Below the pieces are notes generated by a model. The model was not told where the DNA came from, did not search any database, and was given only the letters and a program-made list of their open reading frames with translations. Positions 1 to 64,000 of a stretch of DNA of 64,000 nt are shown piece by piece. The DNA comes from Tetracentron sinense (lineage: Eukaryota; Streptophyta; Magnoliopsida; Trochodendrales; Trochodendraceae): contig CM026563.1 in the NCBI GenBank assembly GCA_015143295.1, forward strand, positions 7,178,531 through 7,242,530, written 5' to 3'. Every line of letters begins with the position of its first letter. The stretch's first letter is position 1. Made by a program: the position numbers and the translations under genes.

Positions 1-2592
1 CTCGTGATTCACATGCTTCTTTAACCACTAAATGGAACGTGATGCAAAGAAGCTTCATGGGAAGCGAACCTGAAGCGAGATTCCCAAAAAGCGATCTTCT
101 CACCTTGTACATGGCTTCTAAGCAACTATGGTCTCAATAACTCATACATAAAAAATCTTGTATTGTCCCTTTTGATGACTTTGTCGACTACTCCATTAGA
201 ATCAGAAACCATGTCATAATTGTCAATTGTACTCTCCCTACACAATACGGGATCCTTCTTGTCTTTTCTATAAGTCTATAGCATAAGTTCTAACTGATGA
301 AACATATATTGAACATACATATTCAATAACATAGATATTGTTGGGATCACTATCAGTATGCCAGAATCATAATCAGCTACATGCATCCATTTCAATATGC
401 ATGGTTAGAACCAATAAGGTGGTTGGGTCCTCTCACAGAAACATAAGGAAAAAGAGTATATAACATCTCTGATAATTACATAAAACTTCTTAATTTTCCC
501 TTTTATTAAATAGTATTTAACAAGAGAATTCTAAAGGATTAGAATTTCTCTAATTGAGGGGGATACAATTGGAAATTTTCAAAAAGGTATAGAGATTGTT
601 AAGAGTTTGTCACAAAAGGAGAAAGGAGAGAATCTTTTCTCTCACATATAATCTCACTTACGTAACCTCTTTCTTCTCTCTCTCCTCACACACTTTTCTC
701 TCTCCTATCACACATTCACGTTCTCTCTCATTCTTTTAGTTATTCTTTTAGAAGTTGAATTCCGTTGAATAAATATTGCATATCTATATATTTTCTTTAA
801 TTCATTGTTTACAATTTGTTACATTGGATGTTTAGAGAATCTCTGTGATGTGTTAATAGGGTTAGATTGTTTCTTCTATTAATTATTCAATCACATTATA
901 AATTTTAAGGGTTTAATTGTCATATTTTCCAGTTAGATAGAATCTTCATTCAAAGTTTGATCAAAGTTAAATCTGTGAATTGTTAAGCGGATCCTTGATG
1001 CCTTAGCATCTTTTAATTTGAATTTGGATTTTTATTCACGATTGCTCCATACGAAAATTGTTTTTGTTTACCAAATAAATCAATCCCTGTGGATCAACCT
1101 TGGACCCCCGAGTATTTTATTACTGTGCTACACACCCTTCACTTGTACTCACAAGGGTTTTGAAAAGTACACTCTGAGAAATTCTTCTTTGAAGAACGCT
1201 ATTAAAGTTGTAGCAAGTTTTTGCCTTTGGAGAATTCAACTTCTAAAGATGCCAAATCATCAAATCAAAAACTGTTACCTTAGATGCAACGACCCTTTCA
1301 GCTTTTGTGTTCTACTCATCAAGTCCGACAACATATTTTGATGGGTTTCTCTCCCTATACATATAGCCTTTTACCCGATCAATTTTATTTTTTTGGTTAA
1401 ATATTTTTTTCTCAAGTTTGGAAAAAATTATGCAAAATCTATGATCAATGATTCAATTTGTAATTTTGTTTCAAATTCACTCCTTATACTTTAACGATCT
1501 TATCCGAATTTTGAAACAATATTGGTGATAAATGAGCACACTTCATTTAGCAGTACACATGGATGTTTGGAATGGAAATTTCCGTTCTTTGTTTTCAAAT
1601 TATATATATATGCATGATATCAGGTGGACAATAGGTAATTTCATTATTTCTGACTTTTTTAACATATTTATTTTATTTATAAATCTTTGGAAAAAGGGAC
1701 TGTGTGCTCCAATACATGCATGAATATACATGCAGAGATCCCAAATACAAGATCTTCTTACAGTGGGAGCCTGGGAGAATGGTTAAGGGAGAACCTTGGT
1801 TCAAGTTTGTGCAAACTAGAAAGAAAACGGGAGTTTTCTTGTTTTTAATTTACAAATGCTACGACAAAAGTTCTTGTGTTATCCAACAATTAACCAAATT
1901 CTGTTTATTGATGCTTATAAAAACTTTGGTAACTATTTATTTATGCTTATAAAAATTTGTGAACTATTTTTCTACACTAGAGAAAATATAAGTAGCCTAT
2001 AAACATTCCTTTATGTGGAGCAAAATTAATATCTTTGCATTACATCCTTTTCCAAGAAATCAGTCAATCTGTGTCGTATTAATGATTCAAAGCACACAAA
2101 TTTCCTTTTTCTACAAATTATTTGAACGAGTCTATGCATTATTTCAATGGGTCCTGCTCTGAAATTCTGGTTTCTGCTCTGAAGTTTATTGGGGACCACA
2201 TTAATTAACACTCAGGGCAGTGGCACTCGGAATCATAAATCCAGAGTGTTAAGGACAACAGTACACTTACCCAAGAGTAGCAAATATTTGTTTTCAAATA
2301 ATGTACAAGAACAAGACAGTGAAACCAACATGTGATTTTCTGAAATGATTAAACAGCAGAATTTGGAACATAACATTAGATAAAAAGGAACGGCCTAATA
2401 GGCATGCTTAGCTCTGATTTCTGCTGTCCTGGGAATTTCATGATTTGTTTTCAAAACCTTGTCTCACGCCATTCACATGAGCCCCATCCTTCTGAGAATA
2501 TACCACCACTAGTAACAAGAACATAACATAATTATAATAAAGGAGTAACAAAAAGAAACACTGTTCAACGAAATTATTTTCTTCAACGTTTG
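1..2592. other. Intergenic DNA with retroelement-like remnant
   Basis: No convincing gene is seen. From about 349 (TGTTGGGATC) to about 1180 the sequence resembles retrotransposon LTR and leader DNA: a CT-rich transcribed-leader-like tract (about 650-735), AT-rich DNA, then a stretch at about 1080-1150 of the kind that follows LTRs in plant Gypsy-like elements. No polyprotein frame and no second LTR were found. The short open frames at 1018-1341, 1532-1723 and 1704-1952 have no recognisable motif. The retroelement reading is tentative. Confidence 0.3.
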
Positions 2593-3124
2593 TCACAAAA
2601 GCCAAAAGACATACTCCATGTATGCATGGACCACAAATTCAGCCCAACGAGCATTCCGGTTTTCGTCAAATACAATGGAATTTTCTTTGATTTTATATGA
2701 GAGATTGATAATTTAAAAAAATATTTTCCTCCATCCTATAGAATAATTAATGGATTCACTCCATAACACATCCATCATCCATTTCAATGCATTGATGAAA
2801 GTATAACTCAAAGAATTTTAATTCATTACCTGATTTCTTTATAAATGGTCTCCCAGAAATTACAGTGTAATCAGTTTCTCCTCCAATCAGATCGCAACGC
2901 ATATGCGATTGAAGTCTCCTGAGTTCAATCAAAATTGACAGTAATCCGATCTCCAACTATAAAGATCAGAAACTGGGTTTTGGATGTATAGGTATCAGTG
3001 TAGGCATTGTACCAAGATAACCAAAGTTCAATCAAATTAAAGAAAGATAAATAAGTAATAATACCGTCATGGCTGCGTTTTGGTGTTCCTTGAACAGAGA
3101 TACAGAGTATCTGGAACCGAACAT
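2593..3124 (-). CDS. Putative small three-exon gene, 92-residue protein of unknown function
   Basis: I do not recognise this protein. A spliced frame on the minus strand reads 3124-3065, 2956-2830 and 2684-2593. It gives 279 nt, 93 codons including TGA, with compatible phase at both joins. The first donor (ACG|GTATTA) and first acceptor (TTTATAG) are good and the second donor is CAG|GTAATG. The second acceptor (CAAAG) is weak, and without splicing there the frame would end at 2756. The product starts MFGSRYSVSLF, continues through a Leu/Ile-rich helical stretch (LEIGLLSILIELRRLQ) and ends in an acidic/aromatic tail (DENRNARWAEF). The frame is closed upstream by TGA, so the Met at 3124 or a further upstream exon would be needed. 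The hAT transposon begins about 440 bp upstream, so any promoter may be displaced. It could instead be the remains of a larger gene. Confidence 0.33.
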
Positions 3125-3553
3125 GAAGTTGGTGTTCGCTTCCGCTGCAATTGCTTGAAGATGACTATCCGATTGTCTTCACCGAATTCGGAAATGCACG
3201 ATCTTCCAAATTTTTCTGCCTACAGTGATGAATCCAAGGCTCCTGAAGAACCTCGCCATCAACCGAAACCCTAATGTCTAATACAGTTTCTGGAGAATTG
3301 GGCCACTGGAGAGGGATTCGAAATCGGACTTGGAATTTGTAGATTGGTGTACCTCAACTTGAGGGCTTTTTGAAATTTAGAGCAAGAATTTGAGGCTGCG
3401 TTCGAATAGATTAGCGCCCGAATCTCTGCTCCAGGTCCTTATCTTCGACAGATAAAGAGCCAGAAGAAGTCATTTTTTTCTGGCTAGGGTTTGTGAATTC
3501 TTAAAGAAAAGCTCTGGAACTACTCGTAGGGTTGCCGTTGGAGTTTTGTTGCA

Positions 3554-3561
3554 GAGAGGAA
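3554..3561. repeat. Left target-site duplication of the hAT element
   Basis: The octamer GAGAGGAA is directly followed by the element end (CAAGGTTTTAAATTTTCG). The same octamer recurs at 8597-8604 directly after the other end. Eight-base duplications are the hallmark of hAT transposition. Confidence 0.9.
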
Positions 3562-4676
3562 CAAGGTTTTAAATTTTCGAAATTTCGGTAGATTTCAGAA
3601 GGTATCCCGAAACGAGATTTTTCGAAATTTCGGAATTTCGGGCGACATCCGGCCGAAATTTCATTTAATAATAAAATAATATCTCGAAATATTATTCGAA
3701 ATTTTGACGAAATATTCCAAAATTTCGGGATTTGGCCGAAATTTGAATTATTTTTTTTTTAATATTTTCTAATTTTTTTTATATAGTCTGAAATATATTT
3801 TTATATATTTAAAATTTAAAAAACGTAAAATATTAGTACATTACTATTTTTTTTTTTAATTAGACTTTATACTTTACCAACTATATTTTATAAAATATAG
3901 GATATTATTATACTTATAAAGATTAAAGAGTATATAAACTATTAAACTATAGTTTATAACTATATTATATGTTCATATATTATGATGTATTATAAAGTAT
4001 ACTTTATAATACATATTTTTAAGTTTTAACTTTTAAGTAATTAAAGATTTATATATTCTATATTTTTATATTCATTATATAGTATATAATAAATTATTCA
4101 TTATCTACAAAATGATGAATATAAAGAATCTCCAACACTTTTATTCATAAAATAAAACAAAGATTACATGATAAAATTTCAACAATCATAAACTCCAGAG
4201 TCCAGATTTCAGACTGTCACTTTTATGATATTTGTTCTTCCATTTTTCACCTGCAATATATATATATAGTAAATGTCAGTAAATATTAAATACATGAAAT
4301 GAAATATATAAATGATAAATTAAGTACTATGCTTAGCTTTTTATGGGTAAATTGCGTCAAATAAATAACGACTTATTTCTCTATAAAGCCCTGCAAAGTG
4401 CAATCATAATAATCTATCTATTGACAAATAACATAAATTTTATATAATATTAAACATTCACTGAATTAAAGATAATTAGCTTCACTACTAATAATAAAGA
4501 AATATCATCGTCCATCATCAATTTACCACATAAAATATAAAGTATTCTTCCTAACCATTGGGAATACCACACCACATCATCATCACTATCAAATTAAACA
4601 TAAAGTATTCTCCCTAACCATAGGGATGACCATACCACATCATCATCACCGTCAAATTAAAATTAAAGTATCTTTC

Positions 4677-7289
4677 CTAACCATAGCGGGAAGTACCGTC
4701 TTGATAATACAGAGTGTCATTGTCATCGATAGACCACTGATTAAAATTATAGTGATCTTCAGACAATATCTCTTCTTCACCAGGTACAACATCTCCCCAT
4801 GCACACGGATTTGCTTCACCGAATTGAACCTCTTCTGACGCATTAAGCAGATTATCGATCTCTTCTTCTACCCATTCCCCAGTCCTATAAAGAGATAATT
4901 TAATTAATAGCTAATAAAATAAAATAAAAAAGTAATATTATAAACATAACAAAATATAAAAATGATTATACCTGAATATCTCAGATACGTCTTCTTCATT
5001 CAATTCTCCATCTTCCTCGTCACATAGCCACTCATCAAAAGGATCTGATAATAGCTAGTTATCAACACGAAGAAGATCTGTGGTCTTCAACATCCTATTG
5101 TTCTTTTCATTTCGGCGTTGCAAACGCATGTTATAGTGCACATAAACCAAATCATTCAACATTTTTGTCTGTAAGCGATTTCTTTGCTTTGTATGAATTT
5201 GGTCAAATGTGCTCCAATTGCGTTCGCATCCTGATGAAGTTCTTGTTTGACTCATAATGTGAAGTGCAAGCTTCTGCAACGCCGGAAGTTGACCACCAAA
5301 TGATGCCCACCACTTATCTGTAAATTAGAGATAATATAACTTAGTATTATCAAAGTTTATAAAAAAAAAACTATCTAAAATTAAATAATATTGTGGTAAG
5401 TTAATAGTTAATACCAGGTGACCCTTTTTGAGCAGCTGTTATTGAAAAATCACTCCCGAGAATTCCTTCCAAATTTTTGAATGACGCATACTGTTTCATA
5501 AAAAATTAATTGTCATAAAAAAAAATAATTAATTTAAATTAAATTTACCTGCATCATTGCTGCTGAAGCCTCTTCTGAAGTGAGCGACATTTTTTGGATA
5601 ACTTGCAAGAGACTCATGTGAATTTCAGCTGGAGAATCAGTTCCAAATTCATAGATAAACCCGAAGCTCTGGTTCACAACGTATTCTGGATTTAGTCTAA
5701 CAACAGCCCGATGTAGATCAGTGACTAGTTGGGTACTCCATCGTCGGTCGATAATTTTCCAAACTGCTTCATATTTTCTAATCTTATCACGATGCGTAAC
5801 TGCTAAAATTTGTTTAACCTTTGCAACAGCTTCACAAAGGTGACCCATTGTAGATAAGTCACCATATACAAAGCGAATCAATTTAAGCATTCACCCAACA
5901 GTAGTGAACTCTTCATCCTTTTTGGAAACGTCAGATCACTGACGATACCAATAATAGTTTGCCTCTGCCTTGTTTTGGAAGAAGCATGGGCTTTGAATTC
6001 ACTGTCAATAATTAGTTGCTGAATCGCAGAGAAACTGTCATAGATGCTCCGGATTGCAAGAAAACTCATGGCAAAACGAGTTGCAGCTGACCTTATCAAG
6101 TCTTTTCCGTTAGAGATACAACGGAATAGGGCAAGTACCCAAGCACTGCCATATATAAATTTAGAGATTTTTCTCGCCTCTTGTATTGTTTGACTCACAA
6201 AGTCAAACTTTTCAATATCATGACAAATGAGGTCAAAAACGTGTGCAGCGCAGGCACTCCAATACAAGTGAGGATATTTAATCATTAATAATGCTCCAGC
6301 TGCTTTGAATCCTGTTTCTTGATCCGTGATCACTTGAACCACGTTATAAGGCCCGATTTCATCAATCACTTTAGAGAGTACATGACATAGATACTCTCCA
6401 GTCATTCTCTCATCTCCAACACAAATAGACTTAATGAAAACAATCTTACCAAGGCAAGATACCAGAAAATTGATTAACTTGTTAACTCTACTATCCCTCC
6501 AACCATCAATCATAATGGTGCATCCATTTTTCTCCCGCAATCTTTTATACTTACCCACAATTCCTTTTTCTAACTTCTCTACCTCATTTTTTAAGAGTTT
6601 ACCGGAAATTTCAAATGCAGTAGGAGGCTTATACGTCCGACCATAATTAGCAACATCGTTAATCGCCTCGCCATATGCAGGCGAGTTGGCAACATTAAAT
6701 GCCAAACCATTTTCAAAAAAGAATCTCCCTACACACCCATCTACAAACCCCTTATCTTGTGGAACAAGGGTCTGTTCCACTGTGCGTTGTGTGGCTCTAT
6801 GCATCGATGACATAGGGGGAGGGCCACTATTGCTTTTCTACCAAAGATACGACCGCCACTGGTCGATCCTCTTCCACTGGTCGATCCTCTTCCACTTGAA
6901 GAGATATGTTGAGGTTCCGTGTATTCCTCATCAGGAATTCCATAGTCATCCTCGCTGAAATGTCTATAGTTAATGTTTTGAGTAGAGCTAGTTCTAGCTC
7001 TTTTCTCAGCAGTCTTTTGTTCAATTTCCGATTTAATTATATCTCTTACCTCACGCGGAACATCTGGACATGGTCGACTATCACCTCTAATCCCGCCTAG
7101 ATGTTGGCGCATTCGGGTGATCCCTCCATTTTTCACCTTGTTACAGTAGTTGCATCGGAGTTGTTGTTTTGATTTTCCCGTCCTATCAGCATTGGTGCAA
7201 TGCTGCCATGTTGGATCTGTGGTTGTTGCGGTCCACTGAGAATGAGCTTCGCTCTCTACCTCCACCTCTTGCTCCTGGTCCTCCTCCAT
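4677..7289 (-). pseudogene. hAT transposase (BED finger, DUF659, hAT dimerisation), disrupted
   Basis: The order on the minus strand is that of plant hAT transposases. The first exon (ATG at 7289) carries a BED-type zinc finger (CNYC ... RMRQHL) and a Ser/Gly-rich linker. 6813-5880 carries DUF659 with MIDGWRDSRVNKLINFLV, NVVQVITDQETG and YWSACAAHVFDLI. 5890-5549 carries YGDLSTMGHL and IDRRW. A small exon follows near 5490-5414, then 5317-4972 with the dimerisation block QTRTSSGCERNWSTF and RNRLQTKMLNDLVYVHYN. A last acidic exon (4884-4677) ends in TAG. Single-base frame changes fall near 6830 (between linker and DUF659) and near 5890, and an in-frame TAG lies at 5057-5055. The gene is therefore unlikely to make active transposase, though internal splice choices cannot be excluded. 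Confidence 0.85.
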
Positions 7290-7334
7290 TTTATTTTTAA
7301 CTACAACAAACCGACAAAGTTAAAAAGATATTTA

Positions 7335-7481
7335 TGCTCCATTTGTTTTGATGTAAAATAGAGGAAAACAAAAGAATTCCACGGAAAATATCATTTTTCG
7401 TGTGTATTTTCTATAGGACAATTGACATTTTCCATGAATTTCATTTGTTTTCCCCTATTTTACATCAAAACAAACGGAGCA
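7335..7481. mobile_element. Tourist/PIF-Harbinger-like MITE nested in the hAT element
   Basis: A 147-bp unit has terminal inverted repeats beginning TGCTCCATTTGTTTTGATGT and, from the other end, TGCTCCGTTTGTTTTGATGT. TTA lies on each side (7332-7334 and 7482-7484), the target duplication typical of Harbinger elements. It sits just upstream of the transposase start codon. Confidence 0.85.
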
Positions 7482-7504
7482 TTAATTCAAAAGAACATAT
7501 ATTA

Positions 7505-8110
7505 AAAAAAAATATGCATGAAATAAATATAATCAACAGGAAAATAAAAATAAACAAATAATATATCTCTTTAGAAAAAAACTCAAAAGACTGAGAAAAA
7601 TAAAAATATAAACTAAGAACTACTGAAGATTAAATACTAACTTATAAGTTGTAACTATAAAATAATATACATGAAATAAATATAATCAACATGAAAATAA
7701 AAATAAACAAAATAATATACCTTTGGTTGACTATTTCTTTTCAGCACCGATCCACTGTTAGCGCTTCGCCACCTTTAAAAAAGAATCAAAAGATTGAGAA
7801 AAATAAAATCTAAACTAAGAACTACTGAAGATTAAATATTAATTAACTTGTAAGTTATAACTACAAATTACAAAATAATATACATGAAATAAATATAATC
7901 AACATGAAAATAAAAATAAACAAAATAATATACCTTTGATTGACTCTTTCTCTTTAGCCCCGGTCCACTATTAGCATTTCACCACCTTTAACAAAGAGTC
8001 AAAAGACTGAGAAAAATAAAATCTAAATTCTAAATTAAGAGTATAAGAAGTAAGAACTACAGAAGATTAAAAACTTGTAACTAAAGAACAAACTACTAAC
8101 TACTAAGTAA
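7505..8110 (-). repeat. Tandem repeats carrying copies of a noncoding leader exon
   Basis: About three diverged copies of an AT-rich unit are present. The block ACATGAAATAAATATAATCA starts near 7513, 7669 and 7881 (spacing about 155 and 212 bp). The two better copies each hold a short GC-richer segment (about 7733-7775 and 7945-7990) that on the minus strand ends AAAG|GTATATT, which looks like a splice donor. It may be a duplicated 5'-untranslated exon of the transposase transcript. Confidence 0.55.
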
Positions 8111-8596
8111 GAAAAAAAGAAGAAGAAGAAAATTGGTGAGAAATATGGTAGATGGGGGGGTATTTATAGGTAAATGGAGGAGGGTATTTTTGGAATTTTC
8201 TTTTTTTTATTTTTTTAAAAAAATTATTTAATCATTAATAGGCTCAGAATATTCCAAGAATATTCTGAATTTATCCCGAAAATTTCGGGCGAAATCTCGT
8301 TAATTTCGGTTTATTTCGGAAAAATATCGGAAATTTCGTTGATTTCGGTCAATCTCGGCCGAAATCAAATTGTGGTAGGTGAGGATTTCGTCCGAAATCC
8401 CGAAATTTCGAAATATCGTCTCCCATATCGCGAAATCTCAACGAAATCAGACGGTGGTAGGTGAATATTTCGGACGAAATTACGAGATATCAGAAAAATG
8501 AAATTTCGCCCGAAATTTGCTCACCCGAAAATTCTACCCGTTTCGATATCGGGTGCCCTTGTCGAGACCGAAATTTCAACGAAATTTTATACCATG

Positions 8597-8604
8597 GAGA
8601 GGAA
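8597..8604. repeat. Right target-site duplication of the hAT element
   Basis: GAGAGGAA, identical to 3554-3561, follows the element end (...ATACCATG). Confidence 0.9.
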
Positions 8605-9189
8605 CGAGGGAGAAAGATTTAAGATTTTTTTTTGGAATTCAAATGAGCGGAGACAAAAGGGACGAAGAAAAAGAGATTATTACGAGCAAGTCCGGGGTCT
8701 GTCACAGTGCTGGGCCGGGCCGTACAGGATTTGGCTTCTTAAGGAGTAGACCTTAGCCCTCAGAGGGCCGGGCCGGGCCAGGCCGGGCCGAATAGGATAG
8801 GGTTAACGCATAGGAAATTAGCTTGCCAAATAATGCACAGGAAAGTCTAGTTTTCATTTCCAACCTAATGACACTCCCAGTGATCTCTAGAAAAGAGGAT
8901 TTGTCTGGAAAATTGTATGTTAGATTGTAACTTGATTTTCTATTAATATAGTTGGCTGGGGTCCACTTAACACTGACTTACCTTCCAAAAATAACTTCTT
9001 ATCTAACTTAATCTTAGGTTAGTACAAAGGTAGGTCTTTCAACTGCCACACAATGATAGACTAGAACTCTAATCCTCCACCAAAGAGAAAATATGCGTTT
9101 TTACCACTAGAGCAAACACTCAAATATGTTTCCTACCATTTGTTTAGCTTGCCAATTATAATCAAGGATAGTGATTAGCGGACCTTGGG

Positions 9190-9440
9190 GTCTGTTTCCT
9201 ATCTTACCTCGTGTCCTCATGTCCTTTTTAAAACCCCTTTAATCTTGGTTAAGCTTAAATAAATTAAAGTTAAGATTTTTTTTTTATAATTATTATTGAA
9301 AAACCAAGGTTGGATTGCTTAATCTTAGGGGTGAGTGAATCTGAATCTTAACCACAATTGATGAGTATTTAAAATTGGGGTGTGGACCAATGAGGATGGG
9401 TTATTTCCTTACAAAATGGAAACCACAAGTACGTTAAGTA
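9190..9440. mobile_element. Foldback MITE, family F, diverged copy
   Basis: Inward-facing arms carry the family core: TGTCC...CCCTTTAATCTTGGTTAAG on the left and a TTAACCACAATTGATG...GGACC-like arm on the right, around an AT-rich centre. Six other copies lie in this window. Ends are not resolved to the base. Confidence 0.55.
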
Positions 9441-9904
9441 TTTTCCATTCAAGATCTCACATCCGTATCCAACTAACCGATCTTAATAAGATTAAGATCC
9501 CGTCTAACCGGTTCCGTTCCATTGATAAGGGAGTACTCATAGAGTAACTCAGGAAGTGCATGGCTGTGGAGCTTAGTTGTTTCTAGAAGATGGGCATGGT
9601 AAACGAGGCATATAAAAAGGGGATCCGTCCTACAATGTGAATAGTTGTGCATCTGATCTTTAGGGTTGCAGTCTGATTAGCTTTACTTAGGTAGGGCTTG
9701 TCTTTACTGTTCGCACTGCAAGGTGCATGGCTGATGGTCATGGATTCTTAATCAAAGAAGCTGATTCAACGAGTTCTGTAGTTCAGATGGAGCGATCACA
9801 TTGATATCTTTGTTTTTGTAGGAATGCTAGTCCTACAAGTCCAAAAAATTTCCATTTAATTAACGAATATAATGCGGATGAAATGAATGCCGAGGGATCC
9901 CAGT

Positions 9905-10017
9905 TAGGGGTGGCAATCGGGCGAGTTCGAGCTTAAATGCCTATGTAAATTTGTCTGGCTTTGGGTCGGGCTTAATCACTAAAAGTCAAGTTCAAGCTTG
10001 GATCATTGCCATCCCTA
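9905..10017. mobile_element. 113-bp hAT-like MITE (TAGGGRTGGCAA ends)
   Basis: The left end reads TAGGGGTGGCAATCGGGC and the right end, read inward, TAGGGATGGCAATGATCC. The flanking octamers ATCCCAGT and TTCCTAGT match at 6 of 8 positions, a decayed 8-bp duplication. Confidence 0.55.
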
Positions 10018-10764
10018 TTCCTAGTACGAGTAACATGCCGAACATACTGCAACTCCTCAATTGGATTAATGGAACGAAGGGGTGCTCAGAATTTTGTTTT
10101 CCTTTTCCTTTCCTTTGGAAGATAAGATTGGAATATGGTGTGTGTGTTGGGGGGGTGGGGTTAAATGCCAAACAACCAACAAAAGAGTGCGTAGGAGTTA
10201 TTAAGTCGACCAAACTAAACAAAAATAATTAATTTCGTTCATTCATGATTTTTATTTGGTTATTTTATGCACTTTTTTTTTGCTTGATATCATGATAATA
10301 TATGCTTATGCATAGACAATATTGTTTAAATGCATTTCAATAAAATAGACCATATGATATGGACTATTATTAACTTCAAAAAAAAAAAAAATATGGACTA
10401 TTATTTTAGTGGATCGCAAGATCAACTTGGTAGCTGAATATAATTTTGTGTTGGACCACCTGGCGAGGAAAAACTTAAATACGCATGTAACTGATTACCT
10501 CAAAGTCTCATCTTCCTTTAAGTCATCACATTGGAAATTGGTTGCATTAAAAGTATCCCACTATCATATGCGAGCGAGGTTTAAATGGGGTTGACCCTGT
10601 GGTCAATTTTTATTTTCTTATGACATGAGAGAATGACCTTAAAACGGATTTTTTTTTTGACCTCCAAAGCCATGAGGTAACATTTAAACGTCAAATCCTC
10701 AAGGGTGGAGCCTAATTTAAAGTATCTCACAATAGAAGTCGAACTATTAGGCCGCAATCCTAAT

Positions 10765-11036
10765 CAGGGGCGGAGCCACATGGGCTCAAGGGGCTGAAGC
10801 CCCCCTTGAAATTTTGAAAAATAAATTAATATCCTATAGTGCTGGTAGTGTCGTAGACTGGGAGAGGGGTGGAGCCGGGGGGATGGGGAGTTCTCGCCCC
10901 CCCTAAATTTCTGGAATTTTTTTTATATTTACAAATGGACACAAATAGAATTGATGGCCCAAGAACATGGCCCTCAAAAAAATTTTTGGAGGCCTAAGCC
11001 CCCAACCCCTATTGTTAGCTTTCCCGTAAGAGAATC
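10765..11036. mobile_element. GGGGCGGAGCC-family MITE, right end decayed
   Basis: It starts CAGGGGCGGAGCCACATGGG and runs through the paired blocks GGGGCTGAAGCCCCCC and CTATTGTTAGC shared with the copies at 16672-16956 and 45477-45771, in inverted orientation. The right terminus no longer carries a clear GGCTCTGCCCC. Confidence 0.6.
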
Positions 11037-11084
11037 TTTAGTATCTGTTCTAGATTAGTGGATAACTCCTTGTGGGATGTGGTG

Positions 11085-11290
11085 AGGAACGATGTCTCGT
11101 CCCCCTTATCTCTCCAATTGTCTTTTTAAACTATGGTTAACTCTTTTTAATTGTAATTACCATTTTTAATCATGATTGTTAAAAATATGAACCTTAAAAA
11201 TTAGTGAATCTTAACCAAATGCAAAAGGAGTTAAAAAGGGGATACAAGTGACAAGAAAAGGAGGGACCAGACACCGTCAAGGAGCCAAAT
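11085..11290. mobile_element. Foldback MITE, family F, strongly diverged copy
   Basis: It shows CTTTTTAAACTATGGTTAA on the left and GTGAATCTTAACCAAATG...GTTAAAAAGG on the right, the inverted family core. Ends are unclear. Confidence 0.45.
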
Positions 11291-11339
11291 TACTTTATGT
11301 GGGTTAATGCCTAGCACTTGAAGCTTGGCAGAGGGTGGA

Positions 11340-11600
11340 CATTACAACCATCACACCCATCGACTCGATCCCAAAACCTATCCCCAAAAGAAGATAGTAA
11401 CCAACAAGGGGTTGTGCTAGTGGCCAAGATCATGCCTCAAGAAGCGCATGCCTCAAGAAGCGGAGGTCTTGAGCTCAGGTCTCTTCCCTTTGGTGGCCAC
11501 CCTTCAAGATTTATCCCCGCTTTCCTAGTTGTGTAGTATGAGGGGTCTGCACAGCCCCGATGAACATAATTGGGTTCCCTAATAAAAAAAGAAAAGAAAA
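11340..11600 (+). mobile_element. SINE-like element, family B, diverged
   Basis: The stretch with CTCTTCCCTTTGGTGGCCAC and GATTTATCCCCGCTTTCCT matches the clearer copy at 61735-61925, which has a standard pol III B box. The segment ends in an A-rich run (from about 11582). Confidence 0.5.
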
Positions 11601-12133
11601 AACCAAGTCACATGATGTTAAGCAACGATGTCTACATGCATAACTGCACATATAATTTGATTTGTAGAAACATTAATTTAGATTAGGTAGGTGGCCCGTG
11701 AGCGTTGGGGGTTAGCTCTGTTATATCCAAGACCAAGAAGCGAACATAAAGGATGAGCACACACATACATTTCTTGTCCAAGAGGGGAAGTCCCACCGCA
11801 CTCTATGTATTGTGATTCGTTGGTAACCAAATCTGGTGTCACACTCACCACATGGTTAGCTCTCCTACCCCAACCACACGCCATTAACTAATGAGACAGA
11901 TCTCTGAAGCTTCGTACTGCTCAAACCTCACTCCATATCCATTCTCGAAATCTCAGAATAACAAGTTCAGTAGAATATATTGGGAGATGGGTTTTTCTAG
12001 GAAGTGAGCTTTTGCTATTTTTTTCGTAGATTCTTTCTGCTTGAGAGGAGATTGTGAAGAATCGCTTATCGAGTAAAGGGTCGTCTTGTTTTTTCGTTTT
12101 GGGAACTGGGTTTCTCTTTTTTCATCTTATAAG

Positions 12134-15100
12134 ATGAAGGTGACTGTTGTTTCTCGGAGCGGCAGAGAAATCATCAAGGGTGGGCTTGATCTCAATGATG
12201 GGGTTTGCTTGCTACTCTTTCTCTTGGGGCTTTTGTTTAATTTTTTTCTCAATTTTCTTTGATTCTCTCTTCGATTTTTACTATGTAACCTGTTTGTGGA
12301 AATTATGAAAAGGGTTTTTGTTTCTATCTTTTAATTTTATGTTTGGAGTTTTGGGGTTTATGATATTGCCTTTGGATCTGAAGTTATCAGATGTTTTAAT
12401 TTCTTTATGGGTGTTTTGCAGGCTACGGTGACTGATCTACATGAGGCTATTTATCGTCGAAGTAAGTACTGGAAATGCTTCCGTTACTGTTAAAGTGTAA
12501 ATGATGATTAACTTGTGGGTTTATTAGGTTTTTATTTTTGGTTAGAGGGTTTATTAGGTTTAGAACTAGTAATTTTGTAAGGAGAACATCTTTACTTTAT
12601 GCTTAATTTTCTAGTTCGATTGTTGAAAGCAACCATAGCAATAAATCTCAATCCAGCTTGTTATTCTTCTCTTGAAAATCGGAATAGATTTGGAATGCTG
12701 GGTAGTTATGTCATCCAAGGTTTCAAATTTCAACGAAGTTCCAAGAATATTTTTTAAAAAAAAATATTCTGGCAATTTCAAAATTATTGACAAATCAGAA
12801 TTCCAATCAATTTCAGCTAAATATCATACAATTTTTTCAAGTATTTCAACAAAATTTTTGAGAAGTTCCAAAACTCTGAAATTTCTTTTCGATTTCAAAC
12901 AGGAAATTGATGCCGGAACATTTTCGCTGCAATTTAAATTGTCTTTTGTATAGTTGTGTTTCCATGGAAATAAAAATCGCCGAAATTGATACGAAATGGG
13001 CGATAATATAGGTATCGGTAGTCCCCTATATGATCTTTATATTGATACAAAACGAGCGATACGTATTGCTTATTAGTTATTTATGTTTTAATTCATTGTG
13101 TTTGCTACTTTGTTTTTGAGTCTCTTCCCATGACTTTATATTTGGTTCCTAAAACTCATTAGGAACTTATTTGCAGGGTAAAAAATATAATAGTTGTTCG
13201 CTCTATTCCGTCCTTCCATTTTTTCTCTCATTATCAACTTACTAAGTTCGGTAGGAGACAGTTTTGTTCTTCTTCCCTGTCCCAAAAGCGATATAGTGCA
13301 TTTGTAGATATGTTCTTTTTTTCCTTTCCTCTTTACCATTTAGTGATGCATCCTAAACATTTAAGGATTGGAACACCATGTAATTTTGATCCATATATGC
13401 TCATTCTCAATAGGAAAAAGTAACAAACATTTAAATCAAATTATTTCTCATTCAATTTCCCCTTTTATTTCCTATCTAGTAACTTTTCAACATTTGAGCA
13501 TTAACAGAAATATATAAATAAAGATGAGAAAAAGGGGAACGAGTACAAGAGAAGGAGAAACTGGAAATAGATGATGAGAAAACAAAGGAGCAAATGATAG
13601 TGAAAAAATGGTGAGTGTGTGAGAGAGCAATCATTTATGAAGAAGCTAATAACTTACCTATTTTAAGATTTGACTAGTTTCCAATGTTTTGCTTCCTGCC
13701 TTTGTTGCTCTCTTGTTTGAGGAAACCATTGAAGGCTCTTTTCCTCTTTTCTTGTGTTTCCTCTTGTTAATAGTGTAGACACATTTCTGTGAAAAAATAT
13801 ATGGACTTTCCAATTAAAAGAAAGAAACAAGAAGACTGGAATAGAAAGAAAATAAAAAAATGTGAGCAAGAATATAGCAGGTGATTCGATTATCAAATAA
13901 ATATTTAATAAATAAAGCTAATTGATTTTGAGGACTATATGCTTACAAATAGTGACTTCTACGTAGTGCTGGTATGAGCTTGGACTTTGGAGGAGGAAAC
14001 CAGAATTGTTCTATTTTTTCTGACCATCCACAAGAATGAGATATGTGGTTACAATCATCAGATGGCTAGATTTTTGGCCCAGGAAAACTCCTAGATGGAC
14101 CCCATCCCTCCTACTTTCTTGGTAACAGTAGGTTCTAGGGAGGACAGCTCCTCATCTTCCTCTTCTGACTTGATTATTCCTCTTACTATTGTCGTTCCTT
14201 TCTAGAAATCACAGATCTGAGAGTTAACAGGATGCTTCTTTTACATTTATTTTTTGTATTAGAGGAGTAGGCCATGGTTTACATTGCATGGGCACATCAT
14301 TTGCAGCTGCGTACTTATGTCAGGTATGCAGTGAATTGTTGAATCACCCAAACACTATTTGGATTAAGACACCCCAATGAGCATAACCCGTGTCATATTT
14401 ACATGTAGACAATCTTTTGGAGGTTCACCAAGTTTTGATGAAATAAGTATTCATACTGAAATACTCAACTCAAAATCGATTTCAGTTCCAGAATCTTGTT
14501 ATGCAACTTCTTCTTTTTTCTTCAAGGGATTGATCACTTGTTCATGTTTTGATTTGCTACTTTTCTGTAAATTTCAGTTATTATTGAGAATAGTAGACAG
14601 ATATTTGTTCTGGTCTTGTTAATCTTATGTAACACCATTTTAGATTAATTTATAAGCAAATACATTTTTGATTGGCTCCCAGCCAAATCCCATAGTATTC
14701 ATTGATAGGTAGTGTGGAGCCTGTCCGGACTGAACATCCTACCTCTGTTCTTGCTAAATTTTTTCGGGGGTTAGGGGTACTCTAGTACTTTTGCATTTTG
14801 TTATGTAGCCCTAATAGTATTAAGCATCTGGATTAGATCGCAACTTTTATTTTTCTCTCTTGCTCCTGATCATAGTGAAATCTCGGTGACTCCTTGGAAG
14901 TACCTCAACTTGAGGGAACCACGTAAATATGGTTTTCTTGTGTGTGTTCTTGTCATGGTTTTAAAAAACGCCGAAACCGTTACGTAACGGTTTCGGTGAA
15001 CACCGTTACCCGTTACCGTTACGTTACACCTACATATTTTTTTTTAAAAATTTTTATTTATTGTGATTTTTTAAGCAAAAAAAAAAACTCCGTAAAGGCC

Positions 15101-17413
15101 GAAACCGTTACGTAACGGCGTTACGTAACGGTTTCGGCCGTGTCCGTTACGGTGTCCGAAACCGTTTTTTTGAACCTTGGTTCTTGTTGTATATTTCTGT
15201 TTATTTTTCGTATGTCACAGATCCTGTTATGGGTTTATTCCCTAACATTCATTACTTTATTCTATGCTCTCTATGTCGGTCTTAGAGCATTGAGACGATT
15301 TTCATTCGAAGGTGGGTTTAGTTTCGGTCAGTCCTTTTTGCAAACTCCTCCTTTATTGTCTTCCATCCAAGGTTGTTGAACTCACTGCTTTGTATTTAAC
15401 AAGAGGATTGTAATTGGATATATGGTATGTATTTCATGTATCCAGTGACAGGGACATAACAATAGTAGACTGTGTTGTGCTTTCCTATATTAAACCTTTC
15501 TATTGAGAATATTAGATTTTAAATGCTCTAGAACGACTTAGAAAGAAAACATGGGTGTGTCAGCATCGGAATCCCAAGCCCCGAAGTATCTAATCCAACA
15601 TGTGCGAGAAAGTACCCTTCCTTTGTTCAACTAAGAGAAGCTAGTCATTTTGTTTTTTTATCCCATAAATTTGCAATTATTATGATGTTGATTGTTGTTA
15701 TAGGAGTATTCACTTATTTATTTTCCATCTTTATTTTATTTTTTTAAATATGAGGAGCTGTACATCTCAAATGCTGTTGATAACCTGATTCCACTGGCTT
15801 ACATCAACAGCCAAAAAATACTATCCATCTAGACAACGCCTGACCCTCCCTGTCCAATCTGGGACCAAGGAGAAGCCTGTTGTCCTCAACTCCAGGAAAA
15901 ATGTCCAAGATTATTGTGGCGGGAACTCAGACAACTTAACTGTGGTGTTCAAGGACTTGGGCCCTCAGGTTTCCTACCGTATACTTTTCTTCTGGGAGTA
16001 CTTGGGTCCTCTGATCATCTATCCCATCTTCTACTTCTTTCCGGTGTACCAGTACTTTGGCTACAAAGTAGAGCGCGTCATCCACCCAGTCCAGACATAT
16101 GCCTTGTACTATTGGTGCTTCCACTACTTCAAACGTATTATGGAAACATTCTTTGTGCACAGGTTCAGTCATGCAACTTCACCCCTCGCCAATGTGTTCC
16201 GGAACTGTGCTTATTACTGGACCTTTGGCTCATATATTGCTTACTACATGAACCACCCGCTTTATACCCCTGTGAGCGACCTCCAGATGAAGATCGGGTT
16301 TGGCTTCGGGTTGATCTGTCAAGTTGCAAATTTCTATTGCCATCTCTTGCTGAGGAATCTTCGGAGGCCTGAGGGCAGCGGAGGGTACCAAATCCCAAGT
16401 GGGTTTTTGTTCAATATAGTGACTTGTGCAAATTACACCACAGAGATCTATCAATGGTTGGGCTTCAATATCGCAACACAAACATTTGCTGGTTATGTGT
16501 TCCTTGTGGTGGCCGCTTTTATTATGACTAACTGGGCCCTTGCAAAGCACCGCCGTTTAAAGAAGGTAACTGTTAGTTGCTATCTTGCTCATATGCATTC
16601 ATGCATTTTTTTTCTGCAGATGATAATCTGGTACTCCTCTGTCTTATTATATTTTGCCCCCTACACATTGCCAGGGCAGAGCCAGGATTCACTTGCAGGG
16701 GGGCTAACAATGGGGGTTCAGGGCATAGTCCCCGATTTTCTTTTCAGGGCCAAGTTCATGTGCCATTATAATTTATGCCTGTTTGTGTCCGTTTGTAAAG
16801 AATAATTTGTTTCTCAGAAGTTTAGGGGGGGGCTAGAGCTCCCGTCTCCCCGACTCCGCTCCTCTCACAGGCTATAAATACTGTAGTAAAAAAAAAATTC
16901 TAAAATTTCAAGGGGGGCTTCAGCCCCCGTGGGCCCCATGTGGCTCTGCCCCTCCGCACATTGGCACTACAGATTTAGGATGACATAAGTTCATTGGACC
17001 CATATACAGGAATAAAATAAAATAGCACAGCAGTACATGTGCCATATATACCAGGAGGGAAATCCCTTCGGTTACTGCCATGCCAAGAATTGAACTGAGA
17101 AACTATCCAATCAAAAGAATGTCATGGATCAAATGGTTATAATAGCCTGATCCATTTTGGTATTATCTTTTTAGTGTGTTGGACCCATCAGCGTGTCCCG
17201 CTCTGAATGGTCTGGCGTACATTTGTGCCAAATTATATACATATCTGGAGTCTACAAAATGAGAACCTGAAATTCATCTATTTTTCCTTTCCTCTGTTTT
17301 CATAGCTTCTTGTTTCTTACTTTGAACATTTACTTGGTCTGCAGTTGTTCGATGGGAAGGAGGGAAGGCTAAAGTATCCACGACGATGGGTGATACTACC
17401 TCCGTTCCTGTAG
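12134..17413 (+). CDS. ECR: Very-long-chain enoyl-CoA reductase (ECR/CER10/TSC13)
   Basis: This enzyme makes the last, NADPH-dependent trans-2-enoyl-CoA reduction of each very-long-chain fatty acid elongation cycle in the ER, feeding wax, sphingolipid and storage-lipid synthesis. Exons are 12134-12202, 12422-12461, 15811-16565 and 17345-17413. They join in phase to 310 residues, the length of the Arabidopsis protein. The N-terminus ([13 protein letters not shown]) is the ubiquitin-like domain of the family. The membrane steroid-reductase-type domain follows, with [20 protein letters not shown] holding the conserved Lys-Arg pair at 144-145, [19 protein letters not shown], and the C-terminal ending WVILPPFL. 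The first intron begins GTTTGC, a weak donor, but the neighbouring codons ([12 protein letters not shown]) fit the family. Intron 2 (3,349 bp) and intron 3 (779 bp) contain transposons. No break is seen. Confidence 0.97.
12716..13040. mobile_element. hAT-type fragment in ECR intron 2
   Basis: It starts CAAGGTTTCAAATTTCAACG, close to the termini of the 5-kb hAT element, and continues with many AATTTC/GAAATT motifs. No matching right end or duplication was found, so it is a truncated or decayed relative. Confidence 0.45.
14954..15179. mobile_element. 226-bp hAT MITE with GTTACGTAAC palindromes
   Basis: The left end CATGGTTTTAAAAAACG and the right end, read inward, CAAGGTTCAAAAAAACGG are flanked by identical octamers GTTCTTGT (14946-14953 and 15180-15187). 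Just inside each end are arrays of CCGTTACGTAACGG, a perfect 14-base palindrome, and GAAACCGTTACG. It lies in ECR intron 2. Confidence 0.92.
16672..16956. mobile_element. 285-bp GGGGCAGAGCC-family hAT-like MITE in ECR intron 3
   Basis: The ends are CAGGGCAGAGCCAGG and, read inward from the right, CGGAGGGGCAGAGCCACATG. The flanking octamers CACATTGC (16664-16671) and CACATTGG (16957-16964) match at 7 of 8 positions. The interior contains GGGGGGCTAACAATGGGG and GGGGGGCTTCAGCCCCC, as in the copy at 45477-45771. Confidence 0.8.
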
Positions 17414-17719
17414 AAGTGACTGGCAACCTGCCTTTTGATTGGTCTCTTTGGCACAAAGTCTCAAATTAAACAGCATGGTTTCAGTATTGTTTAAGGTCAA
17501 ATGATATTTGCTAGATTTTAAGAAGAGATCAAAATTGCATCCTTCTTTTATCTGCATAATCTTCTATCTTCCATTTAGACAGTATGGACTATTTGAATTA
17601 GATCCAATTGTTAGGAAACTTTAGAATGTTTAAGCTTTGGGAGTTCTTCTTTTTCTTTCGTATCAAATTGTTTGGGGAGTCCCCTCAAAACTTGTTAATT
17701 TAATAGTGTTGTTTGATGG

Positions 17720-18287
17720 CTTCTGGCGTATCTTTGAGATGTTATTTTGATTATGGATTTTCAAGGTTTGTTCCCTTTTATTTACCTGCTTTGATCTGAA
17801 TGTTTTACTTAACAGTCCTGGCACAACACCAACCACCAGCTAACTGAGTGAGAAATTAAACTAGGTGGATCTGAAGTTGCTGAACCATATGAGATAAATG
17901 TTCAAAACCTTTAATGACATGTGTATTCTGTGTTCATGAGGTTGATCATTTGCATATCGAATTTTCTCAAATGGGGGCTTGGAGGGATTTGTATGAATAA
18001 CTGCTTCTGGCGTATCTTTGAGATGTTATTTTGATTATGGATTTTCAAGGTTTGTTCCCTTTTATTTACCTACTTTGATCTGAATGTTTTACTTAACAGT
18101 CCTGGCACAACACCAACCACCAGCTAACTGAGTGAGAAATTAAACTAGGTGGATCTGAAGTTGCTGAACCATATGAGATAAATGTTCAAAACCTTTAATG
18201 ACATGTGTATTCTGTGTTCATGAGGTTGATCATTTGCATATCGAATTTTCTCAAATGGGGGCTTGGAGGGATTTGTATGAATAACTG
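17720..18287 (+). repeat. 284-bp tandem duplication downstream of ECR
   Basis: 17720-18003 and 18004-18287 are the same sequence, starting CTTCTGGCGTATC and ending GAATAACTG. I found one difference (CCTGCTT versus CCTACTT). The unit contains an acceptor-like CTTAACAG. It lies just after the ECR stop and may be in its 3' region. The low divergence implies a recent event. Confidence 0.95.
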
Positions 18288-19327
18288 TTCCTGGTTTCCG
18301 ATCTTTTTTTTCTCTTGTTTGAATGTTGCGAACACAATTACACATATAACACAATCAAATATCTTCACCTTTTCTCATCCATAGTCATTCACTCTCTTAG
18401 AAAACCATCTATTTCCTTTATAACAACATACCCCTTGAATCTTGATTACATTCAACAAAGATCTCATCAAAAAATGGAAAAAGATTGAAACAAAGAAGAA
18501 ACAGCTGTATTAGCAACACCATTAGCATGGATGAGGGCTCTTTCAGGTGTGGAATTTCTCATACAAGAACACATTTGGTGACGAAAATACACACCGATAT
18601 CGTTTTGTGTAGGCCATTCTCACTTTCGAAGATCATTCTTTCCTGCAATGGTATGGACTGTATGGTTTAGTCCGTCTGACTTTCATTGGTGCTGGTGGGC
18701 ATTTTTCCTGGCTGACTGGGATTTTGTCATCACAAGATGCTGGGGCTCAGACACCACAGATTGGTACTGAGATGGCAAATATTTCAAACATTCTTTCCTT
18801 CTGTCTTTTGGCAGTTGGGTTGTGGATTTAGTTTGTGCAGATTGCCATTGTTGGATCATTGGAGATTCTGGATCTAATGACAGTTTCATGTTTGGAACCC
18901 ATATTTGTAATTGCTGACCGTGAATTCTCCCACCCATAATATTTTCCACCTGGATTTGTTCATCTTCTGAATGCTCGATTCCAGTATTTTTCTTCAACTG
19001 AACTAGACTACATACATTGTTCTAGATTGAAGGCTCTAATTAGCTTGGTTTAGTAAGGTAGTTATAACTACTTTTTATATATCCTTTACACTCTCAATAA
19101 TGGCATTTCATTAATCTCCGAATGAGCCTGTTATTTGCAGAAAGGTGAAGGCCAACTTTGGCATTCATACCAGCTGAAAAATCGCTCCCAGTGTTCCTTT
19201 TCATTGCACCGGGGCTCGGCTCTGTGATTCGTAAGAACTATATTACCCATATATACCTTATGTTCTAGGATAAAACTTTGTCCGACGAAAAAAAAAATAA
19301 TCGCCTGTCTTACTGAAACTGGAGCAT
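18288..19327. other. Intergenic region between convergent ECR and WD40 genes
   Basis: It lies between the 3' ends of two convergent genes. A minus-strand open frame at 18997-18683 (104 codons, Gln/Ser-rich, no recognised domain) has an acceptor-like CTAGTTCAG upstream near 19007. It could be a stray exon, a gene relic or chance. Nothing else is supported. Confidence 0.35.
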
Positions 19328-22300
19328 CTATGTAAGGTCTCTGAAAAGATTGGTTTGGCGGCCAAGCCGTAGCGGTAGCCCTAAATTTTGATATGTCCTG
19401 ATCTCACCACCCAACCCTGCTGTCACAACCACCATACCCCATGCTGTTGCTTGGATACTAGTTCTACCATTACTACTACCGCTATCAAACCACGACCGAG
19501 ATGAAGATGATGAAGAATTGCCCGAAGTGGATATGGATGGTGAATCATCGTACTTGAAAGAAGTGGAAGCAAATGAGGAGCTGCTGCCATGTTCAGATTC
19601 TTTATTGAGCTCCTCCTTTGGGTAGGTTGACGCCCTCTCTAATACGCCGCTCTTCTTCGGAAGAGGAGGCAAATGTCTCCTACTGCTGCTGGTGCTCATT
19701 AAGGCATCTTCAAGGGTTTGAGCTCCATTTGAGGGTGGTGGTTGGGTGGTGGTGCGTTTTGAGTGTCTCTTGGAATGCAAAGGTATAGTTGGTGGCTCAC
19801 CCTTGATACAACCAGGCCAAGGAATTGCGACGGACACGTCTCTGCACTGGAAGTGTTCGTGAGTCCGAGTAGTAATCAAACCTTTGCTTTTTCCGCCACC
19901 CACATTGCGAATCTCATCGCGCTTCCATACATATACTTGGGAATCCTCACTTGCACATACTACATATTTCCCGTCTGCTGTGAATGATGCTGATATTTGG
20001 CTGCTGGTATTACGAAATCCTGTCAACCAATCCCATTTCTATATTTATAAAAAAAAACAGACAAAATTTTACATATAGATAGAGATTATGATGATGATGA
20101 ACCTGTGAACTTGTGGATGATGTCTGAACCATCGAAGATCCGGATTCTTGAATCAGCAGATGTAATTAGCACTTCAGATGGATTCCCTGGTGCAAACTGC
20201 TCAATGACAAATTAGTCTAATTATGTTTGAATTAGAGTAAAACCAAAGTTCAGTAAAATAATAGTTTGTTAATAGCATTCATATCATAAATATAAAGAGA
20301 GAGAATTCCAAGGATTTTAGGACCTGGAGATGAATAGCATTACCTGGAAGCCAGTAATCTTTTTGGCATGAGACTTCTTTTTGTTCCGGACATCTATCAG
20401 ACCTTGCTGCTGTAGTTTGCATTCTGAATTACCAGAGAAAATGGACATAAACATAGACATTTATACATACTGATTTTAGCTTTCTGCTTTGCAAATATAC
20501 ACAGTTTTTGCTACTGCTTTTGTGCAAAAAATTAATACATTCTGTAGCTGTTTGCTCAATCAAATCCTTTATAAAGTATATTATGATTCAGTGAATTCCC
20601 CTAATACTGCGGCTACATAAGCAAGTGCGATTATTTAGATTTCACATAAATATTTGGTATTAAGTTTTAAGGTAATCGAGATGATCTACTGATTCTAGCA
20701 GGAAAATGGGAAGTCTTTGAAGGTCTGAATTAATGGTGATAATATTTTATAACCAGTTCGACAAGTCTAGAGAAAAAAAAAAAAAGAATGCAAGCAACCA
20801 CACAATGGAAACAACGATATACGTGGTTCGGCAAGATGCCTACATCCACGGGTTAAACCGGCTAAGAGAGATTACCATATAAACAAACTCTCTCGAAACC
20901 CTCTCTGACAGCCCTAGAAAAACCCCATAATTGCAACCTCAAAGAAAACCCTTATATACCTAAGAGACAAAACAGGTCAAAATACCCAAAAGGGGTTGGG
21001 TGGGGAAATCCCTGCCCATCCCTCCAAACCCATTGCCCATTAATCGGGTTGCATCGGGTTGATACCATTGTCATCAAGAATCCGAGTAAGATTCATGACA
21101 ACTTCCCAACAAACCCATATGCTGAATTTAAGCCATACACAACATAATACACTTGATCTTTTAACAACTGATATAGTAAGAATAAGCAGTGAAGATTCAA
21201 AAAATTAAACAATGGGTAATGCATATCTTGAAGTATAAAAGGAGAGATTAGCATGATGGCTCATACCAGATGTGTTGTACAAACGGCAACTCCCTTTGTG
21301 CGAACCAACTAGCGCACCCTTAAATGACAAAACAAATAATCCATCACCAATTGAATGAAACAATGTTTGAGTTCTGTGTTTACAGTAGTACTTGGAAACT
21401 CTTAAAAGATAAACTACAATGTTTATTTTTTTCGAAGTTGGGGCGTTTGGCATCAATTCTGGTAATTCTCACATTCTGAAAGGAGTTCATTTTTATAAGT
21501 TTAGATTCTTATAATTAATTCTATGCAAAGAACTTGTTTAACAACTGATAGTCCGAGTCAATTATGAAAAAAAGAAACAACAGAATCCCGTTTGGATGGA
21601 TAAAAATTGAAGAAAAACAATAATATTATTGTAGGCAATAAATATGGTTATATTCATCATACATTAATAAGTGTCATAAAATATCCAAAATTTTATTTTG
21701 TCCCGTCTATCTCGTTTTTACACTTATCTCGTCCGTTTTAAGCACGCTTCTCAGATTTAATTCTGAGAAGCATCTTTTTTTCTTCTGCTAAAATTGTGCA
21801 AAATACGAACGATTCTTAAAATTTTTCTCTAAAAATGAATTGTGAAACGCCTTTACACTGTTTATGTTCCTGGGATAAGGAAAATCACTCCCGGTGAATG
21901 ATGTCAAACGACCCCCAAGTAATTTACTGAGCCTGGGCTCTGAACTTCGTTGGCTTCAAGTCGAATTTCTAGTAATCGACTTTGATCCAAAAAGCACCCA
22001 AGCTCAAGTCAGTATTAAACTCAACGAAGTAGCCAACTGAGTATTTCAAGTGAAAACAAGACTGCAATATCATCATAGCTGAACCTGGCCGTCGGGAGTG
22101 TAGCAGGCAGCTGTAACCATTTCATGAAGATCGGTCCAGTCCACAACTAGTCGATCTGGTATACTCCATATGCGAACCTTTGCATCAAGTGAGCCACTGA
22201 TGAAATATCTATCATCTATTGGGTTGAACTGTATACAAGTCACTGCCCAACCAAATCCAAAAGGAAAGCAAAAGTAAATTAGAAAGAAATAATACACTAC

Positions 22301-25089
22301 ATACTCATGTTCTGATTATAGTGAAGTATGGCATGGAATATATTGAGTCTGAACTGAACACAGTCACAACATGGTTAGGCGTCTCACCGTAGTCATTGTG
22401 TGCAAACAACTTTAAACAACTCTTGCTTTCCATATCCCATAACCTAACAGTTTTGTCCATTGAAGAAGAAAGCAGTTGCTGCAAATCAATGAACTAGTTA
22501 CTTGACTGGCGTAAAAAATCATCTAATATTGTTATATCAAAGGTGTAACAATTTGTGTTACATCATTAGGGGATATCACAGGGGAAAAAAATACATTAAT
22601 ATATATCTATCTGTAGATTCACATTTCTGGTGAAAGAGACCTTAGTACAATGCCAAATTATGAAGCCTAACGCTTGGAGTTGACACTATCATCAATCGAT
22701 TTCCTTCTCACCATAATTGTGTCTGGGGGAGACAGACTAGAGGATTTTTTTAATGGAGCTTTCGGGTTCTCGCCTTGTTTGTTCATGAGTTTTCTATGGA
22801 GCAAAATTGAGGATCACTTGTTATGCTCAAGAACTTAAGTTCATGTGCCGAGATGATGGTCTTTGATTGGATGATTGTTCCTCTTTGTCTATGTCAATAA
22901 GGTCATTTGAGATCAAATGGTAGGGCAAATTTCACTAAATGGTGTTCTTCACATGGGAAGAACATGCTTATTGTTTTCAGATGTATCGATAAAATCTGTC
23001 AGGCTTATCTTGACTTACCGGAGATCTTGAAATTCATTACAGTAAGTGGGGTCTCACATTTTAACACAACTTTGAAGTTTCCTAACAACCAGTGATTGTA
23101 TTTTTCTCTGTGATTTGAAAGATTTTCACTATATTTTCCTACATCACTCATAAAGTTCTTCATTCTAATTAATGGTCCCTTTTTTTGTTGAGACTTCTAA
23201 AGCATGGCACTTTGCACTTCATCATGTTAGCTGCTTGGAAATTTAAGTCACTTTGTCAAGGTTTCTAATTACAAGATTAATTCTTACTATCATGAGATTT
23301 CATGTCTTATGTTTTTTTTATGAGAATTGAAATCATTCATTTTGCTGCATTTGAAGTCTCACGGGAATTGCAACCCAAGAGATAAAAAGCACAATCCATC
23401 TAGTTCTCAAAAGAAAATGCATATTGTCAAATGACAAAACTGCAAAGTGCCCGACTTTATAAATCTCTGCAAAAGAATGGACCTAAGTGGCATTTGAAAT
23501 ATCATTTCTAGAGTAGCAGGGCCAATGAACATATCACAGTAAGGTAGGAGGCTTACCTGAGACTTGGACCAAGAGAGGTCCAAAACATCATCCAGGTGAC
23601 CTTGGAAGGAGCACACCGGTTTCTCCGAGAGCGAGAAAACAGTTTCTGGCACAACCACATAGTCAGGGATTATGCTTCCCTTTCTGCTGCTAGACGAAAC
23701 TTTTCCCCTTCTCGCTAGAGGAGGTTGATCAGAGAAACTACCAGTCATTGAGTGAAGCGATGTAGAATTCTCTTCATCATGAGGTCTTGACGGCGTGACA
23801 TCACAATTGAGCACTTCCCATATATGAATTATGCGATCTTCGCCTGCACTCGCAAGGTAACGAGTATCAAAACTAAATCTTATAGTCCAAATTGAGCCCT
23901 TATGAGCCTGAATTTCTTGACACAAATGCAAACCAGTTAGCTCCTTGAAGGATTTCCCATGTTGACGAACTTTTATCCATTCAGAGGAAGAATTCTTGTT
24001 GGATCGCTGTTCCATTAACGATAGATGCTCCCTCTCCTTGTCCCCAATGAATCCAGTCATGGAATTTGCCACCCCCTTTATGTTCTTCAACAAAGCAACT
24101 CCCCTTCTCTTGCTGAATCTGAAGCTCTTACTTAGATAATTCACACCGACCTTTCTCTCGCTACCGCCGATGCTGTCATCGAGAACTCTAGACATGTTTT
24201 CTCGACGCATCAGCTCCTTAACAATGGGGGAATAGCCAACACACTTCTCAAATTCCTCCAGGGTAAGCTGCTTCCCAGTTTGAAGATCACTGAGTCTGTT
24301 CCACATTCCATCTTCATCAAATTCATTGACAATGAACTCCTTACCTGTGTCCAAATTCTTTATCAAAAAGAAAGCACCAAAACGGCTATTCGACGACATT
24401 GCACCATTGGTGCTACTTGCAGACCCTTTTTCGATTTCCTTCCTGGACAGCCTAATTGAATTAGCATGTAACCGCGAATTGCGATCGGATAATGCCGAAG
24501 AAGAACGCTTAAGACACTTTGTTGGGGTAACACCGATAATTTCTTCTTTTCTAAGCTTGGCATTTGCCAAAGCTGATGCTATATCTCCTTCTGATCTGGA
24601 TCGAACAATCACAGTTTCGGGCGATGGTGAAGGTGAAGGTGAAGGTGAAGTTTCTTGCTTTAATTCTCCTGCCAATAATGGTGACAGCTGATGGGGTTCA
24701 TGTTCTATCGAAGTGAGCTTGAATTCAGCACTGGAGAGCCTGAGAAGCTCCTTGTCGCCGGATAACCCCATGCCTTGGAGGAGGCGCTTACGGCGCTCCT
24801 TAATTGAACCAGGCTCGGCCATCCAGACATTGTAGTCCTCGGACATGGATGATGTAGATGCCACCACCGACTCCGCAGCGAAGCTGCTGAATTCCTCGGG
24901 AGGAGCTGATGAAATGGCGGTGGCGAAGGAAATGCGGTTATCGTCGTAGTCTTCATCGGAGCCGGAAGAGGCTAAGTGAATGGAGACGGCGGAGGAAAGT
25001 CGATCGAAGGATTCAAAGAAGCGATCATCTTCGTCTTGGTTCATGATCAAGTCATCCCAGTTCATCGTCATCATCCTCCTGTCTGCCAT
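19328..25089 (-). CDS. WD40-repeat protein, WDR44-like plant family, 899 aa
   Basis: Function is unproven in plants. The animal relative WDR44 binds Rab11 on endosomes, and that role is not shown here. Exons on the minus strand are 25089-23557, 22478-22388, 22242-22085, 21318-21267, 20423-20344, 20196-20103 and 20019-19328. All have GT-AG borders, phases match, and they total 900 codons with TAG. The first about 385 residues are acidic, Ser-rich and disordered, with an SPSPSPSP run and a segment [24 protein letters not shown] typical of this plant family. Beta-propeller repeats start near residue 387: [20 protein letters not shown], then [69 protein letters not shown] and [18 protein letters not shown]. 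The propeller is followed by a Ser-rich insert and a last [20 protein letters not shown]. The intron at about 20424-21266 holds a solo LTR. No break is seen. Confidence 0.95.
20760..21111 (-). mobile_element. Probable solo LTR of a Copia-like element in a WD40-gene intron
   Basis: Read on the minus strand it begins TGTTGGGAAGTTGTC, has a TATA-like GGTATATAAGGG, then CCCGTGGATGTAGGC and CGAACCACGTATATC, a pattern common near Copia LTR ends in plants. A related block lies at 28560-28620. The start is clear, but the other end and the target duplication are not. Confidence 0.55.
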
Positions 25090-25330
25090 CCATGCACATG
25101 GGGTTAGACCTGATCAGACAAGACAATGCGAACGAGAGAAGAGAGGAAATTTTTGAATTTTCTGGGGTTTTGCTTTCATGAGACAAGGCAACGGCTGGGA
25201 AAGGGAGGAGTGGAAGGAAGAGAAATAACGGTTTGTTTTCTGTGGTAGAAATCAAGGAATAGATTATAGGCGTTGTTGAACTTTGACCCATTTTTGAAGC
25301 GGTCAAACTTCAAACCCCTCTCTCTCCAAC
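25090..25330 (-). promoter_or_regulatory. Upstream/leader region of the WD40 gene
   Basis: This is the minus-strand sequence immediately upstream of the ATG at 25089, pyrimidine-rich on the coding strand as in plant leaders. I could not place a TATA box or transcription start with confidence. Confidence 0.35.
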
Positions 25331-26316
25331 GGGCCCGGTTAATCGGGTCACCCTCCCCATCCGCCCCTATTGGGACGGGTTTGGGGTGATCTTAAACTGG
25401 GTAGGGGTGGGTTGGGGAGTGGAATCGGGTTCTGGCTGAGAATAGGTTTAAGCTGCCCCCATCCCATTTATAATGTGAAAGTACTTATTTTATTTTTTAA
25501 ATTATTCCTAAAATCTTCTAAATATATCACTTATAATATGCTAGGGCTTATTGGGATGGGGGCAGGACGAGGTTAAGAAGGTTTTTGATAAATCGGAACT
25601 GACCCAATCCATCCTGCCCTACCCCATGTTTGGAATGGAAACAGGGTAGGAGTGTTCCCATTAAGGATGGGGTTAGATCCGTTGGGGGCGTCCCGACCCA
25701 AACCTAATCCGTTGTCATCCCTAGTCCCACCTTTTTTTTTACCTGATCCAACTAAGCTTGTCATTAATTAGACAACATATAAATCAAGGTTAAGCTTGAT
25801 TTATTTATTAAATAAACTAGCAGAGATCCGTGCGATGCACAGGTATTTATGAGTCCCACTTAAGTGGAGTTAGGACTTGGGTGAGAGAAGTTTTTGTTGA
25901 GTAGAAGAATCTATTGTTCGGGCATTTGAAAGCGTTAATAATGGAGAGAGAAAATGGGAAATTAAGAGAGGGTATTTATAGCTCCCACTATGTGATGATG
26001 TGGCATCACAAATCTTAAAATGTAGATCAAAGAGGATGCCACCTAAGCATCCTATTTCTATAGTATACAGTATATATGAGCTTGAGCTTTAATACATGAG
26101 TTCAAGCTTAGTTCACAAGTAACTTGGTTTATTGGATATAGTTATTTCTATTAGGTGGAAATTCTAATTTGTAAAGAAAATATAATGTTACCTAAAATTT
26201 TGGTATATATTGATAATTGTATAAAGGTATTCTTATCTAAAATACATTATATACTATTAATCTTCACTAAGATAAATTAAGTAAAATTATTTTAGTAGGT
26301 TAAATATATATATATA

Positions 26317-26500
26317 GGGAATGCTAACATTCACTTAATGTGTGAAATTGTTAACCATCATCAAACTATTTTACCCCAAGGATGAACTTGGTAACCACCA
26401 TCAAAATATTTTTACCCTTGCATTAATTATCAATACACAAGGGTAAAAAAGTCAAGTGAAGGTTAACAATTTCACGCATTGAGTAAATGTTAGCATTCCC
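26317..26500. mobile_element. 184-bp MITE with long terminal inverted repeats
   Basis: The left arm starts GGGAATGCTAACATTCACTT and the right arm, read inward, GGGAATGCTAACATTTACTC. The arms pair for about 40 bases through GTGAAATTGTTAACC. It sits between ATATATATA tracts, so the target duplication (TA, or a 9-mer) cannot be told. Confidence 0.8.
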
Positions 26501-28019
26501 ATATATATATATATATATAATCGAGCTGAGCTCTTAACGAGCCATATAGTAGTGTGTTCAAGCTCGGATCATTAATGAAACAAGCTTGAAAATCGAGTTG
26601 AACTTGATTTATTTATTAGATAAACAAGTGAGCTTGAGCTTATAACAAGCCGAGCTCAAGTTGTTCACGAGCACCATCAACTCGATAACGTCACCCGATT
26701 TTCTTCAAGGTTAGGATACTTGTCAGTTTCGGATTGGATCATTCTCATTCACTTCCTTGTTTTATTGATGTTCCTGAGTCGATTAGTACTCTTCAACTCG
26801 ACGGATCAGATCCTCTAGTTTGCGCTTTCGTACAGAAAAGTTCATGAGCTTGTTTATCATTCTTAGATATCGTGGCACCCTTGGTGCATTGAGCAATCTC
26901 TTACTACCGGAGCATTTTTAAATTTGCGTTATCAAAATTTTCTATTTCCTTTTTAAAGCCTTTCGATAGCACCAACTTTTCACTGGTGCTTGAATTAGTT
27001 CTTGTTAAATAATCTCATAGTCTTGGTTTAGCAATTTATACAAACTCACTCTTTCAAATTCTTTCAAGTCCTTTCAAATCGAGTAATATAAATTACGATA
27101 CCGCAATCTGCTTTTCAATATAGACTCTATATGGAAACCTTTTTTTGTTTCTTTTCTCCATCTTCTTTAGATCATTACTCTTCAGCTGATAACTAATCAT
27201 AACCATGTTTTAATTTTTAACTTTTCTAAAAGGCGAGTGACAATTGTTTTTTGTCCTATCCGGCCATTACCTTAGATATGGTTAACAACAATTGCTCCAT
27301 AAAGGAAAAAAAAAAAGTCAAAATATGGCCAAAGTTTGTTTTTGAAGGGGAGATTTGAAGTGATTAAGGCTACCACTCCCCTTGTAAGGTTCTCTAGCTA
27401 GGAGTATGAAGGAAACAGCGCCTAAATGAATGAGAAGCCCAAATATGATTCACACTACCTTTAATCAAGGTGTGGCTCAATTTGATTATTGTCTTGCAAC
27501 CGCAATCTTCAACTCGTAACCAAACACCCTCCCTGCATACGCCATTCACCAGATGCCCACCATTTCCATGATTGTGGACCGTGGTTTATGGATTGGAAGC
27601 AGCTTTTAGAAAAGAGATATCATCGCTTGCTTATTTAGGGGTAAGGATTTTTATCCCCCTATTTAATGTAATTGATTTTTTTAAAAAAAATAAACATGTA
27701 GGGTTCTTGCCTAAGTCCTAACCACCCCCTCTCATCGGGTGGTTTTAATTTTTTTTTTTAATTCCAAAGAAAAATCAGTTTTGTAGTGCTTCAAATGTAC
27801 CGATAACAACTCATTTCCCCTCCAAATAAAGAGAGACCCTATCCCTTGATAATGCTATCAGCACTCTTTGTTAATACACTCTCTTTATGAGTGGACAGTG
27901 TATGAGTGTAGAACACGTGTCTTTCTCTTGATAAAAGAGAATAACACATGTCATCCACTTGAAGAAGTGAGTTTAAAAGCAAGTGTAACTAGCATTAATC
28001 ATCCCCTATTTGATTGCTT

Positions 28020-28677
28020 GAGAAAATAAGTGAAAATAGAGGGGAAAACTTTGAAAATGGCTTGAATTGAAGAAACCAATTAAGGAGCACCGATCGATCG
28101 GTCAGGGAGGCGCCGATCGATTGGCGGTGCGGAGTATTCCGGAATATAAGTCTATTTTCGTTTTTTAGAAACTCCTATTTTGAGGAGACCTTCTATTTGT
28201 TTAGGACTCCGGGTTTCGGCCTATAAATAGGTGATTATGGGTGTAGGGTTTGTATCGAAAGGTCATGGTTATGAGAATGTGAATGTAAAAGGCTCTCGGG
28301 GAGAGCAGGCTTTCTCTCGAGCAGAGCTCTAGTTGTTCTCATGAGAAGTGAGAGATAATATAAAGGGGTTTAAGCATACTAAGGCTTACGAAAAAGGTTG
28401 AAGGGAGGATAGATATGAATTATTCTTGAGGTTCATTGAGGTGACTTGAGTGCGGTTTACAAGGGGCTTTGGACTTGAGTTGAGATTTAATCTAAGATGA
28501 GAGTGTGTATCTTGTGCTAGGTTTCTCAAGATTTCTCTGAATAAAGAAGAAGCAATCAAATCTTAACCCCGTGGATGTAGACAAGTTATTGTCGACCCAC
28601 GTATATCTCTTGTATTTTCCCTTATGTGCATTTGATTTATTCTTTTCCGTCAATATTATTTTATTGTTTCCCCAACA
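28020..28677 (+). mobile_element. Probable LTR-type retroelement remnant
   Basis: The segment has a TATA-like CCTATAAATAGG (about 28220), a leader-like GA-rich region, and the late block CCCCGTGGATGTAGAC...GACCCACGTATATCTC shared with the solo LTR at 20760-21111. It ends CCCCAACA at 28677. The left border is approximate. It contains an odd imperfect palindrome of GATCGATCGG and CCGATCGATTGG at about 28092-28125. Confidence 0.5.
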
Positions 28678-28683
28678 GAAAAA

Positions 28684-28805
28684 ACACCCCTTTGGCTTGT
28701 CCTAGTGGTAGTGTATCCCCCCTTAGGAGGAGTAGGTTTCAATCATGTGGGGTGTGGCTCTTATGCCTACCGACGGCCCAACTAACATGCTAGGCATTTA
28801 GAGCA
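28684..28805 (+). mobile_element. SINE-like element
   Basis: It has an A-box-like TTGTCCTAGTGGTAG followed about 40 bases later by a B-box-like GGTTTCAATCA, the tRNA-type pol III promoter layout of plant SINEs. The 3' end is not clear. Confidence 0.4.
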
Positions 28806-29720
28806 TATACTTATAACCCCGGCTAATTAACCTAAAGAAGTGAGATTACCATATATAGGGTTGATACTAACCCTCGCTATTTTCTATTTTCTATGCAATC
28901 AAACGGAGTATGGGAGCAAATGTCTTTTAAAATCTCACAAGGAGCAAAGAGGATATTGTTCATTATAATGATATAAGGTTGATACCCAAAAACCTAGATA
29001 ACTTAAAAAAAGTGCTTTAGATTCAATGAAGTTACACAATTTCCAATAAACCTAACAATTTTACATACCTTTTTCTTTCATCTAAGATTCATTAACGGTA
29101 GCCAAATGATAAACATGAGATACATACGCAGGTGGGTAATCAACTGATCGGATCCATCTAGACCATTCAATCAACGACCTACCTCCTGGAAGGATCACAA
29201 TTTTCTGAAATAAAGTTAAAGCTTGGTTGAAATTTCCTTTTTCTCTCCAAAAAAAAGATAATGACTTGAGTTCATCCAAGAAATGTTGATTATTTTGATA
29301 AAGTTGTATGGATTATTGAATTGGTGGGCCACTTTATAAATTATGATGTGCCTGGTAATCCCATTGAGGATTGATGGGCCACTTATGTTTTTGAAGAACA
29401 TTGGTAGGCCACTTTAGACTATCAGAAAGTGCCAAATTTCTAAAATTCATATCCATGAGAATGGTTTATATATCCAAACAAAGTAAATGAAATTTCCTTG
29501 AAACTCCAATGGTCTATCTAGGATGTCTAGACTTTCATGGGCCATGGTCCATTTGCTATTTGAGAATAGGGGCTTTTGAGAATATTCCTCCTGTCTTCTC
29601 ACCAACTGGGAAAAACCATGGAGGATGTTTGCCTTTCTTGGGAAACTAATGTCATTTTAATAAAATCTCCACTGTGTAGAAAGTCAATAACGGAAAACTA
29701 TACAAACCATAACCCTTTTT

Positions 29721-29996
29721 AGGCCCTGGCGAAGCAAGAAAGCCCTCCTCTCGAGCAACCACAATTTAGTGAACAAGAGGTGGAGAAGTCAAAATTATGG
29801 GTATGATTTTGACTTCTCCACACACAACGAGACATGTGGTGATAAGTGTGAGAAAAATGGGGAGAGATATCAAGTGAGGAGAAGTCAAAATCATGAGGAG
29901 AAAATGAAATGACTTCTCTCCTTTTAATCACCACATGTCGCCTATTGTATGGTTGCCTGAGACCATTTTCTGGCTTCGCCAGAGACAATCCTAAGC
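29721..29996. mobile_element. 276-bp hAT-like MITE with an empty site in the paralogous arm
   Basis: The flanking octamers CCCTTTTT (29713-29720 and 29997-30004) are identical. The ends share CTGGCGAAGC (left AGGCCCTGGCGAAGC; right, read inward, GCTTAGGATTGTCTCTGGCGAAGC). Arm B of the inverted duplication has no insert at the matching place (about 37160-37180, where AGTCATAAAAAAGGTTATGG reads straight through). The interior holds further inverted repeats built on GAGAAGTCAAAAT. Confidence 0.85.
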
Positions 29997-30354
29997 CCCT
30001 TTTTATGACTATGAAGGATGAATTAAATGAAAAAACTAACAAAAGAAGATTATCAATCTCTAATAATATTTCTCGACAAAATCATCTCCATTTTCATTCA
30101 ATCAATCTCTGATTCAAGAAACAGCATCACCCTTTTTGTTTCATGGCCTGCACTTCATCTTTGATCTTTTGCCACTTCAATTAACTTTAAATCAGATCAA
30201 ATACCACCCAACAAAGAAACACAGGAAAGATCCCAACCAAAAGAAATGGCAGTTCTTGCAACACCATAATCATGTATGGAAACTCATCTTAATTATGTGG
30301 AAATTTCACATAAATATATAACATAATCTTCTTACCACATATACATAGATAATT

Positions 30355-30825
30355 TCATTTCGTATCGTCTTCGCCTCGAAATCTCTTGAACGGTGCTGGA
30401 GGAAACAGCGACGCGAAGTCTTTCAGATCGATGCGGATTTGTCGGGGGAGATAATTCGAAGATGCTTTTCTTTTCGTTGATGGGAGGGATGTGGGTTTTC
30501 TTGGTGCAGGTGGACATTGCTTGACTTGGATTTTGTGATCCAAAGATGTGGGAGTTCGGAATCCATCTTCATCATCGTCAACCTTGAATTCTCCTAGGGT
30601 ACTAGGCATTTTGAGCTCCACAGAAGAATCAAACACCTGGTATTTCTCTTCTTTCTTCTCCTCTCCTTGATCTTGTACTTCATCTAGTCGATGAAGCTCA
30701 TGATTTTCTGAGGCGGGAATTTGACATCCATCTGGGAATTCCAACGTGGGTATTGAAAGAAACGCGATTTCGATTGCTTTCGGATCTTTCTCGGTGAGAA
30801 ATGGCTCCGAATTTAACCTACCCAT
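30355..30825 (-). CDS. SIAMESE-RELATED-like cyclin-dependent kinase inhibitor, 156 aa (SMR-A)
   Basis: Members of this plant-only family bind cyclin/CDK complexes in the nucleus and push cells from mitosis into endoreduplication. The single exon starts ATGGGTAGG and has no intron, as usual for the family. The diagnostic core is DEDGFRTPTSLDHKIQ followed by VKQCPPAPRKP (residues 101-111). The N-terminal half is acidic and Glu/Lys-rich (EEKKEEKYQ). A second Pro-rich motif, LFPPAPFKR, lies at 140-148 near the C-terminus, after RIDLKDFASLF. The upstream region is GA/CT-rich (31200-31240) and unlike that of its paralogue, so this copy probably keeps the original promoter. Which SMR subgroup it belongs to was not determined. 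Confidence 0.88.
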   Translation of the reverse strand: MGRLNSEPFLTEKDPKAIEIAFLSIPTLEFPDGCQIPASENHELHRLDEVQDQGEEKKEEKYQVFDSSVELKMPSTLGEFKVDDDEDGFRTPTSLDHKIQVKQCPPAPRKPTSLPSTKRKASSNYLPRQIRIDLKDFASLFPPAPFKRFRGEDDTK

Positions 30826-31260
30826 GAAGGAAATATATATGGTCGAATTCGAAGTACGTGAAAAGGTGAAAAAGAAAAGAAAACCAAGAACAAGGAGAAA
30901 AGAGGAGGAAGAAGAAGCGGCTGGATTGAGAAAAGTGATGAAAAACGTAGAAGAGAAAAGATGGTGGTTATAGATATCTTATATGTGGAATATAATCATC
31001 AAATCAACCATCTTTTACATTTCTTTTAGTCATTTCAGCTTCTTTGGATTTTAGCTAACTCAACTTTTTCTGCGAAATTGAGAGATCCAAGAAGAGAGAG
31101 AGGAAACGGTTTTAACTGAGTTTATAGGAGAGATTGAGAGAGAGGTGCGTTATAAGTGCATCGGATTCTTCGCAGGGGTTGAAATCCTCCACCTTCGTAT
31201 CTCTCTCTCTCTCTCTCTCTCATCTACTTTTCTTTTCTTTTCTTTTCTGATCTCTACGAA
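30826..31260 (-). promoter_or_regulatory. Upstream region of SMR-A with a GA/CT microsatellite
   Basis: This is the minus-strand upstream sequence of SMR-A. 31201-31221 is a CT repeat (GAGA on the coding strand), followed by TTTTC repeats to about 31248. Plant BPC/GAGA-binding factors bind such tracts. A regulatory role is inferred only. Confidence 0.35.
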
Positions 31261-31364
31261 CTTTGATGCATCTATGCACGTGGTTTTGCTACCGGGGTAC
31301 CATATCTGAGATAAATTTACCCCATTTTCTCACGATATAGTGAAACACAGTTTCTCGATGATTT

Positions 31365-31642
31365 GGGGGTGTGATCGTTTGGTGAGAAAGTGAAGGAAAG
31401 TAAAAATATAAAAAAAAGTATATTTTCTTTTACTTTTCTTACGGTTAGGTTTTTTTTGGTAGATTACGTTTAGTTTTTAAGAAATATACTTCCAATTTCT
31501 TGTACTTTCTCAATAGTTACAAATTTTCTCCTAATAATTTCATCCATTTTTTTATGATTATTTTGTGAGAAAAATTTAGTTTCTTTTCCTTTTTATTTCA
31601 TTTCTTTTCTTTCACCCACTTTCTCGCCAAACGAACACACCC
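31365..31642. mobile_element. 278-bp Harbinger-like MITE
   Basis: The left end GGGGGTGTGATCGTTTGGTG and the right end, read inward, GGGTGTGTTCGTTTGGCG are inverted repeats that continue with AGAAAGTG. TTA follows on the right, while TTG precedes on the left. Confidence 0.75.
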
Positions 31643-31645
31643 TTA

Positions 31646-31792
31646 TGCTATGTTTGGTTGCCGAGAAAATTGTAAAAAACATGGAAAAGAGAAGAAAATT
31701 TTAGATTTTTAATACAAATTTTAGTTGTGTTTTGTCTAATTTTCTTTTCTTTTCTATGTTTTTACTTATTTTCTTGACAACCAAACATAGGG
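31646..31792. mobile_element. 147-bp MITE abutting the previous one
   Basis: The ends are TGCTATGTTTGGTTGCCGAG and, read inward, CCCTATGTTTGGTTGTCAAG. The flanks are TTA (31643-31645) and TTA (31793-31795). The left TTA is shared with the neighbouring MITE, so the two insertions are tandem. Confidence 0.75.
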
Positions 31793-32667
31793 TTAGTTCT
31801 AGATGCTTTGCAACCTAACCTGATCTGGCAACCCACCAAATTTACCCCATTTTCACTTGGGGTTTGCTTATAATTGGGTTGAAGGAATAATGGAGCAACC
31901 CGAAATCTGCCTATGATATTTGGAAATTACATTTAGAAAGTTTTAATTAACAAAAATACTATCTTTGTATTTTAAAATTTGTATTTTGCCAAATTACCCC
32001 TGTCAGAAGGCATATTTTGAGTTGCTTCAATTATCTCTTCAACTAGAGCTTCTATTTATTATGAAAAAAAATTTATATACACATCATCATTTAGTTATGT
32101 TAGTTGACTGATCTTGACACTTGTTGGTATGTTAGTAGGTTAATAAATTAGGGGTTTTTCAAAGTTTCAACCATCTCATCGTTGGGAGACTCGAATATGC
32201 GGAACAATGAGGAAAGTAGCTAGGTAATTATTTTATTTTAAGATATTTATTATGATTTTATTATAAATATGAGGTTTGATTCAAGTGATAATTGGAGTTT
32301 ATAAAATATACCTTATAATAGGGGTAATTTAAAAATTATAAAATAAAATAAGAGTATTTTCACAAAATAAATATTTACATGTAATTTTCTAAATTGCCTT
32401 GTCAATGCATATTGGGGACTCCAATTTAGTGCTTATATTTATATTTAAGCTAATCTAGAATTTTTTTTAAATGTTTGAATCTTATTCAAATTTAAAATGT
32501 AAGTTAATTATTTATTTATTTTACATAGGTTAGGTGGACTGATTTGGGCGGTTTAGTTGAGGGATTTCGTGTTGGATTGAATTAGGATTTGGTTAGGTTC
32601 AAGTTGAGGGGACTTACATTGGATCCAAATGGAAATCATCTATACAAATGCAATTCCATTTGGAGTG

Positions 32668-33126
32668 GAGCCAGGATTCTCTTGCGGGGCTAACAATGGG
32701 GTCATTGGTTCGAGTTTTTTTTTTAAGCTAAGTCCATGGGTCATTGCACCAGTTTGTGTCCGCTTGTAAAGAATATATTTTTTTGAGAAGCTTAGGGGGC
32801 TAGCAGGGCCGGCCCATCCATTAGGCCATCAAATCCTTTGCTTTAGGCCCCATTAAAATAAATAAAAAAATAATATTAAAAAGGTCCCATTTAGAATATT
32901 AAAAAAATAAAAGGCCCATTTAGAATATTAAAAATTCCCCAATAATAGTTAATTTTTTTTAATAATATTAAAAAAAAAACCTCATTAAAAATTTTCGCTT
33001 TAGGCCTCCAAATGGCTTGGGCCGGCCCTGGGGGCTAGAACCCCTTCCCTTATTAATTCCTATGGAATTTTGTTTTTAAATTCTGGGAGGGGGGATGAAG
33101 CCTCCCAGGCCCAATGGCTCCGCCCC
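32668..33126. mobile_element. GGGGCGGAGCC-family MITE interrupted by a second MITE
   Basis: The left end GGAGTGGAGCCAGGATTCTC with GGGGCTAACAATGGGG, and the right end CAATGGCTCCGCCCCTAC, mark a diverged member of the family at 16672-16956. It is split by the insert at 32804-33030. Its right end takes part in the 134-bp tandem duplication. Confidence 0.65.
32804..33030. mobile_element. 227-bp hAT-like MITE nested in another MITE
   Basis: The termini CAGGGCCGGCCCATCC and, read inward, CAGGGCCGGCCCAAGCC share the 12-base CAGGGCCGGCCC. The flanking octamers GGGGCTAG (32796-32803 and 33031-33038) are identical. Confidence 0.92.
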
Positions 33127-33332
33127 TACACATGGGTCCCACCACCTACGGTGGTTTTTTTTTTTTTGGTAAACACGTATGGTGGGTTAGTAACATTGGA
33201 ATTTTGTTTTTAAATGCTGGGGGGGGGGGGATGAAGCCTCCCAGGCCCAATGGCTCCGCCCCTACACATGGGTCCCACCACCTACGGTGGTTTTTTTTTT
33301 TTTGGTAAACACGTATGGTGGGTTAGTAACAT
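33064..33332. repeat. 134-bp tandem duplication
   Basis: 33064-33197 and 33198-33332 are near-identical and start GGAATTTTGTTTTTAAAT. They contain CCTCCCAGGCCCAATGGCTC and CACCACCTACGGTGG. They differ mainly in the length of a G run. Confidence 0.93.
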
Positions 33333-33979
33333 AGGATTCGACGTTGAATATGGGGGGAAGTTGAGATTTGATTAGTTTTTTTGGTAATTAGTTGAGGATC
33401 TGCTGAAAAAAAATTGAGAATCTGCTGATATAACTTTTATCTTCTCGTGAGCGGATAAAATGAAGAGAAAATGAGTGTACTTACTATTTACATAACGGGT
33501 GCGGCGTGACCGATTGGAGTGCTTTGGTTTTCATGATCAGAGAGCATAAAAGGCGGGAGAGGTTTTTTTTTTACTTTAATTATTTTAGTATTTATATATT
33601 AATAAATATTATTAAAGATATATAATTTAATGTGGGGGGTAACGTACTTAAATAACATTGCACACAGACTCTCATGGCGCATCATTGCATCTCATGCTCA
33701 TGCCTCATGATTTTGGCCCCATCTCCAACCATCATGTCCCATGTCTTGCAAATTACAATCATCTCCCCTCCAAATTTCAACTCTCTCCATAGTCCAAACC
33801 ACTACATGGGTTGCTTTATTTTCTGAGCCCATTTTATGTGTGCAACTCTGCACTCACATCTTGTGTGCCCCTACTGATTACAGGGCCACCAACACAAAAT
33901 ATGGGTATAATTAATAAGGAAAATAGTTAGCACAAAACGGACTCTTAGTTTCTTACCCTTTGTCAGGTGTCTATTATGC

Positions 33980-35323
33980 CTAGGGTTGGCAATTGAGCTA
34001 GGCTGACCTGAAGTCCAATTGTTTGGCCCGAAGTTAGGGTGGGTTGAGATTTCATTACTTTGTGAGGGGTTGAGTTTGGACTGTCCTTAGCTCAGCTCGG
34101 CCCGAACTAAGTACAAGTGCATATATATAGAGAGAGAGAGTTAGAGAAGTGGTTTCTCTTCTCATACATAACTCTAAGAATTAAAGACTATGAAAAAGAC
34201 GAATTGGTTAAGGTCGGTTCTTTTGGTGAAACTTTTCCATTGTTTCACGCCTAATTTTACTTGATATCTAGAACTATATTATTTCATAGAGTGCAAAAGT
34301 TCTATAAATATAGAACTTTAAGTTCCACAAAACATTTTGAATTTTTTAAGTTCCATACATGTGGAATTCCTGATTAAATTGAACTCGATAAAGCTAAGAT
34401 ACCATTGTGAAAAAGAGTTAGAAACCCTCTCTCCTCTTCTAGACTATTGCCTAATTTTACTTAATGTCTAGAACTATATTATTTCTATAAATACAGAACT
34501 TTTACGTTCCACAAAATATTTTGAATTTTTAAGTTTTATACATGTGAAACTTCTAATTAAATTGAACCCGATAAAGCTGAGATACCATTGTGATAAAGAG
34601 TTGGAAACCCTCTCTCCTCTCCTAGACTCTTGCCTCTTGCTCCAAAACAATAATGTTAATGTCCTGGACTTTAAAAGTTCCACACAAAAAAAAAAGGAGC
34701 CTTACAGACCGATAGTTTCTCCATTCAATATTTGAGCTTCACAATAGTTGATAGGTGCACCCGACTCCGTTGTTCTTTTAAGTTTAAAGCTCAATATACA
34801 ATGATGTTGGAGTACACAATTTTAGAGAGAGAGTCCTATGGTTGGTGGTATCTTCAAATTCAACACAGAATATGAAGATGGTAGGTTTTTGGATTTTGTC
34901 CTTCAAAATAATCAAAAGTCGGTGTCATTCTCTTTAATTAATTTTTTCTCTTAATTTTTAAAATTTTACTATCTTTGATTATTTCTCTTCTTCTTTTTTT
35001 CTGTTTCTTTTTTAAGTTATAAAACATGGTCACCTCACTACCATAATATAAGGGAGAATTAGAAATGCTAGCTATTCTCTCATAATTCCATATTCATTAT
35101 AAATAATCAAAGAAGAAAATGGGGCTAAATGTCGTCCATCCATTAATTTTGGATGCAATTCATGGCTTCTTTGGGTCAACCCGAACTCAGCCAAAAGTTG
35201 GCCCAAACTCGGCCCCAAGCCCGATGTTATTTGTAAGCCGAGCTTGGGCTGGGGTGCTTGGGATGGGCTGAGCTTGGGCTAACCTCAACCTGACCCAACC
35301 TGGCCCGATTCCCACCCCTAACT
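33980..35323. mobile_element. Possible 1.3-kb nonautonomous hAT-like element
   Basis: The left end CTAGGGTTGGCAATTGAGC and the right end, read inward, TTAGGGGTGGGAATCGGGCC resemble the TAGGGGTGGCAA termini of other elements here, with CCCAACCTGGCCCGA motifs inside the right end. No convincing target duplication was found, so the pairing of these two ends is tentative. Confidence 0.4.
34251..34635. repeat. Two diverged tandem copies of a 200-bp unit
   Basis: CTAATTTTACTT starts both units (34251 and 34451), and both run through TAGAACTATATTATTTC, ATTAAATTGAACYCGATAAAG and AGATACCATTGTG to CCCTCTCTCCTC. Confidence 0.85.
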
Positions 35324-36317
35324 GTCTGTGTGCACCAGACACTATCACCCGATTCATATTAGACAATTGATACAGTTCTTAAGAACTTATCAATAAACGA
35401 GAGGTAATATCTATTCCTTAATATTAATCCAAATCTCCCTCAGACAAATCAAATCATTTCGATCAGTGCTCTTTAATAAACGAATAACCGAGATCCTTCT
35501 GATTTATGTCAGTGTTGGTTTATGTACTCTTAATTTGTAGTGTGGAACATACACATGATCATACCCATATATTAATAATGTAAGTTCTTGTACACAACAA
35601 TAGATAGTATATATAAGATTACTTTTTACATGGTGTCTTTATCTTTTAGAAAAAGGAGAGAAATCCAAAGAGGTGGCAACATGAGCAGTTGTAGAATAGT
35701 TGTTGATGAGAGCCTTCTTTACTCCAAATCTCCAACTACTATTATCTCACTATTTAGAAAGGTTGTGCTAAGCATAGAGTTCAAGTTCACATGAGAATGT
35801 TGAAAAGGATAATAACAGGGTACACAAAAAGGCCCATAGCCTCAATATCCAATCAAAACTCATAAACCTGATAGCAGCATAGGTGCATCATGCATGGTAT
35901 AGTGCATACGTGTTGGTGGCGTAGCCAAAATTTTCTTGTAGAGAGCAAGCGATGATTGATTGAAAATGTTAGTAATCGTTAATGAATTAATATAAAAGAA
36001 TAATTAGTGGGTATATGGGTCTAGGGGATGGAGGTTTCAAGGGCATAGCCCCAAATTTTTTTTTTAACAAATAAGTTTATGGGCCATTTCATCCATTCGA
36101 TTTCGTACATATCCTATATGTTTCTCTTTGTTTACGAGGGAAGTTATCTCTTACCCTATGACTATTTCATGTTATATAATAAATAACATAGTATAAAAAA
36201 TATATATTTTGTTATCAAAGGTTTAGGGATATTGTTTCTCTTTTTTAGGGGCAGCTTTCCCCTTGCCCTATAGCTAAGCTCATTTAAGTAATTAAAATAA
36301 CATAATGTTTTAAAAGT

Positions 36318-37925
36318 TCAGCCCATATTTCCTTCACGGGTATGTTAAATTCAGAGCCGTTTCTCGGTGAGAAAGATCCAAAAGCAATGGAAGTGCTGTT
36401 TCTGTTAAGATCCACGTTGGAATTCCCAGATGGGTGTCAAATTCCCACTTCAGAAGATCATGAGCTTCCTCGACCAGATGAAGAACAACATCAAGAAGAG
36501 GAGAAGAAAGAAGAGAAATGCAAGGTGGTTGATTCTTTTGTGGAGCTCAAAATGCTGACCCTATCAGAATTCAAGGTTGACCATGATGAAGATGGATTCC
36601 GAACTCCCACATATTTGGATAACAAAATCCAAGTCAAGCAATGCCCACCTGCACCAAGAAAACCCAAATCACTCTCATCAATGAAAAGAACAGCATCTTC
36701 GAATCTCCCCCAACAAATCCGCATCGATCTGAAAGACATCGCATCACTGTTTGGCCACAAGTTCAAGAGAGTTCGAGGCAGCGATGACGACATGAAATGA
36801 AATTATCTATGTCTATGTGGTAAGAAGATTACGTTATTTATGTGGAATTTCCACATGAGATAAGTTTCCATCCATGATAATATTGTTAGAACTGTTATTT
36901 CATCTACTATATATTCCATTTCTGCTGGTTGGGATCTTTCCTGTGTTTCCTTGTTGGGTGGTATTTGACTTGATTTAATAAAGTTAATCGAAGTGGCAAA
37001 AGATAAAAAATGAAGTGCAGGCCATGAAAAAAAATGGGTGATGCTGTTTCTTGAATCAGAGATTGATATATTGGATGAAAATGGAGATTTTTATGAGAAA
37101 TATTATCAGAGATTGATAATCTTCTTTTGATATTATTTTCATTTTAATTCATCCTTCATAGTCATAAAAAAGGTTATGGTTTGCATAGTTTTCTGTTATT
37201 GACTTTCTACACAGTGGAGATCTAATTAAAATGACATCCAGTTTCCCAAGAAAGGCAAACATTCTCCATGGTTTTTCCCGGTTGGTGAGAGGACAGGAGG
37301 GATATTCTCAAATAGCAAATGTACCCATGACCCATGAAAGTCCAGACATCCTAAAGAGACCATTGGAATTTCAAGGAAATTTCATATACTTTATTTGGAT
37401 ATATAACCCTTTCTCATGGGTATGAATTTTAGAAATTTGGCACTTTCTGATAGCTAAAAGAAAAATATATGATGCTTGAGGCCATCATCCTTAATGGGTA
37501 CTATCAGACACATCATAATTCATGCAGTGGCCAACCAACTCAATAATCCATACAGCTTTATCAAAATAATCGATATCTCTTGGATGAAACTTAATCATTA
37601 TGTTTTAAAAAATTTATGTTAAAAAAAATTCAACAAGCTTTAGCTTTAGTTCAGAAAATTGTGATCCTTCCGGGAGATGGGTCGTTGATTGAATGGTCCA
37701 GATGGATCTGAATATTGATCTCATGTTTATCATTTGGCTACCATTAATGAATCTTAGATGAAAGAAAAGGGTATGTAAAATTGTTAGGTTTATTGGGAAT
37801 TGTGTTAACTTCATTGAATCTAAAGCACTCTTTTAAGTCATATGGGTTTTTGGGTAACAACCTTGTTTCATTGTAATGAATAATATCCTCTTTGCTCCTT
37901 CTGTGATTTTAAAAGATCGTTTGCT
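36318..37925 (+). repeat. Right arm (B) of the SMR inverted segmental duplication
   Basis: It is the inverted counterpart of 28914-30845. The upstream homology stops about 24 bases before the ancestral start codon: CATATTTCCTTCA is shared and the sequence before it is unrelated. Downstream it fades near 37925, after CCTCTTTGCTCCTT. Confidence 0.9.
36342..36800 (+). CDS. SIAMESE-RELATED-like CDK inhibitor, 152 aa (SMR-B, duplicate)
   Basis: It is a paralogue of SMR-A with an intact single-exon frame. The core DEDGFRTPTYLDNKIQVKQ-CPPAPRKP is fully kept (CPPAPRKP begins at residue 101), suggesting that CDK/cyclin binding may remain. The ancestral start ATGGGTAGG has become ACGGGTATG: the first Met codon is lost and the third codon is now Met, so translation would begin two residues later in the same frame. 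The second Pro-rich motif near the C-terminus is shortened (LFGHKFKR instead of LFPPAPFKR). The upstream region of SMR-A was not copied, so expression would depend on new sequence. It may be a functional neo-promoter gene or a young, unexpressed duplicate. Confidence 0.75.
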   Translation: MLNSEPFLGEKDPKAMEVLFLLRSTLEFPDGCQIPTSEDHELPRPDEEQHQEEEKKEEKCKVVDSFVELKMLTLSEFKVDHDEDGFRTPTYLDNKIQVKQCPPAPRKPKSLSSMKRTASSNLPQQIRIDLKDIASLFGHKFKRVRGSDDDMK

Positions 37926-37974
37926 ACTTTCCTCCCTTAAAACAAAGAAGAAAGGGCAGTTATTAGGCATTTGA

Positions 37975-38190
37975 CTATGTCATCAAATGCCGTGTTTAGT
38001 GTCCCTTTTAACACTCCTTTAACTATGGTTTAGTTTAAGAAAATTAAGATTAATATTTTTGTTTTTTTTTCTTCTAAAAACTAATGTTAGACTATTTAAC
38101 CTTAAGAGTGAGTGAAATTAACCACAATTGATGGGTGTTAAAAAGGAGGCATGGACCAATGAGGACCGCACGCCAATAAGTTAAATATTT
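37975..38190. mobile_element. Foldback MITE, family F
   Basis: The left arm has AGTGTCCCTTTTAACACTCC and CTATGGTTTAGTTTAAG. The right arm has TTAACCACAATTGATGGGTG and AAAAGGAGGCATGGACC. Borders are approximate. Confidence 0.6.
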
Positions 38191-38239
38191 CCCCCCAAAA
38201 AATTAGTTTATCTAATATAAATCTTGATGGCGTTTTTTG

Positions 38240-38500
38240 TTTGGGAAATGTTTAACTTACTGCACATTTCAACTATGTAGTAAAATGTTGGTCCTCATTG
38301 GTTCTACCTTTTTTTAACACTTATTAACTGTGATTAAGATTCACTCACTCCTAGGATTCATCCATTTAACCTTGATTTTTAGAAAATAAATAAAGTATTA
38401 ACTTTAAACTGGTTAAACTTAACCAAGATTAACTACAATTAAAGTGGATGAAATGGGAAGACATTTGATTATGTAGTAGAATGCAGGGTGAGCTAATCAC
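38240..38500. mobile_element. Foldback MITE, family F
   Basis: It has TTAACACTTATTAACTGTGA and AAGATTCACTCACTCCTAGG in the left arm and a decayed right arm, with outer flanks CAACTATGTAGTAAAATG and GATTATGTAGTAGAATGC. Confidence 0.5.
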
Positions 38501-38640
38501 TCTCTCTTTTTCTCTATTTCCACCTATTTTCTCGGCTACCAAACAAGAGTAGGGCTGTCAACAATTCTATTATAGATCCGTCGGATTGGATATGGATCTA
38601 AGATCTTGAATCCAATTATAATCATATCGGATTGGATATG

Positions 38641-39046
38641 AATCTGAGATCTTGAATCTGATTATAATCGTATCAGATTGGATCTATAGTGATCTTATCC
38701 GATTAAAATTCGATTAGATTATATACAACAATAATAATATTTTTATAATTTACAAATATACAATAGTACTAATCATAATTTTTTTTAATTAAAATATTAA
38801 TTTTCAGACATATTAATGTTAATCAAATCGGATTCGGATCTTGAATCTGAGATCTTGAATCTGATTATAATCGTATCAGATTGGATCTATAGTGATCTTA
38901 TCCGATTAAAATTCGATTAGATTATATACAACAATAATAATATTTTTATAATTTACAAATATACAATAGTACTAATCATAATTTTTTTTAATTAAAATAT
39001 TAATTTTCAGACATATTAATGTTAATCAAATCGGATTCGGATCTTG
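38641..39046. repeat. 203-bp tandem duplication
   Basis: 38641-38843 and 38844-39046 appear identical by eye, beginning AATCTGAGATCTTGAATCTG. They are AT-rich with no frame. The lack of differences implies a recent duplication, or an assembly artefact. Confidence 0.93.
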
Positions 39047-39469
39047 AATAAGTAATCAGATTGGGTAAATCATAATTTGATGGATCTCGGATCGGATTCG
39101 GATCTGTCTAATTCTTAGTCCGATCTGATATAGGCATATCTAGTCCAAATCTGATCCATTTACACATTTAATAGGAGATAAGGTCTATTTAATGGAAAGG
39201 AAAATGAGTGCTCAGAATTTTTTTCCAAAGGAAAATTGATCTCCGTCTATTTAAAGCACTACAAAACTGATTTTTCTCTAGAAATCCTTTCCAAAAGTAA
39301 TCCTTTTGAATTGTGTTGGGCTACAGTCTGGGCCTATTAATACTATAAGTCAAGCCCAAACCTGGCCCATTGCCACCCCTATCTAAAAGCTACTTCTGAT
39401 CCATCAACATTGGTCATGGAAATGGCAGGCATTTTGTGAGTGGCGGGTACTCACAAAATCATAGGTTTC

Positions 39470-39840
39470 AATTATAAATCGTTGAGATCGGATCACAGTC
39501 AATTGTCCCAAGTTCAATCACACCCATTGGTCAACACTTGTCCCTTTGAACTCATATTAATTGTGGTTAAGATTTGCCAATCCTTGAGTTTCAACATTAT
39601 AACCCTGATTTAAAAAAAAAATATCAATCGTAAGGGTTAAAAACTCTTAACTAAAGTCAAACATTTGTTTTCCTAAAAACCAAGGTTATATTATTGAACC
39701 CTAAGGGTTAGTGAATCTTAACCAATCTTAACCATAGTTAATAGGGATTAAAATGGGCATGTGTTGACCTATGAGTGTGATTGAACTGGGGGAGATTTCA
39801 ATCGCAATTGACTGTGATCCAATCTCCCAACCGTTAGATG
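39470..39840. mobile_element. Foldback MITE, family F, with long outer arms
   Basis: The outer arms GGATCACAGTCAATTG and, from the other end, GGATCACAGTCAATTGCG are inverted repeats. Inside lie CCAAGTTCAATCACACYCAT-type arms and the family core with GTGGTTAAGATT and AATCTTAACCATAGTTAAT. Confidence 0.7.
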
Positions 39841-40289
39841 TATAGTAGTTGATATGACCTCTCTAACTAACACTAATGAGTAAATAAGAATGCTAGCTCA
39901 ACTTTTTTTTAAAGTCATTTTTTTGATTAAAAAAAAACTTGTGATATTGTCTTCCATTGAGATACATACACGTATTTTAAACCAACACGTGTCTTTTCTT
40001 TGGAAAAACTAACTCTTAGAAGAAAAGTAAATGATTAGCTACGACCAAAAAAAAAAAGAAAAAAAAAAAGAATAACTATGAAAATGAGCTCCAGTTGAGC
40101 AACTCAAAAAAGGCCTTTGAAATAGGTAATTAGGAAAAAAATTTAGGTGACAAAAAAAAAATCCTTCTTTGTATTCACAATTACAAAACTACCATTGCCC
40201 AAACCTTTTTTCATTGCTTGGTTATCTATTCAACTTAGAGCTCTTGTTTATAGTTAATCTCAATAATAAAAAAAAAGACTCATGATTCT

Positions 40290-40630
40290 CTCCATTTGTA
40301 ATCGGACTCAGGGGAGTCCGGTTACTTCACTGACGCTACCACGTGTCCCTTTTGACACCCCTTAACTATGGTTAAGATTCACCTACTCCTAGGGTTCACC
40401 CATCTATCCTTGATTTTTAGACAAAAATATTAAAAAAGAAATTTAACCCCGGTTAAAATTCACTAACTCTTAGGATTAATTTTTTAAAATAATTTTTTTC
40501 TAAAAACCAAGGATAGGTGGGTGAACCCTAGGGGTGGGTGAATCTTAACCACATTTAAAGGGTGTCGAAAGGGACACATGGCAGCCTCAGTGGAGTAACC
40601 GGACTCCCCCAAGTCCGGTTACAACTGGAG
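40290..40630. mobile_element. 341-bp foldback MITE, family F, best-preserved copy
   Basis: The left arm CTCCATTTGTAATCGGACTC pairs with the right arm read inward (CTCCAGTTGTAACCGGACTT), then GGGGAGTCCGGTTAC. The inner parts carry GTGTCCCTTTTGACACCCCT, TATGGTTAAGATTCACC and CCTAGGGTTCACCCA. The flanks ATGATTCT and ATGATTAC may be an 8-bp duplication (6 of 8). Confidence 0.75.
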
Positions 40631-41464
40631 ATGATTACGAATCTAAAAAAAAGCTGGTGCAACAACACAACATGAAACTTGTTACCAGACACCCCCTACA
40701 ATCTGTGTTAAAGTGGACAGTTGACGGGCCTAGCCGACCCTAGAAAGTTTATAGAATGGGCCTCAAACATGGTGTGCTTCTGCAGCAAGCTTAGGCTAGG
40801 CCTGTTCTTGGGCTCATATCCTCAGGCCTGGTCTATATACAAAATTGTAATTTGGATTGGACCTTACTAAGGTCCAACTGGACAAAGTTGTTCTAAGGAT
40901 CTAATGAGCCAGTCCTAGCAGGCTTGCTCAAGTATACTGTTAGGCCAGATTTGGTGACAATGACCCCCGCCCGTTAACAGGCCATAGGATTAAATAGAAA
41001 CTCTTCACTAACTAGTTTTCGACTTTCGTAGATTAAAGTAAACGGAACGAAATTGTCTGCTAGTGCGTTTGGATTTATGGAATTGTCAATTCCATCACAT
41101 AATTTCAATTCCATCGTTTGAGACACATTATAAATAGGGTGAAATTAGAATTTTATAATGTCATTGAGAATTCAAACAGTGAATTTAAAGGCAAGTTTAT
41201 GAGATTCAATTCCATAGTTAAATGATCTTATTTGATAAATCCACACTATTGTGGAATTTAAAAACAAAAGAGAAGCTCAATGGTTTTATTTCTCCAGAAA
41301 TTTAATAGTGCATCAAAACGATAGAATTCTGGATTTCGTGGAATTTAGTTCAATTGGTTTTAATTCGATGGAGAGGATTTCTTGTTCAATTGTGAAATCT
41401 GTACAAACCATTTGATCCCCTTCAAACACTCAATGACCCTAGGGAAGAACACAGACTATTTGCT

Positions 41465-41582
41465 TCAATAGTTAGCAACGTGGAAGACTAGTTGGTGTGG
41501 AGGGTTGCAGGCTCACGTCGCACCCTCGGGGATTAGTCCTGACCTAGATGATTGGGGTGGACACCCCGAGTTCCAAAAAATA
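41465..41582 (+). mobile_element. SINE family A, 3' part
   Basis: It has GCAGGCTCACGTCGCACCCT, CGGGGATTAGTCCTGA and GAGTTCCAAAAAA, matching the 3' part of the complete copy on the other strand at 41996-42201. Confidence 0.65.
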
Positions 41583-41995
41583 TAAAGGTGGAAGGCTAGC
41601 TAATTGGTATGTTTCTTTAGTCTTTGGAGACAGGCCTCAAGCAGTCCTATGGGATGCATGGGGGTCGACTGTCTCCTCTTAGGACTGGTTGCCTCCAAGC
41701 TGAGCCACCTTGACAACACCCTACTGATGAGATGATTACAAAAGAAAAGGCACTCTAATAACTATTAATATTGCAAGGAAAATATATTGTTATTATTTTT
41801 TATTATTATGATATGGAAATGTAATTGATAATAGAAAATTATTTATAGTTGTTGTTTTTTTTTGTTTTTTTTGATAGAGACACCCAATTAGGCCGCAACC
41901 CTGGTTAGCAATTAGTATATGTTCTAAGTTAATGGTGGGTGGAGAGCACAACATTCTCACTCTCTCGGGAATGGATCCCAGAATTATACTATACT

Positions 41996-42201
41996 TTGTT
42001 TTTTTTTGGAACTCAGGATGTTTCCAACCCTTTGGATCAGGACTAATCCCCAAGGATGATGCGGCGTGAGCCCACAACCCGCCACACTAGGTAAGTCTGG
42101 TAAACTTGTGTAGGGCTGCCCCCAAAGGGGGAGTGAGAAATGGAACCCAAGACCTCCCACTTGGGGAAAGGCCCAAGAACCACTGGTCCAACCCTTGTTA
42201 C
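41996..42201 (-). mobile_element. SINE family A (Au-like), about 200 bp
   Basis: On the minus strand it starts near GTAACAAGGGTTGGACCAG. It has an A-box-like GGACCAGTGGTTC, a B-box-like GGGTTCCATTTC about 35-40 bases on, then GGGGGCAGCCCTACACAAG, GGCTCACGCCGC, GGGATTAGTCCTGATCC and an A-rich tail at GAGTTCCAAAAAAAAAC. It is a tRNA-derived short retroposon. The target duplication is not clear. Confidence 0.75.
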
Positions 42202-43093
42202 TAGGCTTGATTGTATTAATGACAATGTGTGTATCCCATGTGGGTGATTTGAATCCTTTCTCCGAGGTCTGATGGTTGATAGGTCAAGGCGATGGTCTGC
42301 ACTCTAATCCATTGACAAAATGTTAATTGGGGTTGTAGTTTAATCATTTTTTATACAATAAGTGACTGTGTTTAGTCTAATTTGATCTATTATTTATTAT
42401 TATTTTATTAAAAATATCATATTTTAACGGAATGACTTAAAAGTGAACTAAACATAGAGAGTTTCAACTCGGTCGAGAGTGAAACCTGAACTGCCACTGC
42501 GCACGGCCAGTGTAGCAGGTAGGTTTCGACATTGGGTCGGCGGAGCCATCCACCAATGGGTCCCATGTAAAGGATAATCAAAGGACCAGATTAGGTGATT
42601 TTAATCATATAATAAAGAACCGGTGGATGTTTAAAAAAAAAAAATTAAGTGTTGTCTTATTCAACGCAGCTTCCACTTTTGTTATTGATGAGGTTGATTG
42701 CGAAATGAAATGGCAAATGGGCCCCACGGACTGAACGGTCGAGATCTGGAGAACCCCACACCGTGCCCATTGGAAAAAAGTGCCCCTCCTTTTCAAGTCA
42801 ACTAGTCAAGTAACAAAAATGCTATCGCCACTCACAAAACCAAACGGACTTCCCAGCGTCACCATTAATCGCGACTAGTGATTGACGCGATTAAAGAGGT
42901 AAAGGAAAATATGTACTCCTTTCGCGTCGTTTAGTCAGCAAAAGTCAATACAACCTAGGAAGAAAAAAGAAAAACACACTTGTAAAATCATTCCCCGAAT
43001 CTCAGTTATAGATCAAACACAAGAAGGGATAAGAATCCATTTCTGAAAATCGATTTCTCTGTTCAATCATTACCCGGTTATTCTCGGCTGGAA

Positions 43094-46000
43094 ATGGAGC
43101 AACTGAACTCCTCTCCTCCTCCGGGACCGGTCGGAGATGACTTCGCCGGTTTCTCACCTGCAGCTTCTCAGCTGCCTGAAATTGTGGAAGAGGGTAGTGA
43201 CATGGTACACGTGGCAGTCGGGAAATCGGTGGAGAAAGCCGTTGGTCTGCTTCACTGGACTTTTCAGCGATTCGGAAATCGAGAAATCGGGCTTGTCCAT
43301 GTTCATCAACCTTCTCCGATGATTCCTACCGTCTGTAAGTTTCTTCTTTTAATTGATTTTTTTTTTAATCTCTAATGCCAAACTGAGACTAGGTTTAATT
43401 TTCTCTAGTAGGAAAACTTCCTGCAAGTCAAGCTAATGATGTAATGGTGTCTGCATATCGAAGAGAGGAGAAGGAACGGACAAGGAAACTTCTACTTGTT
43501 TACTTGGGCGTTTGCCTTGAAGCCAAGGTGCCCTTCTCTCTTATAATTTATATTTTCCTGAAAAATTATAATTGTAATTGGCAGTCTCATTCCAACAAAA
43601 ATAAACTGATATTTATTCCAAGGAACTAAATCCTCTACTGTTATAACCGGATTTGCTAAATTCCGTTATGCTGCTGAGGTGCCACGTGTCCCTTTTGACA
43701 CCCCTTAACTGTGGTTAAGATTACCCACTCCTAAGATTCACCCACTTAGAAAAAAGTATTGATTCTTTTTTTAAGTATTTAATATTTTAAATATTAAAAT
43801 ATTTTTAATACTTGTTTCTAAAAAGTGGGTGAATCTTAATCACAATTAAGGAGTGTCAAAAGGGACACATGGCGACTTCACAGGCATAACTGAATTCCCC
43901 AGAATCGGTTGGTTCCTTATTTTAAACCATCTCACTCTCCTATATTTTATTACCTATTAGAGTCACTTCCAGATTATCTCTGAATGCACTTGTTTTGTTT
44001 TTATCCTTGTTTTTCCACTCTTCCATCTCAACATCTTCATCTCTTATGCTCCATAAAACATAGCTGGTCTACTTTGATTGGAAGACATTGGTCACATTAT
44101 ACTCCAGAAGCACCTCTCCATTTTAACCAACCAACTCTAGTTCCATGAGCAACATCCCCATTAATATCTCCATCTTTATGATTAATTGAGCCGAGTTGTC
44201 AAAATTAGTCATTTTGGGGTATCTATTGGTCATCTATCTCAGATATCACTTTTACCCTATTCGTGTTTTTACTAAATTTACATTCCTTATATCTTGTATT
44301 GATTTGACTTATTTTAAAACCGATCAAAAAAATGTATCCTTCATCCATTAATACCACGTCATCTACAAATAATATACACCAATGGACATCTCCGTGAATA
44401 TGAGCAATCAATTTATCCATAATCAATATAAACAAATACGGACTCATAACTGACCCTTGATGTAACCCCACATCATAGGATACTCGATTGCCTCATCATC
44501 GTCAATAAATTGTTCTCATAGTAGTTCCTACTCCTCATACATGTCCTCATTGATATCAATATATTTTCTTGGGACTCATTTTTTCCTTAATGCCCATTAA
44601 ATTAATTATGTGGGGACTATCATATGTTTTCTCTAAGTTAACAAATATTATATAGAGATCTTTTTTCTTTGCCCTAAACTTCCATCAATTGTCTAAGTAA
44701 GAAGATAGTCTCAATAGTAAAGCTCTCAGACATGAATCAAAATTGCTTTTCTGAAACTAATCTCAATCTTTGTTTAATCACTCTCTTTGTAACTTCATTG
44801 TAGGACTCATAAGTTTGATCCCACGATAATGGTACAACTTTGGACACCTTCTTTATCTTGTAAATAGTCACCACAATACTTTTCCTAGTTTCCGACATTT
44901 TCTTAGTCTTCGAAATATTATTAGACAACCTCTTAAGCTAAGATATCCCAGTATCTCATATACATCTTTACACTTCAATAGGTATATCATTTGACTCCAA
45001 AGCCTTATCTATAGGGGTGTCAATGGACCAGATTGGTTCGGCTCGAAAATGGTCTGATTTCAGCCCTTTAAGCCCATAGGGCTAGGGCCGGGCTCAAAAA
45101 CTGAGACATATTTATTTGGTCCGGGCTAGGGCTTGGTTGCTTGAAGCCCGGACCCGACCTGAACCAAGTATATTACTAATATATATATGAATATAATATT
45201 TATTGCAACTTATTCCTTTTCTTGGTATTTCAGTTGCATCTGAGGCTAAGAAGACCAAGTAGATATGGTTGTGCAGATTTGGTAGCATAGAGGATTTTGT
45301 TATATGTTATCGTCAATGTTTTAAAAGGCGTGAGGCAAGGCATTAGGACCTCAAGATGCATGAGGCTTAAGTATCATAAGAAAGCCTCGTTCTCCCACAT
45401 TTTAACAAATAAATCAAATATAAAAAGATCCCAAAAGTTAATGAAAGATAATAATAAATATGTACACTTATATATGCATGGGCAGAGCCAGGATTTTCTT
45501 TCAGGGGGGCTAGGCTAACAATGGGGGTTTGGGGGCATAGCTTTTTTGAGGGGCAAGTTCATGGGCCTTTGCATTTGTTTGTGTCCATTTGTAAAGAATA
45601 TATATTTTCTCGGAAGTTTAGGGGGGGGGGGGCTAGAGTCCCCCGCCCCCAGCTCCACCCCTCTCCCAGGCTACACCCCTATTAATAATTTAATACTATA
45701 GTGTTTTTTTTCCAAAATTTTAAGGGGAGGGGAGCTTCAGCCCCCCTGGGCCTCATGTGGCTCTGCCCCTGTATATATGTATTCGTGTACATTGTGTGTG
45801 CATGCGCATGTGCAGGGATGCAGCCAAGGGGACATGTGCCCCCCCTTGAACATTTGAAAATCATACAACTTTTAATTTAATTTTTTTTTATAGAGCATAG
45901 TATGGGCATGGTAGCTGCCAGCCTGCCCCCCCTCTTGAACTTTTGAAAAAAAAAATCTTTTATACTATATTGTTTAATTATTTAACTCAGACATAGTTAT

Positions 46001-49000
46001 GGGACAAGGGGTAAGTTGTTCCCTGAATAGGGCATAGCCATTGGGCAAGAGGGCCCTTGATGTCTCTATCTACTATTATTCCCAGTCCACTCCCATTATT
46101 TGTCTTATTGAAGTACAAAATTCTTACTCATCACCTCTCTCCAAGCTTTATCCCCTTTCTACTCAATCTCGTACAGGCACATTATATTAATTCTCATTTT
46201 TTGCATTGCAACAACCAACTCCAATCTCTTACATACTAAAGTCCTCACATTCCAAGTAGCAAGATGTATCTCACTCTCTTGGACTAATTTCTTTAGTCGC
46301 ACCTGTCCATTCTAGCTCAAGAACTTCTGTGCCTACTTTTCACCGCAACTAGACATCATTGCAGCATGTTGCTTATATGGAACGCTCTAGCCAGCCCTTG
46401 CCTACTTTACTTCTAGTCTCTTAATAGGAAAATAAGTGATTTTCTTTTTCTTATTCCAGATGCTTACACATAAAAACGTTTGAAAAATCTCTAACTTTCC
46501 TTTCGAAGTTTTCTACTCTAAAGATTTTGGTGTCACTTGTTTTTTTTTTTTGGTTGAGAATTTTCTCTTATGGACGACGAATATAAATGGATGAGTTTAC
46601 TTGCGAATGGGAATAGGCCTTAGGTAATGGAGAGATATCTGTCTGGTGAAAATGAAAGGTCATCATTAGTCAATACACGTTAGGAAATTAGAAGGTGTAA
46701 TCCGCAAACAATGGTGTTGTAGGAAACATTTGATGGGTACTTAGTAGAATCAGAGTGAAGAAATTAGGTTGACTTGATGGAAAGGATCCATCTCCAAAAA
46801 TATTGTGGTTTTCAATAAGAAGGAAGAGAGAGATGGATAGGTGCCAGTGGATCTGTTTTAAGAATCTTAGAAGTATAATTTTTCCCTTGTCAATTTCAAT
46901 GTAAATTTGGCTTTCTTAAGTTGAATTTTTCGTGCAACTCCTGTTTCCTAGAGACCAGGACATTTTGGATCAATCTCATTTTTACTGGAGGCAACTAAAA
47001 TAAACGCTTTCCAGGTGAAAGCAACCATCATAGCAGTTGAGGCTGGACAAGTTCAGAAAGGAATTGTAGATCTGGTGAACAAGCATGCTATTAGGAAGCT
47101 TGTTATGGGGGCAAGGCCAGAGAAGTAAGTGGTTCTCCTTGCCGTTTGAATTTATCTCTGATGATTAGCACACAATGTATGTTTATATGCAATTATGGGT
47201 TATCTAGAATCTTTTGCTTATTTCTGTGTGGTTTCTCTTGTTTCCTGTGATAGCCACAAATAGCTTCTCTCTTATATTCAACTCCCAAACATACTGATAT
47301 TTTTTCCCGATAAAAAGATTTAACATCTTCATTGTTTGTCAGATAATAAAGAAGCTTTTGATATTCAAATTTTATCGGAGAATGTTGTGTTGGAGGAATA
47401 GAAAAGAAGAAGAATAAGAATAAGATGGAAACATATGATTGCATTGTAGAAATGTATGTTATCCTCTCTGTAGATTTTTTTTGTCTGCCAACAAATTTAT
47501 ATACAATATTCCAGAGTAAATGAAAAAAAAATTACACTAATAAAAAACATATCTTAAAATATTCTAATCAGATAAAGCTACCTTGGGATAAATTGAAAAT
47601 TGCATGGCTTTAGATTTGCCTTCTGGCGAAAGGAATAGATATATGCAGCTCACCCTCTCCATAATTGCCTAAAAGATCATGAGGGGTAAGATTGTAAACA
47701 AGGATTTTTTGGCACATAGTAGTCCGAAACTATGGAGAAAGTCAGCAAATCCCTTGGAGAAAAGGTTGGGGGAGATAAGAGTTTTTTTTTTTTTTTCTTG
47801 GAAGGTGGGGGAGATAAGAGTTGCATCAATTTTACGCTGAATGACATGGTAATCAATCTTTATTAATGAAACACTCTCTTCCATATGGTCTAGACAGATT
47901 GTTATTGTTATCACTATACCATAGAGATTTGGACTTTAAAAGGCAGATCCCAGGATCAATTAGATGACCATTAAGTCATAAAACTTAATGGAAGGGGAAG
48001 AGAACAAGTGGCACCTGAATTTGACAGCACTAGGTTTGCCACGGTGAATTTTTTCTTTACCATCCTACAAGTGCCAATAGAAAATGATGCTTTTAGTGTA
48101 GAGAATCATAACAATTTGGATATCAGAATGTTTAAGCACAAAGGGAGGGATTAGCAAAGGACATGGACCAGCCAGGCTATGAGAAAATTTAGCACGAAAA
48201 TCCAGAATGTAATAGAATGAGCATTAACTGCATGGCAATGTTGGTACAGTGACTGTCATGAATGTAAGTCCAAGATTCAATTGCTTATTTTGTGTCAAGC
48301 ATGGAAATAACTCACCAATATACTTGGAATTCCTCATTTAGGTTACATGGGGTGTTAACTTCTTCATCGTGAGTAGATTAGCCTTATTGATCAAATTGTG
48401 GAAGTGCAAATCAAAACTAATACTGAATTGATGTGAGCTGATTTTGTGTCAATGCAAAACTCGGTCCTGAACTTTCTTACGAGTTCCATTTTTTAATAAG
48501 CTTATGGTATTTTTTTTCTAGTTTTTAAGTATTCAATTTCTTCAAGTACTGCCTTCCAAAAAAAAACAATCTTCAAGTACTTAATCCAGATCTGCAAGTA
48601 TGGATTTGAGTTCATATCGTAAAAGACCATACTTCCCCCTTAATGCAGTTAGTGTCTTGATCCAATACAGTTGATCGAACAAGTTTTCAAGTACTCGATC
48701 AAGTTCTTAAGTACTATTTTTGGGTTGAGAGAAAAAATAAGCATGTGTAGACCTCAACTTCAATACAGAGTATATTCAGTTCTCTCAGTCGTTCATACCG
48801 GATGGAGCAAAAACTTCGTAAGATTGTTGATTATGAGTTTGTTAGTTCGGATATTACAATGTTATCAATTTATATCAGTTGTACAGTAAAATTGCAGCCA
48901 AATAGAGTGTATAAAGAAGGCTCCTACACTATGCAAGGAGCGGATCTGTTTGGATGTTGCAGGGGCCTGGCGTCCCTGGCCAGCTTGTAGACTCACAATC

Positions 49001-52000
49001 CATCAGGCCCTGTAAATTATGTGATGGAACAGGTAGGGCATCTTGTCTGGAATTCAGGAGCATTGATGTGATTCAAGAATCTTGCTGGGCTCGTTAGTCA
49101 AATGGACTTTTATGGGTCACCTGACATGAAACAAGTTTAGGCCTGAAATTGAAACCGCGTAAACTTGGATTGTATGACTTGGTATGCCTACAAAAAATGT
49201 GGGTTAGGCTTGGGCTTTTACAAGTGAATCCAACGTGCTATTTCAGCCATATGTGTGCCACTATTATGTATTCGCATACCATTTGTTGTTTGAATTCTTC
49301 TGTATCCTGTAGATCCACAAAAAAATAAATTAAAATCTTGTATGACGAGGAGCATGACATCGGGTATGGCTCTGTACACAATCAAACTCAATTAGTTCCT
49401 CTTTGCTGAGCGAAGTTGTGATGCTTCCTCATAAGAGGACTTATGAAGAGACGACAGGATTACGTGAAACGGTTGATGGCGAAGTGATAAATTTTTAAGC
49501 TTGCAAGGGGAAACCATCAAAGGGATGCTCGACATGGTGGGAAGGCTGCTAGGTACACAGCCAGTGTGGAAAGAAGGATTGGGTGTCGAGGATTTTGAGT
49601 TGTCTTTCACTTACTCTTATATGTACATATTTATACTGAGTTTTTTTTTTCCATCGCTTGTCTATGACATTTGTATTTTTTTTTATCACATGGCATCTAG
49701 AAAATTTATTAATGGTGATAATAATAAAAATAATGCAACCACATTTACTTCCACATCTATACCAGAGTGACCTCTTCTCTGATTGGAAACACTTCAGATG
49801 AGGCCCTCACAATGATGCGTTGTGTCACCTTAGCCTAGCTGGGATCCTTGTCTGGACGGGGCCACCTTGTTTTGGTGATAACTGTGGTCATTTTCAGTCT
49901 GCAAGAGCTACATGGGCACATTTAGGACAAATGTATTGGAAAATTGACATTAACATAACTAATAACTCCGCTAGCTCTGTGTTGCCTGCATTGCGGGTCC
50001 CAAGTCTGGGTGAAGAAAGGTTGGGTCAAGTTGGCAACTCGGGCTTAGCTAGTGGTGGAGGTTTTCTTAGAGATGAATCTAGCAGGTGGTTGAAAGGTTT
50101 TGCATATAATATTGGCATTTGTACTATGACTATGGCTGAAGTATGAGCCATCTATCATGGTCTTGCCTTGGCTTGGTATGCGAGTTATAGACAGGCAATT
50201 GTGAAACGGACTCCAAGTCTGCTGCTTTATTTCTGAAGAAGGAAGCCGCAATTCGTGACTCCCATAGACCTTTAATCAATGCTTGTCAAGACTAAATTTT
50301 GAGGTCTTGTGAATGCCAGTTGATGCATGTGTGCAGGGAAGAGAATTTCGCAACAGATTGGCTTGCAAATCTTGGTTCTCTTCCCCTTGGCTAGAAGATT
50401 TTTACGGATCCCTTGATGATCTTAAGGTTTTGCTTAGAAATAACGTAATTGGGGCTACCATCCCTAGGGTTTGTTCTCTGTAGTTTTGTGGGCTTTGCCT
50501 CCCATTGAACCAAAAAGAAAAGTTGGGTGGGGATATAATCATGAATTATTGCTCAGTTGTTTTGAGCTTTATGCTAGGGCATTCCTTGGAGACAATGGGT
50601 CGGGCAAGACCTAACCTACATTATAGTTGAAATTGAGATAGGGTTAGCAAGGGAATTTACTGGAACTTTGGAATAGACACACTCAACGACGCTTTGTTGC
50701 ACTAAAAAGTAGGTAAGGGTCCTCGTTCTAGACTGGACAAGTGCAATTAAAGAAGCTTGTACAAGAGAGTAGGATTTGTCTCACCATTTGGGATGTATGG
50801 ACTTTGATAATTAAGAGGTTGGAGTCAACGTTCTAAATGTTGATATTGTAGGATATGACGCACCTTGAAAAAAAGATATATTGCAGGATATATCGTTTTG
50901 TGGGGAATAAATCGCACGTTGAGGGAAAAATTGGGGGAAAATGGGAAAAAATTTAAAAATTTTCAGTGACTTCAAGAAATGTTAAATAAACGTTAATACA
51001 CATTTTAGAATAAAAAAATAACAATGTACATAAGAGATGCAATGGGAAGGGGGCAAAGATGTACGCACGTTGACACTTTTTTATTTTATTTTTTTAATAA
51101 AGCTTATTTTGCCGATCAAAAAATAATAATAATAATAATAATACACAATTTGAATTTCATACATGATACATTCATGTTCCAACCCACCCTAAGAACTACA
51201 ATAAGAGCCACATGGAGTTAAGCTAAAAAATTAAAAATTTTGAGGTTCTTCCAAAATTATTTCCTTTTACAAGAGTTGTTTGGTCTTATTTCCTTTTACA
51301 TCTTAGTATCCCATGGACCTTTCCCTGTTATTTCCGAAGCTTCTTATCATGCTGACTTTTAGTGGCATTCCTTTCGCCGACGGGCATTGTTTGACCTTTC
51401 CTTCCAGGGTTGATAGTTTGGTCTCTCTGGAAAGAAATGAATAAGAGAGTTTTTGAGGACACCTTGTTGACCTTGCCATGGATCCGTTTGCGAGTACGCC
51501 ATCTAGTTTCAGACTTTCAGCATGGTGTTCTGTAGGAGAGAACTGTGGTGACTCTTGGAGGGATATTTTCCCACCTTAATCTATTGATGTAAGCCAGGTT
51601 TTGTATTTTCTTTCTCCTTTTGCTCTCCTGGGTTCACTCTTTGTGAACTTTCTTTGTTCTCCCCTCTTCTTTTTATATATTGATATCTTGATTACCCATT
51701 TGAAAAAATATTTCGCACCCCTGCGATATCAAAAGACGTTTGGGATATATCGGAAATATCAAAGATGTTCAAACCATGGTTGGAGTTGGTGGATTCAATC
51801 AAAAAGATGAGAGTTAATTTAATGTATCTATCGAAGACCAAATGGAAAGAGGATAAAGCTAGGAGATTAATGATGGTGCATATGTTGGTACTAGGTAAAG
51901 GGAGATAATAGGAATAATATATTAATAATTGTGGATTAATGCATGAAGGATAGTACTGTAGGGGTAAAGAAAGTAAGGAAGAGGTTGTTGTCAAAATAGT

Positions 52001-55000
52001 GTTAAGTGAGGTTATAACTAACATTATTTATGCTTATGAATCCCAAGTGGGATTAGAAGAAAACTTCAAGAAGCAATTTTGGTGAGGTTTCAAAGGGCGC
52101 TGGAGAAAAGAGTTTCTACTATAAGACTTGGCAAAGAACTAGAAACAAAGAATATCTAAAACGGTATAAAAAATGCATAAATATGGCCAAACATAAAGTA
52201 TATGATGACTTATACAATAAGGTGATTAAAAGAGAGAGTGAAAAAATGTTTATAAACTTGCAAGTATCAAGGAAAGAAAAACTAGAAACCTAGACCATGT
52301 TAGATTCATTAAGAGTGATGACCTGAGAGTCCTGGTGAAGGACGAAGATATTAAGGAAAGTGGAGAATATATTTTTACTAGTTGCTAAATGAAGCAAACA
52401 GGGCCTTGGACTGGATGGGGAGGCTAACTCTACGGGGACTAAAGAATATTATTATTTTTAGATTGGTAAGATGGCTAATATATTAAATAACCATAGAAAA
52501 ACAACAAAGATTCAAAGACCAATGAATAGGGAAGAGAAAGAAAGAAAAGCGAAAAAATACAAATCATACCCCAAGATCGACCAAGCATTAAACCAAAGAA
52601 GAGAAAGCAAAAAATGAAGAAGATCTAATCTTCTCCGTTTTATTATCTTCTTCTATTAGGCTAAAGAACATTATTATTTTTGTAGAATTAGGATATTCAA
52701 AGTGAAGAAATCTCTAGCAAGGATGAAAATATTACAGCTTTGCATTATGATTGGCATAGAAATACGTAGGAGAATATGGTTTGTCCAGACTAAATATGAT
52801 GTTTAATAAGAATTTGAAGATTAGGAAAGTGTTAAATGAATGGAGGAGAGGCGTTGTGGTACCTATATGCAATAACACCAAAGATGACCAATGTCACACT
52901 AGTTACCACGGGATCAAAGTTATCAGTCTTGTTACGAAATCATTATGGGAGAGACAACAAAGACTAAGACAAGTAGCTAGATTATAAGAAAATTAGTTTG
53001 GATTCATGTCGAGAGGGTCTACCATCAATGCTACATTCTTACTCAAACAATTAAAGGAGAAATTCGGGGAGAAGAGGAAAAACCCCATATGGTCTTTATT
53101 GACTTAGAGAGAGCATGTGATTGATTTACTAGAGAGTTAATCTGGTGGGGATTGGATAATCAAAGAGTTCCGAGCAAATATATTGATATCATTAAGGGCA
53201 TGTATGAGAGAGTCGTAACTACTGTGAGAATAATTGGTATTGAGACAAATGAGTTCCCAGTGACAGTAAGTTTACGTAAGGGGTCGATTAAGAATTGACG
53301 GCTTATATTTAAAAGGAAGTCCCTTAGTGTATGCTATTTGCAAATGACGTGATATTGATTGATGAGACCAGAGATAGTAAAAGCAAAAATAGAATTATGG
53401 AGGGATATATATCCAAGGGTTCTAAAATAAGTTGAATTCAAACAAAATATATGGAATACAAGGCAATCAAGAAGCAACACATTCATAGAATAAGTCTAGG
53501 TTGTGTAGCTAAGATGAGGATGTTAAGATGGATGAGTAGAAAGACTAGGAAAGATAAGATTAAAATTTAAAAATAAGCGCACTTCGGAAATTTGGGAGTA
53601 ACTTCAATAGGTGATAAAAAAAAATAAAAAATCAATTGAGATGGTTTGAATACGTTCAGCTAAGATTAATTATGGCACCAATGAGAATGAATGAGTTGGT
53701 GCAATTTGAAGACTCTAAGATGGCGAGAAGAAGGCCGAAAAGGACGCAAATGGAGTTCTTGAGAAAAAAATTGATAACACACCCACTAACCAAAGTTATG
53801 GTCTCAATAGACAAAAATGGTCGGACAAAATTCTTGTTGTTGACCCCAAATAGTTGGGATCAAGGCCATGATAAAGAAGAAGCATTGGAAAACTGACATA
53901 CATTTGTAGGGGGTGATGGTTCTATACCTAGGTTGGTGTTTGCCGAGTATGATTTCAGTTCAACACTGTGAAAGGCTAGTATGCTGTTAGAAAACCAGCC
54001 TAGAATAAGCAACTTGCTCACTTTGGCATTGAAAACACAACATTATAGCTTACATACTCACTAAATTAACTTGATGGAAAAAATGGGATTAGTGGTCATA
54101 TTCCATGCTTGTTTCTGTTATATGTTAAGTTGATTAAACTATCTATTTTATAAAAGCGTGTTATTTAAGAAATTGCTTGCAGCATTATCTTACTCGGTAT
54201 GTTGGTAAGTATGTGGTCCAAGTGAATATCACTCATATGGGATTAGAGAGTACCCATAAATAAAGAGGAATTGCACATGTTTCATACAAACATCAAGGAT
54301 GCTATGAACATACGCAATATCTTACAGATTTTATTAGATGCTGGCACATAGTGATTAAGAAATAGAATCTGTTTTAGACTTTGTGAATCACAGGATATTC
54401 ATTATAAATGGTGAGAATCTAACTTGGCATTTTAACTTCATTGGATATAAAAAAAGATTTGGTATATATTAGTGGATGCTAGTGGCTTTAAATATAAAAG
54501 CTTGTAAATCTGGTATATTTTAAGTTCCGGTACTGTTCCAACGGCAAACCGCAGATGATGAATCATGGACAAGGTGGACCCATGATTAGCGAACTAGAAT
54601 TGAGGACCTAATTTTTCTGATATATATTTTGTTTCCTTGTCACTGTTAGATTCCCAAAACAATATATTTCACTCCTTTGGTATTCTTTGCTTGTGTAATT
54701 AATTTACTGTGAAGTTCAACCACATGTTCTTTCTGCCTGTACTGATGGGTACAGTACAGTTGCATGAAGGTGAAGGAAAACTCTAGCAAGGCAAACTATG
54801 CTGCCAAATATGCTCCTACATTCTGTGAGATATGGTTTGTCAACAAAGGAAAACTTGTCTGGACGAGAGAGGCCTCTGAAGGTCCGATTATTCTGCCACC
54901 AATTCTTAGTCCACCTGAAACTGCACTTGCCAAAAGGTTAAGTTCGATTTCGTTGCAATATCATAAGAGTGACTTGATATTCAACCCGACATATGTTCAA

Positions 55001-58000
55001 TCCAGTTCTTCTACTACAGATAGACTCTGGGATGGAGTTAGAAACTGGGTTCGCAGAGAACCAGATCACGTAGAAGTGGCTTTGTCTTCCACATTATCCT
55101 ATTCTACTGATAGATTTGAATCTGATCCACTTTATTCCCAAAGCTCATTCAGTTCAAAAATTACTAGAACGGCTTCTGGATATTCGTCTGCTGAAAGAAG
55201 GGTGTCATCAGATTATGACTCAAAGATTGAGGAAGCAAGATTGTATAATCAGCTTACAGAAGCAAGGATTGAAGCCGAGTTATCAAAGAATGAAGCATTT
55301 GCAGAGCTAGTGAAGCGCAAGAAGTTGGAATCAGAAGCTGTGGAAATTATCGAGAAGGTAGCGTAGAGTTGACCTTGATTTCCTCACTTTGCTTTCTGGA
55401 TCTTTGGTTTGCCTATTCCATAGTCATTTTTTAACGCATAGCATCCTTGAGAATTTTCAGGAAAGGAAATTTTAAGGAGATATTATGGTGTTGTTTTGTT
55501 ATTATGGAGTTTTATGGCGGAAGATTGCTCAAATTAAATAACTGGATATTTTATAAATTTATAAATATCGAGTTCTTTAAAAATCCCACTATCAGAAAAT
55601 ATTTGCATGATTTCAAATATGGGCGATGTGTGATGAAGTTTAATTGCTTCCTCATAATAGATCTCATTTCTTGCTGTGATGAAGTTTAATTGCTTCCTCA
55701 TAATAGATCTCATTTCTTGCTCCCTTACCAGGTCAAGGCTTTTGAAGCTGCCCACACACGTGAAGTTGAGCTCAGAAAAGAAGTTGAGGGTGTACTAAGA
55801 ACTACTAGACAGGAACAAGAAAAGCTCTTGGAACAAAGAGAAGAACTAACTAGAGAGCTGCAGAAGACCATGAGAAATGTAGCTGTCCTGGATAGTCGTG
55901 CCTGGGAAGTGGACCATCGGCGAGAAGAAGCTGCTGAAGAACTAAGGCTCATCCAAGCATCCATTGCAACTGTCCGGCATGAAAGATTGAAGATCCGGCA
56001 GCAGAAATCAGAAGCAGTGTGTTGGCTCGAACGGTGGAGAAGGCGTGGGCAAGCTGGAGCTCCAAACTGCAATGAGTTCATTGGCTTTGTTGATGATTCA
56101 CCTGAGTTTACAGAATTTTGTTTATCGGATCTGCAGACTGCAACGTGCAACTTTTCCGAGAGCTTCAAGATTGGGCAGGGAGGGTATGGTTGTGTTTACA
56201 AGGGAGAGATAATGAACAAAAGTGTTGCTATAAAGAAGCTGCATCCATATAACATGCAAGGCCGATCAGAGTTTCAACAAGAGGTTGTCTGCTCTCTCTC
56301 TCTCTCAATTTGTTAATGCATTTTTCTTGGAAAAGTATCATAGTTAATGAGAACTTGGTGACATGATAGGGTAGGCATTATAGTACCATACACACATAGG
56401 CTTTGGACCCACAATTTGTTGGGTCTCACCATTGAGTTTAAGGACATTAATAGTTACCAAATACGGGTAAGGGTATAATACGACAATGATCCATTAAGGA
56501 AGTACGGGTGTTATACGCCAAAAACACAACAAAAGTACGGGAAAAATAAAAATAATTAATAATTACAAATAAATAAAAATTATAATTTAACTAATAACAA
56601 TCATTTAATATGGAATATGCGTTTAACATGGAAAAAGTACGGCAAAAATATACTTATTGTACGTATTTAATACGTAATTCCCATATTAAACAGGTATTAT
56701 ATGGTGATAGGCATATAATACATTACACGATAAAAGTTTGCAGTTGTAAATGGCAGCCCCCTCTAAAAGTATTATACATGTATAATACGGGTGTTTGGTA
56801 ACTATGAGGACATCAGGCTAATTGTATGTGCCTATCGACTTCTTTCTGGATGCGGTGTTTTTCTGATCATCCAACAGAATACTATAGGGTTGATGTTTGG
56901 TTTAGCGGATCAGGTCAATTTTTGGCCTAGGAGAACTCTTTGGTGAGATGCATAAAATATGAGCTTGACCATATACCATGTTCCAAATTCCAACTGACCC
57001 AAGTATTCCTCTCAAAGTTTTGACTAAAAAAACACCATCTCACAGTAAGATTGGTCTGTCAATGAATCACCAAAATTGAAAATACCCCGTCTTTGTCTGA
57101 TTAGACAGTCAAGTACCCCTTGGTATTTCTTGTATGATTAATATACCCTTTGTTTTCATGTATCCAGGTTCAAGTTCTTGGCAAACTACACCATCCTCAT
57201 CTGGTGACTTTGATTGGTGCTTGCCTAGAAGCCTGGTCCCTCGTCTATGAGTACTTGCCCAATGGGAGCCTCCAAGATCACCTTTTCCGGAAAAGTAACA
57301 CCCCTCCCCTGGACTGGAAGACCCGAACACGAATTGCCACTGAAATCTCAAGTGCCCTTGTCTTCTTGCACTCTTCCAAACCTGAAAAAATTGTCCATGG
57401 TGATCTCAAACCCGAAAACATCCTTCTTGATTCTGAATTTAACTGCAAGATTGGTGATTTCGGGATTTGTCGCTTAGTTCCAGAGGAGACCTTGCGTTGC
57501 CCAAGTTTCCGGCTGAATACTGAACCGAAGAGTGCATTTCCATATACAGACCCAGAGCTGAATAGAACTGGATCCCTGACGCCCAAGTCTGACATTTACT
57601 CTTTTGGACTTATTATTCTACAGCTACTCACTGGGAGGCATCCAGTGGGCTTAGCAGGCGAGGTGCATCGGGCAGTGTCGTGTGGAAAATTGCCGTCAAT
57701 TTTGGATACATCAGCTGGAGAATGGCCTACATTTGTGGCGAGACGATTGGTGGACCTGGGGTTACAATGCTGTGAATTGAACAGTCGGGATCGGCCGGAG
57801 CTCACACCAACTATGGTGAGGGAGCTGGAGCGGTTGCACGTCACAGAGGAGCGGCCAGTGCCATCTTTCTTTTTGTGCCCAATCCTCCAGGTGAGTGGTA
57901 AGCAATATCCTTAATATAGTAACTATGAGGAAAATCCAAGCTGTTGGCTTTGGGGCCGTGAATGCATATGGAACCGTGAATAGTGCCATCATGGTCTGCA

Positions 58001-58548
58001 TGAGACAGTTTGTATTCCTGTTATAAGACGATTTGATGAAAATCCAAGCTATTTTGCTTCAGGACCATGATAGCGTTGCGACGCTTCCCTGTTGCTTTGA
58101 AAGATTACATTTAGCTCATTTGGTATTTTAACCTGAAGGGCAAAGGCAAGGGTCAGCCCTAACCTTGCCCTAGCCCTTCAAGGGCCTGGATTGCCTAGGC
58201 CCTAACCCTGCTCTCAAGGGCCACGGCAGGGCCATAGGTTTGGAAAGAAAAGAGACTTTTTTTCTCATTCGAGATGACAGGATTTTTTTCACCTAGTATG
58301 AAGATATCTTGTTATATATGCCTTGTATGGCTCACATCATAACAATGGGATGGTTGCAGGAGATAATGCACGATCCTCAAGTGGCAGCAGACGGGTTCAC
58401 CTATGAAGGCGAAGCCTTGCGTGGATGGTTGGAAAATGGGCGTGAAACTTCTCCAATGACCAATTTGAAGTTGAGTCACCTGCATCTTACTCCTAACCAT
58501 GCACTTCAACTCGCCATCCACGACTGGCTTTGCAATTCGAGTGCGTGA
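43094..58548 (+). CDS. U-box E3 ligase/receptor-like kinase with USP domain, 843 aa
   Basis: The protein joins a universal-stress-protein domain, coiled coil, protein kinase and C-terminal U-box, the PUB33/PUB35/PUB52-type architecture, usually cytoplasmic or membrane-associated. Exons are 43094-43334, 43409-43527, 47015-47124, 54760-55357, 55732-56283, 57168-57890 and 58360-58548. All joins are GT-AG and in phase, 844 codons with TGA. The USP-like domain lies in the first about 160 residues (LVYLGVCLEAKVKATIIAVE). Charged coiled coil runs about 305-450. The kinase has a Gly loop IGQGGYGCV at 503-511, Lys524, HGD at 617-619 (Arg of HRD replaced, so non-RD), KPEN and DFG at 637-639. The U-box (FFLCPILQEIMHDPQVAADGF) starts near 773. 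The E2-recruiting surface looks complete. Introns 2 (3.5 kb), 3 (7.6 kb) and 5 hold transposons. The gene seems intact. Confidence 0.96.
43643..43915. mobile_element. Foldback MITE, family F, in U-box kinase intron 2
   Basis: It has TGCCACGTGTCCCTTTTGAC, ACTGTGGTTAAGATTACCC and the inverted GGGTGAATCTTAATCACAAT, AGTGTCAAAAGGGACACATG. The outer arms are diverged. Confidence 0.75.
45310..45400. mobile_element. Truncated hAT-like end (CAATGTTTTAAAAGGCG)
   Basis: The terminus CAATGTTTTAAAAGGCGTG, followed by AGGC/GAGGC repeats, resembles the hAT termini described here. No right end was found before the next element. Confidence 0.4.
45477..45771. mobile_element. 295-bp GGGGCAGAGCC-family hAT-like MITE
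   Basis: The ends CATGGGCAGAGCCAGG and, read inward, CAGGGGCAGAGCCACATG are flanked by identical octamers TATATATG (45469-45476 and 45772-45779). It is the best-bounded copy of this family and lies in intron 2 of the U-box kinase gene, within the LINE relic. Confidence 0.88.
49990..50525 (+). mobile_element. LINE 3' end with RNase H domain relic
   Basis: Plus-strand fragments read GGGFLRDESSRWLKGFAYNI, then MAEVWAIYHGLALAW after a stop, KSAALFLKKEA, and CREENFATDWLANLGSLPLG, the RNase H domain at the C-terminus of plant LINE ORF2. Stops and frame breaks are present. It ends in an A-rich tail near 50510-50522. Confidence 0.8.
50826..51778. mobile_element. 953-bp nonautonomous hAT element in intron 3
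   Basis: The ends CAACGTTCTAAATGTTGATA and, read inward, CATGGTTTGAACATCTTTGA are flanked by identical octamers GTTGGAGT (50818-50825 and 51779-51786). Inside both ends are GATATATCG-like motifs. The middle carries a piece of LINE coding sequence (about 51415-51480, SLWKERNKRVFEDTLLTLPW) and its 3' tail, inserted or captured. No transposase is present. Confidence 0.93.
51787..53896 (+). mobile_element. LINE relic in U-box kinase intron 3
   Basis: Degenerate plus-strand pieces appear in order: an endonuclease end (YESQVGLEENFKKQFW near 52035-52080), connecting regions, RT pieces near 53000-53390 (CMLFANDVILIDETR), and the C-terminal block QLRWFEYVQLRLIMAPMRMN ... RRRPKRTQMEFLRKKL at 53630-53896. 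Many stops. The hAT element at 50826 lies directly upstream and may have split this LINE. Confidence 0.75.
56449..56806. mobile_element. 358-bp hAT-like MITE in U-box kinase intron 5
   Basis: The ends AATAGTTACCAAATACGGG and, read inward, CATAGTTACCAAACACCCG are flanked by AGGACATT (56441-56448) and AGGACATC (56807-56814). The interior repeats GTATAATACG and TACGTATTTAATACGTA in both orientations. Confidence 0.85.
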
Positions 58549-59985
58549 ATGCATGTAACATGCGTGTATATCTGTTCTGTGTAAGGTATGCCTGTATAAT
58601 GAGATATATCTTCTCAGCCATTGTATATTATTTTCTAATGGGGTTCGGTTGTAGCTCAGAGGGTATGCATGTATAGAGAGTTAGGGTTGTTCCTCAATCT
58701 GACTCTCCTTGTTCGCCTAGTTCCCCTATTGTAATGATCCTATTCTTGTACTTCCGGTAATGGCAGCTTTGTTTGCACAGGGAGGAATACCACTTATATT
58801 ATATTAGGAGATTGATACGTACCAAAATATAGTTACATGGTGGGTGGGTAATTGTTGAGAGATAGGAGTAGTGGGTGGTTTGTAACTGATTATTATCTTT
58901 ATAAAAGGCCTGTGATAGTTTCTTTTTAGATATGAATGAAAAAAAATATTTGATTCATTCTTAAGAGAGAATTACGAGGTGTTGAGGTATAGATATCTCC
59001 TTGATGTGATCGACTTTTCTTCTCATTTTATTTAATTTTCCATTTTTATTTGGGAAAGAAAAAGGTATTTAACAAACTCTCCTAATCACAAGAATGGCAT
59101 TGATAGGATAGAACGTCGCTCTCTGCCCCCAAAACACACCATTAACCAGATGGTTAGGATCATTTGTTTGTTGCAAATTTCTGACTACGCTACGACTTAA
59201 AGTGGCTAATCTCTGAAAATTCAAGTAATACTGCGAAAGAAGAAACTATCTTGTTGTGTTCCAGAACAAGCGGTTCCGCTTCGGGTGAATCAGTTTGGCT
59301 CAGGCCATTCTGGATTTTAAAGCACTGATAGGAATGCACACGGACAAGTTGTTTTTATCAAAATTTAGAGGTTATCTATTTTGGAAAGTACACTGTAGGT
59401 ATCACCATGAGATGCACAATGTGATGGGCCATGGTGGTTACAAGTTACAACGACCTAACTTGAGCCAAAACGCTATTTTGGGACCCTGTTCACTGCAACT
59501 TATAATTATTCATTTGGAAGGTGATTTTCCACCATTGACTAGCCTTTTGGATTGAGGGCCACTGTCATCGGTTAAGGACTATGGACTTGCTTCCATGTTC
59601 TCCCCGCGTTTGGCGCGCAAGAAACATATTTCCTATTTCCTCCCGGATTTATTTTGTTACATGTCGCACCGTTGCAATTATGGTTAGGCTTCTCAACAGC
59701 CACATTCATTTCAAGGACTCGATCCTTGGTCTCAGAGTTACAACTCATTTTTGGGTATCGCAACCAATTAGCTGGTTTTGGGTGTCTCAAACCCTTCAAG
59801 GCAAGGACTAATCCCTTCGGTGTCCACACCGACCCACTCAAAATTTTCCCTACGAACACCCGAGTAAGTCAAGGAGTGAGAGTTGGAACACACAACCACA
59901 TTAAGCAAACTCGGGATGCTAGCCAACTACAACTACACTAGTGTAGGTTCAGAGGTTAGTGGATTAGAGAGTCTGGCATTAGAAA
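58549..59985. other. Downstream region of the U-box kinase gene
   Basis: No gene is seen. The first few hundred bases are probably the kinase 3' untranslated region. No polyadenylation site was placed. Confidence 0.5.
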
Positions 59986-60409
59986 TAGGGGTGTATTCGA
60001 GCTAGGTTGAGCCGGGATTGACCCTGTTAGGCTCGGTTTGAAATTTTCTCATCTACACTCGAGCTCGACTTGACTTGATATGTAGTTCAAAAAACTCGGT
60101 TCGAATCTGCTCGGCTAAGCTCGAGCTCGATTTAGCTTGAGCTCAAATTCAATCATTAAAAAGTATTTTTAAATAAAGATAATATAAAAAATTTATTATA
60201 TATATTAAAAATATATATATTATTTATATATAATAATGATATATATAATATTATTTTTTATATAATATTCAAGCCGAATCGAGCCTCACTCGGGTCGAGC
60301 TCGGTTTGAATACATTTTCAAACTCAAAAAATAGCTAAGCCCATTTCTCAAGCTCAAGCCCGGTTTAGCCGAGCCAAATTTGAGCTAGCCTGGCTTGAGT
60401 ACACCCCTA
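59986..60409. mobile_element. 424-bp hAT-like element rich in GAGCTCG
   Basis: The ends TAGGGGTGTATTCGAGC and, read inward, TAGGGGTGTACTCAAGCC have flanks ATTAGAAA and TTTAGAAA (7 of 8). GAGCTCGA/GAGCC motifs crowd both sides of an AT-only centre (about 60160-60265). Confidence 0.8.
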
Positions 60410-60630
60410 TTTAGAAATAGGCCGAACGTGGATATATCACTGGTAACTCATGAAATTGATGCCAGGCTGCTCATATAGGGGATAGGCTGGTGTCAACTCT
60501 TCCAAAGGACTCGATCTCTGGTCTCCCGAGACAAATACAAACTTTGGACTCTCCGGTCAGACCACAACACATATGTAAATGAAATCTCGAGTTCAATTGC
60601 AATTTGCTTTGATATGATCTTTGTTTTAAG

Positions 60631-60922
60631 CACTGTTATCAAAAGCGGACCGGCTGGTCGAATTAGAAAAATAGGGAACCAGTCCTCCTCTTGCCAATTT
60701 CTAAAACCCTCAAAATCGGATTTCTTTAAAAACCGGTCTGAACCAGTCAAAACCGGCCAGAATCAGTAGAACTGGTAGAGAATCGGCCAAAATTGGTCAA
60801 AACGGGGAAAATAAAAAAAAAAAGTTTTTTTTTTCAAAAAGTACAGGTCAAACCGGACCAGTTGAACCTGTCGAACCGGCCACTACCAGTTTCCCTGTCC
60901 GGTCCAGGTTATGAAAATAGTG
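60631..60922. mobile_element. 292-bp hAT-like MITE with ACCGG repeats
   Basis: The ends CACTGTTATCAAAAGCGGAC and, read inward, CACTATTTTCATAACCTGGA, then CCGG, are flanked by GTTTTAAG (60623-60630) and GTTTTAAC (60923-60930). The interior carries many copies of ACCGG/CCGGT and GGTCAAAAC. Confidence 0.85.
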
Positions 60923-61734
60923 GTTTTAACTTTTAAGTTTATTTTCCTCCTTCCAAAAAAGAAAAAAATTATTATTCATTACATTAGTAGAAAATTTTCT
61001 CTTAAAAATTAGGAGATTTCCATCGAGGAAGGGACCGAAGGGTTTAACTTAACTCCGACTGCCATCACGACGGGTTCGAGCGCTGAAACAAAGTTTCAGG
61101 TACCAATCTCTTTGAATATTTCTTAATTACAGCTATGTTTACCTCGAAGAAACTAGAAATCACGTAACAATTACTCTCAATCTTTCTCACCAAATAATAT
61201 CTTTGAATCTCTTAATATCTGAAATTTAGTTTTTTAATTTCTCTTGATATAGGGTTTTGGTTTCTCAATGTCTTATTCTCTCTCGTAGTCTCTCAATTTC
61301 TTGACTGATATGAATGATAACATAGTATAGATTTAGATTCGACGAATTTACGGCTGTAATTTTAGTTCTGTTATTGCTACTTTGTTTTTCTTTTGGGGAT
61401 TTGAGAACTTTGGGTTTATGAATTATATTGAATTCTTGAATTTAGGTTTATAGGGATATAATTTTTAATGGGTCCTCTGTATAGGTTGTGTGGCATCTAA
61501 AATGTGGTTGCCGAATCTTGGTTGGAGCAAGAGAGTTTCATAGCTTATTTGATGAGTCTAGGTTCAGTGGGCCTTACTTTACATTACTAAAACTAGATGT
61601 ATTAGTCATGACTACTATTATTACCAAGCTGAATTGCCGTTTTTGGAATGAGTCCTTCAACATTTGGGATTTGGAAAGGCATCTCATTGAATGAATGATT
61701 TGTAGCTGACTCTCAAAAGCACTCAACTCATAAT

Positions 61735-61925
61735 CCATTGAGTCGATTACCAGAGTGGTTATTGATGCGTAAGTTGGAAGGGAGTTCGAATCCCTTCCCT
61801 TTGTTGGCCACCCTCAAGGATTTATCCCGTCTTTCCTGGTGCCTGTGGCTTCGGGGGTGTTGCATGTGCCTGGGGGACTGGTCGGATGCTCTAATAGGCC
61901 CAGACGCCCTCGTTACTAAAACATA
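61735..61925 (+). mobile_element. SINE family B
   Basis: The A-box-like TACCAGAGTGGTTA and the B box GAGTTCGAATCCC are spaced about 40 bases apart, as in tRNA-derived SINEs. The body CCTTTGTTGGCCACCCTCAA is shared with 11340-11600. It ends near TTACTAAAACA. Confidence 0.65.
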
Positions 61926-62639
61926 GAGTTGATTTTGATAGTAATATCAACTTTGACAACGAAAACCAAGACAAGTAAAGTCCAACAAGAAAATCAGACT
62001 GTCTATCCTTACGCATATCATCCTTCTTTGATGCTTAGGGATAATAGTTGGATACCCAGACCTTGAAACTTGATTGGCACATGAAGTAACTGGTGTTTTC
62101 TAGGATGGCCCTCCCTAGGCAGTTTGTAATGATGAATTACATGGCTTTAGGTACAAGGCACAAAATAGAAGACCAGACTTCTTAGCAATCTGGTGCACTC
62201 TTTTAGCAAAGAGAAAAGCACCGATTCCAACCTCACGGCTCAAGATACCAGAGATGACAAGTGCGGCCTTTAACAGCCAACCCTTAATCATTTGAGGACA
62301 TTCAAAAGTCCTCCGCCATGCTGACACAGCTGATCGCTCCATAAATGATCACATCTGTGTTATAAAATCATGGTTAAGATTAGCAACGATTTAATCTTCA
62401 GCCACGTGCAAACACCACCTTGTAGTGTGGTGTTCACTCTAACTGATTTCCAACCATCAAATGCTCTACTTGTCAATCATATATAAAGACTGTTTCATAC
62501 GAAAACCACTGTAATTGCCATGGGAAGTAAGGCCTCTATATATATATATAATTTTTTTTTTTGGTGTTTCATTATTATTTTTGATTGGTAATCAAGCAAT
62601 AATACAAAAGGGGGATCAAAGTGATCAAGAACATGAGGG

Positions 62640-63360
62640 AAAAAGAAGAAGAAAGAGTTTACAAGCACATAAACTCAATCGCATTGGGAGCACAAAGGTC
62701 AATATAGCACTGCCCTGATCTCCTCCCCTGCATTGCGGAGCCCTGCCCATTCGAATACAACCGATCAGGTCCGCTCACAAATGCGAGAGGAGATCGATGA
62801 AGTGTTCTCAAAGATTGAGGTTTCTCTCTTTCCATATCATCCATGATATGACTCTAGGGAGAATCGCCCATAGGGCCTCGCGAGCCCCAACCACACTGAC
62901 CAAGAGACCAACTAGATAAGAAGTTGTGAAAGGAAGAAGGAAAGACCCAGTCCACCCCCATGCGGGAGAGCAAAATAACCCCATTAACCAAATACAATAG
63001 GACAGTGAAAAAACAAATAATCCACAAACTCTTCCGCTTGGAAGCACAAATAACATCGGTTAGTCAACCACCACCCTCTATGTTGTTGGTGATCATACGT
63101 GAGAATCTTATTCAATGATGCATTCCAGAGGAAGAAAGAGACCTTAGAAGGAATCTCTGGATTCCACACAATCTAATGAAGAATCGGACCTGAGGGAACT
63201 GGACCAAGAGACTGTAAAAGTGATCTTACTGAGAATAGACCATGGTTGCTTCCAGACCAAACCCGGCTATCCCTAGCTTCAGGACACGGCAAAAAGTAGT
63301 TGAGATGAGCCAAAAGATGCAACACTTCATCAATTTTCCAATCATTTTTTCGTTTCCAGA
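62640..63360 (-). mobile_element. LINE relic with RT zinc-binding (zf-RVT) domain
   Basis: On the minus strand: WNPEIPSKVSFFLWNASLNK, RGWWLTNRCYLCFQAEEFVD and YLFFHCPIVFG carry the zf-RVT pattern (C-x2-C ... H-x3-C type). After frame breaks come the C-terminal fragments ARE-LWAILPRVISWMIWKERN and a short tail. This is the C-terminal part of a plant LINE ORF2. Confidence 0.8.
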
Positions 63361-63644
63361 GATTTGAAAGGAATTCAAGGGTTTTCGGTTTTGGTGGTTA
63401 GAATTTTTCTCTTCAAAGTTTATTTCTCTGTTATAGTATTTTCTGTTTGCTTTTGGGTGCTTTCTTTTTCTTTTTTCCTATTAAATTCATATAATACTAT
63501 CTTTTGAAAAACCCCAATAGTTTTTGAATTCTTGAAAGGCCTCTGCAAAAGCCCTAATTACACTTTGCTTTGAGGAGCTAACGCATCTCTTTTATAAGGT
63601 AAGACTTTGGTAAAGACTGGGAAAGAAAGAAGGAGGGAGACAGG

Positions 63645-63922
63645 ATGGGTAGAATAGCCATTGCAGTGACTGTGAGCTTGTGGGTTATTCCCATCTCGAT
63701 AATGGTGGATCTTATTGTTCCGGAGCCCTACATGGTAACCCTTTTGTGTATTTTTTAATTGATTTCTCTTCATCCGTTGCACTAATATATTTTTTGCTTC
63801 CTATATGCTAACACACGTACCCATGATGCGCAGGATGAGATATTCCACGTCCCTCAGGCTCAACAGTATTGCAGGGGCAATTTCGGGAGTTGGGATCCCA
63901 TGATCACCACCCCCCCTGGCTT
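63645..63922 (+). CDS. ALG10: ALG10 alpha-1,2-glucosyltransferase, first two exons (partial)
   Basis: ALG10 adds the third and last glucose, from dolichyl-phosphate-glucose, to the lipid-linked N-glycan precursor in the ER lumen. This is needed for efficient protein N-glycosylation. Exon 1 (63645-63734) encodes [20 protein letters not shown] and a first membrane segment, ending in EPYM. Exon 2 (63834-63922) continues [20 protein letters not shown] and [10 protein letters not shown], the highly conserved luminal loop with the acidic DE pair of this GT59 family. The donor after exon 2 is TT|GTTAGT. The remaining roughly 400 residues lie beyond the window. The start is the first ATG after the leader and matches the family N-terminus. 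Confidence 0.93.
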
Positions 63923-64000
63923 GTTAGTTCTCTAACACTCTTTACATCTTTTGTTTCAAAATGTAAAAAGAAAAGAAAGAAAAAAATGTTGCTCCAACCA

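Follow-up and report, generated by a model that had tools for sequence, protein, structure and literature searches.

Similar tips, family-specific subterminal words, and BED-finger transposases in a probable lineage of plant hAT transposons

The hAT-type elements found in a 64-kb stretch of the Tetracentron sinense genome (the window), together with their relatives elsewhere in that genome, very probably constitute a single plant lineage, with transposases that join a BED finger to a DUF659 core, in which the terminal tip has changed little and the BED helix has changed together with an array of short words just inside the tip. In the mechanism that we propose, the outer 13 bases, approximately CA(A/T/G)(G/T)GTTTTAAAA, would be read and handled by the shared catalytic core, with little change between families. 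The word array, which begins some 14 to 17 bases from the tip and is palindromically paired in the window elements E1 and E2 and in a full-length relative, C2, would provide binding sites for the BED fingers, with residues of the BED helix deciding the word. Each family's fingers would bind their own words, probably in pairs, and load the right transposase onto the right ends; as a transposase clade diverged, its BED helix and word array would change together and the tip would stay much alike. E1 is one of the members with a transposase gene, which in its case is split between frames.

Elements and fragments in the window

E1 (positions 3562 to 8596 on the minus strand, 5,035 bp) is a complete hAT-type element with a transposase and the word GAAATTTCG/ATTTCG. 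Two other elements are non-autonomous, namely E2 (14954 to 15179, 226 bp), with the word CCGTTACGTAACGG/GTAACG, and E3 (50826 to 51778, 953 bp), with a CpG-decayed word of the GATATATCG type. The target-site duplications are perfect (8 of 8 positions) in all three cases: GAGAGGAA at 3554 to 3561 and 8597 to 8604 for E1, GTTCTTGT at 14946 to 14953 and 15180 to 15187 for E2, and GTTGGAGT at 50818 to 50825 and 51779 to 51786 for E3. The sequence-only reading had ascribed to these elements both the 8-bp duplications, which hold throughout, and CA(A/T)xGTTxxxAA at every end, which does not: the GTT is kept at five ends and broken at the right end of E1 (CATGGTATAAAA).

When both ends must read CA(A/T)NGTT and the duplication must be perfect, a search recovers 2 elements in the window, E2 and E3, versus a mean of 0.003 and a maximum of 1 in 300 dinucleotide shuffles. 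With base 7 widened to T/A, the count is 3 versus a mean of 0.017 and a maximum of 1 (300 shuffles), a post hoc figure because that base was widened only after E1 had been seen. The terminus by itself was rejected as evidence, its 18 matches in the window (up to 2 mismatches) being at the chance level (21.5 in simulated sequence), and only the terminus, the duplication, and the internal array together count. The sequences CGAAATTTCG and CGTTACGTAACG occur 3 times each in the 64 kb, always within E1 or E2. E1, E2, and E3 are real elements, as originally observed, and they are ordinary hAT transposons: E1 combines the 8-bp duplication with inverted repeats starting with CA (CAAGGTTTTAAATT / CATGGTATAAAATT), a BED finger, and a dimerization region, and the non-autonomous E2 and E3, which have no transposase gene, share with it the CA tips and the 8-bp duplication. 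What makes them useful is their matched fingers and words.

The E1 protein contains BED, DUF659, and hAT dimerization domains, encoded on the minus strand in a split frame. The N-terminal frame with the BED zinc finger lies at 6744 to 7289 (PF02892, E value of 3e-6), the DUF659 frame at 5878 to 6837 (PF04937, 1.2e-45), and the hAT C-terminal dimerization region at 5055 to 5324 (PF05699, 2.8e-12). ATTTCG is found 25 times in the two terminal 250-bp segments. The left subterminal array is densest at 3578 to 3640, with CGAAATTTCG at 3578 and 3623, and the right one spans approximately 8250 to 8589, with CGAAATTTCG at 8401; positions 8200 to 8596 contain 20 copies of ATTTCG and 5 of ATATCG. Comparison of the E1 DUF659 piece with viral and prokaryotic collections yielded 14 and 58 pattern stretches, respectively, and no relative. 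Searches of PDB sequences with the BED fingers gave nothing convincing (1 chain at E of ≤1; 2 at ≤10; 6 at ≤1, the best at 0.022), and a single-sequence AlphaFold model of this finger in E1 was unusable (mean pLDDT of 49).

Two fragments, at 12716 and 45310, had been said to fit the same pattern. The first, at 12716 to 13075 (right border arbitrary), starts with CAAGGTTTCAAATTTC and does fit, as a CpG-decayed E1-type end, with 10 occurrences of ATTT(CG/TG/CA) in 360 bp versus 1.5 expected from the window. The second actually starts at 45314, with CAATGTTTTAAAAGGCG, extends to 45476, where another element directly adjoins it at 45477, and carries a different word, GAGGC. It aligns with the ends of the elements at two loci elsewhere in the genome, C13 and C23, and to judge from this alignment belongs to the same family as C13. 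Both fragments are one-ended here, since no TG-preceded copy of the flanking 8 bp (up to 1 mismatch) was found within 9 kb of either.

Words, tips, and transposases in the host genome

A search for relatives of E1 in the host genome gave 23 more distant transposase matches, and the 10 of them that were opened revealed four further transposase families with complete elements: C13 (4,469 bp, duplication CCCCGGAC), C4 (4,548 bp, GTTTTGAG), C7 (4,400 bp, TAGGCAAT), and C2 (5,399 bp, duplication matching at 7 of 8 positions). Each family has its own word, ATTTCG in E1, GTAACG in C2, the partner of E2, GAGGCG in C13, the partner of the 45314 fragment, and AACTCG and ATCGTA in the two others. The pairing of motif clusters with transposases of differing BED finger had been predicted, and it is seen for E1 and E2, for the fragment at 45314, and for two extra families. 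These transposases are 36 to 39% identical to that of E1 and 41 to 59% identical among themselves, and DUF659 was detected in all 5 core pieces scanned besides that of E1; because the transposases are related, the motif classes do not fall into unrelated clades, the outcome named in advance as refuting the idea. Only a decayed fragment at C15 is more distant (22 to 28% identity); its locus contains a TGCGATCGATCGCA array but yielded no terminus, and the word table does not include it.

The link between E2 and C2 is particularly close. E2, in which GTAACG occurs 11 times, shares 35 of its first 36 bases with an end of the transposase-bearing C2 element, and the right ends (CAAGGTTCAAAAAAACGGTTTCGG in E2 and CAGGGTTCAAAAATACGGTTTCGG in C2) likewise have the tip and subterminal sequence in common. 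In the proposed picture, E2 is a miniature derivative of the family that the C2 element represents at full length.

The matrix of words against families is nearly diagonal, with 25, 11, 12, 7, 10, and 9 copies of their own word in E1, E2, C2, C13, C4, and C7, respectively, and 0 to 2 copies of any other word. In a comparison of 14 ends from 7 elements, the similarity of the CpG words is 0.66 within classes (11 pairs) versus 0.06 between classes (80 pairs), a difference that none of 5,000 label shuffles reached. The one-ended C14, C2b, C7b, and C23 were left out of this comparison and included in the word table and in the count of CpG positions. In that count, a CpG starts at bases 14 to 17 in 15 of 18 ends, which none of 5,000 random placements matched; C23 has no CpG there. 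Both ends of an element carry a common word, and copies within a family mostly keep it. Thus, of the initial proposal that a fixed terminus is combined with a motif that changes along with diverging transposases, the changing motif and its pairing are supported, whereas "fixed" is too strong for the terminus, which is conserved but varies at bases 3, 4, 8, and 9. The words may have changed to escape competition, as that proposal suggested, or by drifting along with the transposase.

The tips of different classes are identical at 9.2 of 13 bases versus 5.0 expected by chance (14 ends), which bears on the possibility that the CA..GTTTTAAA tips are convergent, all hATs needing roughly CA..G...TG in a genome where AT-rich runs are common, so that the families would not be one lineage. 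Bases 1, 2, and 5 of the tip are indeed generic for hATs, and the short tip matches in the window are at the chance level. However, the between-class identity speaks against convergence, the transposases form one alignable set at the identities given above, and the tip of another hAT lineage opened in the same genome, TAGGGCTGTCAA, differs markedly. We consider convergence unlikely.

Adjacent inverted word pairs number 7 in E1, 4 in E2, and 5 in C2, and no close inverted pairs were found in C13, C4, and C7, so that the palindromic part of the proposal rests on the first three elements. These palindromic arrays can form hairpins, and the arrays could be by-products instead of transposase sites, for example hairpin-forming or satellite-like stretches whose expansion close to the ends is tolerated. 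Against this stand the presence of a common word at both ends of an element, its retention in most related copies, the nearly fixed distance of the CpG from the tip, and the use of such repeats by known hATs (AAACGG by Ac, PMC3260210; AAGT by Hermes, PMC10368747), and we regard the by-product explanation as very improbable compared with recognition of the words by the transposase.

Two simpler rules were tried and dropped. CGG as a universal half-site fails because CGG/CCG, although enriched in E1 and E2, is absent from the left end of E3; CpG is the more consistent feature. The second rule, that one end starts with CAA and the opposite end with CAT, is true for E1, E2, and E3, but C4 has CAT at both ends.

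The series has less regular members. The ATTTCG word and the tip are kept in 4 of the 7 E1-type regions opened (5 ends), and no tip was found in the other three; no terminus was found at C15, C21, and C22 (E1-type). Two related families look more divergent at the terminus. No terminus was found at C10, C16 has one divergent end and no duplication partner, and C20 has only a possible end. In C7b, which is grouped with C13, GAGGCG occurs just once in its end. C13, C16, and C20 all have GC-rich words of the GGCG type, so words may drift gradually instead of switching.

E3 is probably an old non-autonomous member. Its word, GATATATCG, is thinly supported by 2 exact copies plus decayed forms, and GATATC, with 2 copies in the word table, does not exceed the off-diagonal counts, although ATAT(CG/TG/CA) occurs 10 times in the terminal 500 bp versus 1.1 expected. 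None of its internal open frames looked transposase-like by eye, and none of the host-genome loci opened has a transposase partner with this word. Three binding codes had been claimed for the window; two of them, the codes of E1 and E2, are safe, as is the additional one of the fragment at 45314, and that of E3, one base off the E1 word, is less secure. It may simply be a drifted, CpG-decayed E1-type array, which would leave fewer codes in the window than claimed, a reading that we put slightly below even. It is favored by the standing of ATATCG as the commonest one-base variant in E1-type ends (11 copies versus 55 of ATTTCG), by a single CGATATATCG in the end of C14, an E1-type copy, and by the scarcity of intact CpGs in E3; on the other side, the two forms stand in E3 at 10 (ATAT) to 1 (ATTT), and ATTTCG is the main word in the other E1-type copies with an end found.

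The BED helix and a second lineage

Similarity of the BED helices tracks similarity of the words (Mantel r of 0.51, reached in 2 of 5,000 shuffles, 11 transposases), also with a single transposase per word class (r of 0.43, 87 of 5,000), but these correlations cannot single out the helix because divergence of the whole protein grows alongside it. The set comprised transposases with a clear end and a finger that was read, including 5 of 13 elements of the second lineage described below; this excluded C16, C20, C10, and C15 (no clear end), C14 and C7b (finger not read), C2b (nearly identical to C13), and E2 and E3 (no protein).

The helix arginine four residues before the zinc-binding His is invariant in a nine-row alignment of the fingers of this lineage, drawn up without the decayed C15 copy, which has Q where the others have R. 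This arginine may read the CpG of the words. At the positions five and one upstream of this His, the five families have T/Q, T/E, S/N, N/H, and F/H. A more far-reaching reading, which we consider less likely than not, is a simple BED code in which the arginine would anchor the sites on a CpG and these two residues would specify the remainder of the word. The same genome contains a second lineage, with TAGGGCTGTCAA ends (TAGGG), which we take to be Dart-like. Its 13 elements share one tip and have three words, with BED fingers differing accordingly. It differs from the E1 lineage in its tip and in having His at the position of the invariant Arg; even so, CpG is present in two of the three words and missing from only one.

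Significance and relation to known systems

Which miniature elements a transposase can mobilize, and when families separate, depends on how it distinguishes its own ends from the ends of close relatives. One genome here offers a matched series, with a similar tip, five words, and a matching transposase for each. If the pairing holds widely, BED specificity could be deduced from transposon ends without assaying every protein separately, which is also relevant to host proteins derived from such fingers. If the code reading is true, plant genomes would be a ready-made library for learning the code, since every hAT family carries both a finger and its sites, and the CpG would make the mobility of each family directly sensitive to DNA methylation. 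A literature search by motif word matched 26 papers, with no title on a transposon topic among the 20 listed, and the pairing of tip and word in plant DUF659 hATs did not appear in the titles and abstract openings listed, a scope outside which subscription papers and transposon databases lie.

Hermes of the house fly is a hAT with an 8-bp duplication, and the tip of maize Ac differs from that of the present lineage. In Hermes, two BED domains are described as binding a quasi-palindromic subterminal repeat cooperatively, so that the likeness extends to the BED finger and to repeats just inside the tip (PMC10368747). The Hermes word is AAG(T/C), whereas the words described here mostly contain CpG and are family specific, in elements whose transposases have a Pfam DUF659 match. 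Maize Ac/Ds is reported to combine hAT tips and an 8-bp duplication with many subterminal AAACGG hexamers bound by the transposase, and its miniature derivatives to share little beyond the tip and the repeats (PMC3260210). Membership in the Ac/Ds family was rejected for the window elements, whose main words are ATTTCG, GTAACG, and the ATAT type, not AAACGG. A parallel to the word divergence comes from CGG-binding BED proteins and hAT-19 transposases (PMC8097297), whose description does not, as far as consulted, take up a shared tip against changing words. According to that source, related BED proteins recognize diverse words, mostly with CGG, that match their own subterminal regions; those proteins are animal and fungal, and their specificities were measured on arrays.

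Borders of the window elements

The three hAT elements of the window, E1 (3562-8596), E2 (14954-15179), and E3 (50826-51778), have CA...TG tips, the tip being the outer ~13 bases of an element end, and each is flanked by a perfect 8-bp direct repeat. The tip formula proposed in the sequence-only reading fits five of the six ends; the right end of E1, CATGGTATAAAA, departs from it. When its CA(A/T)NGTT start is required at both ends together with a perfect duplication, two elements are found in the window (E2 and E3), compared with a mean of 0.003 and a maximum of 1 in 300 shuffles; widening base 7 to T/A, a choice made after E1 had been seen, gives three versus a mean of 0.017 (maximum, 1; 300 shuffles). 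A looser rule, CA..G tips plus a perfect duplication, yields seven matches versus 1.4 expected (maximum, 6), of which those at 8703-9187 and 11405-11822 are probably chance.

Two one-ended fragments had been added to the same pattern. The one at 12716 does have an E1-type end, in which ATTT followed by CG, TG, or CA occurs 10 times in 360 bp versus 1.5 expected, but its CpGs are decayed and its duplication partner was not found. The other exists as well, although it starts at 45314 rather than 45310, and its sequence assigns it to the family of C13, one of the E1-related loci of the host genome. A search within 9 kb for a copy of the flanking 8-bp sequence preceded by TG, allowing one mismatch, found none for either fragment. 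The rear of the 45314 fragment is directly adjoined by a 295-bp miniature of hAT-type appearance (45477-45771; ends CATGGGCAGAGCC/CAGGGGCAGAGCC; duplication TATATATG), whose ends resemble those of Tip100-type hATs; positions 45923-45953 are an inverted partner to part of it. Another such miniature, of 227 bp, lies at 32804-33030, with CAGGGCCGGCCC at both ends and the duplication GGGGCTAG.

On its minus strand, E1 encodes, in separate frames, an N-terminal BED zinc finger (3e-6), a DUF659 core (1.2e-45), and a C-terminal hAT dimerisation region (2.8e-12). Open frames are longer in some of its genomic relatives, reaching 596 codons, so the E1 copy of the transposase is likely broken. An open frame within E3 (51395-51535) reads VWSLWKEMNKRVFEDT... 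and presumably resembles the tail of a reverse transcriptase encoded by plant LINEs, so that E3 may carry captured filler.

Subterminal words and transposase families

Just inside the tips lie arrays of short repeats, here called words. The observed/expected CpG ratio is 3.69 and 2.05 at the two ends of E1 and 2.75 in E2, versus 0.56 for the entire window; among CpG words, ATTTCG is the leading one in E1, as GTAACG is in E2. E3 is CpG poor, and its word is found mainly in a decayed form. Of 18 ends, 15 have a CpG starting at bases 14 to 17, and only the two ends of E3 and that of C23 do not; when positions were drawn at random from deeper within these ends, the mean was 5.0 and the maximum 12, with 15 reached in 0 of 5,000 trials.

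The E1 DUF659 piece has at least 127 matches in the 1.16-Gb host genome, at least 23 of them at 35 to 40% identity and the rest at 53 to 100%, with none between 40 and 53% among the matches listed; these counts are lower bounds, as 125 of 1,752 candidates were scored. Ten of the distant (35 to 40%) matches were opened, and seven have a CA..GT..AAA-type tip. Four of these constitute a single family whose words are GAGGCG/GCGTACGC (C13, C23, C2b at C2:7159128, and C7b at C7:34458628, whose end contains a single GAGGCG and four copies of GCGTAC), and the remaining three have the words GTAACG (C2), AACTCG (C4), and ATCGTA (C7). All four that were fetched on both sides are complete elements: C13 (4,469 bp; CCCCGGAC duplicated on both sides), C4 (4,548 bp; GTTTTGAG), C7 (4,400 bp; TAGGCAAT), and C2 (5,399 bp; ATGTCAAA/GTGTCAAA, 7/8). 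At C16 the one end found, CATAGTTGTCAAGGCG, is divergent and carries GCCTCAGGCG-type words, with no duplication partner found; C20 has a possible end, TAGTGTAGTCAAGGCG, with the words CGCCTAGGCG; and in the opened C10 region an end was not found. Close inverted (head-to-head) word pairs number seven in E1, four in E2, and five in C2, and the identical count found none in C13, C4, or C7.

In a tree of ten transposases, midpoint rooted for drawing only, E1 and C15 stand apart, and the others include the groups C13/C23, C2/C10 (support 92/94), and C7/(C16, C20) (94/92). DUF659 identity to E1 is 36 to 39%, except for C15 (59%), and is 41 to 59% among the other families, with 93% for the C13/C23 pair; the decayed C15 fragment shows 22 to 28% to the rest. 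Pfam matches DUF659 in every core piece scanned (C2, C13, C4, C7, and C20) and BED above the cut-off in C2, C13, and C4, with C7 just below it (19.4 versus 20.6 bits); the dimerisation region is present in both elements checked for it, C2 and C4.

Its sequence places E2 in the C2 family as a miniature member: 35 of the first 36 bases are identical to the C2 end and the right ends are similarly matched. Each element contains mostly its own word (25 in E1, 11 in E2, 12 in C2, 7 in C13, 10 in C4, and 9 in C7), with zero to two of each foreign word; the own-word count for E3 is only 2. For seven elements with both ends included (14 ends), the similarity of CpG words averages 0.66 within classes (11 pairs) and 0.06 between them (80 pairs), a separation matched by 0 of 5,000 label shuffles, and is only 0.19 for the two ends of E3. 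Tips of different classes agree at 9.2 of 13 bases, compared with 5.0 when the sequence is random apart from a fixed CA, and the tips also bear some class signal (30 of 5,000 shuffles). The earlier proposal of a conserved tip and a variable subterminal word, with changes of word tracking the transposase clade, thus holds in outline.

Of seven E1-type regions opened outside the window, four have the tip with ATTTCG arrays (C14, C1055 with two ends, C3, and C849), and in three the tip was not found (C15, C21, and C22). The seven are 53 to 74% identical to E1, in part from decay of dead copies; the stability of the word therefore speaks for family history only, and shows that the word was kept through the history of the E1 family, not through equally deep transposase evolution. 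In the opened region L050 (915-1059), two E1-type ends 143 bp apart point away from one another and thus represent two copies back to back. In region L041 (1450-1600), a TGCGATCGATCGCA-type palindrome array with no recognisable element end lies some 600 to 800 bp upstream of a BED finger resembling that of E1.

A second lineage and the BED finger

We also searched 20 regions around the top hAT dimerisation matches, requiring a perfect 8-bp duplication. Thirteen contain elements (L009 to L027) with TAGG(G/C)(C/G)TGTCAA, i.e., TAGGGCTGTCAA-type, tips and perfect 8-bp duplications, one end of L023 being off by one base; no such tip pair with a perfect duplication was found in the other seven. The words of this TAGGG lineage form three groups, GATCGGATC-type (two elements), CGGATA/GAATTCG (two), and GGCCCT (nine), and its BED fingers, read in 12 of the 13, vary in step with word group. 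Helix identity correlates with word similarity over 11 transposases drawn from the two lineages (Mantel r, 0.51; 2 of 5,000 shuffles), as it does when each word class contributes one transposase (r, 0.43; 87 of 5,000), in a statistic that ignores kinship. Region L030 (30-640) contains a different repeat element of ~600 bp, with inverted ends TAGGAAGCACGGA, dense GGATACG/CGTATCC words, and flanks alike, by eye, at about 7 of 8 bases.

According to PMC10368747, the base contacts of Hermes are residues 63 to 67 and 70, with the zinc histidine at 71. We aligned nine BED fingers of the E1 lineage, representing eight families, as C13 and C23 count together, and counted positions back from the zinc histidine. 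Position -4 (Hermes N67) is arginine in all nine, and positions -5 (S66) and -1 (R70) are variable; the other invariant columns are the four presumed zinc ligands and, besides these, D1, W4, G32, and L40. The finger of the decayed C15 copy, left out of this alignment, has Q at -4. Because the arginine is fixed and the words of all five complete families contain a CpG, the alignment suggests that this residue may read the CpG. The TAGGG lineage, with His at -4 and yet a CpG in two of its three words, speaks against a general arginine-CpG rule.

Binding of hAT transposases to repeats inside the tip and the diversity of BED specificity are already known (PMC10368747, PMC3260210, and PMC8097297); what is added here is a matched series of tips, words, and transposases in one plant genome, along with a testable idea of how the BED finger might set the word.
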